From a virus: a stretch of 38,888 nt of DNA. The stretch is from positions 1-38,888 of the IMG/VR virus record IMGVR_UViG_3300048839_000889. One strand, written 5' to 3'. Shown one piece after another: positions 1 to 38,888 of the stretch. The notes under the pieces were generated by a model. It did no database searches and had not been told where the DNA came from. It worked only from the letters and a program-made list of their open reading frames with translations. Within the stretch, counting starts at the first letter, position 1. Every line of letters begins with the position of its first letter. A program made the translations under genes and the position numbers.

Positions 1-126
1 TCTTTGCGTCGGTGGTCGTTTGTGCTGCTCGTTTGACAGTCCGCTGGCAGGTGACATCTGCCACGGTCAGGCTGGCGCCGGCTCTTCGACCGGGACCTCA
101 GGCGCCGGCTCTTCGACCGGGACCTC
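1..126. repeat. Terminal direct repeat, left copy
   Basis: Bases 1-126 are identical to 38742-38867. The match breaks only because the right end carries an extra copy of a 27-bp tandem repeat. This is what a circular or circularly permuted genome linearised at an arbitrary point looks like. Genes therefore continue across the ends: the minus-strand operon running down to base 67 continues at 38728. Confidence 0.9.
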
Positions 127-183
127 CTGCGGGGTCGTCTCAGGGACGGCGATGATTTCGTGCTCAGGCTTACCAATTTCCAT
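67..183 (-). CDS. Small acidic Pro/Glu repeat protein, 38 aa
   Basis: Unrecognised small protein read from ATG at 183 to TGA at 67. An AAGGAG ribosome site lies just upstream, and the start overlaps the end of the preceding gene by 14 bases. The C-terminal half consists of two copies of a nine-residue unit, PEVPVEEPA, encoded by a 27-bp DNA repeat, so copy-number changes keep the frame. There is no signal peptide or membrane segment. Next downstream, through the circular junction, is the ClpP-like protease at 38728. The low-complexity acidic tail suggests a flexible tether or interaction tail, but no function can be assigned. Confidence 0.7.
   Translation of the reverse strand: MEIGKPEHEIIAVPETTPQEVPVEEPAPEVPVEEPAPA
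74..127. repeat. 27-bp tandem repeat, two copies
   Basis: Units at 74-100 and 101-127 differ only at their last base. They lie in frame inside the 38-aa acidic protein. The other window end (38815-38888) shows two full units and the first 20 bases of a third, so the copy number differs between the two ends of the same map. Confidence 0.9.
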
Positions 184-862
184 CGTTGGCTCCTTGCGTA
201 GTGGGTGGCTGTGGCTTCGTGCGTTGTGCAGGCAGGTGCGGCATTTCCATCGCAGCGAGAATCACTTTCGTGTGGTCCAAGAAATCCGCCGACACGACCG
301 GCACCTTGTATCGAGTTGACAGCCGCGGCCCGGCCTGAGCGACGTTGATGTCCAAGACGATCCCGGCAGGCTGCGCGTACTCGGCCCGGTAGCCGTGCTC
401 GTGCACCTGGATGCGTCCCCACATGCGGATGATCCCGACGGCCTGCACCGGAGACCAGGAGCGTGTCACCGCCGCGAACGGCCCTTGCGGGTCAGAGCAC
501 ATGGCATCCCAGTCGGTGTAGCCGTACAGGCCACACGTGCAGTTACGGCACGGCACGTCTTCGTCGTCGTGCAGGCGGGCGAACGGCCACGGGACACCAA
601 ACCCGAGTGCCGAGGCTCTGGCAATGTCTGCCTTTGCCTCTTCGTCGTCTTCATCAATCGGGAACGCCTTCATGAGCACGGTGGCACGCTCGTTGTGGAT
701 ACAATGCCCGTGGTTGCCTGCCGGTCCCCACTCCATGGTCTGCACGACAGAGTGGAGTGCTGGGTCGCGGTGGCCGTCCCAGCGCGTGTCTTCGCCAACG
801 TTGGCGATACGCCATGCGCGCCAGCTGTAGACGCTCCCGTGGTGGACGGTCGGTGTGCCCAT
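170..862 (-). CDS. Conserved phage hypothetical protein, 230 aa
   Basis: Cytoplasmic protein of unknown function. It has a Cys cluster (CRNCTCG) near the middle, followed by a hydrophobic segment with GIIRMWGRIQVHEHGYRAEYA. I associate that arrangement with a conserved protein often seen in actinobacterial genomes and phages, but I cannot name a characterised family. ATG at 862 lies three bases after the stop of the preceding zinc-finger gene, so the two are probably translated together. The C-terminal 20 residues are polar and low-complexity, and the end overlaps the next small gene by 14 bases. It belongs to the long leftward operon that begins at 3726. Confidence 0.8.
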   Translation of the reverse strand: MGTPTVHHGSVYSWRAWRIANVGEDTRWDGHRDPALHSVVQTMEWGPAGNHGHCIHNERATVLMKAFPIDEDDEEAKADIARASALGFGVPWPFARLHDDEDVPCRNCTCGLYGYTDWDAMCSDPQGPFAAVTRSWSPVQAVGIIRMWGRIQVHEHGYRAEYAQPAGIVLDINVAQAGPRLSTRYKVPVVSADFLDHTKVILAAMEMPHLPAQRTKPQPPTTQGANDGNW

Positions 863-865
863 GAG

Positions 866-1384
866 TCACACCGTCCTGTGTTGCAGTTTGGCAGCCAGGC
901 GGTCCTCGACACGCCGGCTGCCGTACTGCGAGCCGGCAGCGTTGACGACGAGCGCGGCGACGCCAAGCTGACGGGTCGGGATTGGTTCCAGGTGCGCGTC
1001 TAAAACCGCGGTCATCGCTTCGCGCGAGTACAGCGACCGTTCCTCGGAGAACATGGGGTGGCGGGCGGCGTCGATGAGGCGCTGGTACTCCTCGTCGATC
1101 TCAGGTGGTTCTGGTGGCGGCTCCGGTCGGGTTTGCGGCCAGTCGCCGGGCAGGCGTTGCGTAAGCTCTTCGCGGCGGGCAGCCTCACAGGTGCGGCACA
1201 TGGAGCGGCGCCCGTCAGCGTTGCGGGTGGTGCGCGAGTACGCGTCGAGGGGCAGCCGTTCGCGGCAACGGGTGCATGTCTTGTGGGTGCGGCATTGGGG
1301 GCAGTCGGCGGCTTTGTTGCCGCACTCGTGCCCGTTCGGGCAGACCCGGATGCGGGCCTTGTCCTGGTAGGCGGGCATGCTCAT
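866..1384 (-). CDS. Multi-zinc-ribbon protein, 172 aa
   Basis: The first 70 residues hold four CxxC-type pairs (CPNGHEC, CPQC, CTRC, CRTC), so at least two structural zinc sites are likely. The middle part, CTRCRERLPLDAYSR...CRTCEAARR, resembles the zinc-binding front end of phage recombination endonuclease VII-type proteins, but no HNH catalytic core follows, so a nuclease role is not supported. The remainder is charged and helical. The start at 1384 forms an ATGA overlap with the preceding gene. A nucleic-acid-binding role is plausible but inferred. Confidence 0.75.
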   Translation of the reverse strand: MSMPAYQDKARIRVCPNGHECGNKAADCPQCRTHKTCTRCRERLPLDAYSRTTRNADGRRSMCRTCEAARREELTQRLPGDWPQTRPEPPPEPPEIDEEYQRLIDAARHPMFSEERSLYSREAMTAVLDAHLEPIPTRQLGVAALVVNAAGSQYGSRRVEDRLAAKLQHRTV

Positions 1385-1527
1385 GACGGCACCCGCTCAG
1401 GCTTGCCGTCAACCAGGTCCCAGCCGATGCTGTGCAGGGCGGCGAGGACGCGGGCCCGGTTGCGGTCAGCGGCGGCGAGGCAGGCGGTCATGCTGGCGCG
1501 GACCGAGGCGATCTCGGCGGGAGTCAT
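1381..1527 (-). CDS. Small hypothetical protein, 48 aa
   Basis: Short Ala/Arg-rich, mostly helical protein starting MTPAEIASVRASM. The ATG at 1527 lies inside the stop region of the preceding gene and its own stop overlaps the next start by four bases (ATGA), so it fits the translationally coupled chain. No motif is recognised. A longer in-frame reading back to 1629 exists but would run deep into the neighbouring zinc-ribbon gene. Confidence 0.6.
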   Translation of the reverse strand: MTPAEIASVRASMTACLAAADRNRARVLAALHSIGWDLVDGKPERVPS

Positions 1528-1727
1528 GTGCTCATCTCCATGCGGCGCCCACGGCGGCGGGTGAACCAGCCGGCGCGGCGCCATTCGTGTCCACGCTCTC
1601 CGTTCCAGCACTCCCAGACCTGTCCGCATTCATCGCACCGAACGATGGTGCCAATCGGATAGGTAGCCGCGCGCGGCGCGTTGCACTCATGCAGCCGATT
1701 CGGGACGTAGAGGACTTTGACAGTCAT
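1524..1727 (-). CDS. Small zinc-ribbon protein, 67 aa
   Basis: Contains a CDECGQVWEC block (CxxC followed by a third Cys) and an upstream Cys, typical of a single small zinc ribbon, followed by a very basic C-terminus (FTRRRGRRMEMST). The start chosen, MTVKVLY at 1727, overlaps the stop of the preceding gene by four bases. Small zinc ribbons are common accessory proteins in actinophage early operons; the target is unknown. Confidence 0.7.
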   Translation of the reverse strand: MTVKVLYVPNRLHECNAPRAATYPIGTIVRCDECGQVWECWNGERGHEWRRAGWFTRRRGRRMEMST

Positions 1728-1924
1728 GACCCCACCTGCTCGCAGTGGGCGGTCGTCTTGGACGCGCTGGTGTACGTGACCCAACGGTGGTGGCCGTCCT
1801 GCTCACAGCTGGCAGCCCGAACGTCCGTCCACACGACACCTTCACGGATCGCCTCAGAGACTGCACCGACAGCGGCGAGCAGGATCACAGCGAGGACGGT
1901 GGCAGACACACGCAACGCCCTCAT
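1724..1924 (-). CDS. Small membrane-anchored or secreted protein, 66 aa
   Basis: The N-terminus has two arginines and then a hydrophobic run of about 20 residues (residues 6-25, VSATVLAVILLAAVGAV), giving one membrane helix or an uncleaved signal anchor. The short remainder holds two cysteines. ATG at 1924 and the stop at 1724 both overlap neighbouring genes by four bases. A membrane protein in an early operon could act in superinfection exclusion or host takeover, but nothing in the sequence decides this. Confidence 0.65.
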   Translation of the reverse strand: MRALRVSATVLAVILLAAVGAVSEAIREGVVWTDVRAASCEQDGHHRWVTYTSASKTTAHCEQVGS

Positions 1925-2130
1925 GACAGCACCTCTCCAAGGATGCGGTGGGCGGTGATCCACAGCTTGATGGCGGCCTGGTTGTACGACGCGTCGGTGG
2001 CTACCTGCGCACACGCACGCCGGTGGTCGCCGACCAGGTCCACCAGGTCGGACAGGTGGCCTTCCAGCACGGCGCACCGGGCGCCAAGGCGGTCAGCCTC
2101 GGCTCGAGCTTCGTCAATGTCGGCGGTCAT
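1921..2130 (-). CDS. Small hypothetical protein, helical, 69 aa
   Basis: Starts MTADIDEARAEADRLGARCAVLEGHLSDL. Leu/Ala heptad spacing suggests a short coiled coil. It is coupled to both neighbours through four-base overlaps. No family is recognised. Confidence 0.65.
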   Translation of the reverse strand: MTADIDEARAEADRLGARCAVLEGHLSDLVDLVGDHRRACAQVATDASYNQAAIKLWITAHRILGEVLS

Positions 2131-2342
2131 CGCTGGGCCCCCTCGTCGGTGTGCAGCCAGCCGGCCGAGCACGTGTAGCCCTCCATGTCGGGGTGACAGC
2201 CCGGGCCCCACGGATCGTCCCAGTAGTCGGAGTAGAAGGCGTGGTCGCCCGGCTCCATGCCCGACGGGTCCAGGTCGTTGTCGGTCGGCACTCGGTCGTC
2301 GTCCAACAGGCCGTACTTGGCGAGCTCGGTGGTGCGAGTCAT
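2127..2342 (-). CDS. Small acidic hypothetical protein, 71 aa
   Basis: Acidic, aromatic-rich protein (HAFYSDYWDDPWGPGCHPDM) with ATGA-type overlaps on both sides. Two Cys and two His in the second half could bind a metal, but the spacing does not match a named zinc motif. No function assigned. Confidence 0.65.
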   Translation of the reverse strand: MTRTTELAKYGLLDDDRVPTDNDLDPSGMEPGDHAFYSDYWDDPWGPGCHPDMEGYTCSAGWLHTDEGAQR

Positions 2343-2668
2343 GACCGCAGCCCCAGGATCCGTTCGGCGGCGGCGACGAGGTCGCGGGACGTGCTGCCCC
2401 AACCGTCAGCCATGCCGGCGCACACCTGAGCCACAGCCGGGTCGGTGACCTTCACACCACCGCCGACCTTGCGACCCGGGCGGGTGCGGACGACACGCCA
2501 GCCGTCAGCCGTCTCGGTCACGACGATGCGGGCCCGGCCGCCCAGGTCGGTGAAGCTGCGGGCCCGGCCGCCCAGGTCGGTGAAGCTGCGGCGGGCCTGC
2601 TCGGCCGCCCACAGCGACTCGATGCGGGACCGGTACTCGGCGTTGCGGACCTTGCGACGCCGACTCAC
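2339..2668 (-). CDS. Hypothetical protein with internal tandem duplication, 109 aa
   Basis: GTG start at 2668 overlapping the stop of the RDF-like gene (GTGA). Residues about 27-46 are an exact duplication of a ten-residue unit, RSFTDLGGRA, produced by a perfect 30-bp tandem repeat at 2531-2590. Basic N-terminus (SRRRKVRNAEYRSRIESLW). The perfect DNA identity means the duplication is recent. No family recognised; a nucleic-acid-binding role is possible from charge alone. Confidence 0.7.
   Translation of the reverse strand: MSRRRKVRNAEYRSRIESLWAAEQARRSFTDLGGRARSFTDLGGRARIVVTETADGWRVVRTRPGRKVGGGVKVTDPAVAQVCAGMADGWGSTSRDLVAAAERILGLRS
2531..2590. repeat. 30-bp perfect tandem duplication
   Basis: Two identical 30-bp units (2531-2560 and 2561-2590), in frame within the 109-aa protein, add ten residues. 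Perfect identity implies a recent slippage or unequal-recombination event, or an assembly ambiguity. Confidence 0.9.
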
Positions 2669-3726
2669 AGCCCCGCCTCCTGCACCTGGGCGAGCAGCTC
2701 GGCCTTGCCACCCGACGGGGTCAGGCCGGCCGCCTTCAGCGCCTTCGCCAGCTGTGCCACCGTCGCCGTCGACCAGTCCGTACCAGACGACGTGTCCGGC
2801 GTCGCCGCAGCATCCGCAATCGCCTGGCCAATCTCCGACCGGCCCGACGGCGGCGGAATCACATCAACTGGACCGTCGGCCAGCTCACCTTCCAACACCT
2901 CACCGGTGCCCGTGTCCACATACGACGGCGCCGGCGTACCCTCCAACCCGAACGGGTCATCCGGGTCAAACTGTGTCGGGCCAGCGTTCAACTGGCGCAA
3001 CGCACGCGCGTTCTCGTCAATGCCCGGCAACTCGCCAGACTCCAACGCCTTTACATGCGCGGCACCCGCGGCCAAATCCTCCGGCGTCCGGTTGATAAGC
3101 AGCACCGGCGTCACGTAGTGAATCGTCTTGCCGTCCTGCTTCGCCTGCCGTTGCGCCAACACCAGCTCGCCAGCGGAGAACGACCCAGCCAGGCCACCCT
3201 GCTCGATAACAGTCATCGCACCGGACAACTCCAACGCCGCGTAATAGCCGTGCACCTCCAAGCGCCACACACCGAACCCGGGCACCCCTTCGAGCATCAC
3301 CGAAAGGCGCGTGCACGGACGGATACCCGCCTCGGCGAGACCGTCCTTGTCAGTCGGCCCGGTCCACGGCCGCTCGTTCAAGTAGTCCCACTGGCCGTCA
3401 GTGCGGACCGTGCACCCGCCCGACTTCCACGCCTCCAAATACTGCTCGAACTGGGCGACAGCCGGCATGACAACACGCAACGTTTCCGATTCGGTGTACA
3501 CCTCGAACTGGTTCGGTGGGTTCGCGGACGGGTCGTCCCATGCGCGCACCTCGCCGCCGTACAGGCTGGCGACCACTTCGAGCGCGTCACGGTGCGGGGA
3601 CGTGACCCGCCAGTGCGACAGCTTGTTGGGACGCTGGCCACCTTTCGCAGTGGCAACCTTGTCGCCCATGCGGATACGGCCAAGCTCAACCATACGAGGC
3701 TGGAACGCGGGAAGGTTGATAGGCAT
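2665..3726 (-). CDS. Gp3/RDF-like protein with SAP-like C-terminus, 353 aa
   Basis: The N-terminal region, LPAFQPRMVELGRIRMG then KLSHWRVTSPHRDALEVVASLYGGEVRAW, then FEVYTES and GGCTVRTDG, matches my memory of the actinophage family annotated as recombination directionality factor-like (Gp3-like). Residues about 320-353 (TVAQLAKALKAAGLTPSGGKAELL) look like a SAP-type DNA-binding module. The middle is acidic and proline-rich. ATG at 3726 has a good GGAGG site and heads the operon running to the window start, driven by the element at 3772-3800. True Gp3 RDFs partner serine integrases, while this phage encodes a tyrosine integrase, so an RDF role is doubtful; an early DNA-binding or recombination role is the safer reading. 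Confidence 0.75.
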   Translation of the reverse strand: MPINLPAFQPRMVELGRIRMGDKVATAKGGQRPNKLSHWRVTSPHRDALEVVASLYGGEVRAWDDPSANPPNQFEVYTESETLRVVMPAVAQFEQYLEAWKSGGCTVRTDGQWDYLNERPWTGPTDKDGLAEAGIRPCTRLSVMLEGVPGFGVWRLEVHGYYAALELSGAMTVIEQGGLAGSFSAGELVLAQRQAKQDGKTIHYVTPVLLINRTPEDLAAGAAHVKALESGELPGIDENARALRQLNAGPTQFDPDDPFGLEGTPAPSYVDTGTGEVLEGELADGPVDVIPPPSGRSEIGQAIADAAATPDTSSGTDWSTATVAQLAKALKAAGLTPSGGKAELLAQVQEAGL

Positions 3727-3771
3727 GAGAACCTCCAGGCTCAACGTGTGGACCCTGATGTCCACTCACCT

Positions 3772-3800
3772 GACCGTGTGCGCCCGACACCGTTATGCCA
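3772..3800 (-). promoter_or_regulatory. Predicted leftward promoter of the RDF-like operon
   Basis: Minus-strand TGGCAT, 17 bp, ACGGTC. It belongs to the window-wide two-box family (see findings). It lies just beyond two hairpin terminators and 46 bases before the ATG at 3726. It shares TGGCAT(A/G)ACGGTGT with the element at 4586-4615. Confidence 0.6.
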
Positions 3801-3826
3801 GTAGGTCCGCAAAAAAATCTGGGAAC

Positions 3827-3880
3827 GTCAAAGGCGGCGCGTCCAGGAGCCTGGAGAGAAACCGGACGCGCCGCCTTGAC
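3827..3880 (-). terminator. Long GC hairpin, second terminator after the 3977 operon
   Basis: The arms GGCGGCGCGTCC (3833-3844) and GGACGCGCCGCC (3864-3875) pair perfectly over 12 bp, extended by GTCAA/TTGAC with one bulge, around a 19-base loop. On the minus strand it is followed about 16 bases later by a run of seven T. It sits between the operon terminator at 3916-3943 and the promoter at 3772-3800, insulating the two operons. Confidence 0.65.
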
Positions 3881-3901
3881 CGTTACAACAGTCCTGACAC
3901 T

Positions 3902-3976
3902 TGCCCCGACAGCAAGACACCCCACCCAGTCGGGTGGGGTGTCCTTCTCACGGCAGCGAGAGTGCGTCGTTGTTTG
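3902..3976. repeat. Duplicated 3' module, copy A
   Basis: About 75 bases immediately after the stop codon of the minus gene at 3977, repeated after the minus gene at 5222 (5140-5221). The 30 bases next to the stop (3947-3976) are identical in both copies, and the hairpin stem sequences vary while keeping pairing. Confidence 0.85.
3916..3943 (-). terminator. Perfect 12-bp hairpin terminator of the 4543-3977 operon
   Basis: Arms GACACCCCACCC and GGGTGGGGTGTC with a four-base loop. It lies about 33 bases past the stop of the 74-aa gene on the minus strand. No long U tract follows, as is common for GC-rich actinobacterial terminators. Confidence 0.75.
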
Positions 3977-4201
3977 TCAGAACCAGGGGTCGGTGCTGTC
4001 ATCACAGTCGACCGGACCGAACTCGCCGGCACGGACACGGGCCTGCATCGCATCGAACTCGTCAGGCACGATCGCCCGGTCGATAGCAGTAGCCAGCTCG
4101 CGCACCTGGGCGCGCAGCACGTCGCACTCGTCTGCGGGCACAACCCAGTCGGACAGGTTGAAATCGTCAGACTCGACGTCGGAAACCTCGTAGATGCTCA
4201 T
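3977..4201 (-). CDS. Small acidic hypothetical protein, 74 aa
   Basis: Starts MSIYEVSDVESDDFNLSDWV. Strongly acidic, with a helical middle (CDVLRAQVRELATAIDRAI). A strong GGAGGTG ribosome site precedes ATG 4201. It is the last gene of a three-gene leftward operon and is followed directly by the duplicated terminator module. Its acidity and size would fit a DNA-mimic or inhibitor protein, but that is speculation. Confidence 0.75.
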   Translation of the reverse strand: MSIYEVSDVESDDFNLSDWVVPADECDVLRAQVRELATAIDRAIVPDEFDAMQARVRAGEFGPVDCDDSTDPWF

Positions 4202-4202
4202 C

Positions 4203-4409
4203 TCACACCTCCTTCGCAAGGAGAGCGGTACGGCCACCAGACCGCACAAACGCTGTGATGGCCTCAACAAGCTGCGGCGGGACATGCATGACGGTCGTCG
4301 AACCGTCAACGGACCGGAACTTGAACTCGGCGGAGTCGCCGTCCCACTTATACCCGGCGAGACGTTCCTCGCGGGTGCGGGTATCAGGGACAAACACGTG
4401 GCCAGCCAT
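4203..4409 (-). CDS. Small hypothetical protein, 68 aa
   Basis: Starts MAGHVFVPDTRTREERLAGY; the middle (FKFRSVDGSTTVMHVPP) looks like beta strands. The ATG at 4409 overlaps the stop of the preceding 44-aa gene (TGATG), which favours this start over the upstream GTG at 4418. It ends one base before the next start. No family recognised. Confidence 0.7.
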   Translation of the reverse strand: MAGHVFVPDTRTREERLAGYKWDGDSAEFKFRSVDGSTTVMHVPPQLVEAITAFVRSGGRTALLAKEV

Positions 4410-4543
4410 CAGTACCACCCCCCACGATCCTCGAAGGTGCCGTCCTGCACATCGGGGCGGGCCTCGAAACGGTCCCGGTCCACGTCCTCCTCGACCGGTG
4501 GTACCGACAGGTCGCGGTCGTCGGGAACTTCGGTCTTGTCCAT
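4409..4543 (-). CDS. Small acidic protein, 44 aa, first gene of its operon
   Basis: Starts MDKTEVPDDRDLSVPPVEED; very acidic, with no hydrophobic core, so probably disordered. A GGAGG site precedes ATG 4543, and the predicted promoter at 4586-4615 drives it. It is coupled to the next gene through a TGATG overlap. No function assigned. Confidence 0.65.
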   Translation of the reverse strand: MDKTEVPDDRDLSVPPVEEDVDRDRFEARPDVQDGTFEDRGGWY

Positions 4544-4585
4544 GTCAAGCCTCCAGGCTCAAGTCGGCGGGGATGCCTTGAATAG

Positions 4586-4615
4586 GACAGTCCGGACCTG
4601 CACACCGTCATGCCA
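4586..4615 (-). promoter_or_regulatory. Predicted leftward promoter of the 4543-3977 operon
   Basis: Minus-strand TGGCAT, 18 bp, ACTGTC. The upstream AT-rich block (GATTTCTTTGC) resembles the one before the element at 3772-3800 (GATTTTTTTGC), so the two promoters are related over roughly 40 bases. Confidence 0.6.
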
Positions 4616-4657
4616 CAAGGTCAGCAAAGAAATCCCAGAAAATCTGTACGACCCCCA

Positions 4658-4686
4658 TGAACAAGCCACACCCGCCCGGCACCGTC
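4658..4686 (+). promoter_or_regulatory. Possible rightward promoter of the 4730 gene
   Basis: TGAACA, 17 bp, ACCGTC, facing the only plus-strand gene of the left arm. The first box departs from the TGC pattern of the other sites, so this is one of the weaker members. A partial dyad (4685-4694 with 4713-4723) covers the ribosome site of the gene. Confidence 0.35.
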
Positions 4687-4729
4687 CCTTCTGTGGGAAA
4701 CACCCACCACCAACAGAAAGGGACAACCA

Positions 4730-4978
4730 ATGTCAACCATCGAACAACAGCTAACCGACGACCAGCTGAACCAGTACCGCGTCGGGCTCACCGCAGCGCA
4801 CACCCTCGGGCGAGCCGACGTGACCGGAGAAGACCCGGACCGCTGGGCATGGGAAACGTACGTTCGGGTGATCGCACACCTGAGCGCGGATGACACCATC
4901 GCCCCCGACGTGCGGCTGCACATGCAACGCGAAATGCGTATCGCTCGCGAAAGTGAGTCGTATCGAGACTGGGAGTGA
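4730..4978 (+). CDS. Lone plus-strand hypothetical gene in the leftward arm, 82 aa
   Basis: Starts MSTIEQQLTDDQLNQYRVGL; helical, acidic, soluble. The ribosome site AAAGGGA lies about seven bases before the ATG, inside an imperfect inverted repeat (TCCCTTCTGT / ACAGAAAGGGA). A perfect 14-bp hairpin terminator follows at 5004-5035. Its opposite orientation, own promoter and own terminator set it apart from the operons around it. That pattern would suit a gene expressed in lysogeny, but no HTH or other domain is visible, so this is inference from layout only. Confidence 0.7.
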   Translation: MSTIEQQLTDDQLNQYRVGLTAAHTLGRADVTGEDPDRWAWETYVRVIAHLSADDTIAPDVRLHMQREMRIARESESYRDWE

Positions 4979-5003
4979 TTGGACACAACCAGCGAACATG
5001 AGT

Positions 5004-5035
5004 GCAGGCCTCTGGTGATGACACCAGAGGCCTGC
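5004..5035 (+). terminator. Perfect 14-bp hairpin after the 4730 gene
   Basis: Arms GCAGGCCTCTGGTG and CACCAGAGGCCTGC with an ATGA loop, 25 bases after the stop, followed by TTGCTG. The strongest hairpin of the window by stem length. Confidence 0.8.
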
Positions 5036-5058
5036 TTGCTGTGCCCGTACACGCGACA

Positions 5059-5097
5059 GCCCGCCGGGGGCTTCAGGAGGCCATGTGCCCGGCGGGC
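5059..5097. terminator. Second hairpin in the 4979-5221 gap
   Basis: Arms GCCCGCCGGG and CCCGGCGGGC, ten perfect pairs, with a 19-base loop. Together with 5004-5035 and 5156-5184 it fills the gap between the plus gene 4730 and the convergent minus gene 5222, so it may terminate either strand. Confidence 0.5.
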
Positions 5098-5139
5098 GCC
5101 GCGACCCTCACCGTCCCGGCCAAGGTGGGACGCGCAACG

Positions 5140-5221
5140 TGCCCCGACAGCAGGACACCCCGCCCAGTTGACCCGGGCGGGGTGCTCCATCTCACGGCAG
5201 CGAGAGTGCGTCGTTGTTTGT
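5140..5221. repeat. Duplicated 3' module, copy B
   Basis: Second copy of the 3902-3976 module, next to the stop of the minus gene at 5222. The 30 bases at 5191-5220 are identical to copy A, and the loop is five bases longer. Confidence 0.85.
5156..5184 (-). terminator. Hairpin terminator of the 5814-5222 operon
   Basis: Arms CACCCCGCCC and GGGCGGGGTG, ten perfect pairs, loop of nine bases, within module copy B. Confidence 0.7.
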
Positions 5222-5536
5222 TCAGTCGGTGAGATCTGCGGTCTTGCGTCCGCGGCGTCCTGGGCGGGCGGGTTCACCGTCGGCTTGGGCGAGTAGGTCG
5301 CCGGCAAGCCAGCGGGAGATGTCGAGCAGGTTGGCGAGCCGGCGGATGGATGTGCGCCTGGTGGCGGTGAGCTGGCGGAGCGCTTCGAGGCGTTGCGCGG
5401 TGAGGTGTCGGCGTTGCTGTTCGCAGGCGGCGAGCGCGTTGTGTGCTCGGATGAGTGCGAGTTCGGGGGTTTCGGGTCGGGCGGGTGGTTCGGCAGTGAT
5501 GCCGGTCGGACCCCAGAGGGTGAGCGGCCCGGTCAT
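5222..5536 (-). CDS. Small protein with C-terminal helix-turn-helix-like segment, 104 aa
   Basis: Residues about 40-70 are a basic helical region. Residues about 63-90, RRTSIRRLANLLDISRWLAGDLLAQ, read like a helix-turn-helix. The tail is basic (RPGRRGRKTADLTD). ATG at 5536 overlaps the stop of the 92-aa gene (TGATG). DNA binding is likely from the helix pattern and charge; it is one of the few candidate transcription regulators here, but no target is known. It is followed by the duplicated terminator module. Confidence 0.7.
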   Translation of the reverse strand: MTGPLTLWGPTGITAEPPARPETPELALIRAHNALAACEQQRRHLTAQRLEALRQLTATRRTSIRRLANLLDISRWLAGDLLAQADGEPARPGRRGRKTADLTD

Positions 5537-5814
5537 CACGCCACCTCGTACTGGCCGCCCCACGAGCGGTAGAGCTCCTGGACGCGCTCGAGGGCGGTGT
5601 TCCACTCGGTGTCGGTCAACTCGGGCTCGGCTGGCATGTAGATGTCGCAGACGTCGTCGTCACGAGAGCCCCACTCGGCGTGGCCGGCGTCGACGAGCGC
5701 GTGGGCGATAGCCTCGCCGTAGAGGTCGAGGTCGATGATGTCGGTAGTGTCGCCGGACATCTCGATGAGGTCGACGGCGCGGTAGCGGGTGGTGGGGACT
5801 TCGATCTTGTTCAT
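5536..5814 (-). CDS. Acidic hypothetical protein, 92 aa
   Basis: Starts MNKIEVPTTRYRAVDLIEMSGDTTDIIDLD; acidic throughout, soluble, mixed alpha/beta in appearance. AGGAGG ribosome site before ATG 5814. First gene of a two-gene operon ahead of the HTH-like protein. A long in-frame extension upstream has no ribosome site and crosses the promoter and terminator region, so it is not used. Confidence 0.75.
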   Translation of the reverse strand: MNKIEVPTTRYRAVDLIEMSGDTTDIIDLDLYGEAIAHALVDAGHAEWGSRDDDVCDIYMPAEPELTDTEWNTALERVQELYRSWGGQYEVA

Positions 5815-5865
5815 GGTGGCCTCCTGAGCCTTAGAGCCGGCGGGGTTGCCTTTCGCTCTACATAG

Positions 5866-5894
5866 GACCGTCCGGAGGTGCGGACACTTTTTCA
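5866..5894 (-). promoter_or_regulatory. Possible leftward promoter of the 5814-5222 operon
   Basis: On the minus strand CGGACGGTCC is followed by TATGTAG. The SACNGT box fits the window-wide family, but the first box 17 bp upstream is TGAAAA and does not match. TATGTA could instead be an ordinary -10. One of the weaker calls. Confidence 0.35.
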
Positions 5895-5935
5895 TGGAGG
5901 CTGGCAAGATTTTCGAGATTTCTTTCCGTACGCGA

Positions 5936-5961
5936 AAGGGTCCCGCTTCGGCGGGACCCTT
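5936..5961 (-). terminator. Hairpin terminator after the 5988 gene
   Basis: Arms AAGGGTCCCGC and GCGGGACCCTT, 11 perfect pairs, four-base loop (CGAA on the minus strand), 26 bases past the minus-strand stop at 5988. Confidence 0.75.
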
Positions 5962-5987
5962 CCATGACTGACTGCGGTTGGGTGGCT

Positions 5988-6221
5988 TCACATAGGCGGC
6001 TCCACCAGCTCGACGAGCTGCAGGAAGTCGTCCCCGCACGCCGGGCATTCGATGTGGTGATGCTGCCCGCCGCTCCAATCATCCTCGGGTTGGCCGTACC
6101 AGCGGGTCTCACGGTCGCCGTCAGCGTCCTCATGGACGTTGCACCGCCAGTTCTGGGCGATGAGCACAACCTCGATGAGGTCGAGGTTGCCGCAGTGTGG
6201 GCACGCTCGGAACGTCGTCAT
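5988..6221 (-). CDS. Zinc-ribbon protein, 77 aa
   Basis: Two knuckles, CPHC at residues 7-10 and CPAC near residue 60, form a classical zinc ribbon separated by an acidic, His-rich stretch (GGQHHHIE). GAGGAG ribosome site before ATG 6221; overlaps the preceding gene by four bases. Last gene before the hairpin at 5936-5961. Probably a small protein- or nucleic-acid-binding accessory factor; target unknown. Confidence 0.75.
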   Translation of the reverse strand: MTTFRACPHCGNLDLIEVVLIAQNWRCNVHEDADGDRETRWYGQPEDDWSGGQHHHIECPACGDDFLQLVELVEPPM

Positions 6222-6400
6222 GTCCGCTCCTCGTCAAGGGCCCGTGTGGCCCGGGCGGCAAGGAAGGCACCGTCGAGGAGTGCGACAGCTGCGGGGGAAC
6301 CTGCCTCGGGGGCGCCGGCGTCTGCGAGGTACCAGTGGGTGAGCTGCCGGATTGCCATCGCCATCGCCAGGATGAGCGTGTCTGCGTCGTCGGAGGTCAC
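6218..6400 (-). CDS. Small helical hypothetical protein, 60 aa
   Basis: GTG start at 6400 overlapping the stop of the preceding gene (GTGA). Ala-rich and helical (ILAMAMAIRQLTHWYLADAG, ALLDGAFLAARATRALDEE). No motif recognised. The alternative start at 6418 would overlap its neighbour more deeply. Confidence 0.65.
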   Translation of the reverse strand: MTSDDADTLILAMAMAIRQLTHWYLADAGAPEAGSPAAVALLDGAFLAARATRALDEERT

Positions 6401-6609
6401 AGCACACCGTCTTCCCACCGCTCGAAGTACGACAGCACCTCGAGGAGTAGCAGGGTGGCGTTGCCGGGTCCGCCTCGTCGGGCGACCAGGTAGGCCTCGA
6501 TGACGTCAGCGAACTTGGTCAGCTCCTTGGCGGACTTTCTGGCGTCTGCTGCGGCGGTCCGCATGTGGGCTTCGCCGATTTGGTTGGCGATTTCATCCTG
6601 GATGGTCAT
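6397..6609 (-). CDS. Small helical hypothetical protein, 70 aa
   Basis: Starts MTIQDEIANQIGEAHMRTAA; amphipathic helices through most of its length. GGAGG ribosome site before ATG 6609. The intergenic gap upstream (6610-6686) holds a possible promoter, GTGCAA, 18 bp, ACAGTC on the minus strand. No family recognised. Confidence 0.7.
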   Translation of the reverse strand: MTIQDEIANQIGEAHMRTAAADARKSAKELTKFADVIEAYLVARRGGPGNATLLLLEVLSYFERWEDGVL

Positions 6610-6649
6610 TGCGCTTGCCTCCTTTTGCCGGGTATCTCCCAGCGGAGGC

Positions 6650-6679
6650 GACTGTGACCGCGAGGGTCAGTCGTTGCAC
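6650..6679 (-). promoter_or_regulatory. Possible leftward promoter of the 6609-5988 group
   Basis: Minus-strand GTGCAA, 18 bp, ACAGTC, in the 77-base gap between the 7076 and 6609 genes. Weaker member of the two-box family. Confidence 0.4.
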
Positions 6680-6686
6680 ACGCCGG

Positions 6687-7076
6687 TCAGTCCCACCAGA
6701 TGACCCACTTGCCGTCGACCTTTTCGATGCTGTCGGGGATGGTGCCTGTCTCCTCCTGCACGACCTGGCGGACGGTCTCCAGGGGGATACTCCCGTCGAC
6801 GGTCACCGTGTCGAGGTGGAGGCGTGCGTCCCGGCGGGGCGGCTCAATGAGACAGCCGCTGAGGGTGGCGTCCTCGTCGAGCAGCATCGCTGTGCGGATG
6901 AGTGTTGCCGGGCCCGGCAAGTTGTCGATCACCTCGTCACCGCAAATGTCTGGCACGTACAGCCCAAGCACGTGCTGCACCATCGCCCATGGCGCACGGG
7001 TGATGTCCGGGTCAGGTCCGTCGCCCAGGTAAAGCGCCAGGTACTCCCGGGCCCTGTCCCATCGTGCCTCATCCAT
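6687..7076 (-). CDS. Hypothetical protein, 129 aa
   Basis: Starts MDEARWDRAREYLALYLGDG. Soluble, acidic, mixed secondary structure; the C-terminus (DSIEKVDGKWVIWWD) looks like a beta hairpin. It overlaps the preceding gene by eight bases. No recognised domain. Confidence 0.75.
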   Translation of the reverse strand: MDEARWDRAREYLALYLGDGPDPDITRAPWAMVQHVLGLYVPDICGDEVIDNLPGPATLIRTAMLLDEDATLSGCLIEPPRRDARLHLDTVTVDGSIPLETVRQVVQEETGTIPDSIEKVDGKWVIWWD

Positions 7077-7344
7077 GTGTCCACTCCTCTCCCCAAACCA
7101 GTATGGGGTGCAACCCCAGCAAACGGACCGCCAGCTGGTCGGCCTGCCACACCGTCAGCTCACCTGACTCCCGGGCCCGGTAGTACGCCCGAGCCATCGC
7201 ATCCGACGGCCGGCAGGTGGCGAGTCCGCCACGGGCTTCGACGAGCTCGACGAGCGGGTCGGCTGCCAGCCGGCGATGACTATCACTGTGGATAGTGTCA
7301 CCGGGGATACTGTCATCAGTGATACCTACTGGCGTGGTGGTCAC
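7069..7344 (-). CDS. Hypothetical protein with putative leaderless start, 91 aa
   Basis: GTG start at 7344, five bases after the ACGGTC box of the element at 7350-7378. The first 25 codons contain a cluster of direct and inverted DNA repeats (7281-7324) that could be an operator. The C-terminal two thirds are helical (AMARAYYRARESGELTVWQADQLAVRLLG). First gene of the operon following the terminator at 7384-7414. Function unknown. Confidence 0.7.
   Translation of the reverse strand: MTTTPVGITDDSIPGDTIHSDSHRRLAADPLVELVEARGGLATCRPSDAMARAYYRARESGELTVWQADQLAVRLLGLHPILVWGEEWTHG
7281..7324. promoter_or_regulatory. Operator-like repeat cluster inside the start of the 7344 gene
   Basis: TATCACTG (7281-7288) and CAGTGATA (7317-7324) form an inverted pair. 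Between them lie near-identical direct repeats GGATAGTGTCA (7290-7300) and GGATACTGTCA (7305-7315), spaced 15 bases. The cluster starts about 20 bases into the coding sequence, just downstream of the predicted leaderless promoter. Confidence 0.4.
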
Positions 7345-7349
7345 ACCGC

Positions 7350-7378
7350 GACCGTGCGCGGGACGCGCGGCGCGGCAT
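7350..7378 (-). promoter_or_regulatory. Predicted leaderless promoter of the 7344 operon
   Basis: Minus-strand ATGCCG, 17 bp, ACGGTC, then five bases to GTG 7344. Confidence 0.5.
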
Positions 7379-7383
7379 ACGCA

Positions 7384-7414
7384 ACAACCCCGCCTGGCTG
7401 AAAGGCGGGGTTGT
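7384..7414 (-). terminator. Hairpin terminator after the replication operon
   Basis: Arms ACAACCCCGCC and GGCGGGGTTGT, 11 perfect pairs with a nine-base loop, about 70 bases past the minus-strand stop at 7485 and just before the next operon. Confidence 0.75.
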
Positions 7415-7484
7415 CACGAGAGGTAAGTGGTTGGGTCCGACGTCAGACCACCCTGACCGTCCTGGACGGCATCGCCGCCGCAAC

Positions 7485-7862
7485 CTACGCAGGATGCTCG
7501 TCAATCAACGCCGCCGCATCAATCAGGCCGAGTAGGTCCGCCAGGCTGCCCTCCTCGGGCAGGTACTCCGCCACCAGCTGGACCGCCACATCGGTACAGC
7601 CGGCGTGCCTCAAACCGATCGCCACGAAAACTACGTCAGTCATCACAGACACGTCGCCCGCGGCCGTCGCGAACACCAGATTAGATCCCGTGCGGTCCTC
7701 CAAGCGAGCCAACAGCTCGAACACACCCGACAGGCACAACAACTCCTCCCACTCGGGCGGCAGCCCAGGCGCCAGGAACGCCGCCACCCACGCCCGGGCA
7801 TGAGCTACCAGGCGTCGGCGGTCACGCATCATGCCGTCCACGGTGGCAGGTGGCTGCGACAT
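7485..7862 (-). CDS. Hypothetical protein, 125 aa
   Basis: Starts MSQPPATVDGMMRDRRRLVAH at 7862, with ATGA overlap to the preceding gene. Helical and acidic in the second half; one Cys pair (LLCLSG ... AGCTDV) without a clear metal motif. Last gene of the operon that starts with the winged-helix and ATPase genes. No family recognised. Confidence 0.75.
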   Translation of the reverse strand: MSQPPATVDGMMRDRRRLVAHARAWVAAFLAPGLPPEWEELLCLSGVFELLARLEDRTGSNLVFATAAGDVSVMTDVVFVAIGLRHAGCTDVAVQLVAEYLPEEGSLADLLGLIDAAALIDEHPA

Positions 7863-8347
7863 CAGGCTGGGTGCTCCTCGACAAGTCTCAACGACTCGCA
7901 CATGTCCAGCAGCCGGCAGGCGTCGTCAGGCAGCAACGACCGCGGCACAAACCGCTCACCGGCCTGCACCTGCAGCTCGAACTCGTGAACGAGAAACGCC
8001 TCATACTCGGACGGCACCAGCACCATCCACGACTGCTCAGACCACTCCATGCCCAACATCGTCGGAACATGCCAATCACGGCAACCGACCATGGTGCAGT
8101 TGAAACTCGGATCATCGCGCTGGGTCTTCTCGTTCCAATGGCAGGGCTCGTAGAACTCGAACAACGTCTTGCGCCACACGACCGCGACCGACAAGCCAGG
8201 AAGGACCGTCGAACGAACCTCCCCAGTCCACTCGTCGTCGACATCAACCACGAACGGAACAGACGGGTGCCACAGCGGACCGTCGTCCGGCACGGCGTCC
8301 ACGTCTACCGGAGCTGGTGGCTCGAACAAGAGCAGCTGCGCCTGCAT
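7862..8347 (-). CDS. Hypothetical protein, 161 aa
   Basis: Starts MQAQLLLFEPPAPVDVDAVPDDG. The middle is beta-rich with conserved-looking Trp, His and Cys residues (FYEPCHWNEKTQ, CTMVGCRDWHV). Coupled by four-base overlaps to both neighbours in the replication operon. No named domain; a role linked to early DNA metabolism is inferred from position only. Confidence 0.75.
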   Translation of the reverse strand: MQAQLLLFEPPAPVDVDAVPDDGPLWHPSVPFVVDVDDEWTGEVRSTVLPGLSVAVVWRKTLFEFYEPCHWNEKTQRDDPSFNCTMVGCRDWHVPTMLGMEWSEQSWMVLVPSEYEAFLVHEFELQVQAGERFVPRSLLPDDACRLLDMCESLRLVEEHPA

Positions 8348-8637
8348 CAGAGCACGTCACGCAGCCGAGGCGGATCAGGACGCACCACAGACACGTCACC
8401 GTCAGCCCACACGACAACAGCACGACCGTGGCTGTCCTCGAACGTGCCAACCGCCAACGGTCGATCATCGATGTCTTCAGCCAACACGACCGTGCCCGTC
8501 GTAGTGATGCCACCCCACACCCAGTCGACCTGCTCCAACGGGTCATTCACCCAGCCGAACGCAACAACCAGCTCACCACCGTCGTCCGTGAACGCGTAGT
8601 TAGACGGGGCAGGAACCAGATCCTTGATGATGTACAC
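8347..8637 (-). CDS. Hypothetical protein, beta-rich, 96 aa
   Basis: Starts MYIIKDLVPAPSNYAFTDDG; alternating hydrophobic strands with DDG-type turns suggest a small beta barrel or sandwich. It lies 14 bases after the ATPase gene and overlaps the next gene by one base. No family recognised. Confidence 0.75.
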   Translation of the reverse strand: MYIIKDLVPAPSNYAFTDDGGELVVAFGWVNDPLEQVDWVWGGITTTGTVVLAEDIDDRPLAVGTFEDSHGRAVVVWADGDVSVVRPDPPRLRDVL

Positions 8638-8651
8638 GACACTTCTCCTTG

Positions 8652-9812
8652 TCAGAACGGCTTCTCGTCGTCGTTTGTAGAAGCACCAGCAACCCAGCCG
8701 ATCAGACGCGCACGACGCGGACCAGCGACCTCGTCAACCCGGCCATGCTTGAGCAGCATCTTCACTGCCTGCGCCGTCGTCGACTCCTTGAACGGCAACG
8801 CCGACTGCAACCCAGACATCGACAACCGCTCCGGATGCAAGTCCTGCAGATGCTCGACGATCTTGTCCATCGCCTCCGTCGGCTCCCACTCCGGATCCGA
8901 CTTGCCCTTCGGGATCGGCTCCGCCGGCGCGGTCATCACAAACCGGATGTGCGCGCCACCGTCACGCACCTGAACCGTCGCATCGAACGCCACCTCACCC
9001 TTACGGCGAGACCCCTCCCGGTCCTTCGCACACGTCCCCTTCAACCGGCCACACACCTCACGGCTGAACGGCTCCGGCGCATCAATGCGATACCCGGCAC
9101 CCGTCATCGCCTGCATGAACGCCGACGCGCCACGAGGAGCCAACCGGTCCTTGTTGTGCTCGTTCTCGTGGCCCAGGTGAGCGATCACCACAACCGTGCA
9201 CCGGCGCTGCTCAAACGGGACAACCGCCTGCGACCACCACTTCCCGGCGTCACTGTTGTCCGACTCGTTCAACCCGGCAGCCGACATCGACCTCGTCGTC
9301 GAATCCAACACCGACAACGACGGGTGATACTCGTCGAGGAACTCGGCGAGAGCTTTCGCCCACGGCTTACCGCCCGGGCCACCCAACGGCGCTGAGATAC
9401 GCCAATACGCAAATCGCTTCGCCTGCTGGGCAGTCACACCCAGCGCCTTCAGCCGGGCCTTCGTCGTCTCCCGGTTGCTCTCGTAGTCGATGAGCAGAGC
9501 GACACCGCCAGACGACAGCACCTCCGTGCACCACGACAGAGCCAGGAACGTCTTGCCGTCACCGCCATGGCCGAACAACAGGTGAGACTCGCCGTCATAG
9601 ACGACCGCCTCGCCGCCCTCGACCTGGATCAGCTCCGGTTCCCGCGGCGGAACCACCTGATCCCACTCGTCCTCATCGTCGAAGAACGCTGGCGGTTCAA
9701 CGACACGCCCGTCAGCTTTATCGACGTCAGCGCCGCCGCCAACGACGAACTGCGGGCCCTTCACCTGGGCGGCCGCCCACTCGTCATAGTCGTCAACCGG
9801 TGCGGCAGTCAC
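8652..9812 (-). CDS. RecA-fold/AAA ATPase, RepA-helicase type, 386 aa
   Basis: Hexameric helicase-like or recombinase-like ATPase. Walker A GHGGDGKT at residues 81-88 follows an acidic N-terminal extension. Residue 109 onward (LLIDYES) and SLSVLD ending at 170 fit the strand and Walker B of AAA_25/RepA-type proteins; VVVIAHLGH near residue 205 fits the sensor region, and CGRLKGTCAKDREGSRRKG the DNA-binding loop. The C-terminal 100 residues look winged-helix-like. GTG start at 9812 overlaps the stop of the winged-helix gene (GTGA). With that partner it is the best candidate for the phage replication core; no DNA polymerase or primase is present, so the host must supply these. Confidence 0.85.
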   Translation of the reverse strand: MTAAPVDDYDEWAAAQVKGPQFVVGGGADVDKADGRVVEPPAFFDDEDEWDQVVPPREPELIQVEGGEAVVYDGESHLLFGHGGDGKTFLALSWCTEVLSSGGVALLIDYESNRETTKARLKALGVTAQQAKRFAYWRISAPLGGPGGKPWAKALAEFLDEYHPSLSVLDSTTRSMSAAGLNESDNSDAGKWWSQAVVPFEQRRCTVVVIAHLGHENEHNKDRLAPRGASAFMQAMTGAGYRIDAPEPFSREVCGRLKGTCAKDREGSRRKGEVAFDATVQVRDGGAHIRFVMTAPAEPIPKGKSDPEWEPTEAMDKIVEHLQDLHPERLSMSGLQSALPFKESTTAQAVKMLLKHGRVDEVAGPRRARLIGWVAGASTNDDEKPF

Positions 9813-10084
9813 TGCCCAACCTCTTCCAAGAGTGGCGAAACGACCACATGGCGGACCAGCTCGCCAGCATCCCGCAACCGACGAGACCCCATCCCAGGCG
9901 GCAACGCCTGATACGAGATCAGGCCATCGTGATGCAGCCGGCGCAGGGCCCGCTGCAACGTGTCCCGCTCAATACCCAGCTCGGCGGACACCTCGTGCTC
10001 GTCGACCTCAACCTTGCCTGTGACCGGATCGGCGAGGCTCCACAAGACCCTCGCAACCAACCGGATAGAGCGTGCGTACTCCAT
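9809..10084 (-). CDS. Winged-helix DNA-binding protein, 91 aa
   Basis: Contains a clear winged-helix core, DEHEVSAELGIERDTLQRALRRLHHDGLISYQ, of the kind found in replication initiators and GntR/MarR-like regulators. GGGAGG ribosome site before ATG 10084; an in-frame upstream extension has no ribosome site and is rejected. First gene of the leftward replication operon, next to the structured non-coding region 10085-10557. Likely an origin-binding protein or helicase loader, or an early regulator; the context favours replication. Confidence 0.75.
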   Translation of the reverse strand: MEYARSIRLVARVLWSLADPVTGKVEVDEHEVSAELGIERDTLQRALRRLHHDGLISYQALPPGMGSRRLRDAGELVRHVVVSPLLEEVGQ

Positions 10085-10230
10085 GTCTGCCTCCCACGCA
10101 TGACGGTGCGTGAAGGGGACTGTTCCGGCGCCATCCTCGGATGCAAGGGTCTTGTCCGGATAACGCGGACCGCCCCAGGGAGGCAGTCCCCAGGGCGGCC
10201 CATGCGGCAAGACACCGCACCGTCCCACCA

Positions 10231-10259
10231 GACCGTGCCGAGGCATCAACAAGGCGCAA
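10231..10259 (-). promoter_or_regulatory. Predicted leftward promoter of the replication operon
   Basis: Minus-strand TTGCGC, exactly 17 bp, ACGGTC. One of the best matches to the two-box family. It predicts a leader of roughly 140 bases before ATG 10084. Confidence 0.65.
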
Positions 10260-10332
10260 CACACGACCCCCGCCCAGTTCCGCCCACATCCGCCGACCAC
10301 CGCCCGGCCCCGGTGCCCATCACCCCAAACAA

Positions 10333-10385
10333 CCACCGCCCACCCCCGCCCACCCCCTTCAGGGGGGCGGGGGTGGCGGCGGTGG
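10333..10385. other. GC-rich hairpin / G-tract element
   Basis: CCACCCCCGCCC (10340-10351) pairs with GGGCGGGGGTGG (10365-10376), and the outer CCACCGCC pairs with GGCGGTGG (10378-10385). The inner CCC/GGG with a TTCA loop makes it almost continuous. The plus strand carries consecutive G runs that could form a quadruplex. It may be a terminator between divergent units or an origin structure. Confidence 0.6.
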
Positions 10386-10484
10386 TGGATGGGCCGACCA
10401 CGGCGGAGCAAAAACAACCACCGCCGCCCGGCGGAGGTCAGACCAAAAACGTCCGGTGGTGCGGACACAACTCGACCAGCCCAC

Positions 10485-10513
10485 TTGCACACCCGGCCCG
10501 AGCACACACAGTC
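10485..10513 (+). promoter_or_regulatory. Predicted rightward promoter of the late region
   Basis: TTGCAC, 17 bp, ACAGTC, 44 bases before ATG 10558. Good match to the two-box family. Confidence 0.6.
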
Positions 10514-10557
10514 ACCTGAAGACCGCCAACACCGGCGGCAAGGCTCAGGAGGCCCAC

Positions 10558-10740
10558 ATGCTCACCGCCATCATCATCGCCGTACTCGCCACCCTCGTCG
10601 TGATCCTCACCCTCACCGTCCACCGGCAAGGCCAGGAACTCGACCGGGCACAACGCTCCAACGAGTACCTGCGACGCAGCCGCTGCACCAGCCAGCCACG
10701 CACCACCACCAGCCGGCACGACCGCTGGGAACTCACCTGA
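10558..10740 (+). CDS. Small single-pass membrane protein, 60 aa
   Basis: The N-terminal half is one strongly hydrophobic helix (residues 2-21), followed by a basic, polar tail (HRQGQELDRAQRSNEYLRRSR). AGGAGG ribosome site before ATG 10558. First rightward gene, ahead of the terminase genes. Function unknown. Its shape (membrane anchor plus short cytoplasmic basic helix) resembles many small phage membrane proteins. Confidence 0.65.
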   Translation: MLTAIIIAVLATLVVILTLTVHRQGQELDRAQRSNEYLRRSRCTSQPRTTTSRHDRWELT

Positions 10741-10744
10741 CCTC

Positions 10745-10773
10745 TGGCGCCCAACACCCAGCCACGGACCGTC
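10745..10773 (+). promoter_or_regulatory. Predicted promoter before terminase
   Basis: TGGCGC, 17 bp, ACCGTC, beginning four bases after the stop of the 60-aa gene. ATG 10807 lies 33 bases downstream. Confidence 0.6.
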
Positions 10774-10806
10774 GCAAATACCACCAACTACGACACCGAG
10801 GTCGAC

Positions 10807-11295
10807 ATGGCTGCCGCCACCGGAACCGGCAAACGCCTCACACCGGACGAGAAAGACGAGATCGTCGAACGCATCTTCAACGGCGAGTCCTACCGGGACA
10901 TCGCCAAAGCGGTGGGCGTCCAGACGAAAACCGTCCAGAACACGTTCCGAGCCTGGAAGCGTGGACCTGGCGCCAAGCGTGTCGAAGCACAACTGGAAAT
11001 GCAGGCCGAACTGGTGGCGCGCCAGGAACGGATCGCGATCGACGCACGCCGCGACGCAGCAGCAGCCCGCCAAGCTGAGGACCGCGCTGCCGTTGCCCGC
11101 TTCCTCGCTGAGGAACGCCAGGCCCTCAAGGAAGTCGGCCGGCTCGCTGGCGCTGAGGCGCCCGACAGGGTTGAGCATTCGGGCAGCGTTGAACTCACGT
11201 CGCCGCTCGACGAGCTGCTCGGCGCTCTCGACCGCATCGCACCGTCCGCACCTGCGGACACTGACGACGACACCGACGCCACTGACGAGGCGTGA
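10807..11295 (+). CDS. terS: Terminase small subunit, 162 aa
   Basis: DNA-recognition subunit of the packaging motor. Residues about 10-55 (LTPDEKDEIVERIFNGESYRDIAKAVGVQTKTVQNTFRAW) form an HTH of the type found in phage terminase small subunits. Residues 60-110 are a long Ala/Arg/Glu helix suited to ring oligomerisation, and the C-terminus is acidic (ADTDDDTDATDEA), the part that usually docks to the large subunit. It sits directly before terL with a GTGA overlap. Identification rests on the HTH plus position, since small terminases are poorly conserved. Confidence 0.85.
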   Translation: MAAATGTGKRLTPDEKDEIVERIFNGESYRDIAKAVGVQTKTVQNTFRAWKRGPGAKRVEAQLEMQAELVARQERIAIDARRDAAAARQAEDRAAVARFLAEERQALKEVGRLAGAEAPDRVEHSGSVELTSPLDELLGALDRIAPSAPADTDDDTDATDEA

Positions 11296-12695
11296 CCATG
11301 CTCGCCCCAGCCGAGCAGTCACCCGCACAACGCCTCGCCGCACTCCCACCCGAACAACGCCGCGACACCCTCGCCCGCCTCGGAGACAGCAAACTCCGCG
11401 GCCTCGCCGCCGACTGGCGTTTCTGGGCCCGCCCCAGCCAACTCGCACCGCTTGGCGCCTGGCTCGTCTGGCTCATCCTCGCCGGCCGCGGCTGGGGCAA
11501 AACCCGCTGCGGCGCCGAATGGGTCCTCGACCGCATCGCCGCACACACCACCCCGGGCCCGCACCGCGTCGCCCTCGTCGGACGTACCGCCGCCGACGTC
11601 CGCGACACCATGATCGAAGGCGAATCAGGTCTCGTCGCCTGCGCTGAACGACGCGGCTGGCACGCCGAATACGAACCCTCCAAGCGGCGTGTCACCATCA
11701 CCACCCCCGACGGGCACACCGGCCTGTGCACCGCCTACTCGGCCGAAGAACCCGACCAGCTGCGTGGACCACAGCACCACTCCGCCTGGTGCGACGAGCT
11801 CGCCGCCTGGCGGCCCCGCGTCGACGCTGTCGGCAACACCGCCTGGACCAACCTCAGCTTCGGACTCCGCCTCGGCAACGACCCACGCTCCGTCATCACC
11901 ACCACCCCACAGACCACCAAAGCGATCCGCGAACTCATCGCCGACGAAGACACGCACGTCACGAGAGGCACCACCTACGACAACGCCTCCAACCTCGCCC
12001 CCTCCATGCTGAAGAAGCTGCTCGCCCTGTACGAAGGGACACGCATCGGACGGCAAGAACTGCTCGCCGAACTCCTCGAAGACATCGAAGGCGCCCTGTG
12101 GACCGCCGCCCTCATCGGCTCCGAACGGGTCAAACGAGCCGAAGTGCCCCCGCTACGCAAAGTCGTCGTAGCCATCGACCCGCCCGGCACGTCACACGGC
12201 GACGAATGCGGCATCGTCGTCGTCGGAGTCGCACGCGACGACCGCGGCCTCGAACACGCCTACGTCCTCGCCGACGAATCAGCAGGCGGACTCACCCCAG
12301 ACGCCTGGGCGCGCAGGGCAATCATGGCGTACCTCAACTACGACGCCGCCGAAATCGTCGTCGAACAGAACCAAGGCGGCGAGATGACCGAACAAGTCAT
12401 TGCCGACGCTGGACGAGCCCTCGCTGCGGACGGGCACCCAACCCGGACCATCCCAACCAAGCGAGTCCACGCCAGCACGAACAAAGCCACTCGAGCAGCG
12501 CCCGTCGTAGCGCTGTACGAGCAAGGCCGCGTCCACCACGTGGGTCCGCACCCGGAACTCGAGGACCAGATGACGACATGGGTACCAGACGACAAGACGG
12601 CCGACAGCCCCGACAGGATCGACGCGCTCGTCTGGGCTGTGCGTCGCCTGCTCGTCGGCGGCGACCGCACCTACACGATCCACAGGGCCAGGTGA
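11292..12695 (+). CDS. terL: Terminase large subunit, 467 aa
   Basis: ATP-driven packaging motor and headful or site-specific nuclease. Walker A GRGWGKT at residues 65-71 and acidic WCDE at 166-169 mark the ATPase. In the C-terminal nuclease, VAIDPPGTSHGDECG supplies the first aspartate, IVVEQNQGGEM the second acidic site and DALVWAVRRLL the third. The length is usual for actinophage terminases. GTG 11292 overlaps terS; ATG 11298 is an alternative. Residues 149-163 are encoded by a 43-bp stretch that recurs inverted at 26807-26849. Confidence 0.95.
   Translation: MTMLAPAEQSPAQRLAALPPEQRRDTLARLGDSKLRGLAADWRFWARPSQLAPLGAWLVWLILAGRGWGKTRCGAEWVLDRIAAHTTPGPHRVALVGRTAADVRDTMIEGESGLVACAERRGWHAEYEPSKRRVTITTPDGHTGLCTAYSAEEPDQLRGPQHHSAWCDELAAWRPRVDAVGNTAWTNLSFGLRLGNDPRSVITTTPQTTKAIRELIADEDTHVTRGTTYDNASNLAPSMLKKLLALYEGTRIGRQELLAELLEDIEGALWTAALIGSERVKRAEVPPLRKVVVAIDPPGTSHGDECGIVVVGVARDDRGLEHAYVLADESAGGLTPDAWARRAIMAYLNYDAAEIVVEQNQGGEMTEQVIADAGRALAADGHPTRTIPTKRVHASTNKATRAAPVVALYEQGRVHHVGPHPELEDQMTTWVPDDKTADSPDRIDALVWAVRRLLVGGDRTYTIHRAR
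11737..11779 (+). repeat. 43-bp inverted repeat, terminase copy (native)
   Basis: Perfect reverse complement of 26807-26849. Here it encodes SAEEPDQLRGPQHH, part of the conserved ATPase region, so this copy is the original and the tail-region copy the derived one. Confidence 0.95.
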
Positions 12696-12699
12696 CGAC

Positions 12700-14031
12700 A
12701 TGACACCCGACGAGCAGTACGACACCAGCGAAGCGCTCGAAGGGCTGCTCGCCCGCGCACCCCACTACCGGACGTACCGCAACTACTACGACGGCAAGCA
12801 CCCCACGGCGCTCACCCACCCCAAGCTCGAGCTGGCGTTCGGCCGGCTGCTCAACGACTACCGCGACAACCTGTGCGGCACTGTCGTCGACGCGGCCGCG
12901 GACCGGTTGCGCATCGAAGGCTGGACCGCTGAGGACAGCGTTGTCGAACGGATCACCGATCTGGAACGGCGTGTCCGGTTCACCCGCACCCAGGGTGAAG
13001 CGTTCGAAGAGGCGATCACGACCGGTGACTCGTTCCTGCTCGTCTGGCCGGACCGGACTGGCAAGCCACGCATCTACGGTCAGCCGGCACACACATGTGC
13101 GGTCACGTACGACCCTGAAGACCCGACCGTGATCCTGTCAGCAGTCAAGCTGTGGCGTGAACGAGACCGGTACCGGCTCAACTTGTACTTCCCTGACCGG
13201 ATCGAACGGCTTGTCACCGAAGCTGAAACCGAGACGGCCCCGAAGGATCTCGCCAAGTATGTGGCGCTCGCCGACGACCCGTTCGTCACGAACCCGTATG
13301 ACGAGGTGCCCGTCTACCATCTCGCCCCGAACGCTGCTGCTGGCTGTGTCGGTCGGTCCGACCTGGCGAACGTGCTCCCGATCCAGGATGCGCTCAACAA
13401 GGCGGACGTCGACATCCTCGTGCTCGGCGAGTTCTACGGCGGCCCGCTCCGCGCGTTGATCGGCGTTGACGCTGAGCGTGACTCGAACGGCAACAAGATC
13501 AAGCCTCGTGTCGCCCCCGGCGACCTGCTCGAACTGCCTGAGGGCGCGTCCCTCACCCAGCTCGACCCATCCGACATTGAGAAGCTGCTCGCCACCTCAG
13601 ACCATTGGGCAGCAAAGCTGTCACGTGTCTCGTCGACACCCGTCCACCTGCTCGGCTTGGCATCCACCGTCGACCTGTCCGGTGAGGCGCTCAACAACCT
13701 GGAACGGCCGCTCACTGACCGCGTCAAGGACCATCAGGACGCGTTCGAAGACCCGGTTGCGGGTGCGATGCGTATGGCGCTCCGCCAGGACGGCATCGCC
13801 GATCCGGGCGACCCGCGTCCCGTGTGGGCTCCAGCCGAGACCGTCACTGAGGAACGGAAGCTGTCGAACGCTGAGGCGAAGCTGCGGGTCGGCTACTCGC
13901 AGGAACGTGTCCTGTCCGACCTGGGTGAGTCGGCGGCCGTTGTCGCTGAGATGCTCGCTGCGAACGAGGTGGCAGCCGACCAGGCCGCAAGCCGGGTCGC
14001 GACGTCATTCTCAGCGGGGCTTGTCCCATGA
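12700..14031 (+). CDS. Portal protein, SPP1 gp6-like, 443 aa
   Basis: Dodecameric portal at the unique capsid vertex. The order is typical of the family: an N-terminal Tyr-rich segment (YRTYRNYYDGKHP), a stem region (LNDYRDNLCGTVVDAAADRLRIEGW), LPIQDALNKADVDILVLGEFYGGPLRALIG, and a late helix region with SSTPVHLLGL. Five bases separate it from terL, and it is followed immediately by a small gene and a MuF-like protein, the usual portal neighbours. ATG 12700 follows GTGACG. Confidence 0.93.
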   Translation: MTPDEQYDTSEALEGLLARAPHYRTYRNYYDGKHPTALTHPKLELAFGRLLNDYRDNLCGTVVDAAADRLRIEGWTAEDSVVERITDLERRVRFTRTQGEAFEEAITTGDSFLLVWPDRTGKPRIYGQPAHTCAVTYDPEDPTVILSAVKLWRERDRYRLNLYFPDRIERLVTEAETETAPKDLAKYVALADDPFVTNPYDEVPVYHLAPNAAAGCVGRSDLANVLPIQDALNKADVDILVLGEFYGGPLRALIGVDAERDSNGNKIKPRVAPGDLLELPEGASLTQLDPSDIEKLLATSDHWAAKLSRVSSTPVHLLGLASTVDLSGEALNNLERPLTDRVKDHQDAFEDPVAGAMRMALRQDGIADPGDPRPVWAPAETVTEERKLSNAEAKLRVGYSQERVLSDLGESAAVVAEMLAANEVAADQAASRVATSFSAGLVP

Positions 14032-14186
14032 CCGACACGACCCGCATCTACGTGATGACCGAGCCGGTGCTCGCAGACACGCTCGCCAAGGTCGCGAACG
14101 GTGACCACCCGGACGTTGTGCTCGCTGAGCTGTACGCAAACGCTGACCATCAAGGAGTGAACGATGGCGACGTGGGCGGAGATTGA
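14028..14186 (+). CDS. Small hypothetical protein between portal and MuF, 52 aa
   Basis: ATG at 14028 overlaps the portal stop (ATGA), and the reading ends at 14186, 23 bases inside the MuF gene. Acidic, starting MTDTTRIYVMTEPVLADTL. The overlap with the portal and normal codon use argue for a real gene. No function known. The ribosome site of the MuF gene (AAGGAG) lies inside it. Confidence 0.6.
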   Translation: MTDTTRIYVMTEPVLADTLAKVANGDHPDVVLAELYANADHQGVNDGDVGGD

Positions 14187-15198
14187 CCGGGTCGTCAAAG
14201 CGCAACAACAGGCTGTCGCCGCACAAGACGCAGCCACCCTGCGACGGTTGCAGACTGCGATCGAAGCAGCGCAACGTGACGTGGAACGTTCAGCTCGCCT
14301 GTTCGAAGCAGATGTGCGCGCCCACTTCGCTGCTGGTGAAACCCCCGATCAGGTGGCGTGGCGGATGGTCCGTTCCCGCCACTACCGCGAAATGGCAGCC
14401 CAGCTGCGCGCCGAAGCCGACGACCTGGCCCGCATCCTCGCCGCTGACTTGTCCAAGTCGCTGCCGGCCGCCGCGAGTGTCGGTGCCGCTCACGCCGCCC
14501 AACTGATCGTGCTTGCGACTGGCACATCGTTCGACGTGCTCAACGCTGAGGCGTTGCGGGCGATCGTTGCGCAGATCTACGGGCCCGGGTCGCCGCTCAG
14601 CCCGATCCTTGCAAGCCTCGGACCTGCCGCTGAGAAGGCCGCACAGGAAGCACTGGTGCGTGGCATCGCTGCGGGTCTCAACCCGAACGTTGTCGCACGC
14701 CAGATCGTCGACCAGGCCCGCGGCCTGTCCACGTATCGGGCCCGGCTCATCTCCCGCACCGAAACGCTGCGCGCCTACCGGACCGCAGAACTCGAGTCGT
14801 ACAAGGACACAGCTGGTGTCGTACGTGGCTGGGCGTGGCATTCGGCTTTGGACCGGCGCACCTGCCCAGCGTGTTGGGCGATGCACGGCCAAGTGTTCGA
14901 CACGGAACAACCGATGGGCACCCACCCGAACTGTCGCTGCTCGATGGTGCCGGTGACACGCCGGCTCGGGCCGCCCATCTCCGGGTCCACCCAGTTCCGT
15001 GACCTGCCAGAAGCAGACCAGCTGGCGATCCTCGGACCGGCGAAACATGCCGCATACAAGGCCGGTGACCTGCAACTCCCAGACCTGGTGCGATCCAAGA
15101 CAACACCCGAATGGGGTGTCACCCGGTCGACCGGCAGCCTTGTTGACGCCGTCGGCCCAGCGAAAGCCAAGACGTACTACGCCGCGGCGCGCGCCTGA
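14164..15198 (+). CDS. MuF-like minor capsid / head morphogenesis protein, 344 aa
   Basis: Phage Mu protein F-like. The signature lies around residues 224-265: DRRTCPACWAMHGQVF ... MGTHPNCRCSMVPV, with paired cysteines and HPNCRC. The N-terminal half is Ala-rich coiled coil (VVKAQQQAVAAQDAATLRRLQ). MuF proteins are minor head components, sometimes injected with the DNA. Strong AAGGAG site before ATG 14164. Placed between portal and scaffold as expected. Confidence 0.9.
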   Translation: MATWAEIDRVVKAQQQAVAAQDAATLRRLQTAIEAAQRDVERSARLFEADVRAHFAAGETPDQVAWRMVRSRHYREMAAQLRAEADDLARILAADLSKSLPAAASVGAAHAAQLIVLATGTSFDVLNAEALRAIVAQIYGPGSPLSPILASLGPAAEKAAQEALVRGIAAGLNPNVVARQIVDQARGLSTYRARLISRTETLRAYRTAELESYKDTAGVVRGWAWHSALDRRTCPACWAMHGQVFDTEQPMGTHPNCRCSMVPVTRRLGPPISGSTQFRDLPEADQLAILGPAKHAAYKAGDLQLPDLVRSKTTPEWGVTRSTGSLVDAVGPAKAKTYYAAARA

Positions 15199-15200
15199 CC

Positions 15201-15229
15201 CCTTGCGCGTCCGACAGCACAGCGGACCG
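15201..15229 (+). promoter_or_regulatory. Predicted promoter before the scaffold gene
   Basis: TTGCGC, 17 bp, ACCGTG, starting three bases after the MuF stop. ATG 15276 lies 46 bases downstream. Confidence 0.6.
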
Positions 15230-15275
15230 TGCATGGCAGCGACGTGAGACGCGTCGACTGACCATGTGAGGCGAG

Positions 15276-15836
15276 ATGCCCGACAGCACTGAAGACAGCA
15301 CAAGCACAGACAACCAGGTCACCGACGCAACCACCGAGACGGCGGACGGCGGGACCACAACCAGCACCACCGAAACCGAAGAGTTCGACAAGGACCGGGC
15401 ACTTGCCCTCATCGCGAAGCTCCGCACAGAGCTGAAGGATGAACGCAAGACCGCCAAGGCCGCCAAGTCCGAGCTCGACGGGATCAAGACCGCTGGTCTG
15501 TCCGAAACCGAACGGCTCCAACAGGAGCTCGACACAATCCGCAACGAGCGGGACAAGTTGGTCCAGGAGACCCGCAAGTCCCAGACGTTCTCCGCAGCCC
15601 GTGAGGCTGCGAAGGCCGCCAACGCCGACGACCCAGATGCCGTCGCCGAGCTCATCGCAGCACGTGTGTCGTACGACGAAGACGGGAGCCCCGTCGGAGT
15701 TGACGCAGCGGTCAAGGACATCCGAGCCAAGCATCCAAAGCTTTTCGCCAACCGGACCGGCACAGCCGACGCCGGCAAGGGGAGAAGCGGCGACGCACCC
15801 GACTCGGACTGGATCCGCTCAATCATCGGCCGCTGA
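15276..15836 (+). CDS. Scaffolding protein, 186 aa
   Basis: Internal scaffold that guides procapsid assembly. A disordered Thr/Glu-rich N-terminus is followed by a long charged coiled coil (residues about 40-110, LIAKLRTELKDERKTAKAAKSELDG), an acidic part, and a C-terminus ending DSDWIRSIIGR, the typical capsid-binding end of GP20-type scaffolds. It lies directly before the major capsid gene. No capsid protease is encoded in this block. Confidence 0.85.
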   Translation: MPDSTEDSTSTDNQVTDATTETADGGTTTSTTETEEFDKDRALALIAKLRTELKDERKTAKAAKSELDGIKTAGLSETERLQQELDTIRNERDKLVQETRKSQTFSAAREAAKAANADDPDAVAELIAARVSYDEDGSPVGVDAAVKDIRAKHPKLFANRTGTADAGKGRSGDAPDSDWIRSIIGR

Positions 15837-15867
15837 CCCGGCCCCCTACACCACGAGGTGACCTGCA

Positions 15868-16824
15868 ATGCCTTACAACAGCCAGACCGGCCGGAGCGAC
15901 AGCTCCGCTCTCATGCCCGAGGAGCACTCCAACGCGATCCTCGAGGCCCTTCCCACAGCGTCGACTGTCGTCGGCGCCTTCCGGACCATCAAGATGGGGC
16001 GCAAGCAGACTCGTCTGCCTGTCCTCGACACTCTCCCCACGGCGTACTTCGTCAACGGCGAGTCGGATGGCACCTCTCCCGCCAACGGTCTCAAGCAGAC
16101 CACGAAGATGGCGTGGGACAACAAGTACCTGAACGCTGAGGAGCTGGCCGTCATCGTCCCGTTCCCCGAGGCTGTCATCGACGACTCCGAGTACCCCTTG
16201 ACCGACGCGGCCCTGCCGCTCGCAGTCGAGGCGATCGCTCGGGCCATCGACGCGGCTGTCGCGTTCGGGACCAACAAGCCCGCCACCTGGGGTGCGGCCC
16301 TGGCCACCGAGGCCATCTCCCGCTCCCACTCGGTCGAGGTCGGCACCAACGCCGCCGCTGCCGGTGGCTTCGCTGGTGACGTGTCCGACGCTTTCGCCCT
16401 CGTTGAGGCTGACGGCTACGACGTCGACACCATCCTGTCCCACACCCGCAACCGCGGCCGGGCCCGCAACCTGCGCAACGCTCAGGGCGACCGTCTGCCC
16501 GAGGTGTCCGCAGCCGAGTGGTACGGCGTCCCCGCGCAGTACCCCGCTCGTGGCCTGTGGGGCGACACGGTGTCCGCCATCGTCGGTCAGTCCGACCAGG
16601 GCCTGGTGGGTATCCGCCAGGACATCCGGGTCAAGCTGCTCGACCAGGCTGTCATCCAGGATGCTGAGGGCAACATCGTCCTCAACCTCGCCCAGCAGGA
16701 CGCAGTCGCCTTGCGCATCACCTTCCGGTGCGCATGGGAGATCGCGAACACGATCCGTCGGGACAACGAGGACGCGGACACCCGCTTCCCGTTCGCAGTG
16801 CTGACGGAGCCCGCTGGTTCCTGA
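15868..16824 (+). CDS. Major capsid protein, HK97 fold, 318 aa
   Basis: Forms the icosahedral shell. The N-terminal arm has little or no delta domain. LPTASTVVGAFRTIKMGRKQTRLPVLDTLPTAYFV is the start of the HK97-fold P/E-loop region, and EELAVIVPFPEAVIDDSEYPL with LAVEAIARAIDAAVAFG the spine helix. The C-terminal domain (VRVKLLDQAVI ... ALRITFRCAWEIAN) is typical of actinophage capsids of this size. It follows the scaffold. A hairpin at 16844-16873 follows the gene. Confidence 0.93.
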   Translation: MPYNSQTGRSDSSALMPEEHSNAILEALPTASTVVGAFRTIKMGRKQTRLPVLDTLPTAYFVNGESDGTSPANGLKQTTKMAWDNKYLNAEELAVIVPFPEAVIDDSEYPLTDAALPLAVEAIARAIDAAVAFGTNKPATWGAALATEAISRSHSVEVGTNAAAAGGFAGDVSDAFALVEADGYDVDTILSHTRNRGRARNLRNAQGDRLPEVSAAEWYGVPAQYPARGLWGDTVSAIVGQSDQGLVGIRQDIRVKLLDQAVIQDAEGNIVLNLAQQDAVALRITFRCAWEIANTIRRDNEDADTRFPFAVLTEPAGS

Positions 16825-16843
16825 ACCCATGGCATGTAGCCAC

Positions 16844-16873
16844 GAGCCCTCCGGCCTTCGGGTCGGGGGGCTC
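16844..16873 (+). terminator. Hairpin after the capsid gene
   Basis: GAGCCCTCCGGCC and GGTCGGGGGGCTC pair over 13 positions (two wobbles) with a TTCG loop, 19 bases after the capsid stop. It likely trims or attenuates transcription, keeping capsid mRNA abundant relative to the genes after it. Confidence 0.7.
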
Positions 16874-16902
16874 TGGCGTTCCCGGGCCAGGTTCGCACGG
16901 TG
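16874..16902 (+). promoter_or_regulatory. Predicted leaderless promoter of the glycosyltransferase
   Basis: TGGCGT, 17 bp, ACGGTG, then exactly six bases to GTG 16909. There is no convincing ribosome site, consistent with a leaderless mRNA. Confidence 0.55.
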
Positions 16903-16908
16903 TAGGGC

Positions 16909-18018
16909 GTGAAGGTCCTCGCTCATGTCCACGGCTATCCGCCTGCCCATCGTGCTGGCGCTGAGATGGCGTTGCATGCCGTGCTCCGTTGGCTGGCCGA
17001 CCGCGGCCATGAGTGCCGTGTGATTGTCCCGAACGACCGGTATGCGGTGACTGGTGTTGTCGACGGTGTGACGGTGACTGCGGGCGTGTCACAACGGCAG
17101 GTTGCTGAGGCGTGGGAGTGGTGTGATGTCGCGTTCACCCACCTGGATCTGACGCATCAGGCGGTGTCGTTGGCGGTCAAGCATGACCGGCCGCTCGTCC
17201 ACTATCTGCACAACGACAAGCAGCTGGCGTTTCACAAGGTGCCGCTCGACCAGGCGCAGCTGGTCGTCTCCAACAGCCAATGGATTGCGGACACGCTCCC
17301 AGACGACTGGCCGACTGTGGTCGTGTACCCGCCTGTCGAACCGGACCGGTACCGCCTCGCGTCACCTGGTGACGCGGTCACGCTCGTCAACCTGACTGAA
17401 CAGAAGGGTGCTGCAACGTTCTACGAGCTTGCACGTCGCAACCCTCACCGGCCGTTCCTTGGGGTGCGCGGCTCATACGGCGAGCAGGTCATCCCGAGGC
17501 GTCTACCTGCCAACGTGACTGTCGCAGAGACGACGTCCGACATGGTTGGCGACGTGTACGCGCGCACCCGGGTGGTGCTCATGCCGTCGCATTACGAGTC
17601 GTGGGGGCGTGTCGCTATCGAGGCGTGCTGTGCCGGGATCCCGGTGATTGCCGCACCAACACCCGGCCTGTGCGAGTCGTTGGGGGATGCGGGACGGTTC
17701 GCTGAGCCGGACGACATTGACGGCTGGCAAGCACACCTTGACGAATTGGACGACCCCAAGGTGTACGAGGCGGCTGCGGCTGCTGGCCATGATCGGGCTG
17801 TCGAACTGGCCGGGCTCGTCGACGCCCAGCTGGTCGCACTCGAAGACCGGCTGTCCGCCGTGGCGGACACGTTCTACGAGCTGCCCGACCTCGACACCCA
17901 CCAGCTCGACATGTTGCGCCGAGGCGTATGGGCGGTCGCCCCTGGCGGCGGGCTCACACTCACGGACCGTAGGACGTACGACACCGTGCTGCACGCCCGC
18001 GGCTACCGGAGGTACTGA
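16909..18018 (+). CDS. GT4-type glycosyltransferase, 369 aa
   Basis: Retaining GT-B glycosyltransferase. The N-terminal Rossmann domain starts HVHGYPPAHRAGAEMALHAVL, typical of GT4 enzymes. The C-terminal nucleotide-sugar domain carries ESWGRVAIE at residues 230-238, the EX7E motif, followed by GIPVIAAPTPGLCESLGDAG. About 100 further residues end in GYRRY, longer than a minimal GT4. It lies between capsid and connector genes and overlaps the next start by one base. Neither donor nor acceptor can be read from sequence. The likely acceptor is a virion protein such as the capsid, as reported for some actinophages; host surface glycans are the alternative. Confidence 0.88.
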   Translation: MKVLAHVHGYPPAHRAGAEMALHAVLRWLADRGHECRVIVPNDRYAVTGVVDGVTVTAGVSQRQVAEAWEWCDVAFTHLDLTHQAVSLAVKHDRPLVHYLHNDKQLAFHKVPLDQAQLVVSNSQWIADTLPDDWPTVVVYPPVEPDRYRLASPGDAVTLVNLTEQKGAATFYELARRNPHRPFLGVRGSYGEQVIPRRLPANVTVAETTSDMVGDVYARTRVVLMPSHYESWGRVAIEACCAGIPVIAAPTPGLCESLGDAGRFAEPDDIDGWQAHLDELDDPKVYEAAAAAGHDRAVELAGLVDAQLVALEDRLSAVADTFYELPDLDTHQLDMLRRGVWAVAPGGGLTLTDRRTYDTVLHARGYRRY

Positions 18019-18440
18019 TGGATCGTGACGATGTGATCTCCAAGCTGTCCCAGCATGTTGCTGCGACGTCTGACCCCGTGCTGGACGACACTGCCCTCGG
18101 TGAGCTTGTCGACGACGCAGCTGTCGCCGACTCGGGTGGCCTGCTGCCCACCGACACCGGCTGGGCTGGCGCCTGGGACCTGTACGCCGCTGCGGCTGCC
18201 GGCTGGCGCCGCAAGGCCGGGGTCGTCTCCGACCGGTTCAAGTTCGCAGCCGACGGCGCCACCTATGAGCGTCAGCAGATGTTCGAACACTTCCTCACAA
18301 TGGCCGGCTGGTACGCGGCCCGTGCCGGGTCGCTCATCGTCGGTGACACGAACCCGCTTGTTCAGCAGGCCCGTTGGACTTCGACACGCACCGTGTACAC
18401 GGAACGCGACTCGGACTGGTGGGAGGACCAGGTCGTATGA
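18018..18440 (+). CDS. Head-tail connector / adaptor protein, 140 aa
   Basis: All-helical protein (GAWDLYAAAAAGWRRKAG, YERQQMFEHFLTMAGWYAARAG) in the position of the adaptor that binds below the portal. Its size fits the HK97 gp6-like group. ATG 18018 overlaps the glycosyltransferase stop (TGATG). Called from position, size and helical character rather than a diagnostic motif. Confidence 0.7.
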   Translation: MDRDDVISKLSQHVAATSDPVLDDTALGELVDDAAVADSGGLLPTDTGWAGAWDLYAAAAAGWRRKAGVVSDRFKFAADGATYERQQMFEHFLTMAGWYAARAGSLIVGDTNPLVQQARWTSTRTVYTERDSDWWEDQVV

Positions 18441-18625
18441 GTGCCGCTGACGAAGCTCGCGCGCTGCTGTGGCGGACCCGTGAACGCCAGGTCAAAGCGA
18501 ACCGTCGCCGGGTCGGCAAGGCGTTGCGTGGCGACCCGGCTGCGCTCGCTGAGCTGAACGCTGACTGGCTGCCGTTGCGGCGCGCTCTGGACGAGGCGAG
18601 GGACACTGATGTTGACGACCGCTGA
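18437..18625 (+). CDS. Small basic hypothetical protein in the connector block, 62 aa
   Basis: ATG 18437 overlaps the adaptor stop (ATGA), which favours it over an upstream in-frame ATG at 18374. Basic and helical (LLWRTRERQVKANRRRVGKALRG). It overlaps the next gene by 17 bases. No family recognised. Confidence 0.65.
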   Translation: MSAADEARALLWRTRERQVKANRRRVGKALRGDPAALAELNADWLPLRRALDEARDTDVDDR

Positions 18626-18965
18626 ACTCGAAGCGATGCGGGCCGTCCAAGAGTCGGCGCTCCCGGACGTGTGCACTGTCACCCGACTGTCCGCCACGGC
18701 GGACAACTATGGCGGTGTCACTGAAGACTGGGACGAGGTCGTCGACGACGTGCCTTGCCGTGTCGGTGTCCCAACCCGTGCCGAGCTGGCCATCCTCTCC
18801 GAGCGTGTCTCCGAGTCTGCCGGCTGGACCGTGACCGTCCCTGTCGGCACTGATGTCGCGGGCGACGACCGGATCACGGTCGGGTCTCGCCGCTTCCAGG
18901 TCGCTGCCAATCCGCTCACGTCGTGGGCGACCGCGCTGCGGTGTGTCTGCTGGGAGGTCAAGTGA
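18609..18965 (+). CDS. Head closure / head-tail joining protein, 118 aa
   Basis: Beta-rich protein with VCTVTRLSATADNYGGVTEDWDEV and DRITVGSRRFQVAANPL, matching the pattern of SPP1 gp16 / Phage_H_T_join head closure proteins, which seal the portal channel and accept the tail. Position between adaptor and tail-completion genes agrees. Confidence 0.8.
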   Translation: MLTTAELEAMRAVQESALPDVCTVTRLSATADNYGGVTEDWDEVVDDVPCRVGVPTRAELAILSERVSESAGWTVTVPVGTDVAGDDRITVGSRRFQVAANPLTSWATALRCVCWEVK

Positions 18966-19324
18966 TGGCCGGTCTCGGTGGACGCACTGTCGTCGAAAAG
19001 AACAAGTTCAAAGAGGCTCGCGCCGTCCTGGACGCTGCCATCCGTGTCGCCATCATCGAAGCGAACGCAGCCGGCAAGGCGACCGCCAAGGCTGAGGTGG
19101 CCGTCGACACTGGCAACTTGAAGAACAGCATCCAGGGTCACATGACCGGGAAGCTGTCATCCGAGATCGTCACCGGTGTCGAGTACGCCCCGTACCAGGA
19201 GTACGGCACCCGCTACCAGTCCGGCAAGCAGTACATGCGCCCGGCTGCGAAGAAGGCTGGCGAGGTCCTGCAGGACGAGGTCAACAAGATCGAACCTGCC
19301 CTGATTGCGGCGGTGATGACATGA
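18965..19324 (+). CDS. HK97 gp10-like neck/tail-completion protein, 119 aa
   Basis: Contains VDTGNLKNSIQGH and YAPYQEYGTRYQSGKQYMRPAAKKA, the core of the HK97 gp10-like family (VDTGxLrnSI followed by a Y..yvEfGT..mpArPFm-type block). ATG 18965 overlaps the previous stop (TGATG); an upstream in-frame start would sit inside the closure gene. Confidence 0.88.
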   Translation: MAGLGGRTVVEKNKFKEARAVLDAAIRVAIIEANAAGKATAKAEVAVDTGNLKNSIQGHMTGKLSSEIVTGVEYAPYQEYGTRYQSGKQYMRPAAKKAGEVLQDEVNKIEPALIAAVMT

Positions 19325-19776
19325 GCCGCGGTCTGGAACTTGTTGCCGCCCGAGAGTGGATCCACGAGACCCTCGACGGTGACGCAACCATCACAGCTGA
19401 GGCACCAGGCGGTGTCTGGCACCATCCGGTGCCTCGGTCGGTCGACCCCGACCAGGTGGTCGTCACGTATCAGCCAGTTGAAGCGACTGACGTGAACGGT
19501 CTCGGCGACTCACGCATCCTCACCGACTCCGAATGGTTGGTCCGTGTCATCGGGCCCGGTGACGACATCGGCGCCCTGCTTGACGCGTACGCCCGCGTCG
19601 ACGCACTCCTCGACGGTGCCCGCTGCACGTCCGTCACGACCGGACGTCTGTTCGGCTGCCGTCGTGTCCGCCCGTTCTCCGAAGCCATGTCCGAACCAGA
19701 TCCGGGCGGCTCGAAGGCCACCTACCGGTCCACACACCTGGGTGGCTTCTACCAGATCCACGTCGCAGGGGACTGA
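19321..19776 (+). CDS. Tail terminator-like protein, 151 aa
   Basis: Placed immediately before the major tail protein, with ATGA overlap to the gp10-like gene. The sequence WIHETLDGDATITAEAPGGVWHHPVP then VVVTYQPVEATDV and WLVRVIGPGDDIGALLDAYARVDALL suits the small alpha/beta tail-terminator fold that caps the tail tube. The call is mainly from synteny and secondary-structure pattern. Confidence 0.75.
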   Translation: MSRGLELVAAREWIHETLDGDATITAEAPGGVWHHPVPRSVDPDQVVVTYQPVEATDVNGLGDSRILTDSEWLVRVIGPGDDIGALLDAYARVDALLDGARCTSVTTGRLFGCRRVRPFSEAMSEPDPGGSKATYRSTHLGGFYQIHVAGD

Positions 19777-19780
19777 CACC

Positions 19781-19809
19781 CTGCGCGTCCTGGCGCACCC
19801 CGGACCATC
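19781..19809 (+). promoter_or_regulatory. Predicted promoter before the major tail protein
   Basis: CTGCGC, 17 bp, ACCATC, four bases after the preceding stop. ATG 19848 lies 38 bases downstream with a GGAGG site. Confidence 0.6.
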
Positions 19810-19847
19810 CAACAAAGAACACGACCTACTTCTACCCGGAGGGCCAG

Positions 19848-21143
19848 ATGGCATCTCGATCCAGCATCAACCAGTCCGTCCAGGTGGGCGTGGAGACGAC
19901 CGCCGGTACGGCTGTGGCCGCTTCCCGCCGGCTTGGTTCCGTCTCCGTCAGTGTCGACCCGGACGTCAAGTCGTCCCGGCACACACCCGACGGTGACAAG
20001 TTCGACAGTGTCGTCACTCTCGACACCGACGCGTCCAAGGTCGACGTCAAGGGCAAGCCTGACTTCGAAGAGCTCACCTGGCTGCTCGACGCTGTCGTCG
20101 GCAACCGTGTCACCACCGACCTCGGTGGCGGCGCCTACCAGCACGTGTTCCACGCAAAGGACCGCGGCTGTGACACCTACTCGACCCTCACCGTGGAGCG
20201 CGGCTCGACGTGCGGCAACGCTGTCCGTGCCGCTGGTGTCGTCCTCACCGGCCTCACCTTGGAGGCTCAGCGGTCCAAGTCCGCTGACGTCAAGAGCGAG
20301 GGCTTCGGTCTCGCCCTCGAGACCGGGCTGTACTTGACCGGCAACGAGGTCCAGCAGGTCGCTGTCACTGGCGGCACACCCACCTCGGGCACGTTCACGC
20401 TCACGTACTCCGGCCAGACCACCTCTGGTATCGCTCGCAACGCGAACGCTGCCGCTGTCCAGGCTGCCCTCGAAGCGCTGTCGACCATCGGCGCCGGCAA
20501 CGTTGTCTGCACCGGTGGCGCCCTTCCTGGCACTGCGGTCCGCGTCCAGTTCGTTGGCGACCTCGCCCAGACGAACGTCGCGAGCCTCACCGCCGCGGAC
20601 ACGTTCGACTCCGGTGACATCACCATCACGACCGTCACCGCCGGCGCCGCACCGACCAGCACGGTCTTGCAGCCCATCACCACGTCACTCATCGACGTGT
20701 ACGTCGACACGACCGCAGCCGGCCTTGGCACCACCAAGGTTGCCCGGCCCCTCAAGACGACCTGGGCGATCACCGACCGGTTCACCCCCGCCTGGTACCT
20801 CAACACTGACAACGCCTCGTGGGGCGAGTCGCTCGAGTCGAAGCCGTCACAGACGGTCAAGGTCACTGTGCCTGCAGACGACGCCGGCCTTGACCTGGGT
20901 CTCGGCAACATCCGCCGCGGTGACGTCGTGTTCGTCCGCGTCGCTGCTGTCGGCGGCGAGATCGCCTCTTCCGGTGAGAACTACGAGCTGAGCATCGATG
21001 TGGCCGCACAGGTCGAAGATGTCGGCCCGCTCTCCGACGAGGACGGCGCCTACGCCTACGAGCTCACCCTCCGTGCCGTGTTCGACCCGACCTGGGCGAA
21101 GTCGCACGAGGTCACCCTCACCAACTCCATCGCGTCGCTCTGA
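19848..21143 (+). CDS. Major tail protein with inserted beta domain, 431 aa
   Basis: Tail-tube subunit. The N-terminal part (VQVGVETTAGTAVAASRRLGSVSVSVDPD) and C-terminal part (ELTLRAVFDPTWAKSHEVTLTNSI) form the usual tube protein. Between them, residues about 168-266, lies a compact beta domain: TSGTFTLTYSGQ, NANAAAVQAALEALSTIGAG, NVVCTGG, GTAVRVQFVG. I recognise this repeat-type module from several actinophage structural proteins, probably surface-exposed decoration on the tube. GGAGG before ATG 19848. Confidence 0.88.
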   Translation: MASRSSINQSVQVGVETTAGTAVAASRRLGSVSVSVDPDVKSSRHTPDGDKFDSVVTLDTDASKVDVKGKPDFEELTWLLDAVVGNRVTTDLGGGAYQHVFHAKDRGCDTYSTLTVERGSTCGNAVRAAGVVLTGLTLEAQRSKSADVKSEGFGLALETGLYLTGNEVQQVAVTGGTPTSGTFTLTYSGQTTSGIARNANAAAVQAALEALSTIGAGNVVCTGGALPGTAVRVQFVGDLAQTNVASLTAADTFDSGDITITTVTAGAAPTSTVLQPITTSLIDVYVDTTAAGLGTTKVARPLKTTWAITDRFTPAWYLNTDNASWGESLESKPSQTVKVTVPADDAGLDLGLGNIRRGDVVFVRVAAVGGEIASSGENYELSIDVAAQVEDVGPLSDEDGAYAYELTLRAVFDPTWAKSHEVTLTNSIASL

Positions 21144-21179
21144 CGCACACCCCTATAGCCATCAGGAGGCCACACCACC

Positions 21180-21602
21180 ATGGACATCTCTGACCTGCTC
21201 GGCGCAGGCACCGACCTCGACGTTGTCGTAGGAGACGACGAAGAGGCTGTCATCAAGTTGCAGTACAACGCTGCCGCGCTCACACCTGCGTTCATCCAGA
21301 ACATCTCCCAGCACGCGAAGCGTGCCCTGTCGCTCGAGAAGGCGAAGAGCAAGGGGAAGGGCAAGTCGAACGACGAAGCGGTCATCGACGAGCTCGAACT
21401 GGGCGCTGCGAACATTGACACGCTCGTCGAGGGTCTCGCTGCGGTGCTCATCTCGTGGGATGTGACCGCGAAGGGTGAGCCGGTCGGCACGGACGCTGAC
21501 AGCCTCCGCAACATCCCGTCGTCGATCATCCAGGTCGTTTGGGCTGCCATCCAGGCGAACGTGAAGGGCCAGGACGAAGAGGACGAAGAGGGAAACGCCT
21601 GA
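21180..21602 (+). CDS. Tail assembly chaperone, short form, 140 aa
   Basis: Lambda gpG-equivalent chaperone that binds the tape measure during tail assembly. Acidic, helical (ISQHAKRALSLEKAKSKGKGK, ANIDTLVEGLAAVLISWDV), ending QDEEDEEGNA. Located between major tail protein and tape measure as in nearly all siphophages. GGGAAAC lies four codons from its end and would feed the longer frameshift product. Confidence 0.88.
   Translation: MDISDLLGAGTDLDVVVGDDEEAVIKLQYNAAALTPAFIQNISQHAKRALSLEKAKSKGKGKSNDEAVIDELELGAANIDTLVEGLAAVLISWDVTAKGEPVGTDADSLRNIPSSIIQVVWAAIQANVKGQDEEDEEGNA
21590..21596 (+). promoter_or_regulatory. Programmed -1 frameshift site GGGAAAC
   Basis: The zero frame reads GAG GGA AAC GCC TGA, so the site is G GGA AAC, a perfect X XXY YYZ heptamer, one codon before the stop. 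The -1 frame is open for 81 further codons. Confidence 0.9.
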
Positions 21603-21841
21603 GCCCGTCTGAGCCGCAACAGATCGCCCGCTGGGCGAGGACGGGCGAACCTGAGGTGAACGGCGACGGCTGGCTGCCACCCGAATGGTTTGAGGTGTGC
21701 CAGCTCGCTGAAGCGTGGCATTGCCCGCCTTGGGAGATTGTCGACCCGGACCGGCCGATCGGCTGGCGGGTCGTGGGTCGCAAATGGTTGGAGACCCGGG
21801 CTCGTATCCGTGAGGACGCCAACCGCGACACGGACGCCTGA
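21596..21841 (+). CDS. Tail assembly chaperone, frameshift extension (full product 220 aa)
   Basis: The -1 frame downstream of GGGAAAC supplies the gpT-like part. The fused protein is read from 21180 to 21596 and then from 21596 to 21841, about 220 residues. The extension includes EPQQIARWARTGEPEVNGDGWLPPEWFEVCQLAEAWHCPPWEIVD, which has the Trp-rich look of second chaperones. It has no start codon or ribosome site of its own, so expression depends on slippage. Confidence 0.88.
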   Translation, partial: RLSPSEPQQIARWARTGEPEVNGDGWLPPEWFEVCQLAEAWHCPPWEIVDPDRPIGWRVVGRKWLETRARIREDANRDTDA

Positions 21842-21845
21842 CCCC

Positions 21846-21874
21846 CGGCGGGCGGGCCGCTTCTCCGGACCATC
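21846..21874 (+). promoter_or_regulatory. Possible promoter before the tape measure gene
   Basis: CGGCGG, 17 bp, ACCATC; the second box and its distance from the preceding stop match the other sites, while the first box is weak. ATG 21902 lies 27 bases downstream. Confidence 0.4.
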
Positions 21875-21901
21875 ACGGGGGACCGGTCTACGAGGTACGA
21901 G

Positions 21902-24298
21902 ATGGATGTCGCACGCCTGCGGGTAATCATCGAAGGTTCAGCTGAGGGCGCCCAACAGGCGCTCGGCCAGGCTGAGTCTGCGTTCGACCGCACCGCCGGC
22001 AAGCTCCGTTCGGCTGGCGCTGGTCTGACCGCTGGTGTGACCCTGCCGCTGATTGGTGTCGCTGTCGGTGTCGCCAAGTCGTTCGGCGACTATGAGCGCA
22101 ACGCGTCGGTGTTCCAGACGACGACCGGTGCGACAACCCGTGAGATGGAGAAGATGCGCGCCAAGGCGAAGGACCTTGGCAACGACATGCGTCTCCCAGG
22201 CACGTCTGCTGGTGACGCCGCAGCTGCGATGCTCGAGCTCGCCAAGGGCGGCCTGAGCGTGCAGCAGTCGATGGACGGGGCCCGCGGTGTGCTCCAGCTC
22301 AGCGCGGCCGCTCAGATCGAGAACGCTGACGCCGCCACCATCGTCGCTGACGCCCTCAACACGTTCGCGTTGAAGGGCAACGACGCTGCCCGTGTCTCCG
22401 ACCTGCTTGCTGCGACCGCCAACTCGTCGACTGCTGAGATCACTGACGTCGCTCAGGGCTTCCAGATGGCTGGCGCCGTGTTCGCCTCCAACAAGGTGCC
22501 AATCGAAGACCTGTCTGTCGCACTCGGCGAGATGGCCAACGCTGGTGTGAAGGGCTCCGATGCGGGCACGTCACTCAAGCAGATGCTGCTGTCGCTCGCC
22601 GCACCGAACGAGAAGGCTGCCGGCACCATCAAGGAACTCGGGCTCGAGGTGTACAACGCGGACGGCTCAATGAAGGGTCTGCGCGACATTGTCGGCCAGC
22701 TGCAAACGAAGACTGCTGGGCTGACCGCCGAGCAGCGCAACATGGCGTTCCAGACCATTTTCGGCTCGGACGCCATCAGGGCTGCGACGATCATGACTGA
22801 GGCTGGCGTGTCCGGCTTCGACAAGATGTCCAAGTCGGTCAACAAGTCTGGTGCCGCCGCCGACCTCGCTGCCGCTCAGAACAAGGGTCTGCTCGGCGCT
22901 TGGGACGCGCTTATCTCAACAGTGCAGACGGTTGGCATCACGCTCGGTGAGACGTTCGGCCCGTCCATCACGGACGCGCTCAAGACGCTCGGCGAGTGGG
23001 TGCAGAAGGCTGGCGCCTGGTTTGAGAAGCTGCCTGAGCCAGTCAAGAAGTTCGCGGGCATCGCCATGGTCGCCGCGGCGGCGCTCGGCCCGCTGCTGCT
23101 CGGCCTGGCCGGACTCATGTCGGTCGCGTCCATCATCGGTGGTGCGCTCGGCGCTCTCATCTCACCTGTCGGTCTGATCGTCGCAGGCATCGCGGCTGTC
23201 GCTGTCGGCATCGGTGTCCTGTACGCCAAGTCTGAGGGCTTCCGTGACTTCATCAGCAGCCTGTGGGACGCGCTCCGACCTGGCCTCGAAGCCGCCTGGG
23301 GCACGATGCAGAAGATCATCGGTGACATCCGCGAGCTCATCGGGTCCGTTATCGAGTCGATCAAGAAGTGGGCTGCCGAACACAAGGACACCATCGACGA
23401 GTGGAAAGTCAAGCTCCAAGAAGCGTTCAAAGAGATTGGCGACATCATCACCGGCGTCATGGTCGTCATCGAGCAGATCGCCAACGCTGTACGTGAGTTC
23501 TGGGACAGGTTCGGCGACAACATCCTCGACGTGCTTGGCGCCATGATCACCCAGGCGATCGACTCGCTGTCCGGGCTGATCAAGTTCGTGTCCGGCTTCG
23601 TCGACCTCGTCTCCGGTCTGCTGACCCTCGACTGGGACAAGATCAAGAAGGGCCTCGAGAAGATCGTGTCCGGCTTCTTGCAGATCTTGTTTGCCCCGCT
23701 CAAGTTCGCGTTCGGTTGGCTGCCTGGTGTGGCCAGCAAGGCGTGGGATGGCATCAAGGACGGTGCCGGCAAGGCTGTGTCGTGGATCAAGGACCGTTGG
23801 GACGGCATCCTCGACTTCTTCAAGAAGCTGCCTGGCCGTGTCGGCTCTGCCGTGTCTGGCATGTGGGACGGCATCAAGAACGCGTTCAAGGCTGCGATGA
23901 ACTGGGTGATCAAGAAGTGGAACGGTCTCGAGTTCACGCTGCCGTCGTTCAAGGCGTTCGGCAAGGAGATCGGCGGCTACACGATTGGTGTGCCTGACAT
24001 CCCTCAGCTCGCTGCCGGCGGTCTCATCCGAGGCTCGACTGATGGCACGTTGGCACGCCTCGGTGAGGGTGGACCTGGCCGTGACGAAGCGGTGCTGCCG
24101 TTGAACGTGGCGACACTCCGGGAGATTGGTGCCGGTATCGCGAACGCTGGCGGTTCGACAAGGCCGGTCGTGTTCTCACCTCGGTACGACGTGCGTATCG
24201 ACAACGCGGACGCGTCGTCGTGGGAGCGGTTCAAGAGCCTGCTCGACGACCGTGACCGTGACTTGATCCAGGCCGTGCAGGCCGTCGGAGGTATGTGA
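21902..24298 (+). CDS. Tape measure protein, 798 aa
   Basis: Sets tail length and is ejected with the DNA. Residues about 60-320 match the TP901-type tape-measure domain (SVFQTTTGATTREMEKMRAKAKDLG, NAGVKGSDAGTSLKQMLLSL, RNMAFQTIFGSDAIRAATIM). Residues about 384-445 are strongly hydrophobic (two to three membrane helices). The rest is helical with Trp repeats such as WDGIKDG and WDGIKNAF, and it ends in the common GGLIRGSTDG..ARLGEGGPGRDEAVLPL block. By the usual 0.15 nm per residue, the tail would be about 120 nm. Confidence 0.93.
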   Translation: MDVARLRVIIEGSAEGAQQALGQAESAFDRTAGKLRSAGAGLTAGVTLPLIGVAVGVAKSFGDYERNASVFQTTTGATTREMEKMRAKAKDLGNDMRLPGTSAGDAAAAMLELAKGGLSVQQSMDGARGVLQLSAAAQIENADAATIVADALNTFALKGNDAARVSDLLAATANSSTAEITDVAQGFQMAGAVFASNKVPIEDLSVALGEMANAGVKGSDAGTSLKQMLLSLAAPNEKAAGTIKELGLEVYNADGSMKGLRDIVGQLQTKTAGLTAEQRNMAFQTIFGSDAIRAATIMTEAGVSGFDKMSKSVNKSGAAADLAAAQNKGLLGAWDALISTVQTVGITLGETFGPSITDALKTLGEWVQKAGAWFEKLPEPVKKFAGIAMVAAAALGPLLLGLAGLMSVASIIGGALGALISPVGLIVAGIAAVAVGIGVLYAKSEGFRDFISSLWDALRPGLEAAWGTMQKIIGDIRELIGSVIESIKKWAAEHKDTIDEWKVKLQEAFKEIGDIITGVMVVIEQIANAVREFWDRFGDNILDVLGAMITQAIDSLSGLIKFVSGFVDLVSGLLTLDWDKIKKGLEKIVSGFLQILFAPLKFAFGWLPGVASKAWDGIKDGAGKAVSWIKDRWDGILDFFKKLPGRVGSAVSGMWDGIKNAFKAAMNWVIKKWNGLEFTLPSFKAFGKEIGGYTIGVPDIPQLAAGGLIRGSTDGTLARLGEGGPGRDEAVLPLNVATLREIGAGIANAGGSTRPVVFSPRYDVRIDNADASSWERFKSLLDDRDRDLIQAVQAVGGM

Positions 24299-25317
24299 TG
24301 GCTCTGTCCACACCCACAGTGTCCGCCACGGCGGACGATGCGAACGCTCGTGTTGCCTTGTCGGTGACCGGGTCGGCGACACCTGCCGTCCCTGGTCTCG
24401 CCAGGGCGTCTGCCGCAGCCACCGGTTTCAACTTCTCTGGTGCGAACGACCTGACGTTCAACGTCCAGGTCGACGGCGGTTCCATCCAGGCCGTGTCGGT
24501 CACATCTGACGTGTCTGACATTGCAGGCCTCGTGACCGCTTTGGACGCCGACATCACCGGGGCGACCGTCTCGCACGTCTCAGGTGTCCTGGTGATCACC
24601 TCTGCGACGACTGGGGCTGCGTCGAACGTGTCCATCTCGACGCTTGTCGATGGTGGCGGCGGCAACGCGACGTTTCTGGCTGAAGGCTCGAACGACGGGT
24701 CAGCTGCCCCCGAGCAGCGGTTCGTTGTCGAACGCACCGAAGACTCGGGCACCACGTGGACGGAGGTGCGGGGCGTGTCGCTGCTCGTGCCGGACGGCTC
24801 GTACAACGTCGCCACCTACGACTATGAGGCGCCCTGCACTGGGACGGCCGGCTACCGGGCCAAAGCGATCGACGCGTACAACGGCTACAACACCGACTCG
24901 TCCTGGAGCTCGACCGACACGGAGACGGTCGCTGTGTCCGGCTGGTGGCTCCAGGACCTCGAGGTGCCGGCACTCAACTCGACGCTGCCGGTAGAGCGCG
25001 CTGTCGTCACCTATGACAAGACCCGCGACCAGGGAGTGTTCCTGCCGTTGGGCCGCGACCGGGCTGTCGTCGTGTACGGCGACCGGCGCGGTGAGACCGT
25101 CACGCTGCCCATCATGTGTGTCGGCGACACGTCATACGACGCGCTCGAAGCGCTCCTGGACGGTGGCCGTACCTTGCTGCTCCGCACAGCTGACGGCCGT
25201 CGCCTCTATGTCGCCAACCCAGACAAGCGGGCAGCTGCTGTGCAGCCAACCGCTGACTGGTCTGAGCGGCCTGTCCGCAAGTTCAACCTGTCGTTCACCG
25301 AGGTGGATGTCCCGTGA
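24298..25317 (+). CDS. Distal tail / minor tail protein, 339 aa
   Basis: First gene after the tape measure, in the position of the distal tail protein. The N-terminal 120 residues are a beta domain related to adhesive repeats (NDLTFNVQVDGGSIQAVSVT, VSHVSGVLVITSATTG). The second half (VTYDKTRDQGVFLPLGRDRAVVVYGDRRGETVTLPI) suits the ring-forming part. ATG 24298 overlaps the preceding stop (TGATG). The following gene starts four bases before its end. Confidence 0.78.
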   Translation: MALSTPTVSATADDANARVALSVTGSATPAVPGLARASAAATGFNFSGANDLTFNVQVDGGSIQAVSVTSDVSDIAGLVTALDADITGATVSHVSGVLVITSATTGAASNVSISTLVDGGGGNATFLAEGSNDGSAAPEQRFVVERTEDSGTTWTEVRGVSLLVPDGSYNVATYDYEAPCTGTAGYRAKAIDAYNGYNTDSSWSSTDTETVAVSGWWLQDLEVPALNSTLPVERAVVTYDKTRDQGVFLPLGRDRAVVVYGDRRGETVTLPIMCVGDTSYDALEALLDGGRTLLLRTADGRRLYVANPDKRAAAVQPTADWSERPVRKFNLSFTEVDVP

Positions 25318-26534
25318 TCTCCGTCTCCGACGCCTTCTCTGAAGCAGTCAAGACGACACACCGTTCCAAGGCGGTTGTGGAGCTGCTCGACGCGGACGGC
25401 AACGTCATCGACGAGCTCGTTGTTGAGGGCGGCACGGTGAACGTCGCCAGGACGGCCGCGTTCCGCCGCCGGGCCCAGGTGCGTGCCGTCGGGACCGACA
25501 TGGTCCCAACCGACCAGGAGATCGGACAGCCGGGCATCACCGAGTTCGGTGGCGACGGCGAAGTGTTCGGCGCTGAAGGTGACGTGTTCGGTGCCCGCCA
25601 GTACACGGCGCTCGCCGGTTCGGTCGCACCATACGGGTCCGAGTTCCGGGTGAAGCGGGGCGTCGTGTTCCCGGACGGCACCGAGGAGCTCGTCAGCCTC
25701 GGCGTGTTCCTGCTCGACGACGTGGACATCAACGACAGTGGTGTCGGCGTGACAGTCGACCTGTCCGGCCCGGACCGGGCGCAGCGCGTGTCGGATGCCC
25801 GGTGGACGGAGGCGTACACGATCGCGGACGGCACCAACTATGCGACCGCTATCCAGAACCTCATCTCCGACCGCTACCCGGGTGCCGTGTTCGACTTCAC
25901 CACGACGTCCCGCACCACCCCCCTTCTCGTGCTTGGCGAAAGCTCTCAGAACGACCCGTGGTCTGACGCCCAGCGCATGGCGCACGACATCGGCTGCGAA
26001 CTGTTCTTCGATGCGAACGGGACATGTGTGCTGCAGGAGGTGCCGTCGCCGACTGCGCCGTCCGTGTGGACGATCGCCGAGGGTGACGCCGGTTCACCGA
26101 CCGTGTCGTTCGGCCGGCGGCTGAACCGTCGCACCACGTACAACGTGATCGTGGTGCGTGGCGAGAACCCGGCTGTCGGCGCACCCGTCCAGGCGACCGC
26201 CCGCGACATGAACCCGACCTCGCCGACGTATGTGCTGGGCCCGTTCGGTGAGAAGCCCAAGTTCTACGTGTCCGAGTACATCAAGACTGAGGCACAAGCG
26301 CAGGACGTGGCGAACGCGATGCTGTCGGAGAACCTGGGGCTCGACGAGGCCGCCCGCGCGGTCATCGTCCCGCAGCCCGCACTGGATGCGTCCGATGTGG
26401 TGACGGTGACCCGGCAGCGTTCCAACCTGAACGCGGCGTTCGTCGTCCAGTCGTTCAGCGTGCCGTTGCGGCCCAACGAGTCGATGACTGTTGAGCTGAA
26501 GCGGCTCCGTGACCTGGTGACAGGGGAGGCATGA
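25314..26534 (+). CDS. Minor tail / baseplate protein, DUF5047-like, 406 aa
   Basis: Starts ISVSDAFSEAVKTTHRSKAVVELLDADGNVIDEL, a pattern I associate with actinophage DUF5047 minor tail proteins, followed by AQRVSDARWTEAYTIADGTNYATAIQNLI and a C-terminal region with VVTVTRQRSNLNAAFVVQSFSVPL. It likely forms the tail-tip hub connecting the distal ring with fibres. GTG 25314 overlaps the preceding stop (GTGA). Confidence 0.8.
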   Translation: MISVSDAFSEAVKTTHRSKAVVELLDADGNVIDELVVEGGTVNVARTAAFRRRAQVRAVGTDMVPTDQEIGQPGITEFGGDGEVFGAEGDVFGARQYTALAGSVAPYGSEFRVKRGVVFPDGTEELVSLGVFLLDDVDINDSGVGVTVDLSGPDRAQRVSDARWTEAYTIADGTNYATAIQNLISDRYPGAVFDFTTTSRTTPLLVLGESSQNDPWSDAQRMAHDIGCELFFDANGTCVLQEVPSPTAPSVWTIAEGDAGSPTVSFGRRLNRRTTYNVIVVRGENPAVGAPVQATARDMNPTSPTYVLGPFGEKPKFYVSEYIKTEAQAQDVANAMLSENLGLDEAARAVIVPQPALDASDVVTVTRQRSNLNAAFVVQSFSVPLRPNESMTVELKRLRDLVTGEA

Positions 26535-26776
26535 TGCAGCGCTACCGCGACGACCTTGCAGCTCTCATCTCACACAAGACAGACGACGCCCCTTTGCGGA
26601 TGCGGCTCGGCGAGATCTCCAGTGTCGAGACGGGCACTGTCACAGTGACGATCGGCGGGTCTGCGACCGCGGTGCCTGGTGTCCGCTACCTCGACTCGTA
26701 CAGTCCGACAGCTGCCGACGTGGTCATCATCTTGCAGCAGGGCGCCGCTCTCGTCGTGTTGGGGGTGCTGGCCTGA
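26531..26776 (+). CDS. Small tail-tip protein, 81 aa
   Basis: Second half reads VETGTVTVTIGGSATAVPGVRYLDSYSPTAADVVIILQQGAALVVLGVLA, a small OB-like beta barrel seen in baseplate spike-type accessory proteins. Overlaps its neighbour by four bases; a second Met at 26534 is an alternative start. Called from position and beta pattern. Confidence 0.7.
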   Translation: MMQRYRDDLAALISHKTDDAPLRMRLGEISSVETGTVTVTIGGSATAVPGVRYLDSYSPTAADVVIILQQGAALVVLGVLA

Positions 26777-26806
26777 TGCCGTCTTCGAACCTTGCTCTCG
26801 CCCCGA

Positions 26807-26849
26807 TGGTGCTGTGGTCCACGCAGCTGGTCGGGTTCTTCGGCCGAGT
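26807..26849 (-). repeat. 43-bp inverted repeat, tail copy (derived)
   Basis: All 43 bases equal the reverse complement of 11737-11779 in the terminase gene. Flanking bases diverge immediately on both sides. It sits exactly where the small tail gene changes frame. Confidence 0.95.
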
Positions 26850-26986
26850 GGTATGACAACGACCCGCATCATGAGCACCCTCCAACTGAGGAGCATGTGT
26901 CGCATTGGACTGTCGGCGACTTTGACGCTGCCCGCGTTGACCATGCGGAGGAACTGTATGGCGGGCTGCTGGTCCGGTTGCGCCCC

Positions 26987-27015
26987 CTGCCTGTGACGCC
27001 CAACCCCGGACGGTC
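26987..27015 (+). promoter_or_regulatory. Predicted leaderless promoter of the fibre gene
   Basis: CTGCCT, 17 bp, ACGGTC, then six bases to ATG 27022. It overlaps the end of the disrupted gene. Confidence 0.5.
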
Positions 27016-27021
27016 GTAGAC

Positions 27022-28377
27022 ATGCCTACTCCTTCCTGGCCTCCCGCAGCCCTTTCGACTGGGTACCAGAACGATGACCTGACGGAGAACACGCATCCGT
27101 CGGCGCACAACCAGGCGGACGGGGTCATCAATCAGATCGTCACGGTCCTTGGCGCGGACCCGAACGGTGCGTCTGACGACATGACTGAGCGGCTGGTCGC
27201 GATCGAGACAGCGATCGACGACGCTGAGACAGCCATCGGTGATCTGGAGGCGACGCACACGGTGTTGAACGGTTCGAGCCCTCCCGATTCGGGGGATGGC
27301 ATCAATGGCGACTTCTACATCAACACCAGCACGTGGCTCATCTACAAGAAGTCTGGTGGCTCGTGGGGATCGGGCACGTCGCTGGTCGGGCCGGCTGGTC
27401 CGACTGGTGCTGCGGGCGCCGATGGTGCCGATGGTGCCGACGGAGCTGATGGTGCAGACAGCACGGTCCCTGGACCTCCAGGTGAGACAGGCCCTGCTGG
27501 ACCTGAGGGTCCTGCTGGCCCGACCGGTCCGACAGGGCCTGCTGGTCCGATGACGAACCTGTCTGAAGGGGCAGACACGGACATTGCGACTCCCGCTAAC
27601 GGTGACGTGCTCACCTGGGACGAGACGGCTGGCAAGTGGCGCAACATGCTGGGCACCTCGCCATACACGTTCGACAGCAAGGGCGATCTGCTCGTCGGCA
27701 CCGGCAACAACACGTACCAGAAGCAGCCGGTCGGTTCGCTGTACCAGGTCCTCGGCTCCGACCCGACAACGGACACTGGGCTCAAGTACTACTCGCCGAT
27801 CGAGGTGCTCAACAACTCCGGTTTCACAGGCGGTCAAGGCTGGTCGCTGGGCAGCGGCCACTACTACCCGTCCACGCTCACCCAGCAAGGCTCATCCACT
27901 ACCAACGCCGGCTACAACGGCATCCCCCAAGGCCGCTGCTTCTTCATGCCAGTCATCATCCCTGCGACGGTCGTGATCACTCGCCTTGGCACCTGGGTGG
28001 ACTCATACAACCAGTCCGCCGACAAGACACTCCGGTTCGGCATCTACACCTGTGGCACCAACGGCTTGCCCAACACGCTGATTGTCGATGCTGGGACGGT
28101 CGCCTCTGCTGCCAACGCTTTCGTCGAGAAGACGCTCAGCTCCCCGCAGACCCTCAACCCGGGCATGTACTGGCTGGCGATCGCCAAGCAGGGATCCGGC
28201 ACCTTCCTGTGTACGGCGTGGACTTCAGTCGGGCGGAACAACCTGGTGCCTCAGACCCCGTACTCCGAGGCGCACACTGCTCGCTACGCCAATGGCGTGA
28301 CTGGCTCGTTTGCCGCGACCGCCCCTGCCTCTACCGGCAACAACTGGGGCGCCGAAGTTTGGATGAGGACACAATGA
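27022..28377 (+). CDS. Tail fibre / receptor-binding protein with collagen-like stalk, 451 aa
   Basis: The N-terminal 110 residues attach and trimerise (coiled coil TERLVAIETAIDDAETAIGDLEA). Residues about 123-177 are Gly-X-Y repeats (GPAGPTGAAGADGADGADG, GPEGPAGPTGPTGPAG), a collagen-like trimeric stalk common in phage fibres. The C-terminal 230 residues are beta-rich (SLGSGHYYPSTL, IPQGRCFFMPVIIPATVVITRLGTW), the likely receptor-binding head. ATG 27022 has no ribosome site but lies six bases after a predicted promoter. Confidence 0.88.
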   Translation: MPTPSWPPAALSTGYQNDDLTENTHPSAHNQADGVINQIVTVLGADPNGASDDMTERLVAIETAIDDAETAIGDLEATHTVLNGSSPPDSGDGINGDFYINTSTWLIYKKSGGSWGSGTSLVGPAGPTGAAGADGADGADGADGADSTVPGPPGETGPAGPEGPAGPTGPTGPAGPMTNLSEGADTDIATPANGDVLTWDETAGKWRNMLGTSPYTFDSKGDLLVGTGNNTYQKQPVGSLYQVLGSDPTTDTGLKYYSPIEVLNNSGFTGGQGWSLGSGHYYPSTLTQQGSSTTNAGYNGIPQGRCFFMPVIIPATVVITRLGTWVDSYNQSADKTLRFGIYTCGTNGLPNTLIVDAGTVASAANAFVEKTLSSPQTLNPGMYWLAIAKQGSGTFLCTAWTSVGRNNLVPQTPYSEAHTARYANGVTGSFAATAPASTGNNWGAEVWMRTQ

Positions 28378-28625
28378 CGCCGTTCCACGTGACGTACGGG
28401 CCTGACGAGCAGGACCCAGAGAATCCCGTCCCGGACGTGGAGGTCCTGGCGATCGACGGTGACGAGTTCGTGCACCTCGTCGATGGCGTCGAAGTGGAGC
28501 GCCGCCCCGCGACGGCCGAGGAGCTCACTTTCACGCAGCCTCCACCACCCACCGCTGAGCAGCAGATCGCTGAGCTGGAAGCGCAGCTGCAGGCGCTGCT
28601 TGACGCGATCAACGGTGCACCATGA
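28374..28625 (+). CDS. Small acidic protein after the fibre, 83 aa
   Basis: Starts MTPFHVTYGPDEQDPENPVPD; the second half has a proline stretch then a coiled coil (AEQQIAELEAQLQALLDAING). ATG 28374 overlaps the fibre stop (ATGA). Fibre-adjacent proteins of this kind can be fibre chaperones or accessory subunits; not proven. Confidence 0.7.
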   Translation: MTPFHVTYGPDEQDPENPVPDVEVLAIDGDEFVHLVDGVEVERRPATAEELTFTQPPPPTAEQQIAELEAQLQALLDAINGAP

Positions 28626-28846
28626 GCCGGACGCGCATCGATCCCACCCAGGTGGCTGCTGCGGCTGCGAAGCTGCGCCGCCAGTCACGCCGCCACGACA
28701 TCATCACCGACCTGGCGGCTGCTGACCCCAGGAACGCCGCGAAGAAGTGTCTGCTGTGCAACACGGCGAACGCTTTGACGGTCACCGATCACAAGCCCAG
28801 GTGCCCGTGGCGGCGTGCGAAGAACGTGGTGGCCGGCTCGGAATGA
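28622..28846 (+). CDS. Small basic zinc-knuckle protein, 74 aa
   Basis: Basic helical N-terminus (VAAAAAKLRRQSRRHDIITD), then CLLC and, 15 residues later, a third Cys (HKPRCPW), a possible single zinc site. ATG 28622 overlaps the preceding stop. It ends just before the endolysin promoter. No family recognised. Confidence 0.65.
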   Translation: MSRTRIDPTQVAAAAAKLRRQSRRHDIITDLAAADPRNAAKKCLLCNTANALTVTDHKPRCPWRRAKNVVAGSE

Positions 28847-28850
28847 CCCC

Positions 28851-28879
28851 CTGCCGGCTGCCTGCCGGTCCGGACAGTC
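28851..28879 (+). promoter_or_regulatory. Predicted leaderless promoter of the endolysin
   Basis: CTGCCG, 17 bp, ACAGTC, then six bases to ATG 28886. A clear match that would give the lysin its own transcript. Confidence 0.6.
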
Positions 28880-28885
28880 CGATGC

Positions 28886-29731
28886 ATGGCAACCACCGCT
28901 GAGAACGTCCTGAACCTCGCCCGCAGCTTCCTCGGCTACCGCGAAGGCCCACGCAACAACCAGTCACAGTTCGGTGCGTACACCGGGTTCAATTTCCAGC
29001 CGTGGTGCGGCTCGTTCGTCAAGTACGTCCTCGACCACGCCGGCCAGACCGGTGAACCGTCACCCGTGTACACGCCCGCCGGCGCAACCGGCTACATGCA
29101 CGTCAAGCGGTGGATTCCCCGCAACGGTGCCATCCGCCCCGGTGACGTCATCTTCTTCGACTGGCAGCACGGACAGGCGCCCGCTGGCGTCGACCACACC
29201 GGCTTCGTTGAGCGTGACCTCGGCAACGGCCAGGTGCAAACCATCGAAGGCAACACAGCGTCCGGTCAGGCTGGCAACCAGTCAAACGGTGGCGGCGTCT
29301 ACCGGCGTGTACGCAACCGGAACGTCATCGCCGGGTTCGGACGGCCCGCCTACGTGACCGCCGCACCCACACCGACTGCACCGCCCGCGCCGCAACCTGA
29401 CCCGGCTGCGATCCGCCGCTGGGTTGCCGGCGTGACCCTCAACTCGATGCGTGACGTGAAGACACCGAAAGGCGGCCAGTCCGCCGACTTGCAGGTGGCG
29501 GTCATCCGTGCGGCGCTCGACATGATCAACGGCAACAAGGCGCTCGAAGCTGGGCTCACCGACTTGCAGCGCATCACCTACTCGGACGACCTGATTCGCG
29601 CCGTGTGGGCGTACCAGTGCAACCTCGCCAAGCTGGGCATCCACGTCAAAGACTTCCCTGGCGCTATCGGAGACGAAACGAAGTGGTGGCTGTGCGTGTC
29701 GTTGCAGAACATCCGTGACGGGAAGGCGTGA
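28886..29731 (+). CDS. Endolysin, CHAP domain plus C-terminal cell-wall domain, 281 aa
   Basis: Cysteine amidase/peptidase that cuts peptidoglycan at lysis. CHAP domain at residues about 8-148: Cys41 in QPWCGSFV, His104 in VDHTGFVE, and the IEGNT strand for the third polar residue. A Pro/Ala linker (residues about 153-168) leads to a helical C-terminal domain (IRRWVAGVTLNSMRDVKTPKGGQSADLQVAVIR) likely binding the wall. No signal peptide, so export depends on a holin. No ribosome site; predicted leaderless. Confidence 0.92.
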   Translation: MATTAENVLNLARSFLGYREGPRNNQSQFGAYTGFNFQPWCGSFVKYVLDHAGQTGEPSPVYTPAGATGYMHVKRWIPRNGAIRPGDVIFFDWQHGQAPAGVDHTGFVERDLGNGQVQTIEGNTASGQAGNQSNGGGVYRRVRNRNVIAGFGRPAYVTAAPTPTAPPAPQPDPAAIRRWVAGVTLNSMRDVKTPKGGQSADLQVAVIRAALDMINGNKALEAGLTDLQRITYSDDLIRAVWAYQCNLAKLGIHVKDFPGAIGDETKWWLCVSLQNIRDGKA

Positions 29732-29737
29732 CCGACG

Positions 29738-30196
29738 ATGTGGGCTTCCGCACTGCTCGCCGCCACCCCAACCGCTGACGACTACGGCATCCAATGGGAC
29801 GCCATTCTCGTCGCGATGATCGTCACGTTCCCGGTGCTCATCACCGCGATCGTCGGGGCTGTCTTTTCGATCCGCTCGACGCGCGGCCTGCACGAACGCA
29901 CCGAGCGAGTCGAAACAGCGGTCACGACCGGCAACGGCAAGTCGTTGGCGCAATATGTGATGGACAACGAGCACCGGCTGCTCGCGCTGGGCGAGAAGGT
30001 GGACCGCATCGACGAACGTGTCGAAACAGCGGTCGCCTGGCAGGACACACACAGCGAAGAGGACGACGCCAACTTCGCACAGGCGCGCGACGCTATCGCC
30101 CGCCAAGACGGCCGCTTCGACACGCTCGAGTCGATGCTCGCCAAGCTGCTCGCCCCGAAGACTCGGGCCCGCAAGCCGAAGACCCCACAGAGCTGA
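29738..30196 (+). CDS. DUF2746-like membrane protein, 152 aa
   Basis: One N-terminal membrane helix (residues about 22-43, WDAILVAMIVTFPVLITAIVGAVF) followed by a long charged coiled coil (LHERTERVETAV, RLLALGEKVDRIDERVE). This layout fits DUF2746 proteins, found beside lysins in actinophages and suspected to assist lysis as holin-like or spanin-like factors. Starts six bases after the lysin stop, with no strong ribosome site. Confidence 0.75.
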   Translation: MWASALLAATPTADDYGIQWDAILVAMIVTFPVLITAIVGAVFSIRSTRGLHERTERVETAVTTGNGKSLAQYVMDNEHRLLALGEKVDRIDERVETAVAWQDTHSEEDDANFAQARDAIARQDGRFDTLESMLAKLLAPKTRARKPKTPQS

Positions 30197-30232
30197 CTGT
30201 CCGCACGTGCGGACACTTTCGAGGCCAAATAC

Positions 30233-30262
30233 CGGCACACGCAGGCCAAGGTCCGGACGGTC
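30233..30262 (+). promoter_or_regulatory. Possible promoter of the metallophosphoesterase gene
   Basis: CGGCAC, 18 bp, ACGGTC, 26 bases before GTG 30289. The 92-base gap upstream also has a dyad, TGTCCGCACGTGCGGACA, near 30198-30215. Confidence 0.45.
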
Positions 30263-30288
30263 CAGGTGGAGCCAATAGGAGGCCCCCT

Positions 30289-31497
30289 GTGCCATTCATC
30301 TCGCAAGTGTTCAAAGAACACCCGCAAGCGCTCCAAGACCTGATCGCCGGAGACTCCGTCGCAAAGGTCGCAGCACGCTACGGCGTCAAAGCGCAACGTG
30401 TCACCAGCGGCTGGAAGTACTACCGCGGCAAAGTCGGACCCCGCAAAGACGACGCACCACCCGCAGACCCCGAAGCAACCAGCGAAGCCCGCCGAGCAGC
30501 AGCCGACGAGCAGCGCCGCAAAGAGATAGACCGGCTGCGTCGCGAGCTCGCCAAGGCTGGCGGCCGCATCGAAGAACTCGAGAAGTTTCTCGACCGGTAC
30601 GCCAGCATCAAGCCCGCAGACATGAAGGTGCCCACCTGGTTGCGCCCCAAAGCACGCAAGTCGCGCACCCACCACGCCACCCCTGTCCTCATGCTGTCCG
30701 ACCTGCACCTCGACGAAGTGGTGGAGCTCGCCGAAATGGACGGCCTCAACGAGTACAACCGCAAGATCGCCCAGGAACGGCTCAACACGGTCATCAACAA
30801 CGTGTGTGAACTGCTGCGCACCTACGTGGCCGGTGTCGAGATTGACGGCATCGTCGTCGCCATCATCGGCGACATCATCACCGGCGCCATACACGAAGAG
30901 CTCGCCGACACGAACGAGTCACCCGTCCCCGCCACCATCGTCCACTGGGTGCCCATCCTTGCGTCGGCGCTTGTCCGGCTCGCAGACGAGTTCGGGCATG
31001 TGTTCGTCCCGTGCGTTGACGGCAACCATGACCGCACCACGAAGAAGACCCGCAAGAAGAAGCGGGCCGAGTCGTCGAACGCGTGGATCATCTACAACTG
31101 GCTTGCCGACACGCTGCGTCACGACAACCGGATCACGTTCAGTATCACCCCGAGCCCCGAGCAGGTCGTCAACGTGTATGGTACAACGTTCCTGCTGTCG
31201 CACGGTGACAGCTTTCGGTCAGCTGGCGGTGTCGGTGGCCTGTACCCGGCGCTCCTCAAATGGCTGCTGCGCCGCAAAGACCTGTACAGCCAGAAGGGTA
31301 CACCGTTCGACTATGCACTCATCGGCCACTGGCATCAGCTGCTCTGGGGCCGCGACTTCGTCGTCAACGGCAGCTTGAAGGGCTACGACGAGTACGCCAA
31401 GGACGGCGGCTTCGGATTCGAACGCCCCCAGCAGGCCCTGTTCATCGTGTCGCCAGAGAACGGCATCGTGCAGCGCATGCCTGTGTTTGCAGACTGA
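30289..31497 (+). CDS. HTH - coiled coil - metallophosphoesterase, 402 aa
   Basis: Calcineurin-like phosphoesterase. The metal-binding motifs are all present: DLH at 138-140, GD at 194-195, GNHD at 245-248, His305 in LSHGD and GHWH at 346-349, which indicates an active dinuclear enzyme. In front lie an HTH-like segment (residues about 10-45, ALQDLIAGDSVAKVAARYGVKAQRVTSGWKYYRGKV) and a coiled coil (residues 60-105). GTG 30289 is preceded by AGGAGG, so the much longer in-frame reading upstream is rejected. The substrate may be nucleic acid ends or a nucleotide. Its place in the lysis block is unusual. Confidence 0.88.
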   Translation: MPFISQVFKEHPQALQDLIAGDSVAKVAARYGVKAQRVTSGWKYYRGKVGPRKDDAPPADPEATSEARRAAADEQRRKEIDRLRRELAKAGGRIEELEKFLDRYASIKPADMKVPTWLRPKARKSRTHHATPVLMLSDLHLDEVVELAEMDGLNEYNRKIAQERLNTVINNVCELLRTYVAGVEIDGIVVAIIGDIITGAIHEELADTNESPVPATIVHWVPILASALVRLADEFGHVFVPCVDGNHDRTTKKTRKKKRAESSNAWIIYNWLADTLRHDNRITFSITPSPEQVVNVYGTTFLLSHGDSFRSAGGVGGLYPALLKWLLRRKDLYSQKGTPFDYALIGHWHQLLWGRDFVVNGSLKGYDEYAKDGGFGFERPQQALFIVSPENGIVQRMPVFAD

Positions 31498-31500
31498 CCC

Positions 31501-31529
31501 TGGCGCTGGTGCGATCAGCGCGGACAGTC
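31501..31529 (+). promoter_or_regulatory. Predicted leaderless promoter of the holin-like gene
   Basis: TGGCGC, 17 bp, ACAGTC, then six bases to ATG 31536. Confidence 0.6.
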
Positions 31530-31535
31530 ACCCAC

Positions 31536-31760
31536 ATGACTGACGCACGCTCACGCGCTATCCGTACCACCGTCCAGGCTCTCGTCGCTCTGGCTGCCCT
31601 GTTCGTCCTCGTCACGCCGCTCCTGTCGGCGTTCGGGATCGACATCGACCCGGAGATCAGGACAGCCATCGGCGTGTTCCTCACCGGGCTCGTGTCCTGG
31701 GTGCAGAACACGTTCGAGGCCAAGGGCATCCTCCCCACGCTCGCCCCACCCACCAAGTGA
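31536..31760 (+). CDS. Holin-like membrane protein, 74 aa
   Basis: Two hydrophobic helices (TVQALVALAALFVLVTPLLSAFGI and IGVFLTGLVSWVQNTF) with a short polar hairpin and a proline-rich tail; size and topology fit an actinophage holin. Holins open the membrane so the lysin reaches the wall. Two genes after the lysin region. Which of the four membrane proteins here acts as holin or antiholin cannot be decided. Confidence 0.72.
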   Translation: MTDARSRAIRTTVQALVALAALFVLVTPLLSAFGIDIDPEIRTAIGVFLTGLVSWVQNTFEAKGILPTLAPPTK

Positions 31761-31766
31761 CCGACC

Positions 31767-32009
31767 ATGGTCAAGCCGGGGGCGGTCGCAGCAGTTGGAG
31801 CGCTCGTGGCAGCTGGCTGCATCGACGTCGCGATCATCGCGTCAACCGGCGACTCCATCACGGCAGCGTGCCGACGGCATCCTGTTGTGACCACAGTTGT
31901 GCTGGCTGCGTTCGTGGCGCACCTGACGGGACGGCCTCGCTGCCTGTACTGGGCGGACCCGTTCCGGGCGATCGGTGCTGTGGCTGACCGGGTGCACCGT
32001 CATGCGTGA
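31767..32009 (+). CDS. Small two-helix membrane protein, 80 aa
   Basis: Two hydrophobic stretches (AVAAVGALVAAGCIDVAIIA and HPVVTTVVLAAFVAHLTG) with a basic loop and tail. Six bases after the holin-like gene. Possibly a second holin or antiholin. Confidence 0.65.
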   Translation: MVKPGAVAAVGALVAAGCIDVAIIASTGDSITAACRRHPVVTTVVLAAFVAHLTGRPRCLYWADPFRAIGAVADRVHRHA

Positions 32010-32094
32010 CCGGGCCGTCATCGTGTTCCTGCTCATCTTGGCGTTCGAGATCGGCGTCTCGATCGGCTTGCTGCAATGGCTGGGCACACCGTGA
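32002..32094 (+). CDS. Very small single-helix membrane protein, 30 aa
   Basis: Starts at 32002 inside the end of the previous gene and ends four bases into the next (GTGA). It is almost entirely one membrane helix (VIVFLLILAFEIGVSIGLL). Overlaps on both sides and membrane character like its neighbours support it as real. Confidence 0.5.
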   Translation: MRDRAVIVFLLILAFEIGVSIGLLQWLGTP

Positions 32095-32429
32095 GTGACC
32101 GGCTGACCGTCTCCGCCTGCGGCATCCTGGTAGCACTCATCTTTGGTGCCGTCGGCCTTGTCGCCGTGTCCACCGCGTCGATCGGTGCGGACATCAACCG
32201 GCGTGCCGAGCAGGCGTGGACACAGGTACTCCCCGACGGTGCAGTCCGCGAGGCTGCCGGCTGCGTGGACGGTGATCAGGGCCAACACTGCGAGGTGGTG
32301 TTCCGCGTCGAACAGGATGGCGTCATGTACCGGTGCCAGGCCTGGTGGGGCCCGGAGATCGACGGGGTGACACCCGCAGCGATGCAGCCTGACCGCATCC
32401 CGTGCGTCACCGTCGAGAAATCTGGCTGA
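32091..32429 (+). CDS. Membrane-anchored protein with extracytoplasmic domain, 112 aa
   Basis: GTG start at 32091 overlaps the preceding stop. One N-terminal helix (residues 8-30) is followed by about 80 polar residues with four cysteines, as expected for a domain facing the cell wall. In a lysis block, spanin-like or superinfection-exclusion roles are possible. An alternative ATG at 32076 adds five residues. Confidence 0.65.
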   Translation: MSDRLTVSACGILVALIFGAVGLVAVSTASIGADINRRAEQAWTQVLPDGAVREAAGCVDGDQGQHCEVVFRVEQDGVMYRCQAWWGPEIDGVTPAAMQPDRIPCVTVEKSG

Positions 32430-32434
32430 CCTGC

Positions 32435-32464
32435 TTGCATAACGGTGGAGTCACCGACACTGTG
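32435..32464 (+). promoter_or_regulatory. Predicted promoter of the 32578 gene
   Basis: TTGCAT, 18 bp, ACTGTG. It shares GCATAACGGTG with the leftward early promoter at 3772-3800, setting this last rightward gene apart from the late promoters. Confidence 0.5.
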
Positions 32465-32504
32465 TGTTTCATAGCCAGGACGGGAACCCTGGTGAGCAGG
32501 AGTT

Positions 32505-32533
32505 GAGGCCCGGTGGGGGATTCACCGGGCCTC
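32505..32533 (+). terminator. Leader hairpin / attenuator
   Basis: Arms GAGGCCCGGTG and CACCGGGCCTC, 11 perfect pairs, seven-base loop. It lies between promoter 32435-32464 and ATG 32578. It may end late transcription or form, with an upstream CCAGG/CCTGG dyad, a small structured RNA. Confidence 0.65.
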
Positions 32534-32577
32534 CTCCATGTTCAAGGCCGCTTGTTGCCGAACCGATGCCTACGGGT

Positions 32578-33048
32578 ATGAGTCGAAGGCGCAAACAGGT
32601 GTCCCGCCGGCCCAGCCGCGAACGGATGCGTGACGCGTGGGGCGACGTGTACCAGGCGATGAGCGGACTGTCACGGCTACCCACCGCCGCCAAACTGCCG
32701 CCCGACATGGTGCACGACCTCAACGACACCGTGGACCGCCTACACGCCGGCGGTGCCGTCACCGCCGCCGACTGCGACCTGCTCCTGTGGGCTGTCCTCG
32801 CCGTCGACCCGAACCACCGGCACCTGCTCACCCGCGCCGTGTTCGGTTTGGCCGGCCCGCCAGGCAGCCGGTTCGGACGCTCCGACCTGCTCACAGTGCA
32901 CGACCTGCTCGAAGACATGATGCAACAGCTACGAGACCGCTACGGCGCCGACGTGGTGGACGCTGCGGAAACGCTGATACGTGGCGGCACCGACGCCGAC
33001 ACAGCCCTCGACATCGCCAAAGAGATCATGGACCACAAGGTGCCGTGA
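32578..33048 (+). CDS. Unknown helical protein convergent with integrase, 156 aa
   Basis: Basic N-terminus (SRRRKQVSRRPSRERMRDAW), then a helical, acidic body (DLLTVHDLLEDMMQQLRDRYGADVVDAAETLI). ATG 32578 chosen; ATG 32566 in frame is an alternative. The long reading back to 32464 covers the hairpin and is rejected. Its own promoter, structured leader and position at the end of the late block next to the integrase would suit a gene expressed in lysogeny, but no DNA-binding domain is recognisable. Confidence 0.72.
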   Translation: MSRRRKQVSRRPSRERMRDAWGDVYQAMSGLSRLPTAAKLPPDMVHDLNDTVDRLHAGGAVTAADCDLLLWAVLAVDPNHRHLLTRAVFGLAGPPGSRFGRSDLLTVHDLLEDMMQQLRDRYGADVVDAAETLIRGGTDADTALDIAKEIMDHKVP

Positions 33049-33051
33049 CTG

Positions 33052-34158
33052 TCACAAGATTGACAGGGCCCGGTCCAGGTGGTCGGAGTCTGCACCCACA
33101 TACCTCGCATGGGTGAACCTCGGGTTGGAATGGCCGAGCATCCGGCTCGCATCCTCCAACGTCACACCCCGGGCCAGCCACTGTGTTGCGGCGTGATGCC
33201 GCAACGAGTGGAACGTCATCCCTGCCGGCCAGCCAGCCGCCTCGTGAGCCGGCTGCCACGACCGGCGGTTCCAGTTGGACCGGCGTAGCGTCCGGCCTCT
33301 CACCGTTGAGAACACCAGCTGGTCCCCATCCAGACCATCCAACGTGGCCGCCAGGTCGTCGACCAGGTCCCGCGGGATGGGAGCCCACCGAACGCCAGCA
33401 GAAGTCTTCGGTGGCCGTATTTCCAGGGCGCCGCTGTCCCCTTCGCCAACCTGGCGCAGAACCTGCACGCGCCGCTCCTGGAGCGACACGTCGCAAGGCC
33501 TGACGGCAATCGCCTCACCCCACCGCAAACCAGTACCAGCAGCGAACCGGACAAGCAGACTGTCGATGTCACGGTCCATCGCCCCAGCCAACGCAGCCAC
33601 CTGGGCGGGCGTCGGCACCAGCTCCGGTGGCACCAGCTCGAACGGGTCCTGGGCACGGCGAGGTGCACGCACACCGACCAGCGGATCTTCGGTCTGGCCC
33701 CACACGCCACGCTGCCGCCCATACATGACGACGCCACGCATCGCTTGCAGCACGCCGTTGACAGTCGAGCTCGACATGCCCTTCGCTGCGACCTGGTCAA
33801 GCACACGCTGCCAGTAGAGCGGCGTCATCGTTGACGCCCGCCGGGTGCCGACCGCCGGGATCAGATAGGTGCGCACCACTGACCGCATCTTGTCCCGATG
33901 GCGGACACCCCACGTGTTCGGCTCAGCCATCCACGACGATGCCAGCGCACCGATTGTCACGTGCGGCTGGACCGCCTCACCGGGAGCGCCGATCCGCAAC
34001 GCTTCCGCTGCGGCGATCTGGTGCGCTTCGGACGCTGTACCACATCGGTGTTCGTGCTGCTTGCCGCCCTCCTGCCAGTAGACCCGCCAGCGGTCCTTGG
34101 AGGGACGGACGCTGACAGGCCCGTAGCGGACCGTGTCGGCCGCTGGCCGCCGCCCCAT
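33052..34158 (-). CDS. int: Tyrosine integrase, 368 aa
   Basis: Site-specific recombinase for integration and excision. N-terminal arm-binding domain (RWRVYWQEGGKQHEHRCGTASEAHQIAAA), core-binding SAM-like domain (residues about 70-170), and catalytic domain with Arg about 211 in TGLRWGE, His-x-x-Arg at 317-320 in FHSLRHH, His in MLGHSNP and Tyr353 in HARYVG. All catalytic residues are present. ATG 34158 overlaps the stop of the excisionase-like gene (ATGA). Near the tRNA-Ala with flanking GTTYCTGGC repeats that are likely arm sites. Confidence 0.95.
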   Translation of the reverse strand: MGRRPAADTVRYGPVSVRPSKDRWRVYWQEGGKQHEHRCGTASEAHQIAAAEALRIGAPGEAVQPHVTIGALASSWMAEPNTWGVRHRDKMRSVVRTYLIPAVGTRRASTMTPLYWQRVLDQVAAKGMSSSTVNGVLQAMRGVVMYGRQRGVWGQTEDPLVGVRAPRRAQDPFELVPPELVPTPAQVAALAGAMDRDIDSLLVRFAAGTGLRWGEAIAVRPCDVSLQERRVQVLRQVGEGDSGALEIRPPKTSAGVRWAPIPRDLVDDLAATLDGLDGDQLVFSTVRGRTLRRSNWNRRSWQPAHEAAGWPAGMTFHSLRHHAATQWLARGVTLEDASRMLGHSNPRFTHARYVGADSDHLDRALSIL

Positions 34159-34418
34159 CAGGCAGCCACCTTTCGGCGAGGACCTCTGGGCCGGCTCACA
34201 AGGAGTTCAGGCGTCACATAGGCGGGGATGTTGACCGGCACTTCGGCCCGGCCGGACAGCCACTGCTCCACGTCGCTCACACGCCAGCGCACGCAGCGTG
34301 CCGCCAGGCGGTAGCGGGCCGGGAAGCCTGCCTCGTTGCTCAGTCGCCGGGCGGTGCTTTCGCTCACACCCAGCATGTCGGCCATTCCGGCCAGGTCCAT
34401 GAGACGTTCGTTGCTCAT
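34158..34418 (-). CDS. xis: Excisionase-type HTH protein, 86 aa
   Basis: MerR/AlpA-like winged HTH: MDLAGMADMLGVSESTARRLSNEAGFPARYRLAARCVRWRVSDVEQWL is the standard helix-turn-helix plus wing followed by the W..sDv..Wl ending of phage excisionases. ATG 34418 is chosen because the HTH starts there and the predicted promoter ends six bases upstream. Co-expressed with integrase through the ATGA overlap, so it may also regulate integrase. Confidence 0.82.
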   Translation of the reverse strand: MSNERLMDLAGMADMLGVSESTARRLSNEAGFPARYRLAARCVRWRVSDVEQWLSGRAEVPVNIPAYVTPELLVSRPRGPRRKVAA

Positions 34419-34424
34419 GGCGGC

Positions 34425-34452
34425 AACGGTGCTCGGTGCCCACTGTGCGCCA
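34425..34452 (-). promoter_or_regulatory. Predicted leaderless promoter of xis-int
   Basis: Minus-strand TGGCGC, 16 bp, ACCGTT, then six bases to ATG 34418. Confidence 0.5.
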
Positions 34453-34486
34453 TTCGGCCGCCACGGAGCGTCACCGGGTGGCAGGT

Positions 34487-34762
34487 GTTTCTGGCGGTTC
34501 CTGGCAGCCGACCGTCCCGGACCGCTGGAACACAGGGCGTTTCGCCCGTTGAACGCCTGCTTGCAAAGCGTGGGGTAGCGCACGTCGTTCCCCTTGTAGC
34601 TGCTGGGCGCGAGGCCCGTTTGTGGTGCCAGAAACGTTTGGTGGTTCCTGGCGGGTGGTGGAGGTGATGGGACTCGAACCCACGGCCTGCTGCTTGCAAA
34701 GCAGCTGCTCTAGCCAGCTGAGCTACACCCCCGGCGACGTTGAGGCTACCCGCGTTTCTGGC
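34487..34762. other. attP: Probable attP region: tRNA flanked by GTTYCTGGC repeats
   Basis: GTTTCTGGC or GTTCCTGGC occurs at 34487, 34497, 34644 and 34754 on the plus strand and at 34627-34635 on the minus strand, on both sides of the tRNA gene and next to xis-int. Tyrosine integrases commonly recombine within tRNA genes and bind short arm repeats around the core. A 13-bp copy of the anticodon-arm sequence (CTGCTTGCAAAGC) at 34557-34569 repeats 34690-34702. The rest of the 34419-34843 gap holds no gene. Confidence 0.65.
34656..34732 (-). tRNA. tRNA-Ala (anticodon TGC) with encoded CCA
   Basis: A full cloverleaf can be folded by eye: acceptor GGGGGTG/CACCTCC with the G3-U70 pair that defines alanine tRNAs, D arm GCTC/GAGC, anticodon stem GCTGC/GCAGC with loop TTTGCAA (anticodon TGC), T arm GTGGG/CCCAT with TTCGAGT, discriminator A and genomic CCA. 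It is 74 nt plus CCA. It may work as a phage tRNA and also serve as attP core, restoring the host gene on integration. Confidence 0.93.
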
Positions 34763-34843
34763 GTGCCCACCTAACCCGGCTGGAATGCGATGAGAGGTGC
34801 ACACGTCTCACTTTTTCCGGCGCGCTGGGGCCTTTCCGGTAGG

Positions 34844-35296
34844 TCAGGACACCCGGACCCTTCCGGCGGCTATTTCGCACACCCATGCGACCGTTACACC
34901 GAACTCGGCTGCGAGCGCCTTGGTGTTGCCTCCGATGCCGCCGACGTGCCGGTCCCGAATGATGGCGACCTGCTCGTCCGTCAGTTTGAGCGGTCGGCGG
35001 TCCCGCCTCCTGCTCATCATGTCGTGCGTGTTGTCCCGGTACGTGCCGAGCAGCAGGTGCAAAGGCTCGACGCACGACGGGTTGTCGCACATGTGACGTA
35101 CCACCATGCCCTTAGGGATCTTGCGGCGGTTGGCTCGCTCCCACGCCCACCGGTGCGCCCCGACCTGGCGGCGTCCCTCAGCGGTGAACTGTCCGTAGCG
35201 GCTGGTTCCGGTGCTGTGCGCTCCGGTCCATTCGAGGCAGCCGGTCAGCTCGTTGCGGCGGGTCTTGGCGTCGAAGCGCTCATCAATGGTGGGCAT
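34844..35296 (-). CDS. HNH endonuclease with C-terminal HTH, 150 aa
   Basis: Homing-type HNH nuclease: CLEWTGAHSTGTSRYGQF, then GAHRWAWERANRRKIPKGMVVRHMCDNPSCVEPLHLLLGT with the HNH His and Cys pair, NTHDMMSRRR, and a C-terminal HTH (LTDEQVAIIRDRHVGGIGGNTKALAAEFGVTVAWVCEIAAG). Such enzymes are usually mobile and sit next to conserved genes; here it is beside the tRNA and attP. Some HNH proteins instead assist packaging, but this one is far from the terminase. Confidence 0.88.
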   Translation of the reverse strand: MPTIDERFDAKTRRNELTGCLEWTGAHSTGTSRYGQFTAEGRRQVGAHRWAWERANRRKIPKGMVVRHMCDNPSCVEPLHLLLGTYRDNTHDMMSRRRDRRPLKLTDEQVAIIRDRHVGGIGGNTKALAAEFGVTVAWVCEIAAGRVRVS

Positions 35297-35301
35297 GCCG
35301 G

Positions 35302-35330
35302 CACGGTTGGCGCCCCAGCCTCAACGGCAA
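35302..35330 (-). promoter_or_regulatory. Predicted leaderless promoter of the HNH gene
   Basis: Minus-strand TTGCCG, 17 bp, ACCGTG, then five bases to ATG 35296. It starts two bases past the terminator at 35333-35350. Confidence 0.55.
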
Positions 35331-35332
35331 GA

Positions 35333-35350
35333 GCCCCGCCGAAGCGGGGC
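35333..35350 (-). terminator. Hairpin terminator after the 35612 gene
   Basis: Arms GCCCCGC and GCGGGGC, seven pairs, stable TTCG loop on the minus strand, eight bases past the stop at 35358. Confidence 0.7.
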
Positions 35351-35357
35351 CCTTGGG

Positions 35358-35612
35358 TCACACGGTCAGACCGTGGTCCATCGGTGATGGCACGTGCACG
35401 ACAGGGACGCACAGCACCTGTGCCCGGACACGTGCCGCAGGCAGCAGGCGCTCGTCGCTGACCCAGATGGCACACACGTTGCCGGACGGGCCGACGATGC
35501 TGCCAACCGGGAGCGGTCGGTCGTCGTCGTTGACGAAGACGCGGGGCGTGTGCCGACTGGCGGGTTCGCCACAGTGGGGACACTTCTCCACGGGGAGGCG
35601 GGAAGGGCGCAT
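35358..35612 (-). CDS. Small zinc-binding protein, 84 aa
   Basis: N-terminal CPHCGEPASRH gives a CxxC plus a distant Cys/His, a probable zinc site. The rest is beta-rich (RVFVNDDDRPLPVGSIVGPSGNVCAIWV). AAGGAG before ATG 35612. Single-gene unit with its own promoter and terminator and an operator-like palindrome upstream (35707-35725). Function unknown. Confidence 0.75.
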   Translation of the reverse strand: MRPSRLPVEKCPHCGEPASRHTPRVFVNDDDRPLPVGSIVGPSGNVCAIWVSDERLLPAARVRAQVLCVPVVHVPSPMDHGLTV

Positions 35613-35650
35613 AGCTTGTCTCCTTGCTTTGGTTGGGTGGTAGCGCCATC

Positions 35651-35679
35651 CACCGTCAGCGCTTCAACAACCATCGCAA
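35651..35679 (-). promoter_or_regulatory. Predicted promoter of the 35612 gene
   Basis: Minus-strand TTGCGA, 17 bp, ACGGTG, 38 bases before ATG 35612. A 19-bp palindrome lies 27 bases upstream of the first box. Confidence 0.6.
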
Positions 35680-35706
35680 GGGTTGGGCAGCAAGTCGCTG
35701 CCCAAT

Positions 35707-35725
35707 GTGCTACGAGTCGTAGCAC
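35707..35725. promoter_or_regulatory. Operator-like palindrome 1
   Basis: GTGCTACGAGTCGTAGCAC, a perfect 19-bp palindrome around a central G, just past the end of the adenine methyltransferase gene and upstream of the 35612 promoter. Two near-identical sites lie at 36882-36927. The centre GAGTC is a GANTC sequence. Confidence 0.75.
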
Positions 35726-35727
35726 AG

Positions 35728-36807
35728 TCAGAACAAAGCCGTCTGAATGTCCGTACCCGCCGACACATCCAAGCAATGCGGCGAGAACCACAAGCACTCC
35801 TTCACACGGTTCGCGTGGTTGCCGTCCTGCCGTGCCGCCGACGCAGCCGTGGAGTAGGCGGCGGACGCCGAGTAGTAGTGGCGTCGCCAAGTGTCAGGCA
35901 TTAGTGCGTCGTGTTCGTCGATGTACCCGGCGAGCACGATGCGGAATCGGGGGTTGTCACCGTTGGCGAGGCACCACTCCCTGACGTCATGTGCGATGGT
36001 GTGGTCATCGACGGTGTACAGGTCGGCGGTGCGCACGTCGCCGAGGTAGGGCGGGTCAAGGAACACGCCGACCGTCGACCCGTGAGCCAGCGCTCCGGTG
36101 GTGACAACGCGTGACCAGTCGCCGCAGCAGACTCGAGTGTCTCGGAGCCGGGCGGTAAGCTGCTCAAAGTAGGCGTAGACGCCGGCGGTGCGGTATTCCA
36201 GATTGTTGTAGCCGCTTTGCCCGGCGTTGCCGAGGTCGGGTCGCTGGCGTTTCACGCCCCGCCCGCCGTCGCCGAGGTGGGGTAGCTGGCGGTTCACGCC
36301 CTGCCCGCCGTTGCCGAGGTGGGGGCGCTTGCGGACGATGCCGTCCTGATCGACCATCCACGGTCCGGTGCCGGCGCACCACCCTGAACCGATCCATGCG
36401 TTCACGCCCCACACCCACCAACCGGCCACCTGTGCGTCATAGAAATCCGGGTCGGCTCCCATGCCGTTTAGCAACCGCGACCGTCCGGTGTTGGTCAGCC
36501 ACAGGTGGCGGGAGAAGAGGTCGACCTCGTTCACCGGCCAGTCACACCAGGCGGCGACGGCCTCCGGGTCATGAGCAAGCGCACGCCAAAAGTTGGCGAC
36601 GAACCCGTCAGCGTCGTTGACCGTTTCGGTGCGCCGGGGGCCGTCGTTCATGTCGTGCGGACGGGCCAGCAATACGGCCCCGGACCCAAAAAACGGTTCA
36701 ACGTAGTTAGGCACGTCACCAAGTGCTGCCCAAACTTCAGCCGCGACGCGGCGCTTGCCGCCGAACCAGACAAACGGGGATTTGAAGGTGGGGGAATCTC
36801 CAGGCAT
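35728..36807 (-). CDS. D12-class N6-adenine DNA methyltransferase, 359 aa
   Basis: Transfers methyl from S-adenosylmethionine to adenine N6. WFGGKRR near residue 14 and EPFFGSGAVLL at 37-47 form the SAM-binding front, and DPPY at 251-254 is the catalytic motif. The target is usually GATC for Dam relatives but cannot be deduced here. Between these, residues about 160-195 hold two and a half copies of a 14-residue unit (PHLGNGGQGVNRQL / PHLGDGGRGVKRQR) in the variable region. ATG 36807 lies six bases after the ACTGTC box, so it is predicted leaderless. Roles could be protection from restriction or regulation. Confidence 0.92.
   Translation of the reverse strand: MPGDSPTFKSPFVWFGGKRRVAAEVWAALGDVPNYVEPFFGSGAVLLARPHDMNDGPRRTETVNDADGFVANFWRALAHDPEAVAAWCDWPVNEVDLFSRHLWLTNTGRSRLLNGMGADPDFYDAQVAGWWVWGVNAWIGSGWCAGTGPWMVDQDGIVRKRPHLGNGGQGVNRQLPHLGDGGRGVKRQRPDLGNAGQSGYNNLEYRTAGVYAYFEQLTARLRDTRVCCGDWSRVVTTGALAHGSTVGVFLDPPYLGDVRTADLYTVDDHTIAHDVREWCLANGDNPRFRIVLAGYIDEHDALMPDTWRRHYYSASAAYSTAASAARQDGNHANRVKECLWFSPHCLDVSAGTDIQTALF
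36224..36328. repeat. 42-bp tandem repeats inside the methyltransferase gene
   Basis: About two and a half imperfect in-frame copies encode the PHLG(N/D)GG(Q/R)GV(N/K)RQ unit. They lie between SAM-binding and catalytic motifs, where target-recognition sequence is expected. Confidence 0.75.
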
Positions 36808-36813
36808 GCACAG

Positions 36814-36842
36814 GACAGTCCTGAACCCAGACCGCTGTGCAG
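36814..36842 (-). promoter_or_regulatory. Predicted leaderless promoter of the methyltransferase
   Basis: Minus-strand CTGCAC, 17 bp, ACTGTC, then six bases to ATG 36807. Confidence 0.6.
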
Positions 36843-36881
36843 GGAGGATACGGCGTCGCTGGCTTCAACGATTCGGCAATA

Positions 36882-36900
36882 GTGCTACGAGTCGTAGACC
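36882..36900. promoter_or_regulatory. Operator-like palindrome 2
   Basis: GTGCTACGAGTCGTAGACC, 16 of 19 bases identical to palindrome 1. Its centre is 23 bp from palindrome 3. Both lie 40-85 bp upstream of the methyltransferase promoter. Confidence 0.7.
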
Positions 36901-36927
36901 AATTGTGCAACGACTCGTAGCACAATT
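36901..36927. promoter_or_regulatory. Operator-like palindrome 3
   Basis: The core GTGCAACGACTCGTAGCAC (36905-36923) is flanked by AATT on both sides, extending the dyad to 27 bp. The central GACTC is again GANTC. Together with palindrome 2 it forms a tandem pair. Confidence 0.75.
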
Positions 36928-36936
36928 GCCGTGAGG

Positions 36937-37359
36937 TCACGCCTGGTTGTGCCGCCGGTGGTACAAGTCCAGCGCCATCGCTGCGAGCATCTCGGCGGAC
37001 ACCGTTGGCCGGCCACGCCAGATCCTCTCCGCATCCTCGATGACCCCCCACGGCACCTGCGCAAAGCCGGAGTTGGCCCGGATGAACGCCATCGCCCGCA
37101 CAGCCACATCGGTAGACGCAAACCTCACAGGCGGGCACGCCCCGTCATGCAGCACACAATCCATGTCCGGATCAGACAACAACACCCCACACCAAAGACA
37201 ATGAGTACACCCGACCCCAGGCCTCGCGTGCACCGTAAACTGCTCGAACTCCAACCTGTGAACCACGCAACGGCGCCACTGCTCACGACACGACAGCGAA
37301 CAGAACACACCCAAACAGCCCTGGTTGCCATCCCGTACAGCAGGAAAAGAGGTTGCCAT
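36937..37359 (-). CDS. Cys-rich protein with treble-clef-like motif, 140 aa
   Basis: Two Cys clusters, VFCSLSCREQWRR and CTHCLWCGVLLSDPDMDCVLHDGACPP, indicate one or two zinc sites; the first resembles a treble-clef finger. The C-terminal half is helical (TVSAEMLAAMALDLYHRRHNQA). The second of two adjacent ATGs (37359) is chosen because it lies six bases after a predicted promoter box. Probably DNA- or RNA-binding; no family assigned. Confidence 0.75.
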   Translation of the reverse strand: MATSFPAVRDGNQGCLGVFCSLSCREQWRRCVVHRLEFEQFTVHARPGVGCTHCLWCGVLLSDPDMDCVLHDGACPPVRFASTDVAVRAMAFIRANSGFAQVPWGVIEDAERIWRGRPTVSAEMLAAMALDLYHRRHNQA

Positions 37360-37365
37360 CATGCT

Positions 37366-37394
37366 TACAGTGTCGGCCCGCTCTCACGCTGCAC
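37366..37394 (-). promoter_or_regulatory. Predicted leaderless promoter of the 37359 gene
   Basis: Minus-strand GTGCAG, 17 bp, ACTGTA, then six bases to ATG 37359. Confidence 0.5.
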
Positions 37395-37491
37395 GCGGCA
37401 ACCTGACCGCGGCCAGATCCCCACCAATGCAGGCGACTGCACGTTTATGCATATCCCAACCGGGGCGACGAGTGCTGGCCTAACAAAAAGG

Positions 37492-37824
37492 TCAAACAGC
37501 TACCGGAGACAGCTCGAGCACAACCCGGTCCCAATCCTTCGGACGCCACACGTCCACGTCAGCCCCAGCCAACTCCAACTGTCGCAACCACACGATCTGA
37601 GCCGACCGCAACCTGCCCGTGTCCGTTTTGAGCTCACGCCACAAGACACGTCTCTGGCCCGGATGCACCAGAATCAAGTCGGGGATGCCAGCGGCTCGTG
37701 CGTCACCGACGAGCACACCAGGGCGCACCTGCCGTCGGCTGTCATGCACATGCCCGACCGTCCACCCGTACCGCTCCGCCACCTCGATGACCGCAGCCTG
37801 AAACGACGCCTCCGACTCATCCAT
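37492..37824 (-). CDS. VRR-NUC domain nuclease, 110 aa
   Basis: Stand-alone VRR-NUC (PD-D/ExK superfamily) nuclease: ESEASFQAAVIEVAERYGWTVGHV at the N-terminus, AAGIPDLILVHPGQRRVLWRELKTDTGRLRSAQ with the catalytic D...E-x-K (IPDLI, ELK), and WLRQLELAGADVDVWRPKDWDRV at the end. Phage versions cut branched or damaged DNA and act in recombination or replication. Overlaps the zinc-ribbon gene by eight bases. The first 25 residues of a longer reading are not used. Confidence 0.9.
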   Translation of the reverse strand: MDESEASFQAAVIEVAERYGWTVGHVHDSRRQVRPGVLVGDARAAGIPDLILVHPGQRRVLWRELKTDTGRLRSAQIVWLRQLELAGADVDVWRPKDWDRVVLELSPVAV

Positions 37825-38011
37825 CGTTCCGCCCCCAGCCGCTACCGCGAAAGATGATACCACCCAACTTGGCGACACGACGGGAACGCGTCCACCCACA
37901 CTTCAGACACCGGTCCAACGACACAACCTCACCGATGCTGGGCGCCTGCTGATGCGGGTACCACTCTTCACGGTCACGGCCGCACGACTCGCAGACGAAC
38001 GCGTACACCAT
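37817..38011 (-). CDS. FmdB-like zinc-ribbon protein, 64 aa
   Basis: MVYAFVCESCGRDREEW ... LDRCLKCGWTRSRRV has the layout of the FmdB/zinc-ribbon_8 type regulators: CxxC at residues 7-10 and again near residue 35, then a basic tail. Starts three bases after the ClpP-like gene ends, so probably co-transcribed. Role unknown. Confidence 0.75.
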   Translation of the reverse strand: MVYAFVCESCGRDREEWYPHQQAPSIGEVVSLDRCLKCGWTRSRRVAKLGGIIFRGSGWGRNDG

Positions 38012-38014
38012 CGG

Positions 38015-38728
38015 TCAACGCACCTCGTCAACCAGACCCAACTCGAGGGCCTTCTCCGACTCGATCCACCAGTCCTTGCGGTCCCAGTTGCGCTTGATGC
38101 GTGCCGCGGTCAGCTTGCCGCCGGTGCGTGCCTCGAAGATGGCGACGATACGCTTCTCAATGCGCTTCACAAACTCAACTTCGTCCTCGACCTCAAACGT
38201 CTTGCCGGACGCGCCGAACGCTGCGCGGTGAATCATCACCCAGCCCTCGGAGCCAACCCAACGGTGGTCGCCCATCTGCAACAGGATCCCGGCCATTGAC
38301 GCGGCCATGCCGAGACAGCCGACCGTCACCTTGTGACCGGCGTGCGACAAGGACCGTACGAAGTCGAACAGGACGAACCCGTCAATGATGCTGCCACCAG
38401 GACTGGTGAACACGATCTCAACATCACAGTCCGGGTCGGTGCGTGTCCACTCGGTCAGCTGCTTGATGCACGCCGCGACGGACGCACCGCTGACGGTGCC
38501 GACGAAGCGGTACACGTGGTTGTGTTCGTCGCTGGCAAGCGCGGCAGCTTCAAGGCGTGCCGCCTTCGCTGCGGCCAGCTCAGCGGTGGTTGCTTCCGCA
38601 GCCGCCTTGCGTGCTTCGGCGTCTGTGTGGGCGGCGCCGGCACGAGCGGCAGCTGTCTCCGCTTCGAGCTTGGCGATAGTTGCTGCTTCCAGTGCCGGAC
38701 TCATCGCCTCGGCTGTGTCGTTGCTCAT
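38015..38728 (-). CDS. ClpP-like serine protease, 237 aa
   Basis: ClpP/crotonase-fold peptidase. VYRFVGTVSG starts the domain at residue about 71. GGSIIDGF is the oxyanion loop, the catalytic Ser lies in GMAASMAG and the His in VMIHRAA, and the region FEVEDEVEFVKRIEKRIVAIF precedes the final Asp area. The N-terminal 65 residues are an Ala/Glu coiled coil (AATIAKLEAETAAARAGAAHTDAEARKAA). ClpP-like enzymes serve as prohead proteases in many phages, but here the gene lies in the early arm, far from the capsid genes. No AAA partner is encoded. GGAGG precedes ATG 38728. Confidence 0.9.
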   Translation of the reverse strand: MSNDTAEAMSPALEAATIAKLEAETAAARAGAAHTDAEARKAAAEATTAELAAAKAARLEAAALASDEHNHVYRFVGTVSGASVAACIKQLTEWTRTDPDCDVEIVFTSPGGSIIDGFVLFDFVRSLSHAGHKVTVGCLGMAASMAGILLQMGDHRWVGSEGWVMIHRAAFGASGKTFEVEDEVEFVKRIEKRIVAIFEARTGGKLTAARIKRNWDRKDWWIESEKALELGLVDEVR

Positions 38729-38741
38729 GTCGACCTCCAGG

Positions 38742-38867
38742 TCTTTGCGTCGGTGGTCGTTTGTGCTGCTCGTTTGACAGTCCGCTGGCAGGTGACATCT
38801 GCCACGGTCAGGCTGGCGCCGGCTCTTCGACCGGGACCTCAGGCGCCGGCTCTTCGACCGGGACCTC
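38742..38867. repeat. Terminal direct repeat, right copy
   Basis: Identical to bases 1-126. Together with the left copy it shows that the map closes on itself. Confidence 0.9.
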
Positions 38868-38888
38868 AGGCGCCGGCTCTTCGACCGG
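38808..38888 (-). CDS. Acidic Pro/Glu repeat protein, partial second copy at window end
   Basis: Same gene as 67-183, cut by the window end. Here the tandem repeat has at least three units (38815-38841, 38842-38868 and 38869 onward). The extra unit adds nine residues in frame. Confidence 0.7.
   Translation of the reverse strand, partial: PVEEPAPEVPVEEPAPEVPVEEPAPA
38815..38888. repeat. 27-bp tandem repeat, at least 2.7 copies
   Basis: Two full units plus 20 bases of a third, against two units at the left end. Either a real copy-number variant or an assembly closure effect. Confidence 0.9.

Follow-up and report, generated by a model that had tools for sequence, protein, structure and literature searches.

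The phage genome analysed here carries a recurrent two-box element that, in our judgement, is probably its main promoter class, with the geometry of a sigma70 promoter and a reader other than the housekeeping specificity factor. The class would have the layout TTGC-N18-[G/C]ACNGT-N7-R(+1): a -35 box TTGC(G), in this phage also CTGC or TGGC, would be followed after 18 nt by the -10 box [G/C]AC-N-G-T and after another 7 nt by a purine serving as +1. At no fewer than seven genes this +1 would be the first base of the start codon, yielding leaderless mRNAs, and at the remaining genes it would lie about 20-45 nt upstream of the start. The A at -11 and the T at -7 would fit the geometry of a sigma70-type holoenzyme, and the reader might be a host alternative sigma factor, unless an unrecognised phage product redirects the polymerase of the host. 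Most genes of the phage and of two relatives are predicted to start from this element. The boxes, their spacing and placement, the phasing with start codons, the purine at +1 and the recurrence in two relatives were read directly from the sequence; from these features we infer transcription from the element and the identity of its reader.

The stretch of DNA under study (the window) is a single IMG/VR virus record of 38,888 bases, which is probably a complete genome as it possesses a 131-bp terminal repeat. The phage is temperate; its gene set includes an integrase, an AlpA-like gene, tRNA-Ala, a Gp3-like directionality factor, terminase, portal, capsid and tail genes and an endolysin. Judged by the morphogenetic genes, its isolate relatives are mainly actinobacteriophages with about 25-40% identity. 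Gene starts were taken from a simple codon-based caller written for the analysis, and single start positions are therefore approximate.

All ten example sites quoted in the initial annotation were read back at their coordinates, and the 17-bp spacing described there was borne out when counted from the first hexamer to ACNRTS; expressed in sigma hexamers, the same spacing is TTGCGN-N16-GACNGT. The loose pattern of that annotation gave 22 intergenic matches against 3.07 expected (order-2 Markov model, maximum 8 in 300), which is far above chance as had been claimed, while the estimate of about one chance match was somewhat low. Densities in gaps, coding DNA and simulated sequence were unequal. 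The 4.5 kb of intergenic DNA contained 12 copies of the core pattern YKGC-N17-GGACNRT, where 0.21 were expected (order-2 Markov model, at most 3 in the simulations), and the 34 kb of coding DNA contained four. The ratio of intergenic to coding density was 22.7 and rose to 24.5 after correction of one missed gene. Of the copies in coding DNA, those at 870 and 17943 directly precede the next gene and may be real sites. YKGC stood at offset 21 from GGACNRT in 12 of 29 intergenic sites, each of the other tested offsets accounting for 0-3; the spacer between the hexamers is a single sharp one of 16 nt, within the 16-18 nt of two-box sigma70-family promoters.

When other bases were allowed at -12, we obtained 19 unique intergenic copies, the copies at 36-63 and 38777-38804 being a single site within the terminal repeat; individual copies of the element, coding ones included, are listed in Table 1. 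The claim that every site faces the downstream gene held for 18 of them, the exception (5110-5137, minus strand) being directed towards the 3' end of an ORF on the plus strand. The sequence reported at 10485 is present but lies inside an ORF in the gene model used here and not in a gap. In place of the first T of the second box, for which G or C had been proposed, there was mostly G, C in three copies, never T, but A in two. The box positions named in the search pattern owe part of their invariance to its construction; independent of the pattern are the spacing, the start-codon phasing, the +1 purine and the recurrence. An unseeded EM motif search on the gaps was abandoned, as it strayed to tracts rich in C or in G. 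Scanning the phage for consensus sigma70 promoters gave 1 and 0 matches where 1.2 and 1.5 were expected, hence no excess, and TANNNT was depleted in its intergenic DNA (9 against 23.7 expected).

Table 1. Copies of the two-box element in the window and the genes next to them.
Element	Positions	Strand	Context
TGGC-N17-GGACCGT	10745..10772	+	before small terminase gene 10807; ortholog of L041 site 6461
TTGC-N17-GGACCGT	15203..15230	+	before scaffold-position gene 15276; orthologous to L041 10856, L357 10859
TGGC-N17-GCACGGT	16874..16901	+	7 nt before GTG 16909, leaderless (predicted)
CTGC-N17-GGACCAT	19781..19808	+	before major tail protein gene 19848; orthologous to L041 14347, L357 14322
CGGC-N17-GGACCAT	21846..21873	+	before tape measure gene 21902
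CTGC-N17-GGACGGT	26987..27014	+	7 nt before ATG 27022, leaderless (predicted)
CTGC-N17-GGACAGT	28851..28878	+	7 nt before ATG 28886, endolysin, leaderless (predicted)
TGGC-N17-GGACAGT	31501..31528	+	7 nt before ATG 31536, leaderless (predicted)
TGGC-N17-GGACTGT	38777..38804	-	before ClpP-like gene 38015-38728; terminal-repeat copy at 36-63
CTGC-N17-GGACTGT	36815..36842	-	7 nt before ATG 36807, DNA methyltransferase, leaderless (predicted)
TTGC-N17-TGACGGT	35652..35679	-	before gene 35591
TTGC-N17-CAACCGT	35303..35330	-	6 nt before ATG 35296, HNH endonuclease, leaderless candidate
TTGC-N17-GAACAGT	10119..10146	-	before winged-helix gene 10084
TTGC-N17-GCACGGT	10232..10259	-	second copy before gene 10084
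TTGC-N17-GGACGGT	7456..7483	-	long gap before gene 7076
TTGC-N17-GGACTGT	3888..3915	-	before gene 3765
TGGC-N17-ACACGGT	3773..3800	-	7 nt before GTG 3765, Gp3-like recombination directionality factor, leaderless (predicted)
TGGC-N17-GGACGGT	870..897	-	7 nt before ATG 862, leaderless (predicted); overlaps upstream gene
TGGC-N17-GGACCGT	17943..17970	+	47 nt before ATG 18018, inside upstream gene
TGGC-N18-GGACTGT (one base longer)	4587..4615	-	before gene 4543
CGGC-N18-GGACGGT (one base longer)	30233..30261	+	before exonuclease gene 30289
TTGC-N17-GGACGGT	5110..5137	-	sole copy not facing an annotated start

The same two boxes are conserved in two related phages. When more than 230 related loci were scanned, the element was conspicuous in two virus records: L041 with 10 intergenic sites, all of them TTGC, against 0.15 expected, and L357 with seven against 0.38. 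The 231 other loci together contained 12 sites where 15.4 were expected and thus no enrichment. Window, L041 and L357 have a common order of structural genes, whose proteins are 26-52% identical. The scaffold and major tail genes are preceded by the element in each of the three phages, and TerS is preceded by it in two of them, the window and L041. The window phage and its two distant relatives are soil phages. The base at -12 is often C in L041 (CACTGT), and in L357 the box is GACAGT or GACCGT with G at -12 in all seven sites; since L357 has a G+C content of 59%, base composition does not explain the box. T was found at -12 in none of the 34 sites pooled from the three phages, in which they differ from the TANNNT of SigA; A at -11 and T at -7 were present in 34 of 34, though both were imposed by the search pattern. 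The element was not enriched in the phages Rowa, P318 and REQ1. Relatives identified by the capsid, and exonuclease relatives at 60-71% identity, were devoid of it, and scans with the integrase, portal, RecA-like and tape-measure proteins disclosed no relatives. As L041 and L357 are fragments, the absence of a shared regulator from them means little.

The position of the element relative to the genes supports its reading as a promoter. Among the 29 starts with an upstream gap, [GC]AC.GT occurred at exactly -13 in seven and at none of the neighbouring offsets, six of these seven also having the first box at the regular spacing; TANNNT between -18 and -10 was found in none of the 29. With the addition of ATG 862, whose element overlaps the upstream gene, the full element is located exactly 7 nt before the start of seven genes (862, 3765, 16909, 27022, 28886, 31536 and 36807), which is where a leaderless mRNA would begin, and 6 nt before gene 35296. 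The implied +1 was a purine in 17/17 sites of the window, 10/10 of L041 and 7/7 of L357 (34/34 pooled), including 10/10 of the window sites that are not leaderless, and the sites of the two relatives had been chosen without reference to this base. It follows the -10 box after 7 nt in all 34 cases, within the 6-8 nt of sigma70-family promoters, and is preceded by a pyrimidine in 24 of them. Together with the intergenic density and the recurrence in two divergent phages, these data favour the promoter proposed in the initial annotation.

For comparison with the host we made use of the phage tRNA-Ala, which is 94-95% identical to that of one genome family in the phylum of a Solirubrobacterales MAG; this one match points to the family as the likely host. 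In 2 Mb of one genome of the family (G427, 354 clean gene starts), TANNNT stood out strongly 6-9 nt upstream of the start codon, and there was almost no -35 signal. Its.A...T hexamers at -12 to -15 began with T in 106 of 144 cases, with C in 19 and with G in 16. The leaderless geometry is thus common to the phage and the likely-host family, while the letters of the -10 box differ. In the intergenic DNA of G427 the element gave no spacing peak (9 at N18, similar to other spacings), whereas TTG-N20/21-TANNNT gave a clear peak in the same test. Counts of the whole element in genomes of the family, and a comparison of TTGC-N18 with N20, were set aside in favour of this intergenic test, because the controls are unlike in codon frame and in base content. 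None of 296 genomes of the phylum or 148 of the order was enriched in patterns of the leaderless form.

The initial annotation had stated that no sigma factor is encoded, and our searches agree with it. Pfam at E<=1 over most unannotated window proteins (some others at 1e-3 only) revealed no sigma factor, and the sigma proteins annotated in Rowa and P318 had no significant match in the window. A weak Sigma70_r4 match belongs to the helix-turn-helix of the small terminase and was not taken as a sigma factor, and among the unknown proteins whose sequences were inspected there was none resembling one. Since none was recognised, the reader would be a host alternative sigma factor or an unrecognised phage product, and a very divergent phage sigma may have escaped these scans. 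The -10 box lacks T at -12 and has C-10 and G-8 fixed, so most likely it is not read by the housekeeping sigma in its normal mode; the reader is probably something other than the host's standard one. We infer that it may be a host factor. A point against the proposed class is that it seems to serve early-type as well as structural genes, which one would not ordinarily expect of a single class dependent on an activator made by the phage.

The alternative that deserves most attention, though we consider it unlikely, is that a GC-rich actinobacterial phage is here using ordinary promoters of the housekeeping sigma, in which a weak -10 box keeps only A-11 and T-7 and the -35 box does more of the work. 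Both the distance to the start codon and A-11/T-7 equal those of the host's leaderless promoters, C at -6 is favoured in the host set as in the window set, and a few host starts do have C (19) or G (16) for T-12. About three quarters of the host sites contain T at -12, however, compared with 0/34 in the phages, and C-10 and G-8, nearly fixed in the phages, are positions with little preference in the host. Furthermore, L357 keeps GAC at 59% G+C, and TANNNT is depleted in the phage gaps and not merely absent.

Far less probable is an array of operators resembling stoperators, in which a phage repressor or another dimer would bind GGACNGTC(C), palindromic in the window phage, at many promoters. 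The occurrence of GGACNGTCC at five places, all intergenic and none coding, is compatible with such an array, as is the orientation of the sites with transcription, known from stoperators (PMC9283540). But L041 and L357 have lost the palindrome and kept the two boxes and the +1 purine, which suggests that GAC-N-GTC is incidental and not itself the functional unit; moreover, an operator needs neither the fixed distance to the first box nor the 7-nt phasing with start codons. No repressor gene was recognised in the window. The seven copies at 7 nt from a start codon might also call to mind a translational signal like the start-associated sequences of Cluster K, a reading to which we give very little credit: other copies are at least 28 nt away, where many genes have purine-rich ribosome sites of their own, the box shows no complementarity to the 16S tail, and translation offers no reason for a pair of boxes separated by 17 nt. 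A last alternative is chance, combined with a G+C-rich composition and tuning of the pattern; in its favour, the sequence had been seen before the pattern was written. This explanation is practically negligible, being refuted by 12 copies against 0.21 expected, by the independent recovery of the element in two other phages and by the purine at +1, a position outside the pattern.

Returning to a promoter class with a non-housekeeping reader, we regard it as an even question whether the three phages share a specificity not described before (TTGC-N18-[G/C]ACNGT, T at -12 avoided), read by an unrecognised phage sigma, by a phage factor retargeting the host's RNA polymerase, or by a host alternative sigma serving as the main expression route of a temperate phage. 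If this is right, a single class of non-canonical promoters drives the majority of operons in a small temperate phage, structural and lytic ones alike, and the phage keeps the usual -10 box of its host out of its gaps. The T at -12 is usually a strongly favoured base of the -10 box; it could then be systematically missing from a whole promoter class. The element would also give direct access to a factor that recognises promoters in a little-studied group of actinobacteria, and would supply a rule by which start sites, those of leaderless genes included, could be annotated in phages of this kind.

Several known systems resemble the element in part. The early promoters of the temperate actinophage phiC31, likened here by description only, are a family of similar non-standard promoters. 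Actinobacterial leaderless TANNNT promoters, as seen in the likely-host family genome, share with the element the A at -11, the T at -7 and a distance of 6-8 nt to the start codon, whereas the window has G, C or A for T-12, fixed C-10/G-8 and a strong TTGC box. The stoperators of Cluster A, the sites of the L5 repressor, also occur in many copies in short gaps, oriented with transcription (PMC9283540); each is one 13-bp asymmetric site, a single short unit working alone, while in the window element two boxes keep a fixed distance and are in phase with +1. The 17-bp repeats of Cluster O are likewise a phage-specific motif, with more than 30 copies and dyad symmetry (PMC4351075), but they show no association with promoters or start sites, and one in three is located within a gene. 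In the phiEco32-like phage 7-11, promoters of the phage sigma (GTAAtg-16-aCTA) are bipartite with a 16-nt spacer, phage-wide, and match in position those of a relative with a different sequence (PMC8948821). There the sigma factor that reads them is visible in the phage genome, and the early genes retain promoters of the sigma70 type; the window, in contrast, has no recognised sigma factor, and its element precedes several kinds of genes.

Upstream of two of the two-box elements, those beginning at 35652 (gene 35591) and 36815 (DNA methyltransferase gene), near-perfect palindromes were found, which are likely operators for a separate dimeric regulator. Another element (35303-35330) is adjoined by the hairpin at 35329-35354. 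Both this hairpin and its counterpart at 5936-5961 are probable two-way terminators.

Features of the window and their coordinates
Feature	Description	Positions
Palindrome	GTGCTACGAGTCGTAGCAC, near-perfect, 3 copies	35701-35726, 36876-36931
Hairpins	G+C-rich, perfect or near-perfect, AAGG/CCTT ends	5936-5961, 35329-35354
36-bp repeat	copies 97% identical	3942-3977, 5186-5221
42-bp tandem repeat	x3, within DNA methyltransferase gene	36219-36344
27-bp tandem repeat	in terminal repeat, GGCGCCGGCTCTTCGACCGG plus flanks	74-120, 38815-38888

A 43-nt segment (11737-11779) of the large terminase gene recurs in inverted orientation and with 100% identity at 26807-26849, within the gap upstream of gene 27022. 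When the flanks of the two copies were compared, the similarity ended with the 43 nt. The inverted copy could be a recombination scar or a source of antisense RNA. Each copy of the 36-bp repeat lies immediately 3′ of a different minus-strand gene.

Two other phages, Rowa from Streptomyces (L393:32087-33013) and P318 from Thermobifida (L394:8872-9570), have annotated sigma factors of their own at these positions, and their promoters may merit the same kind of analysis.
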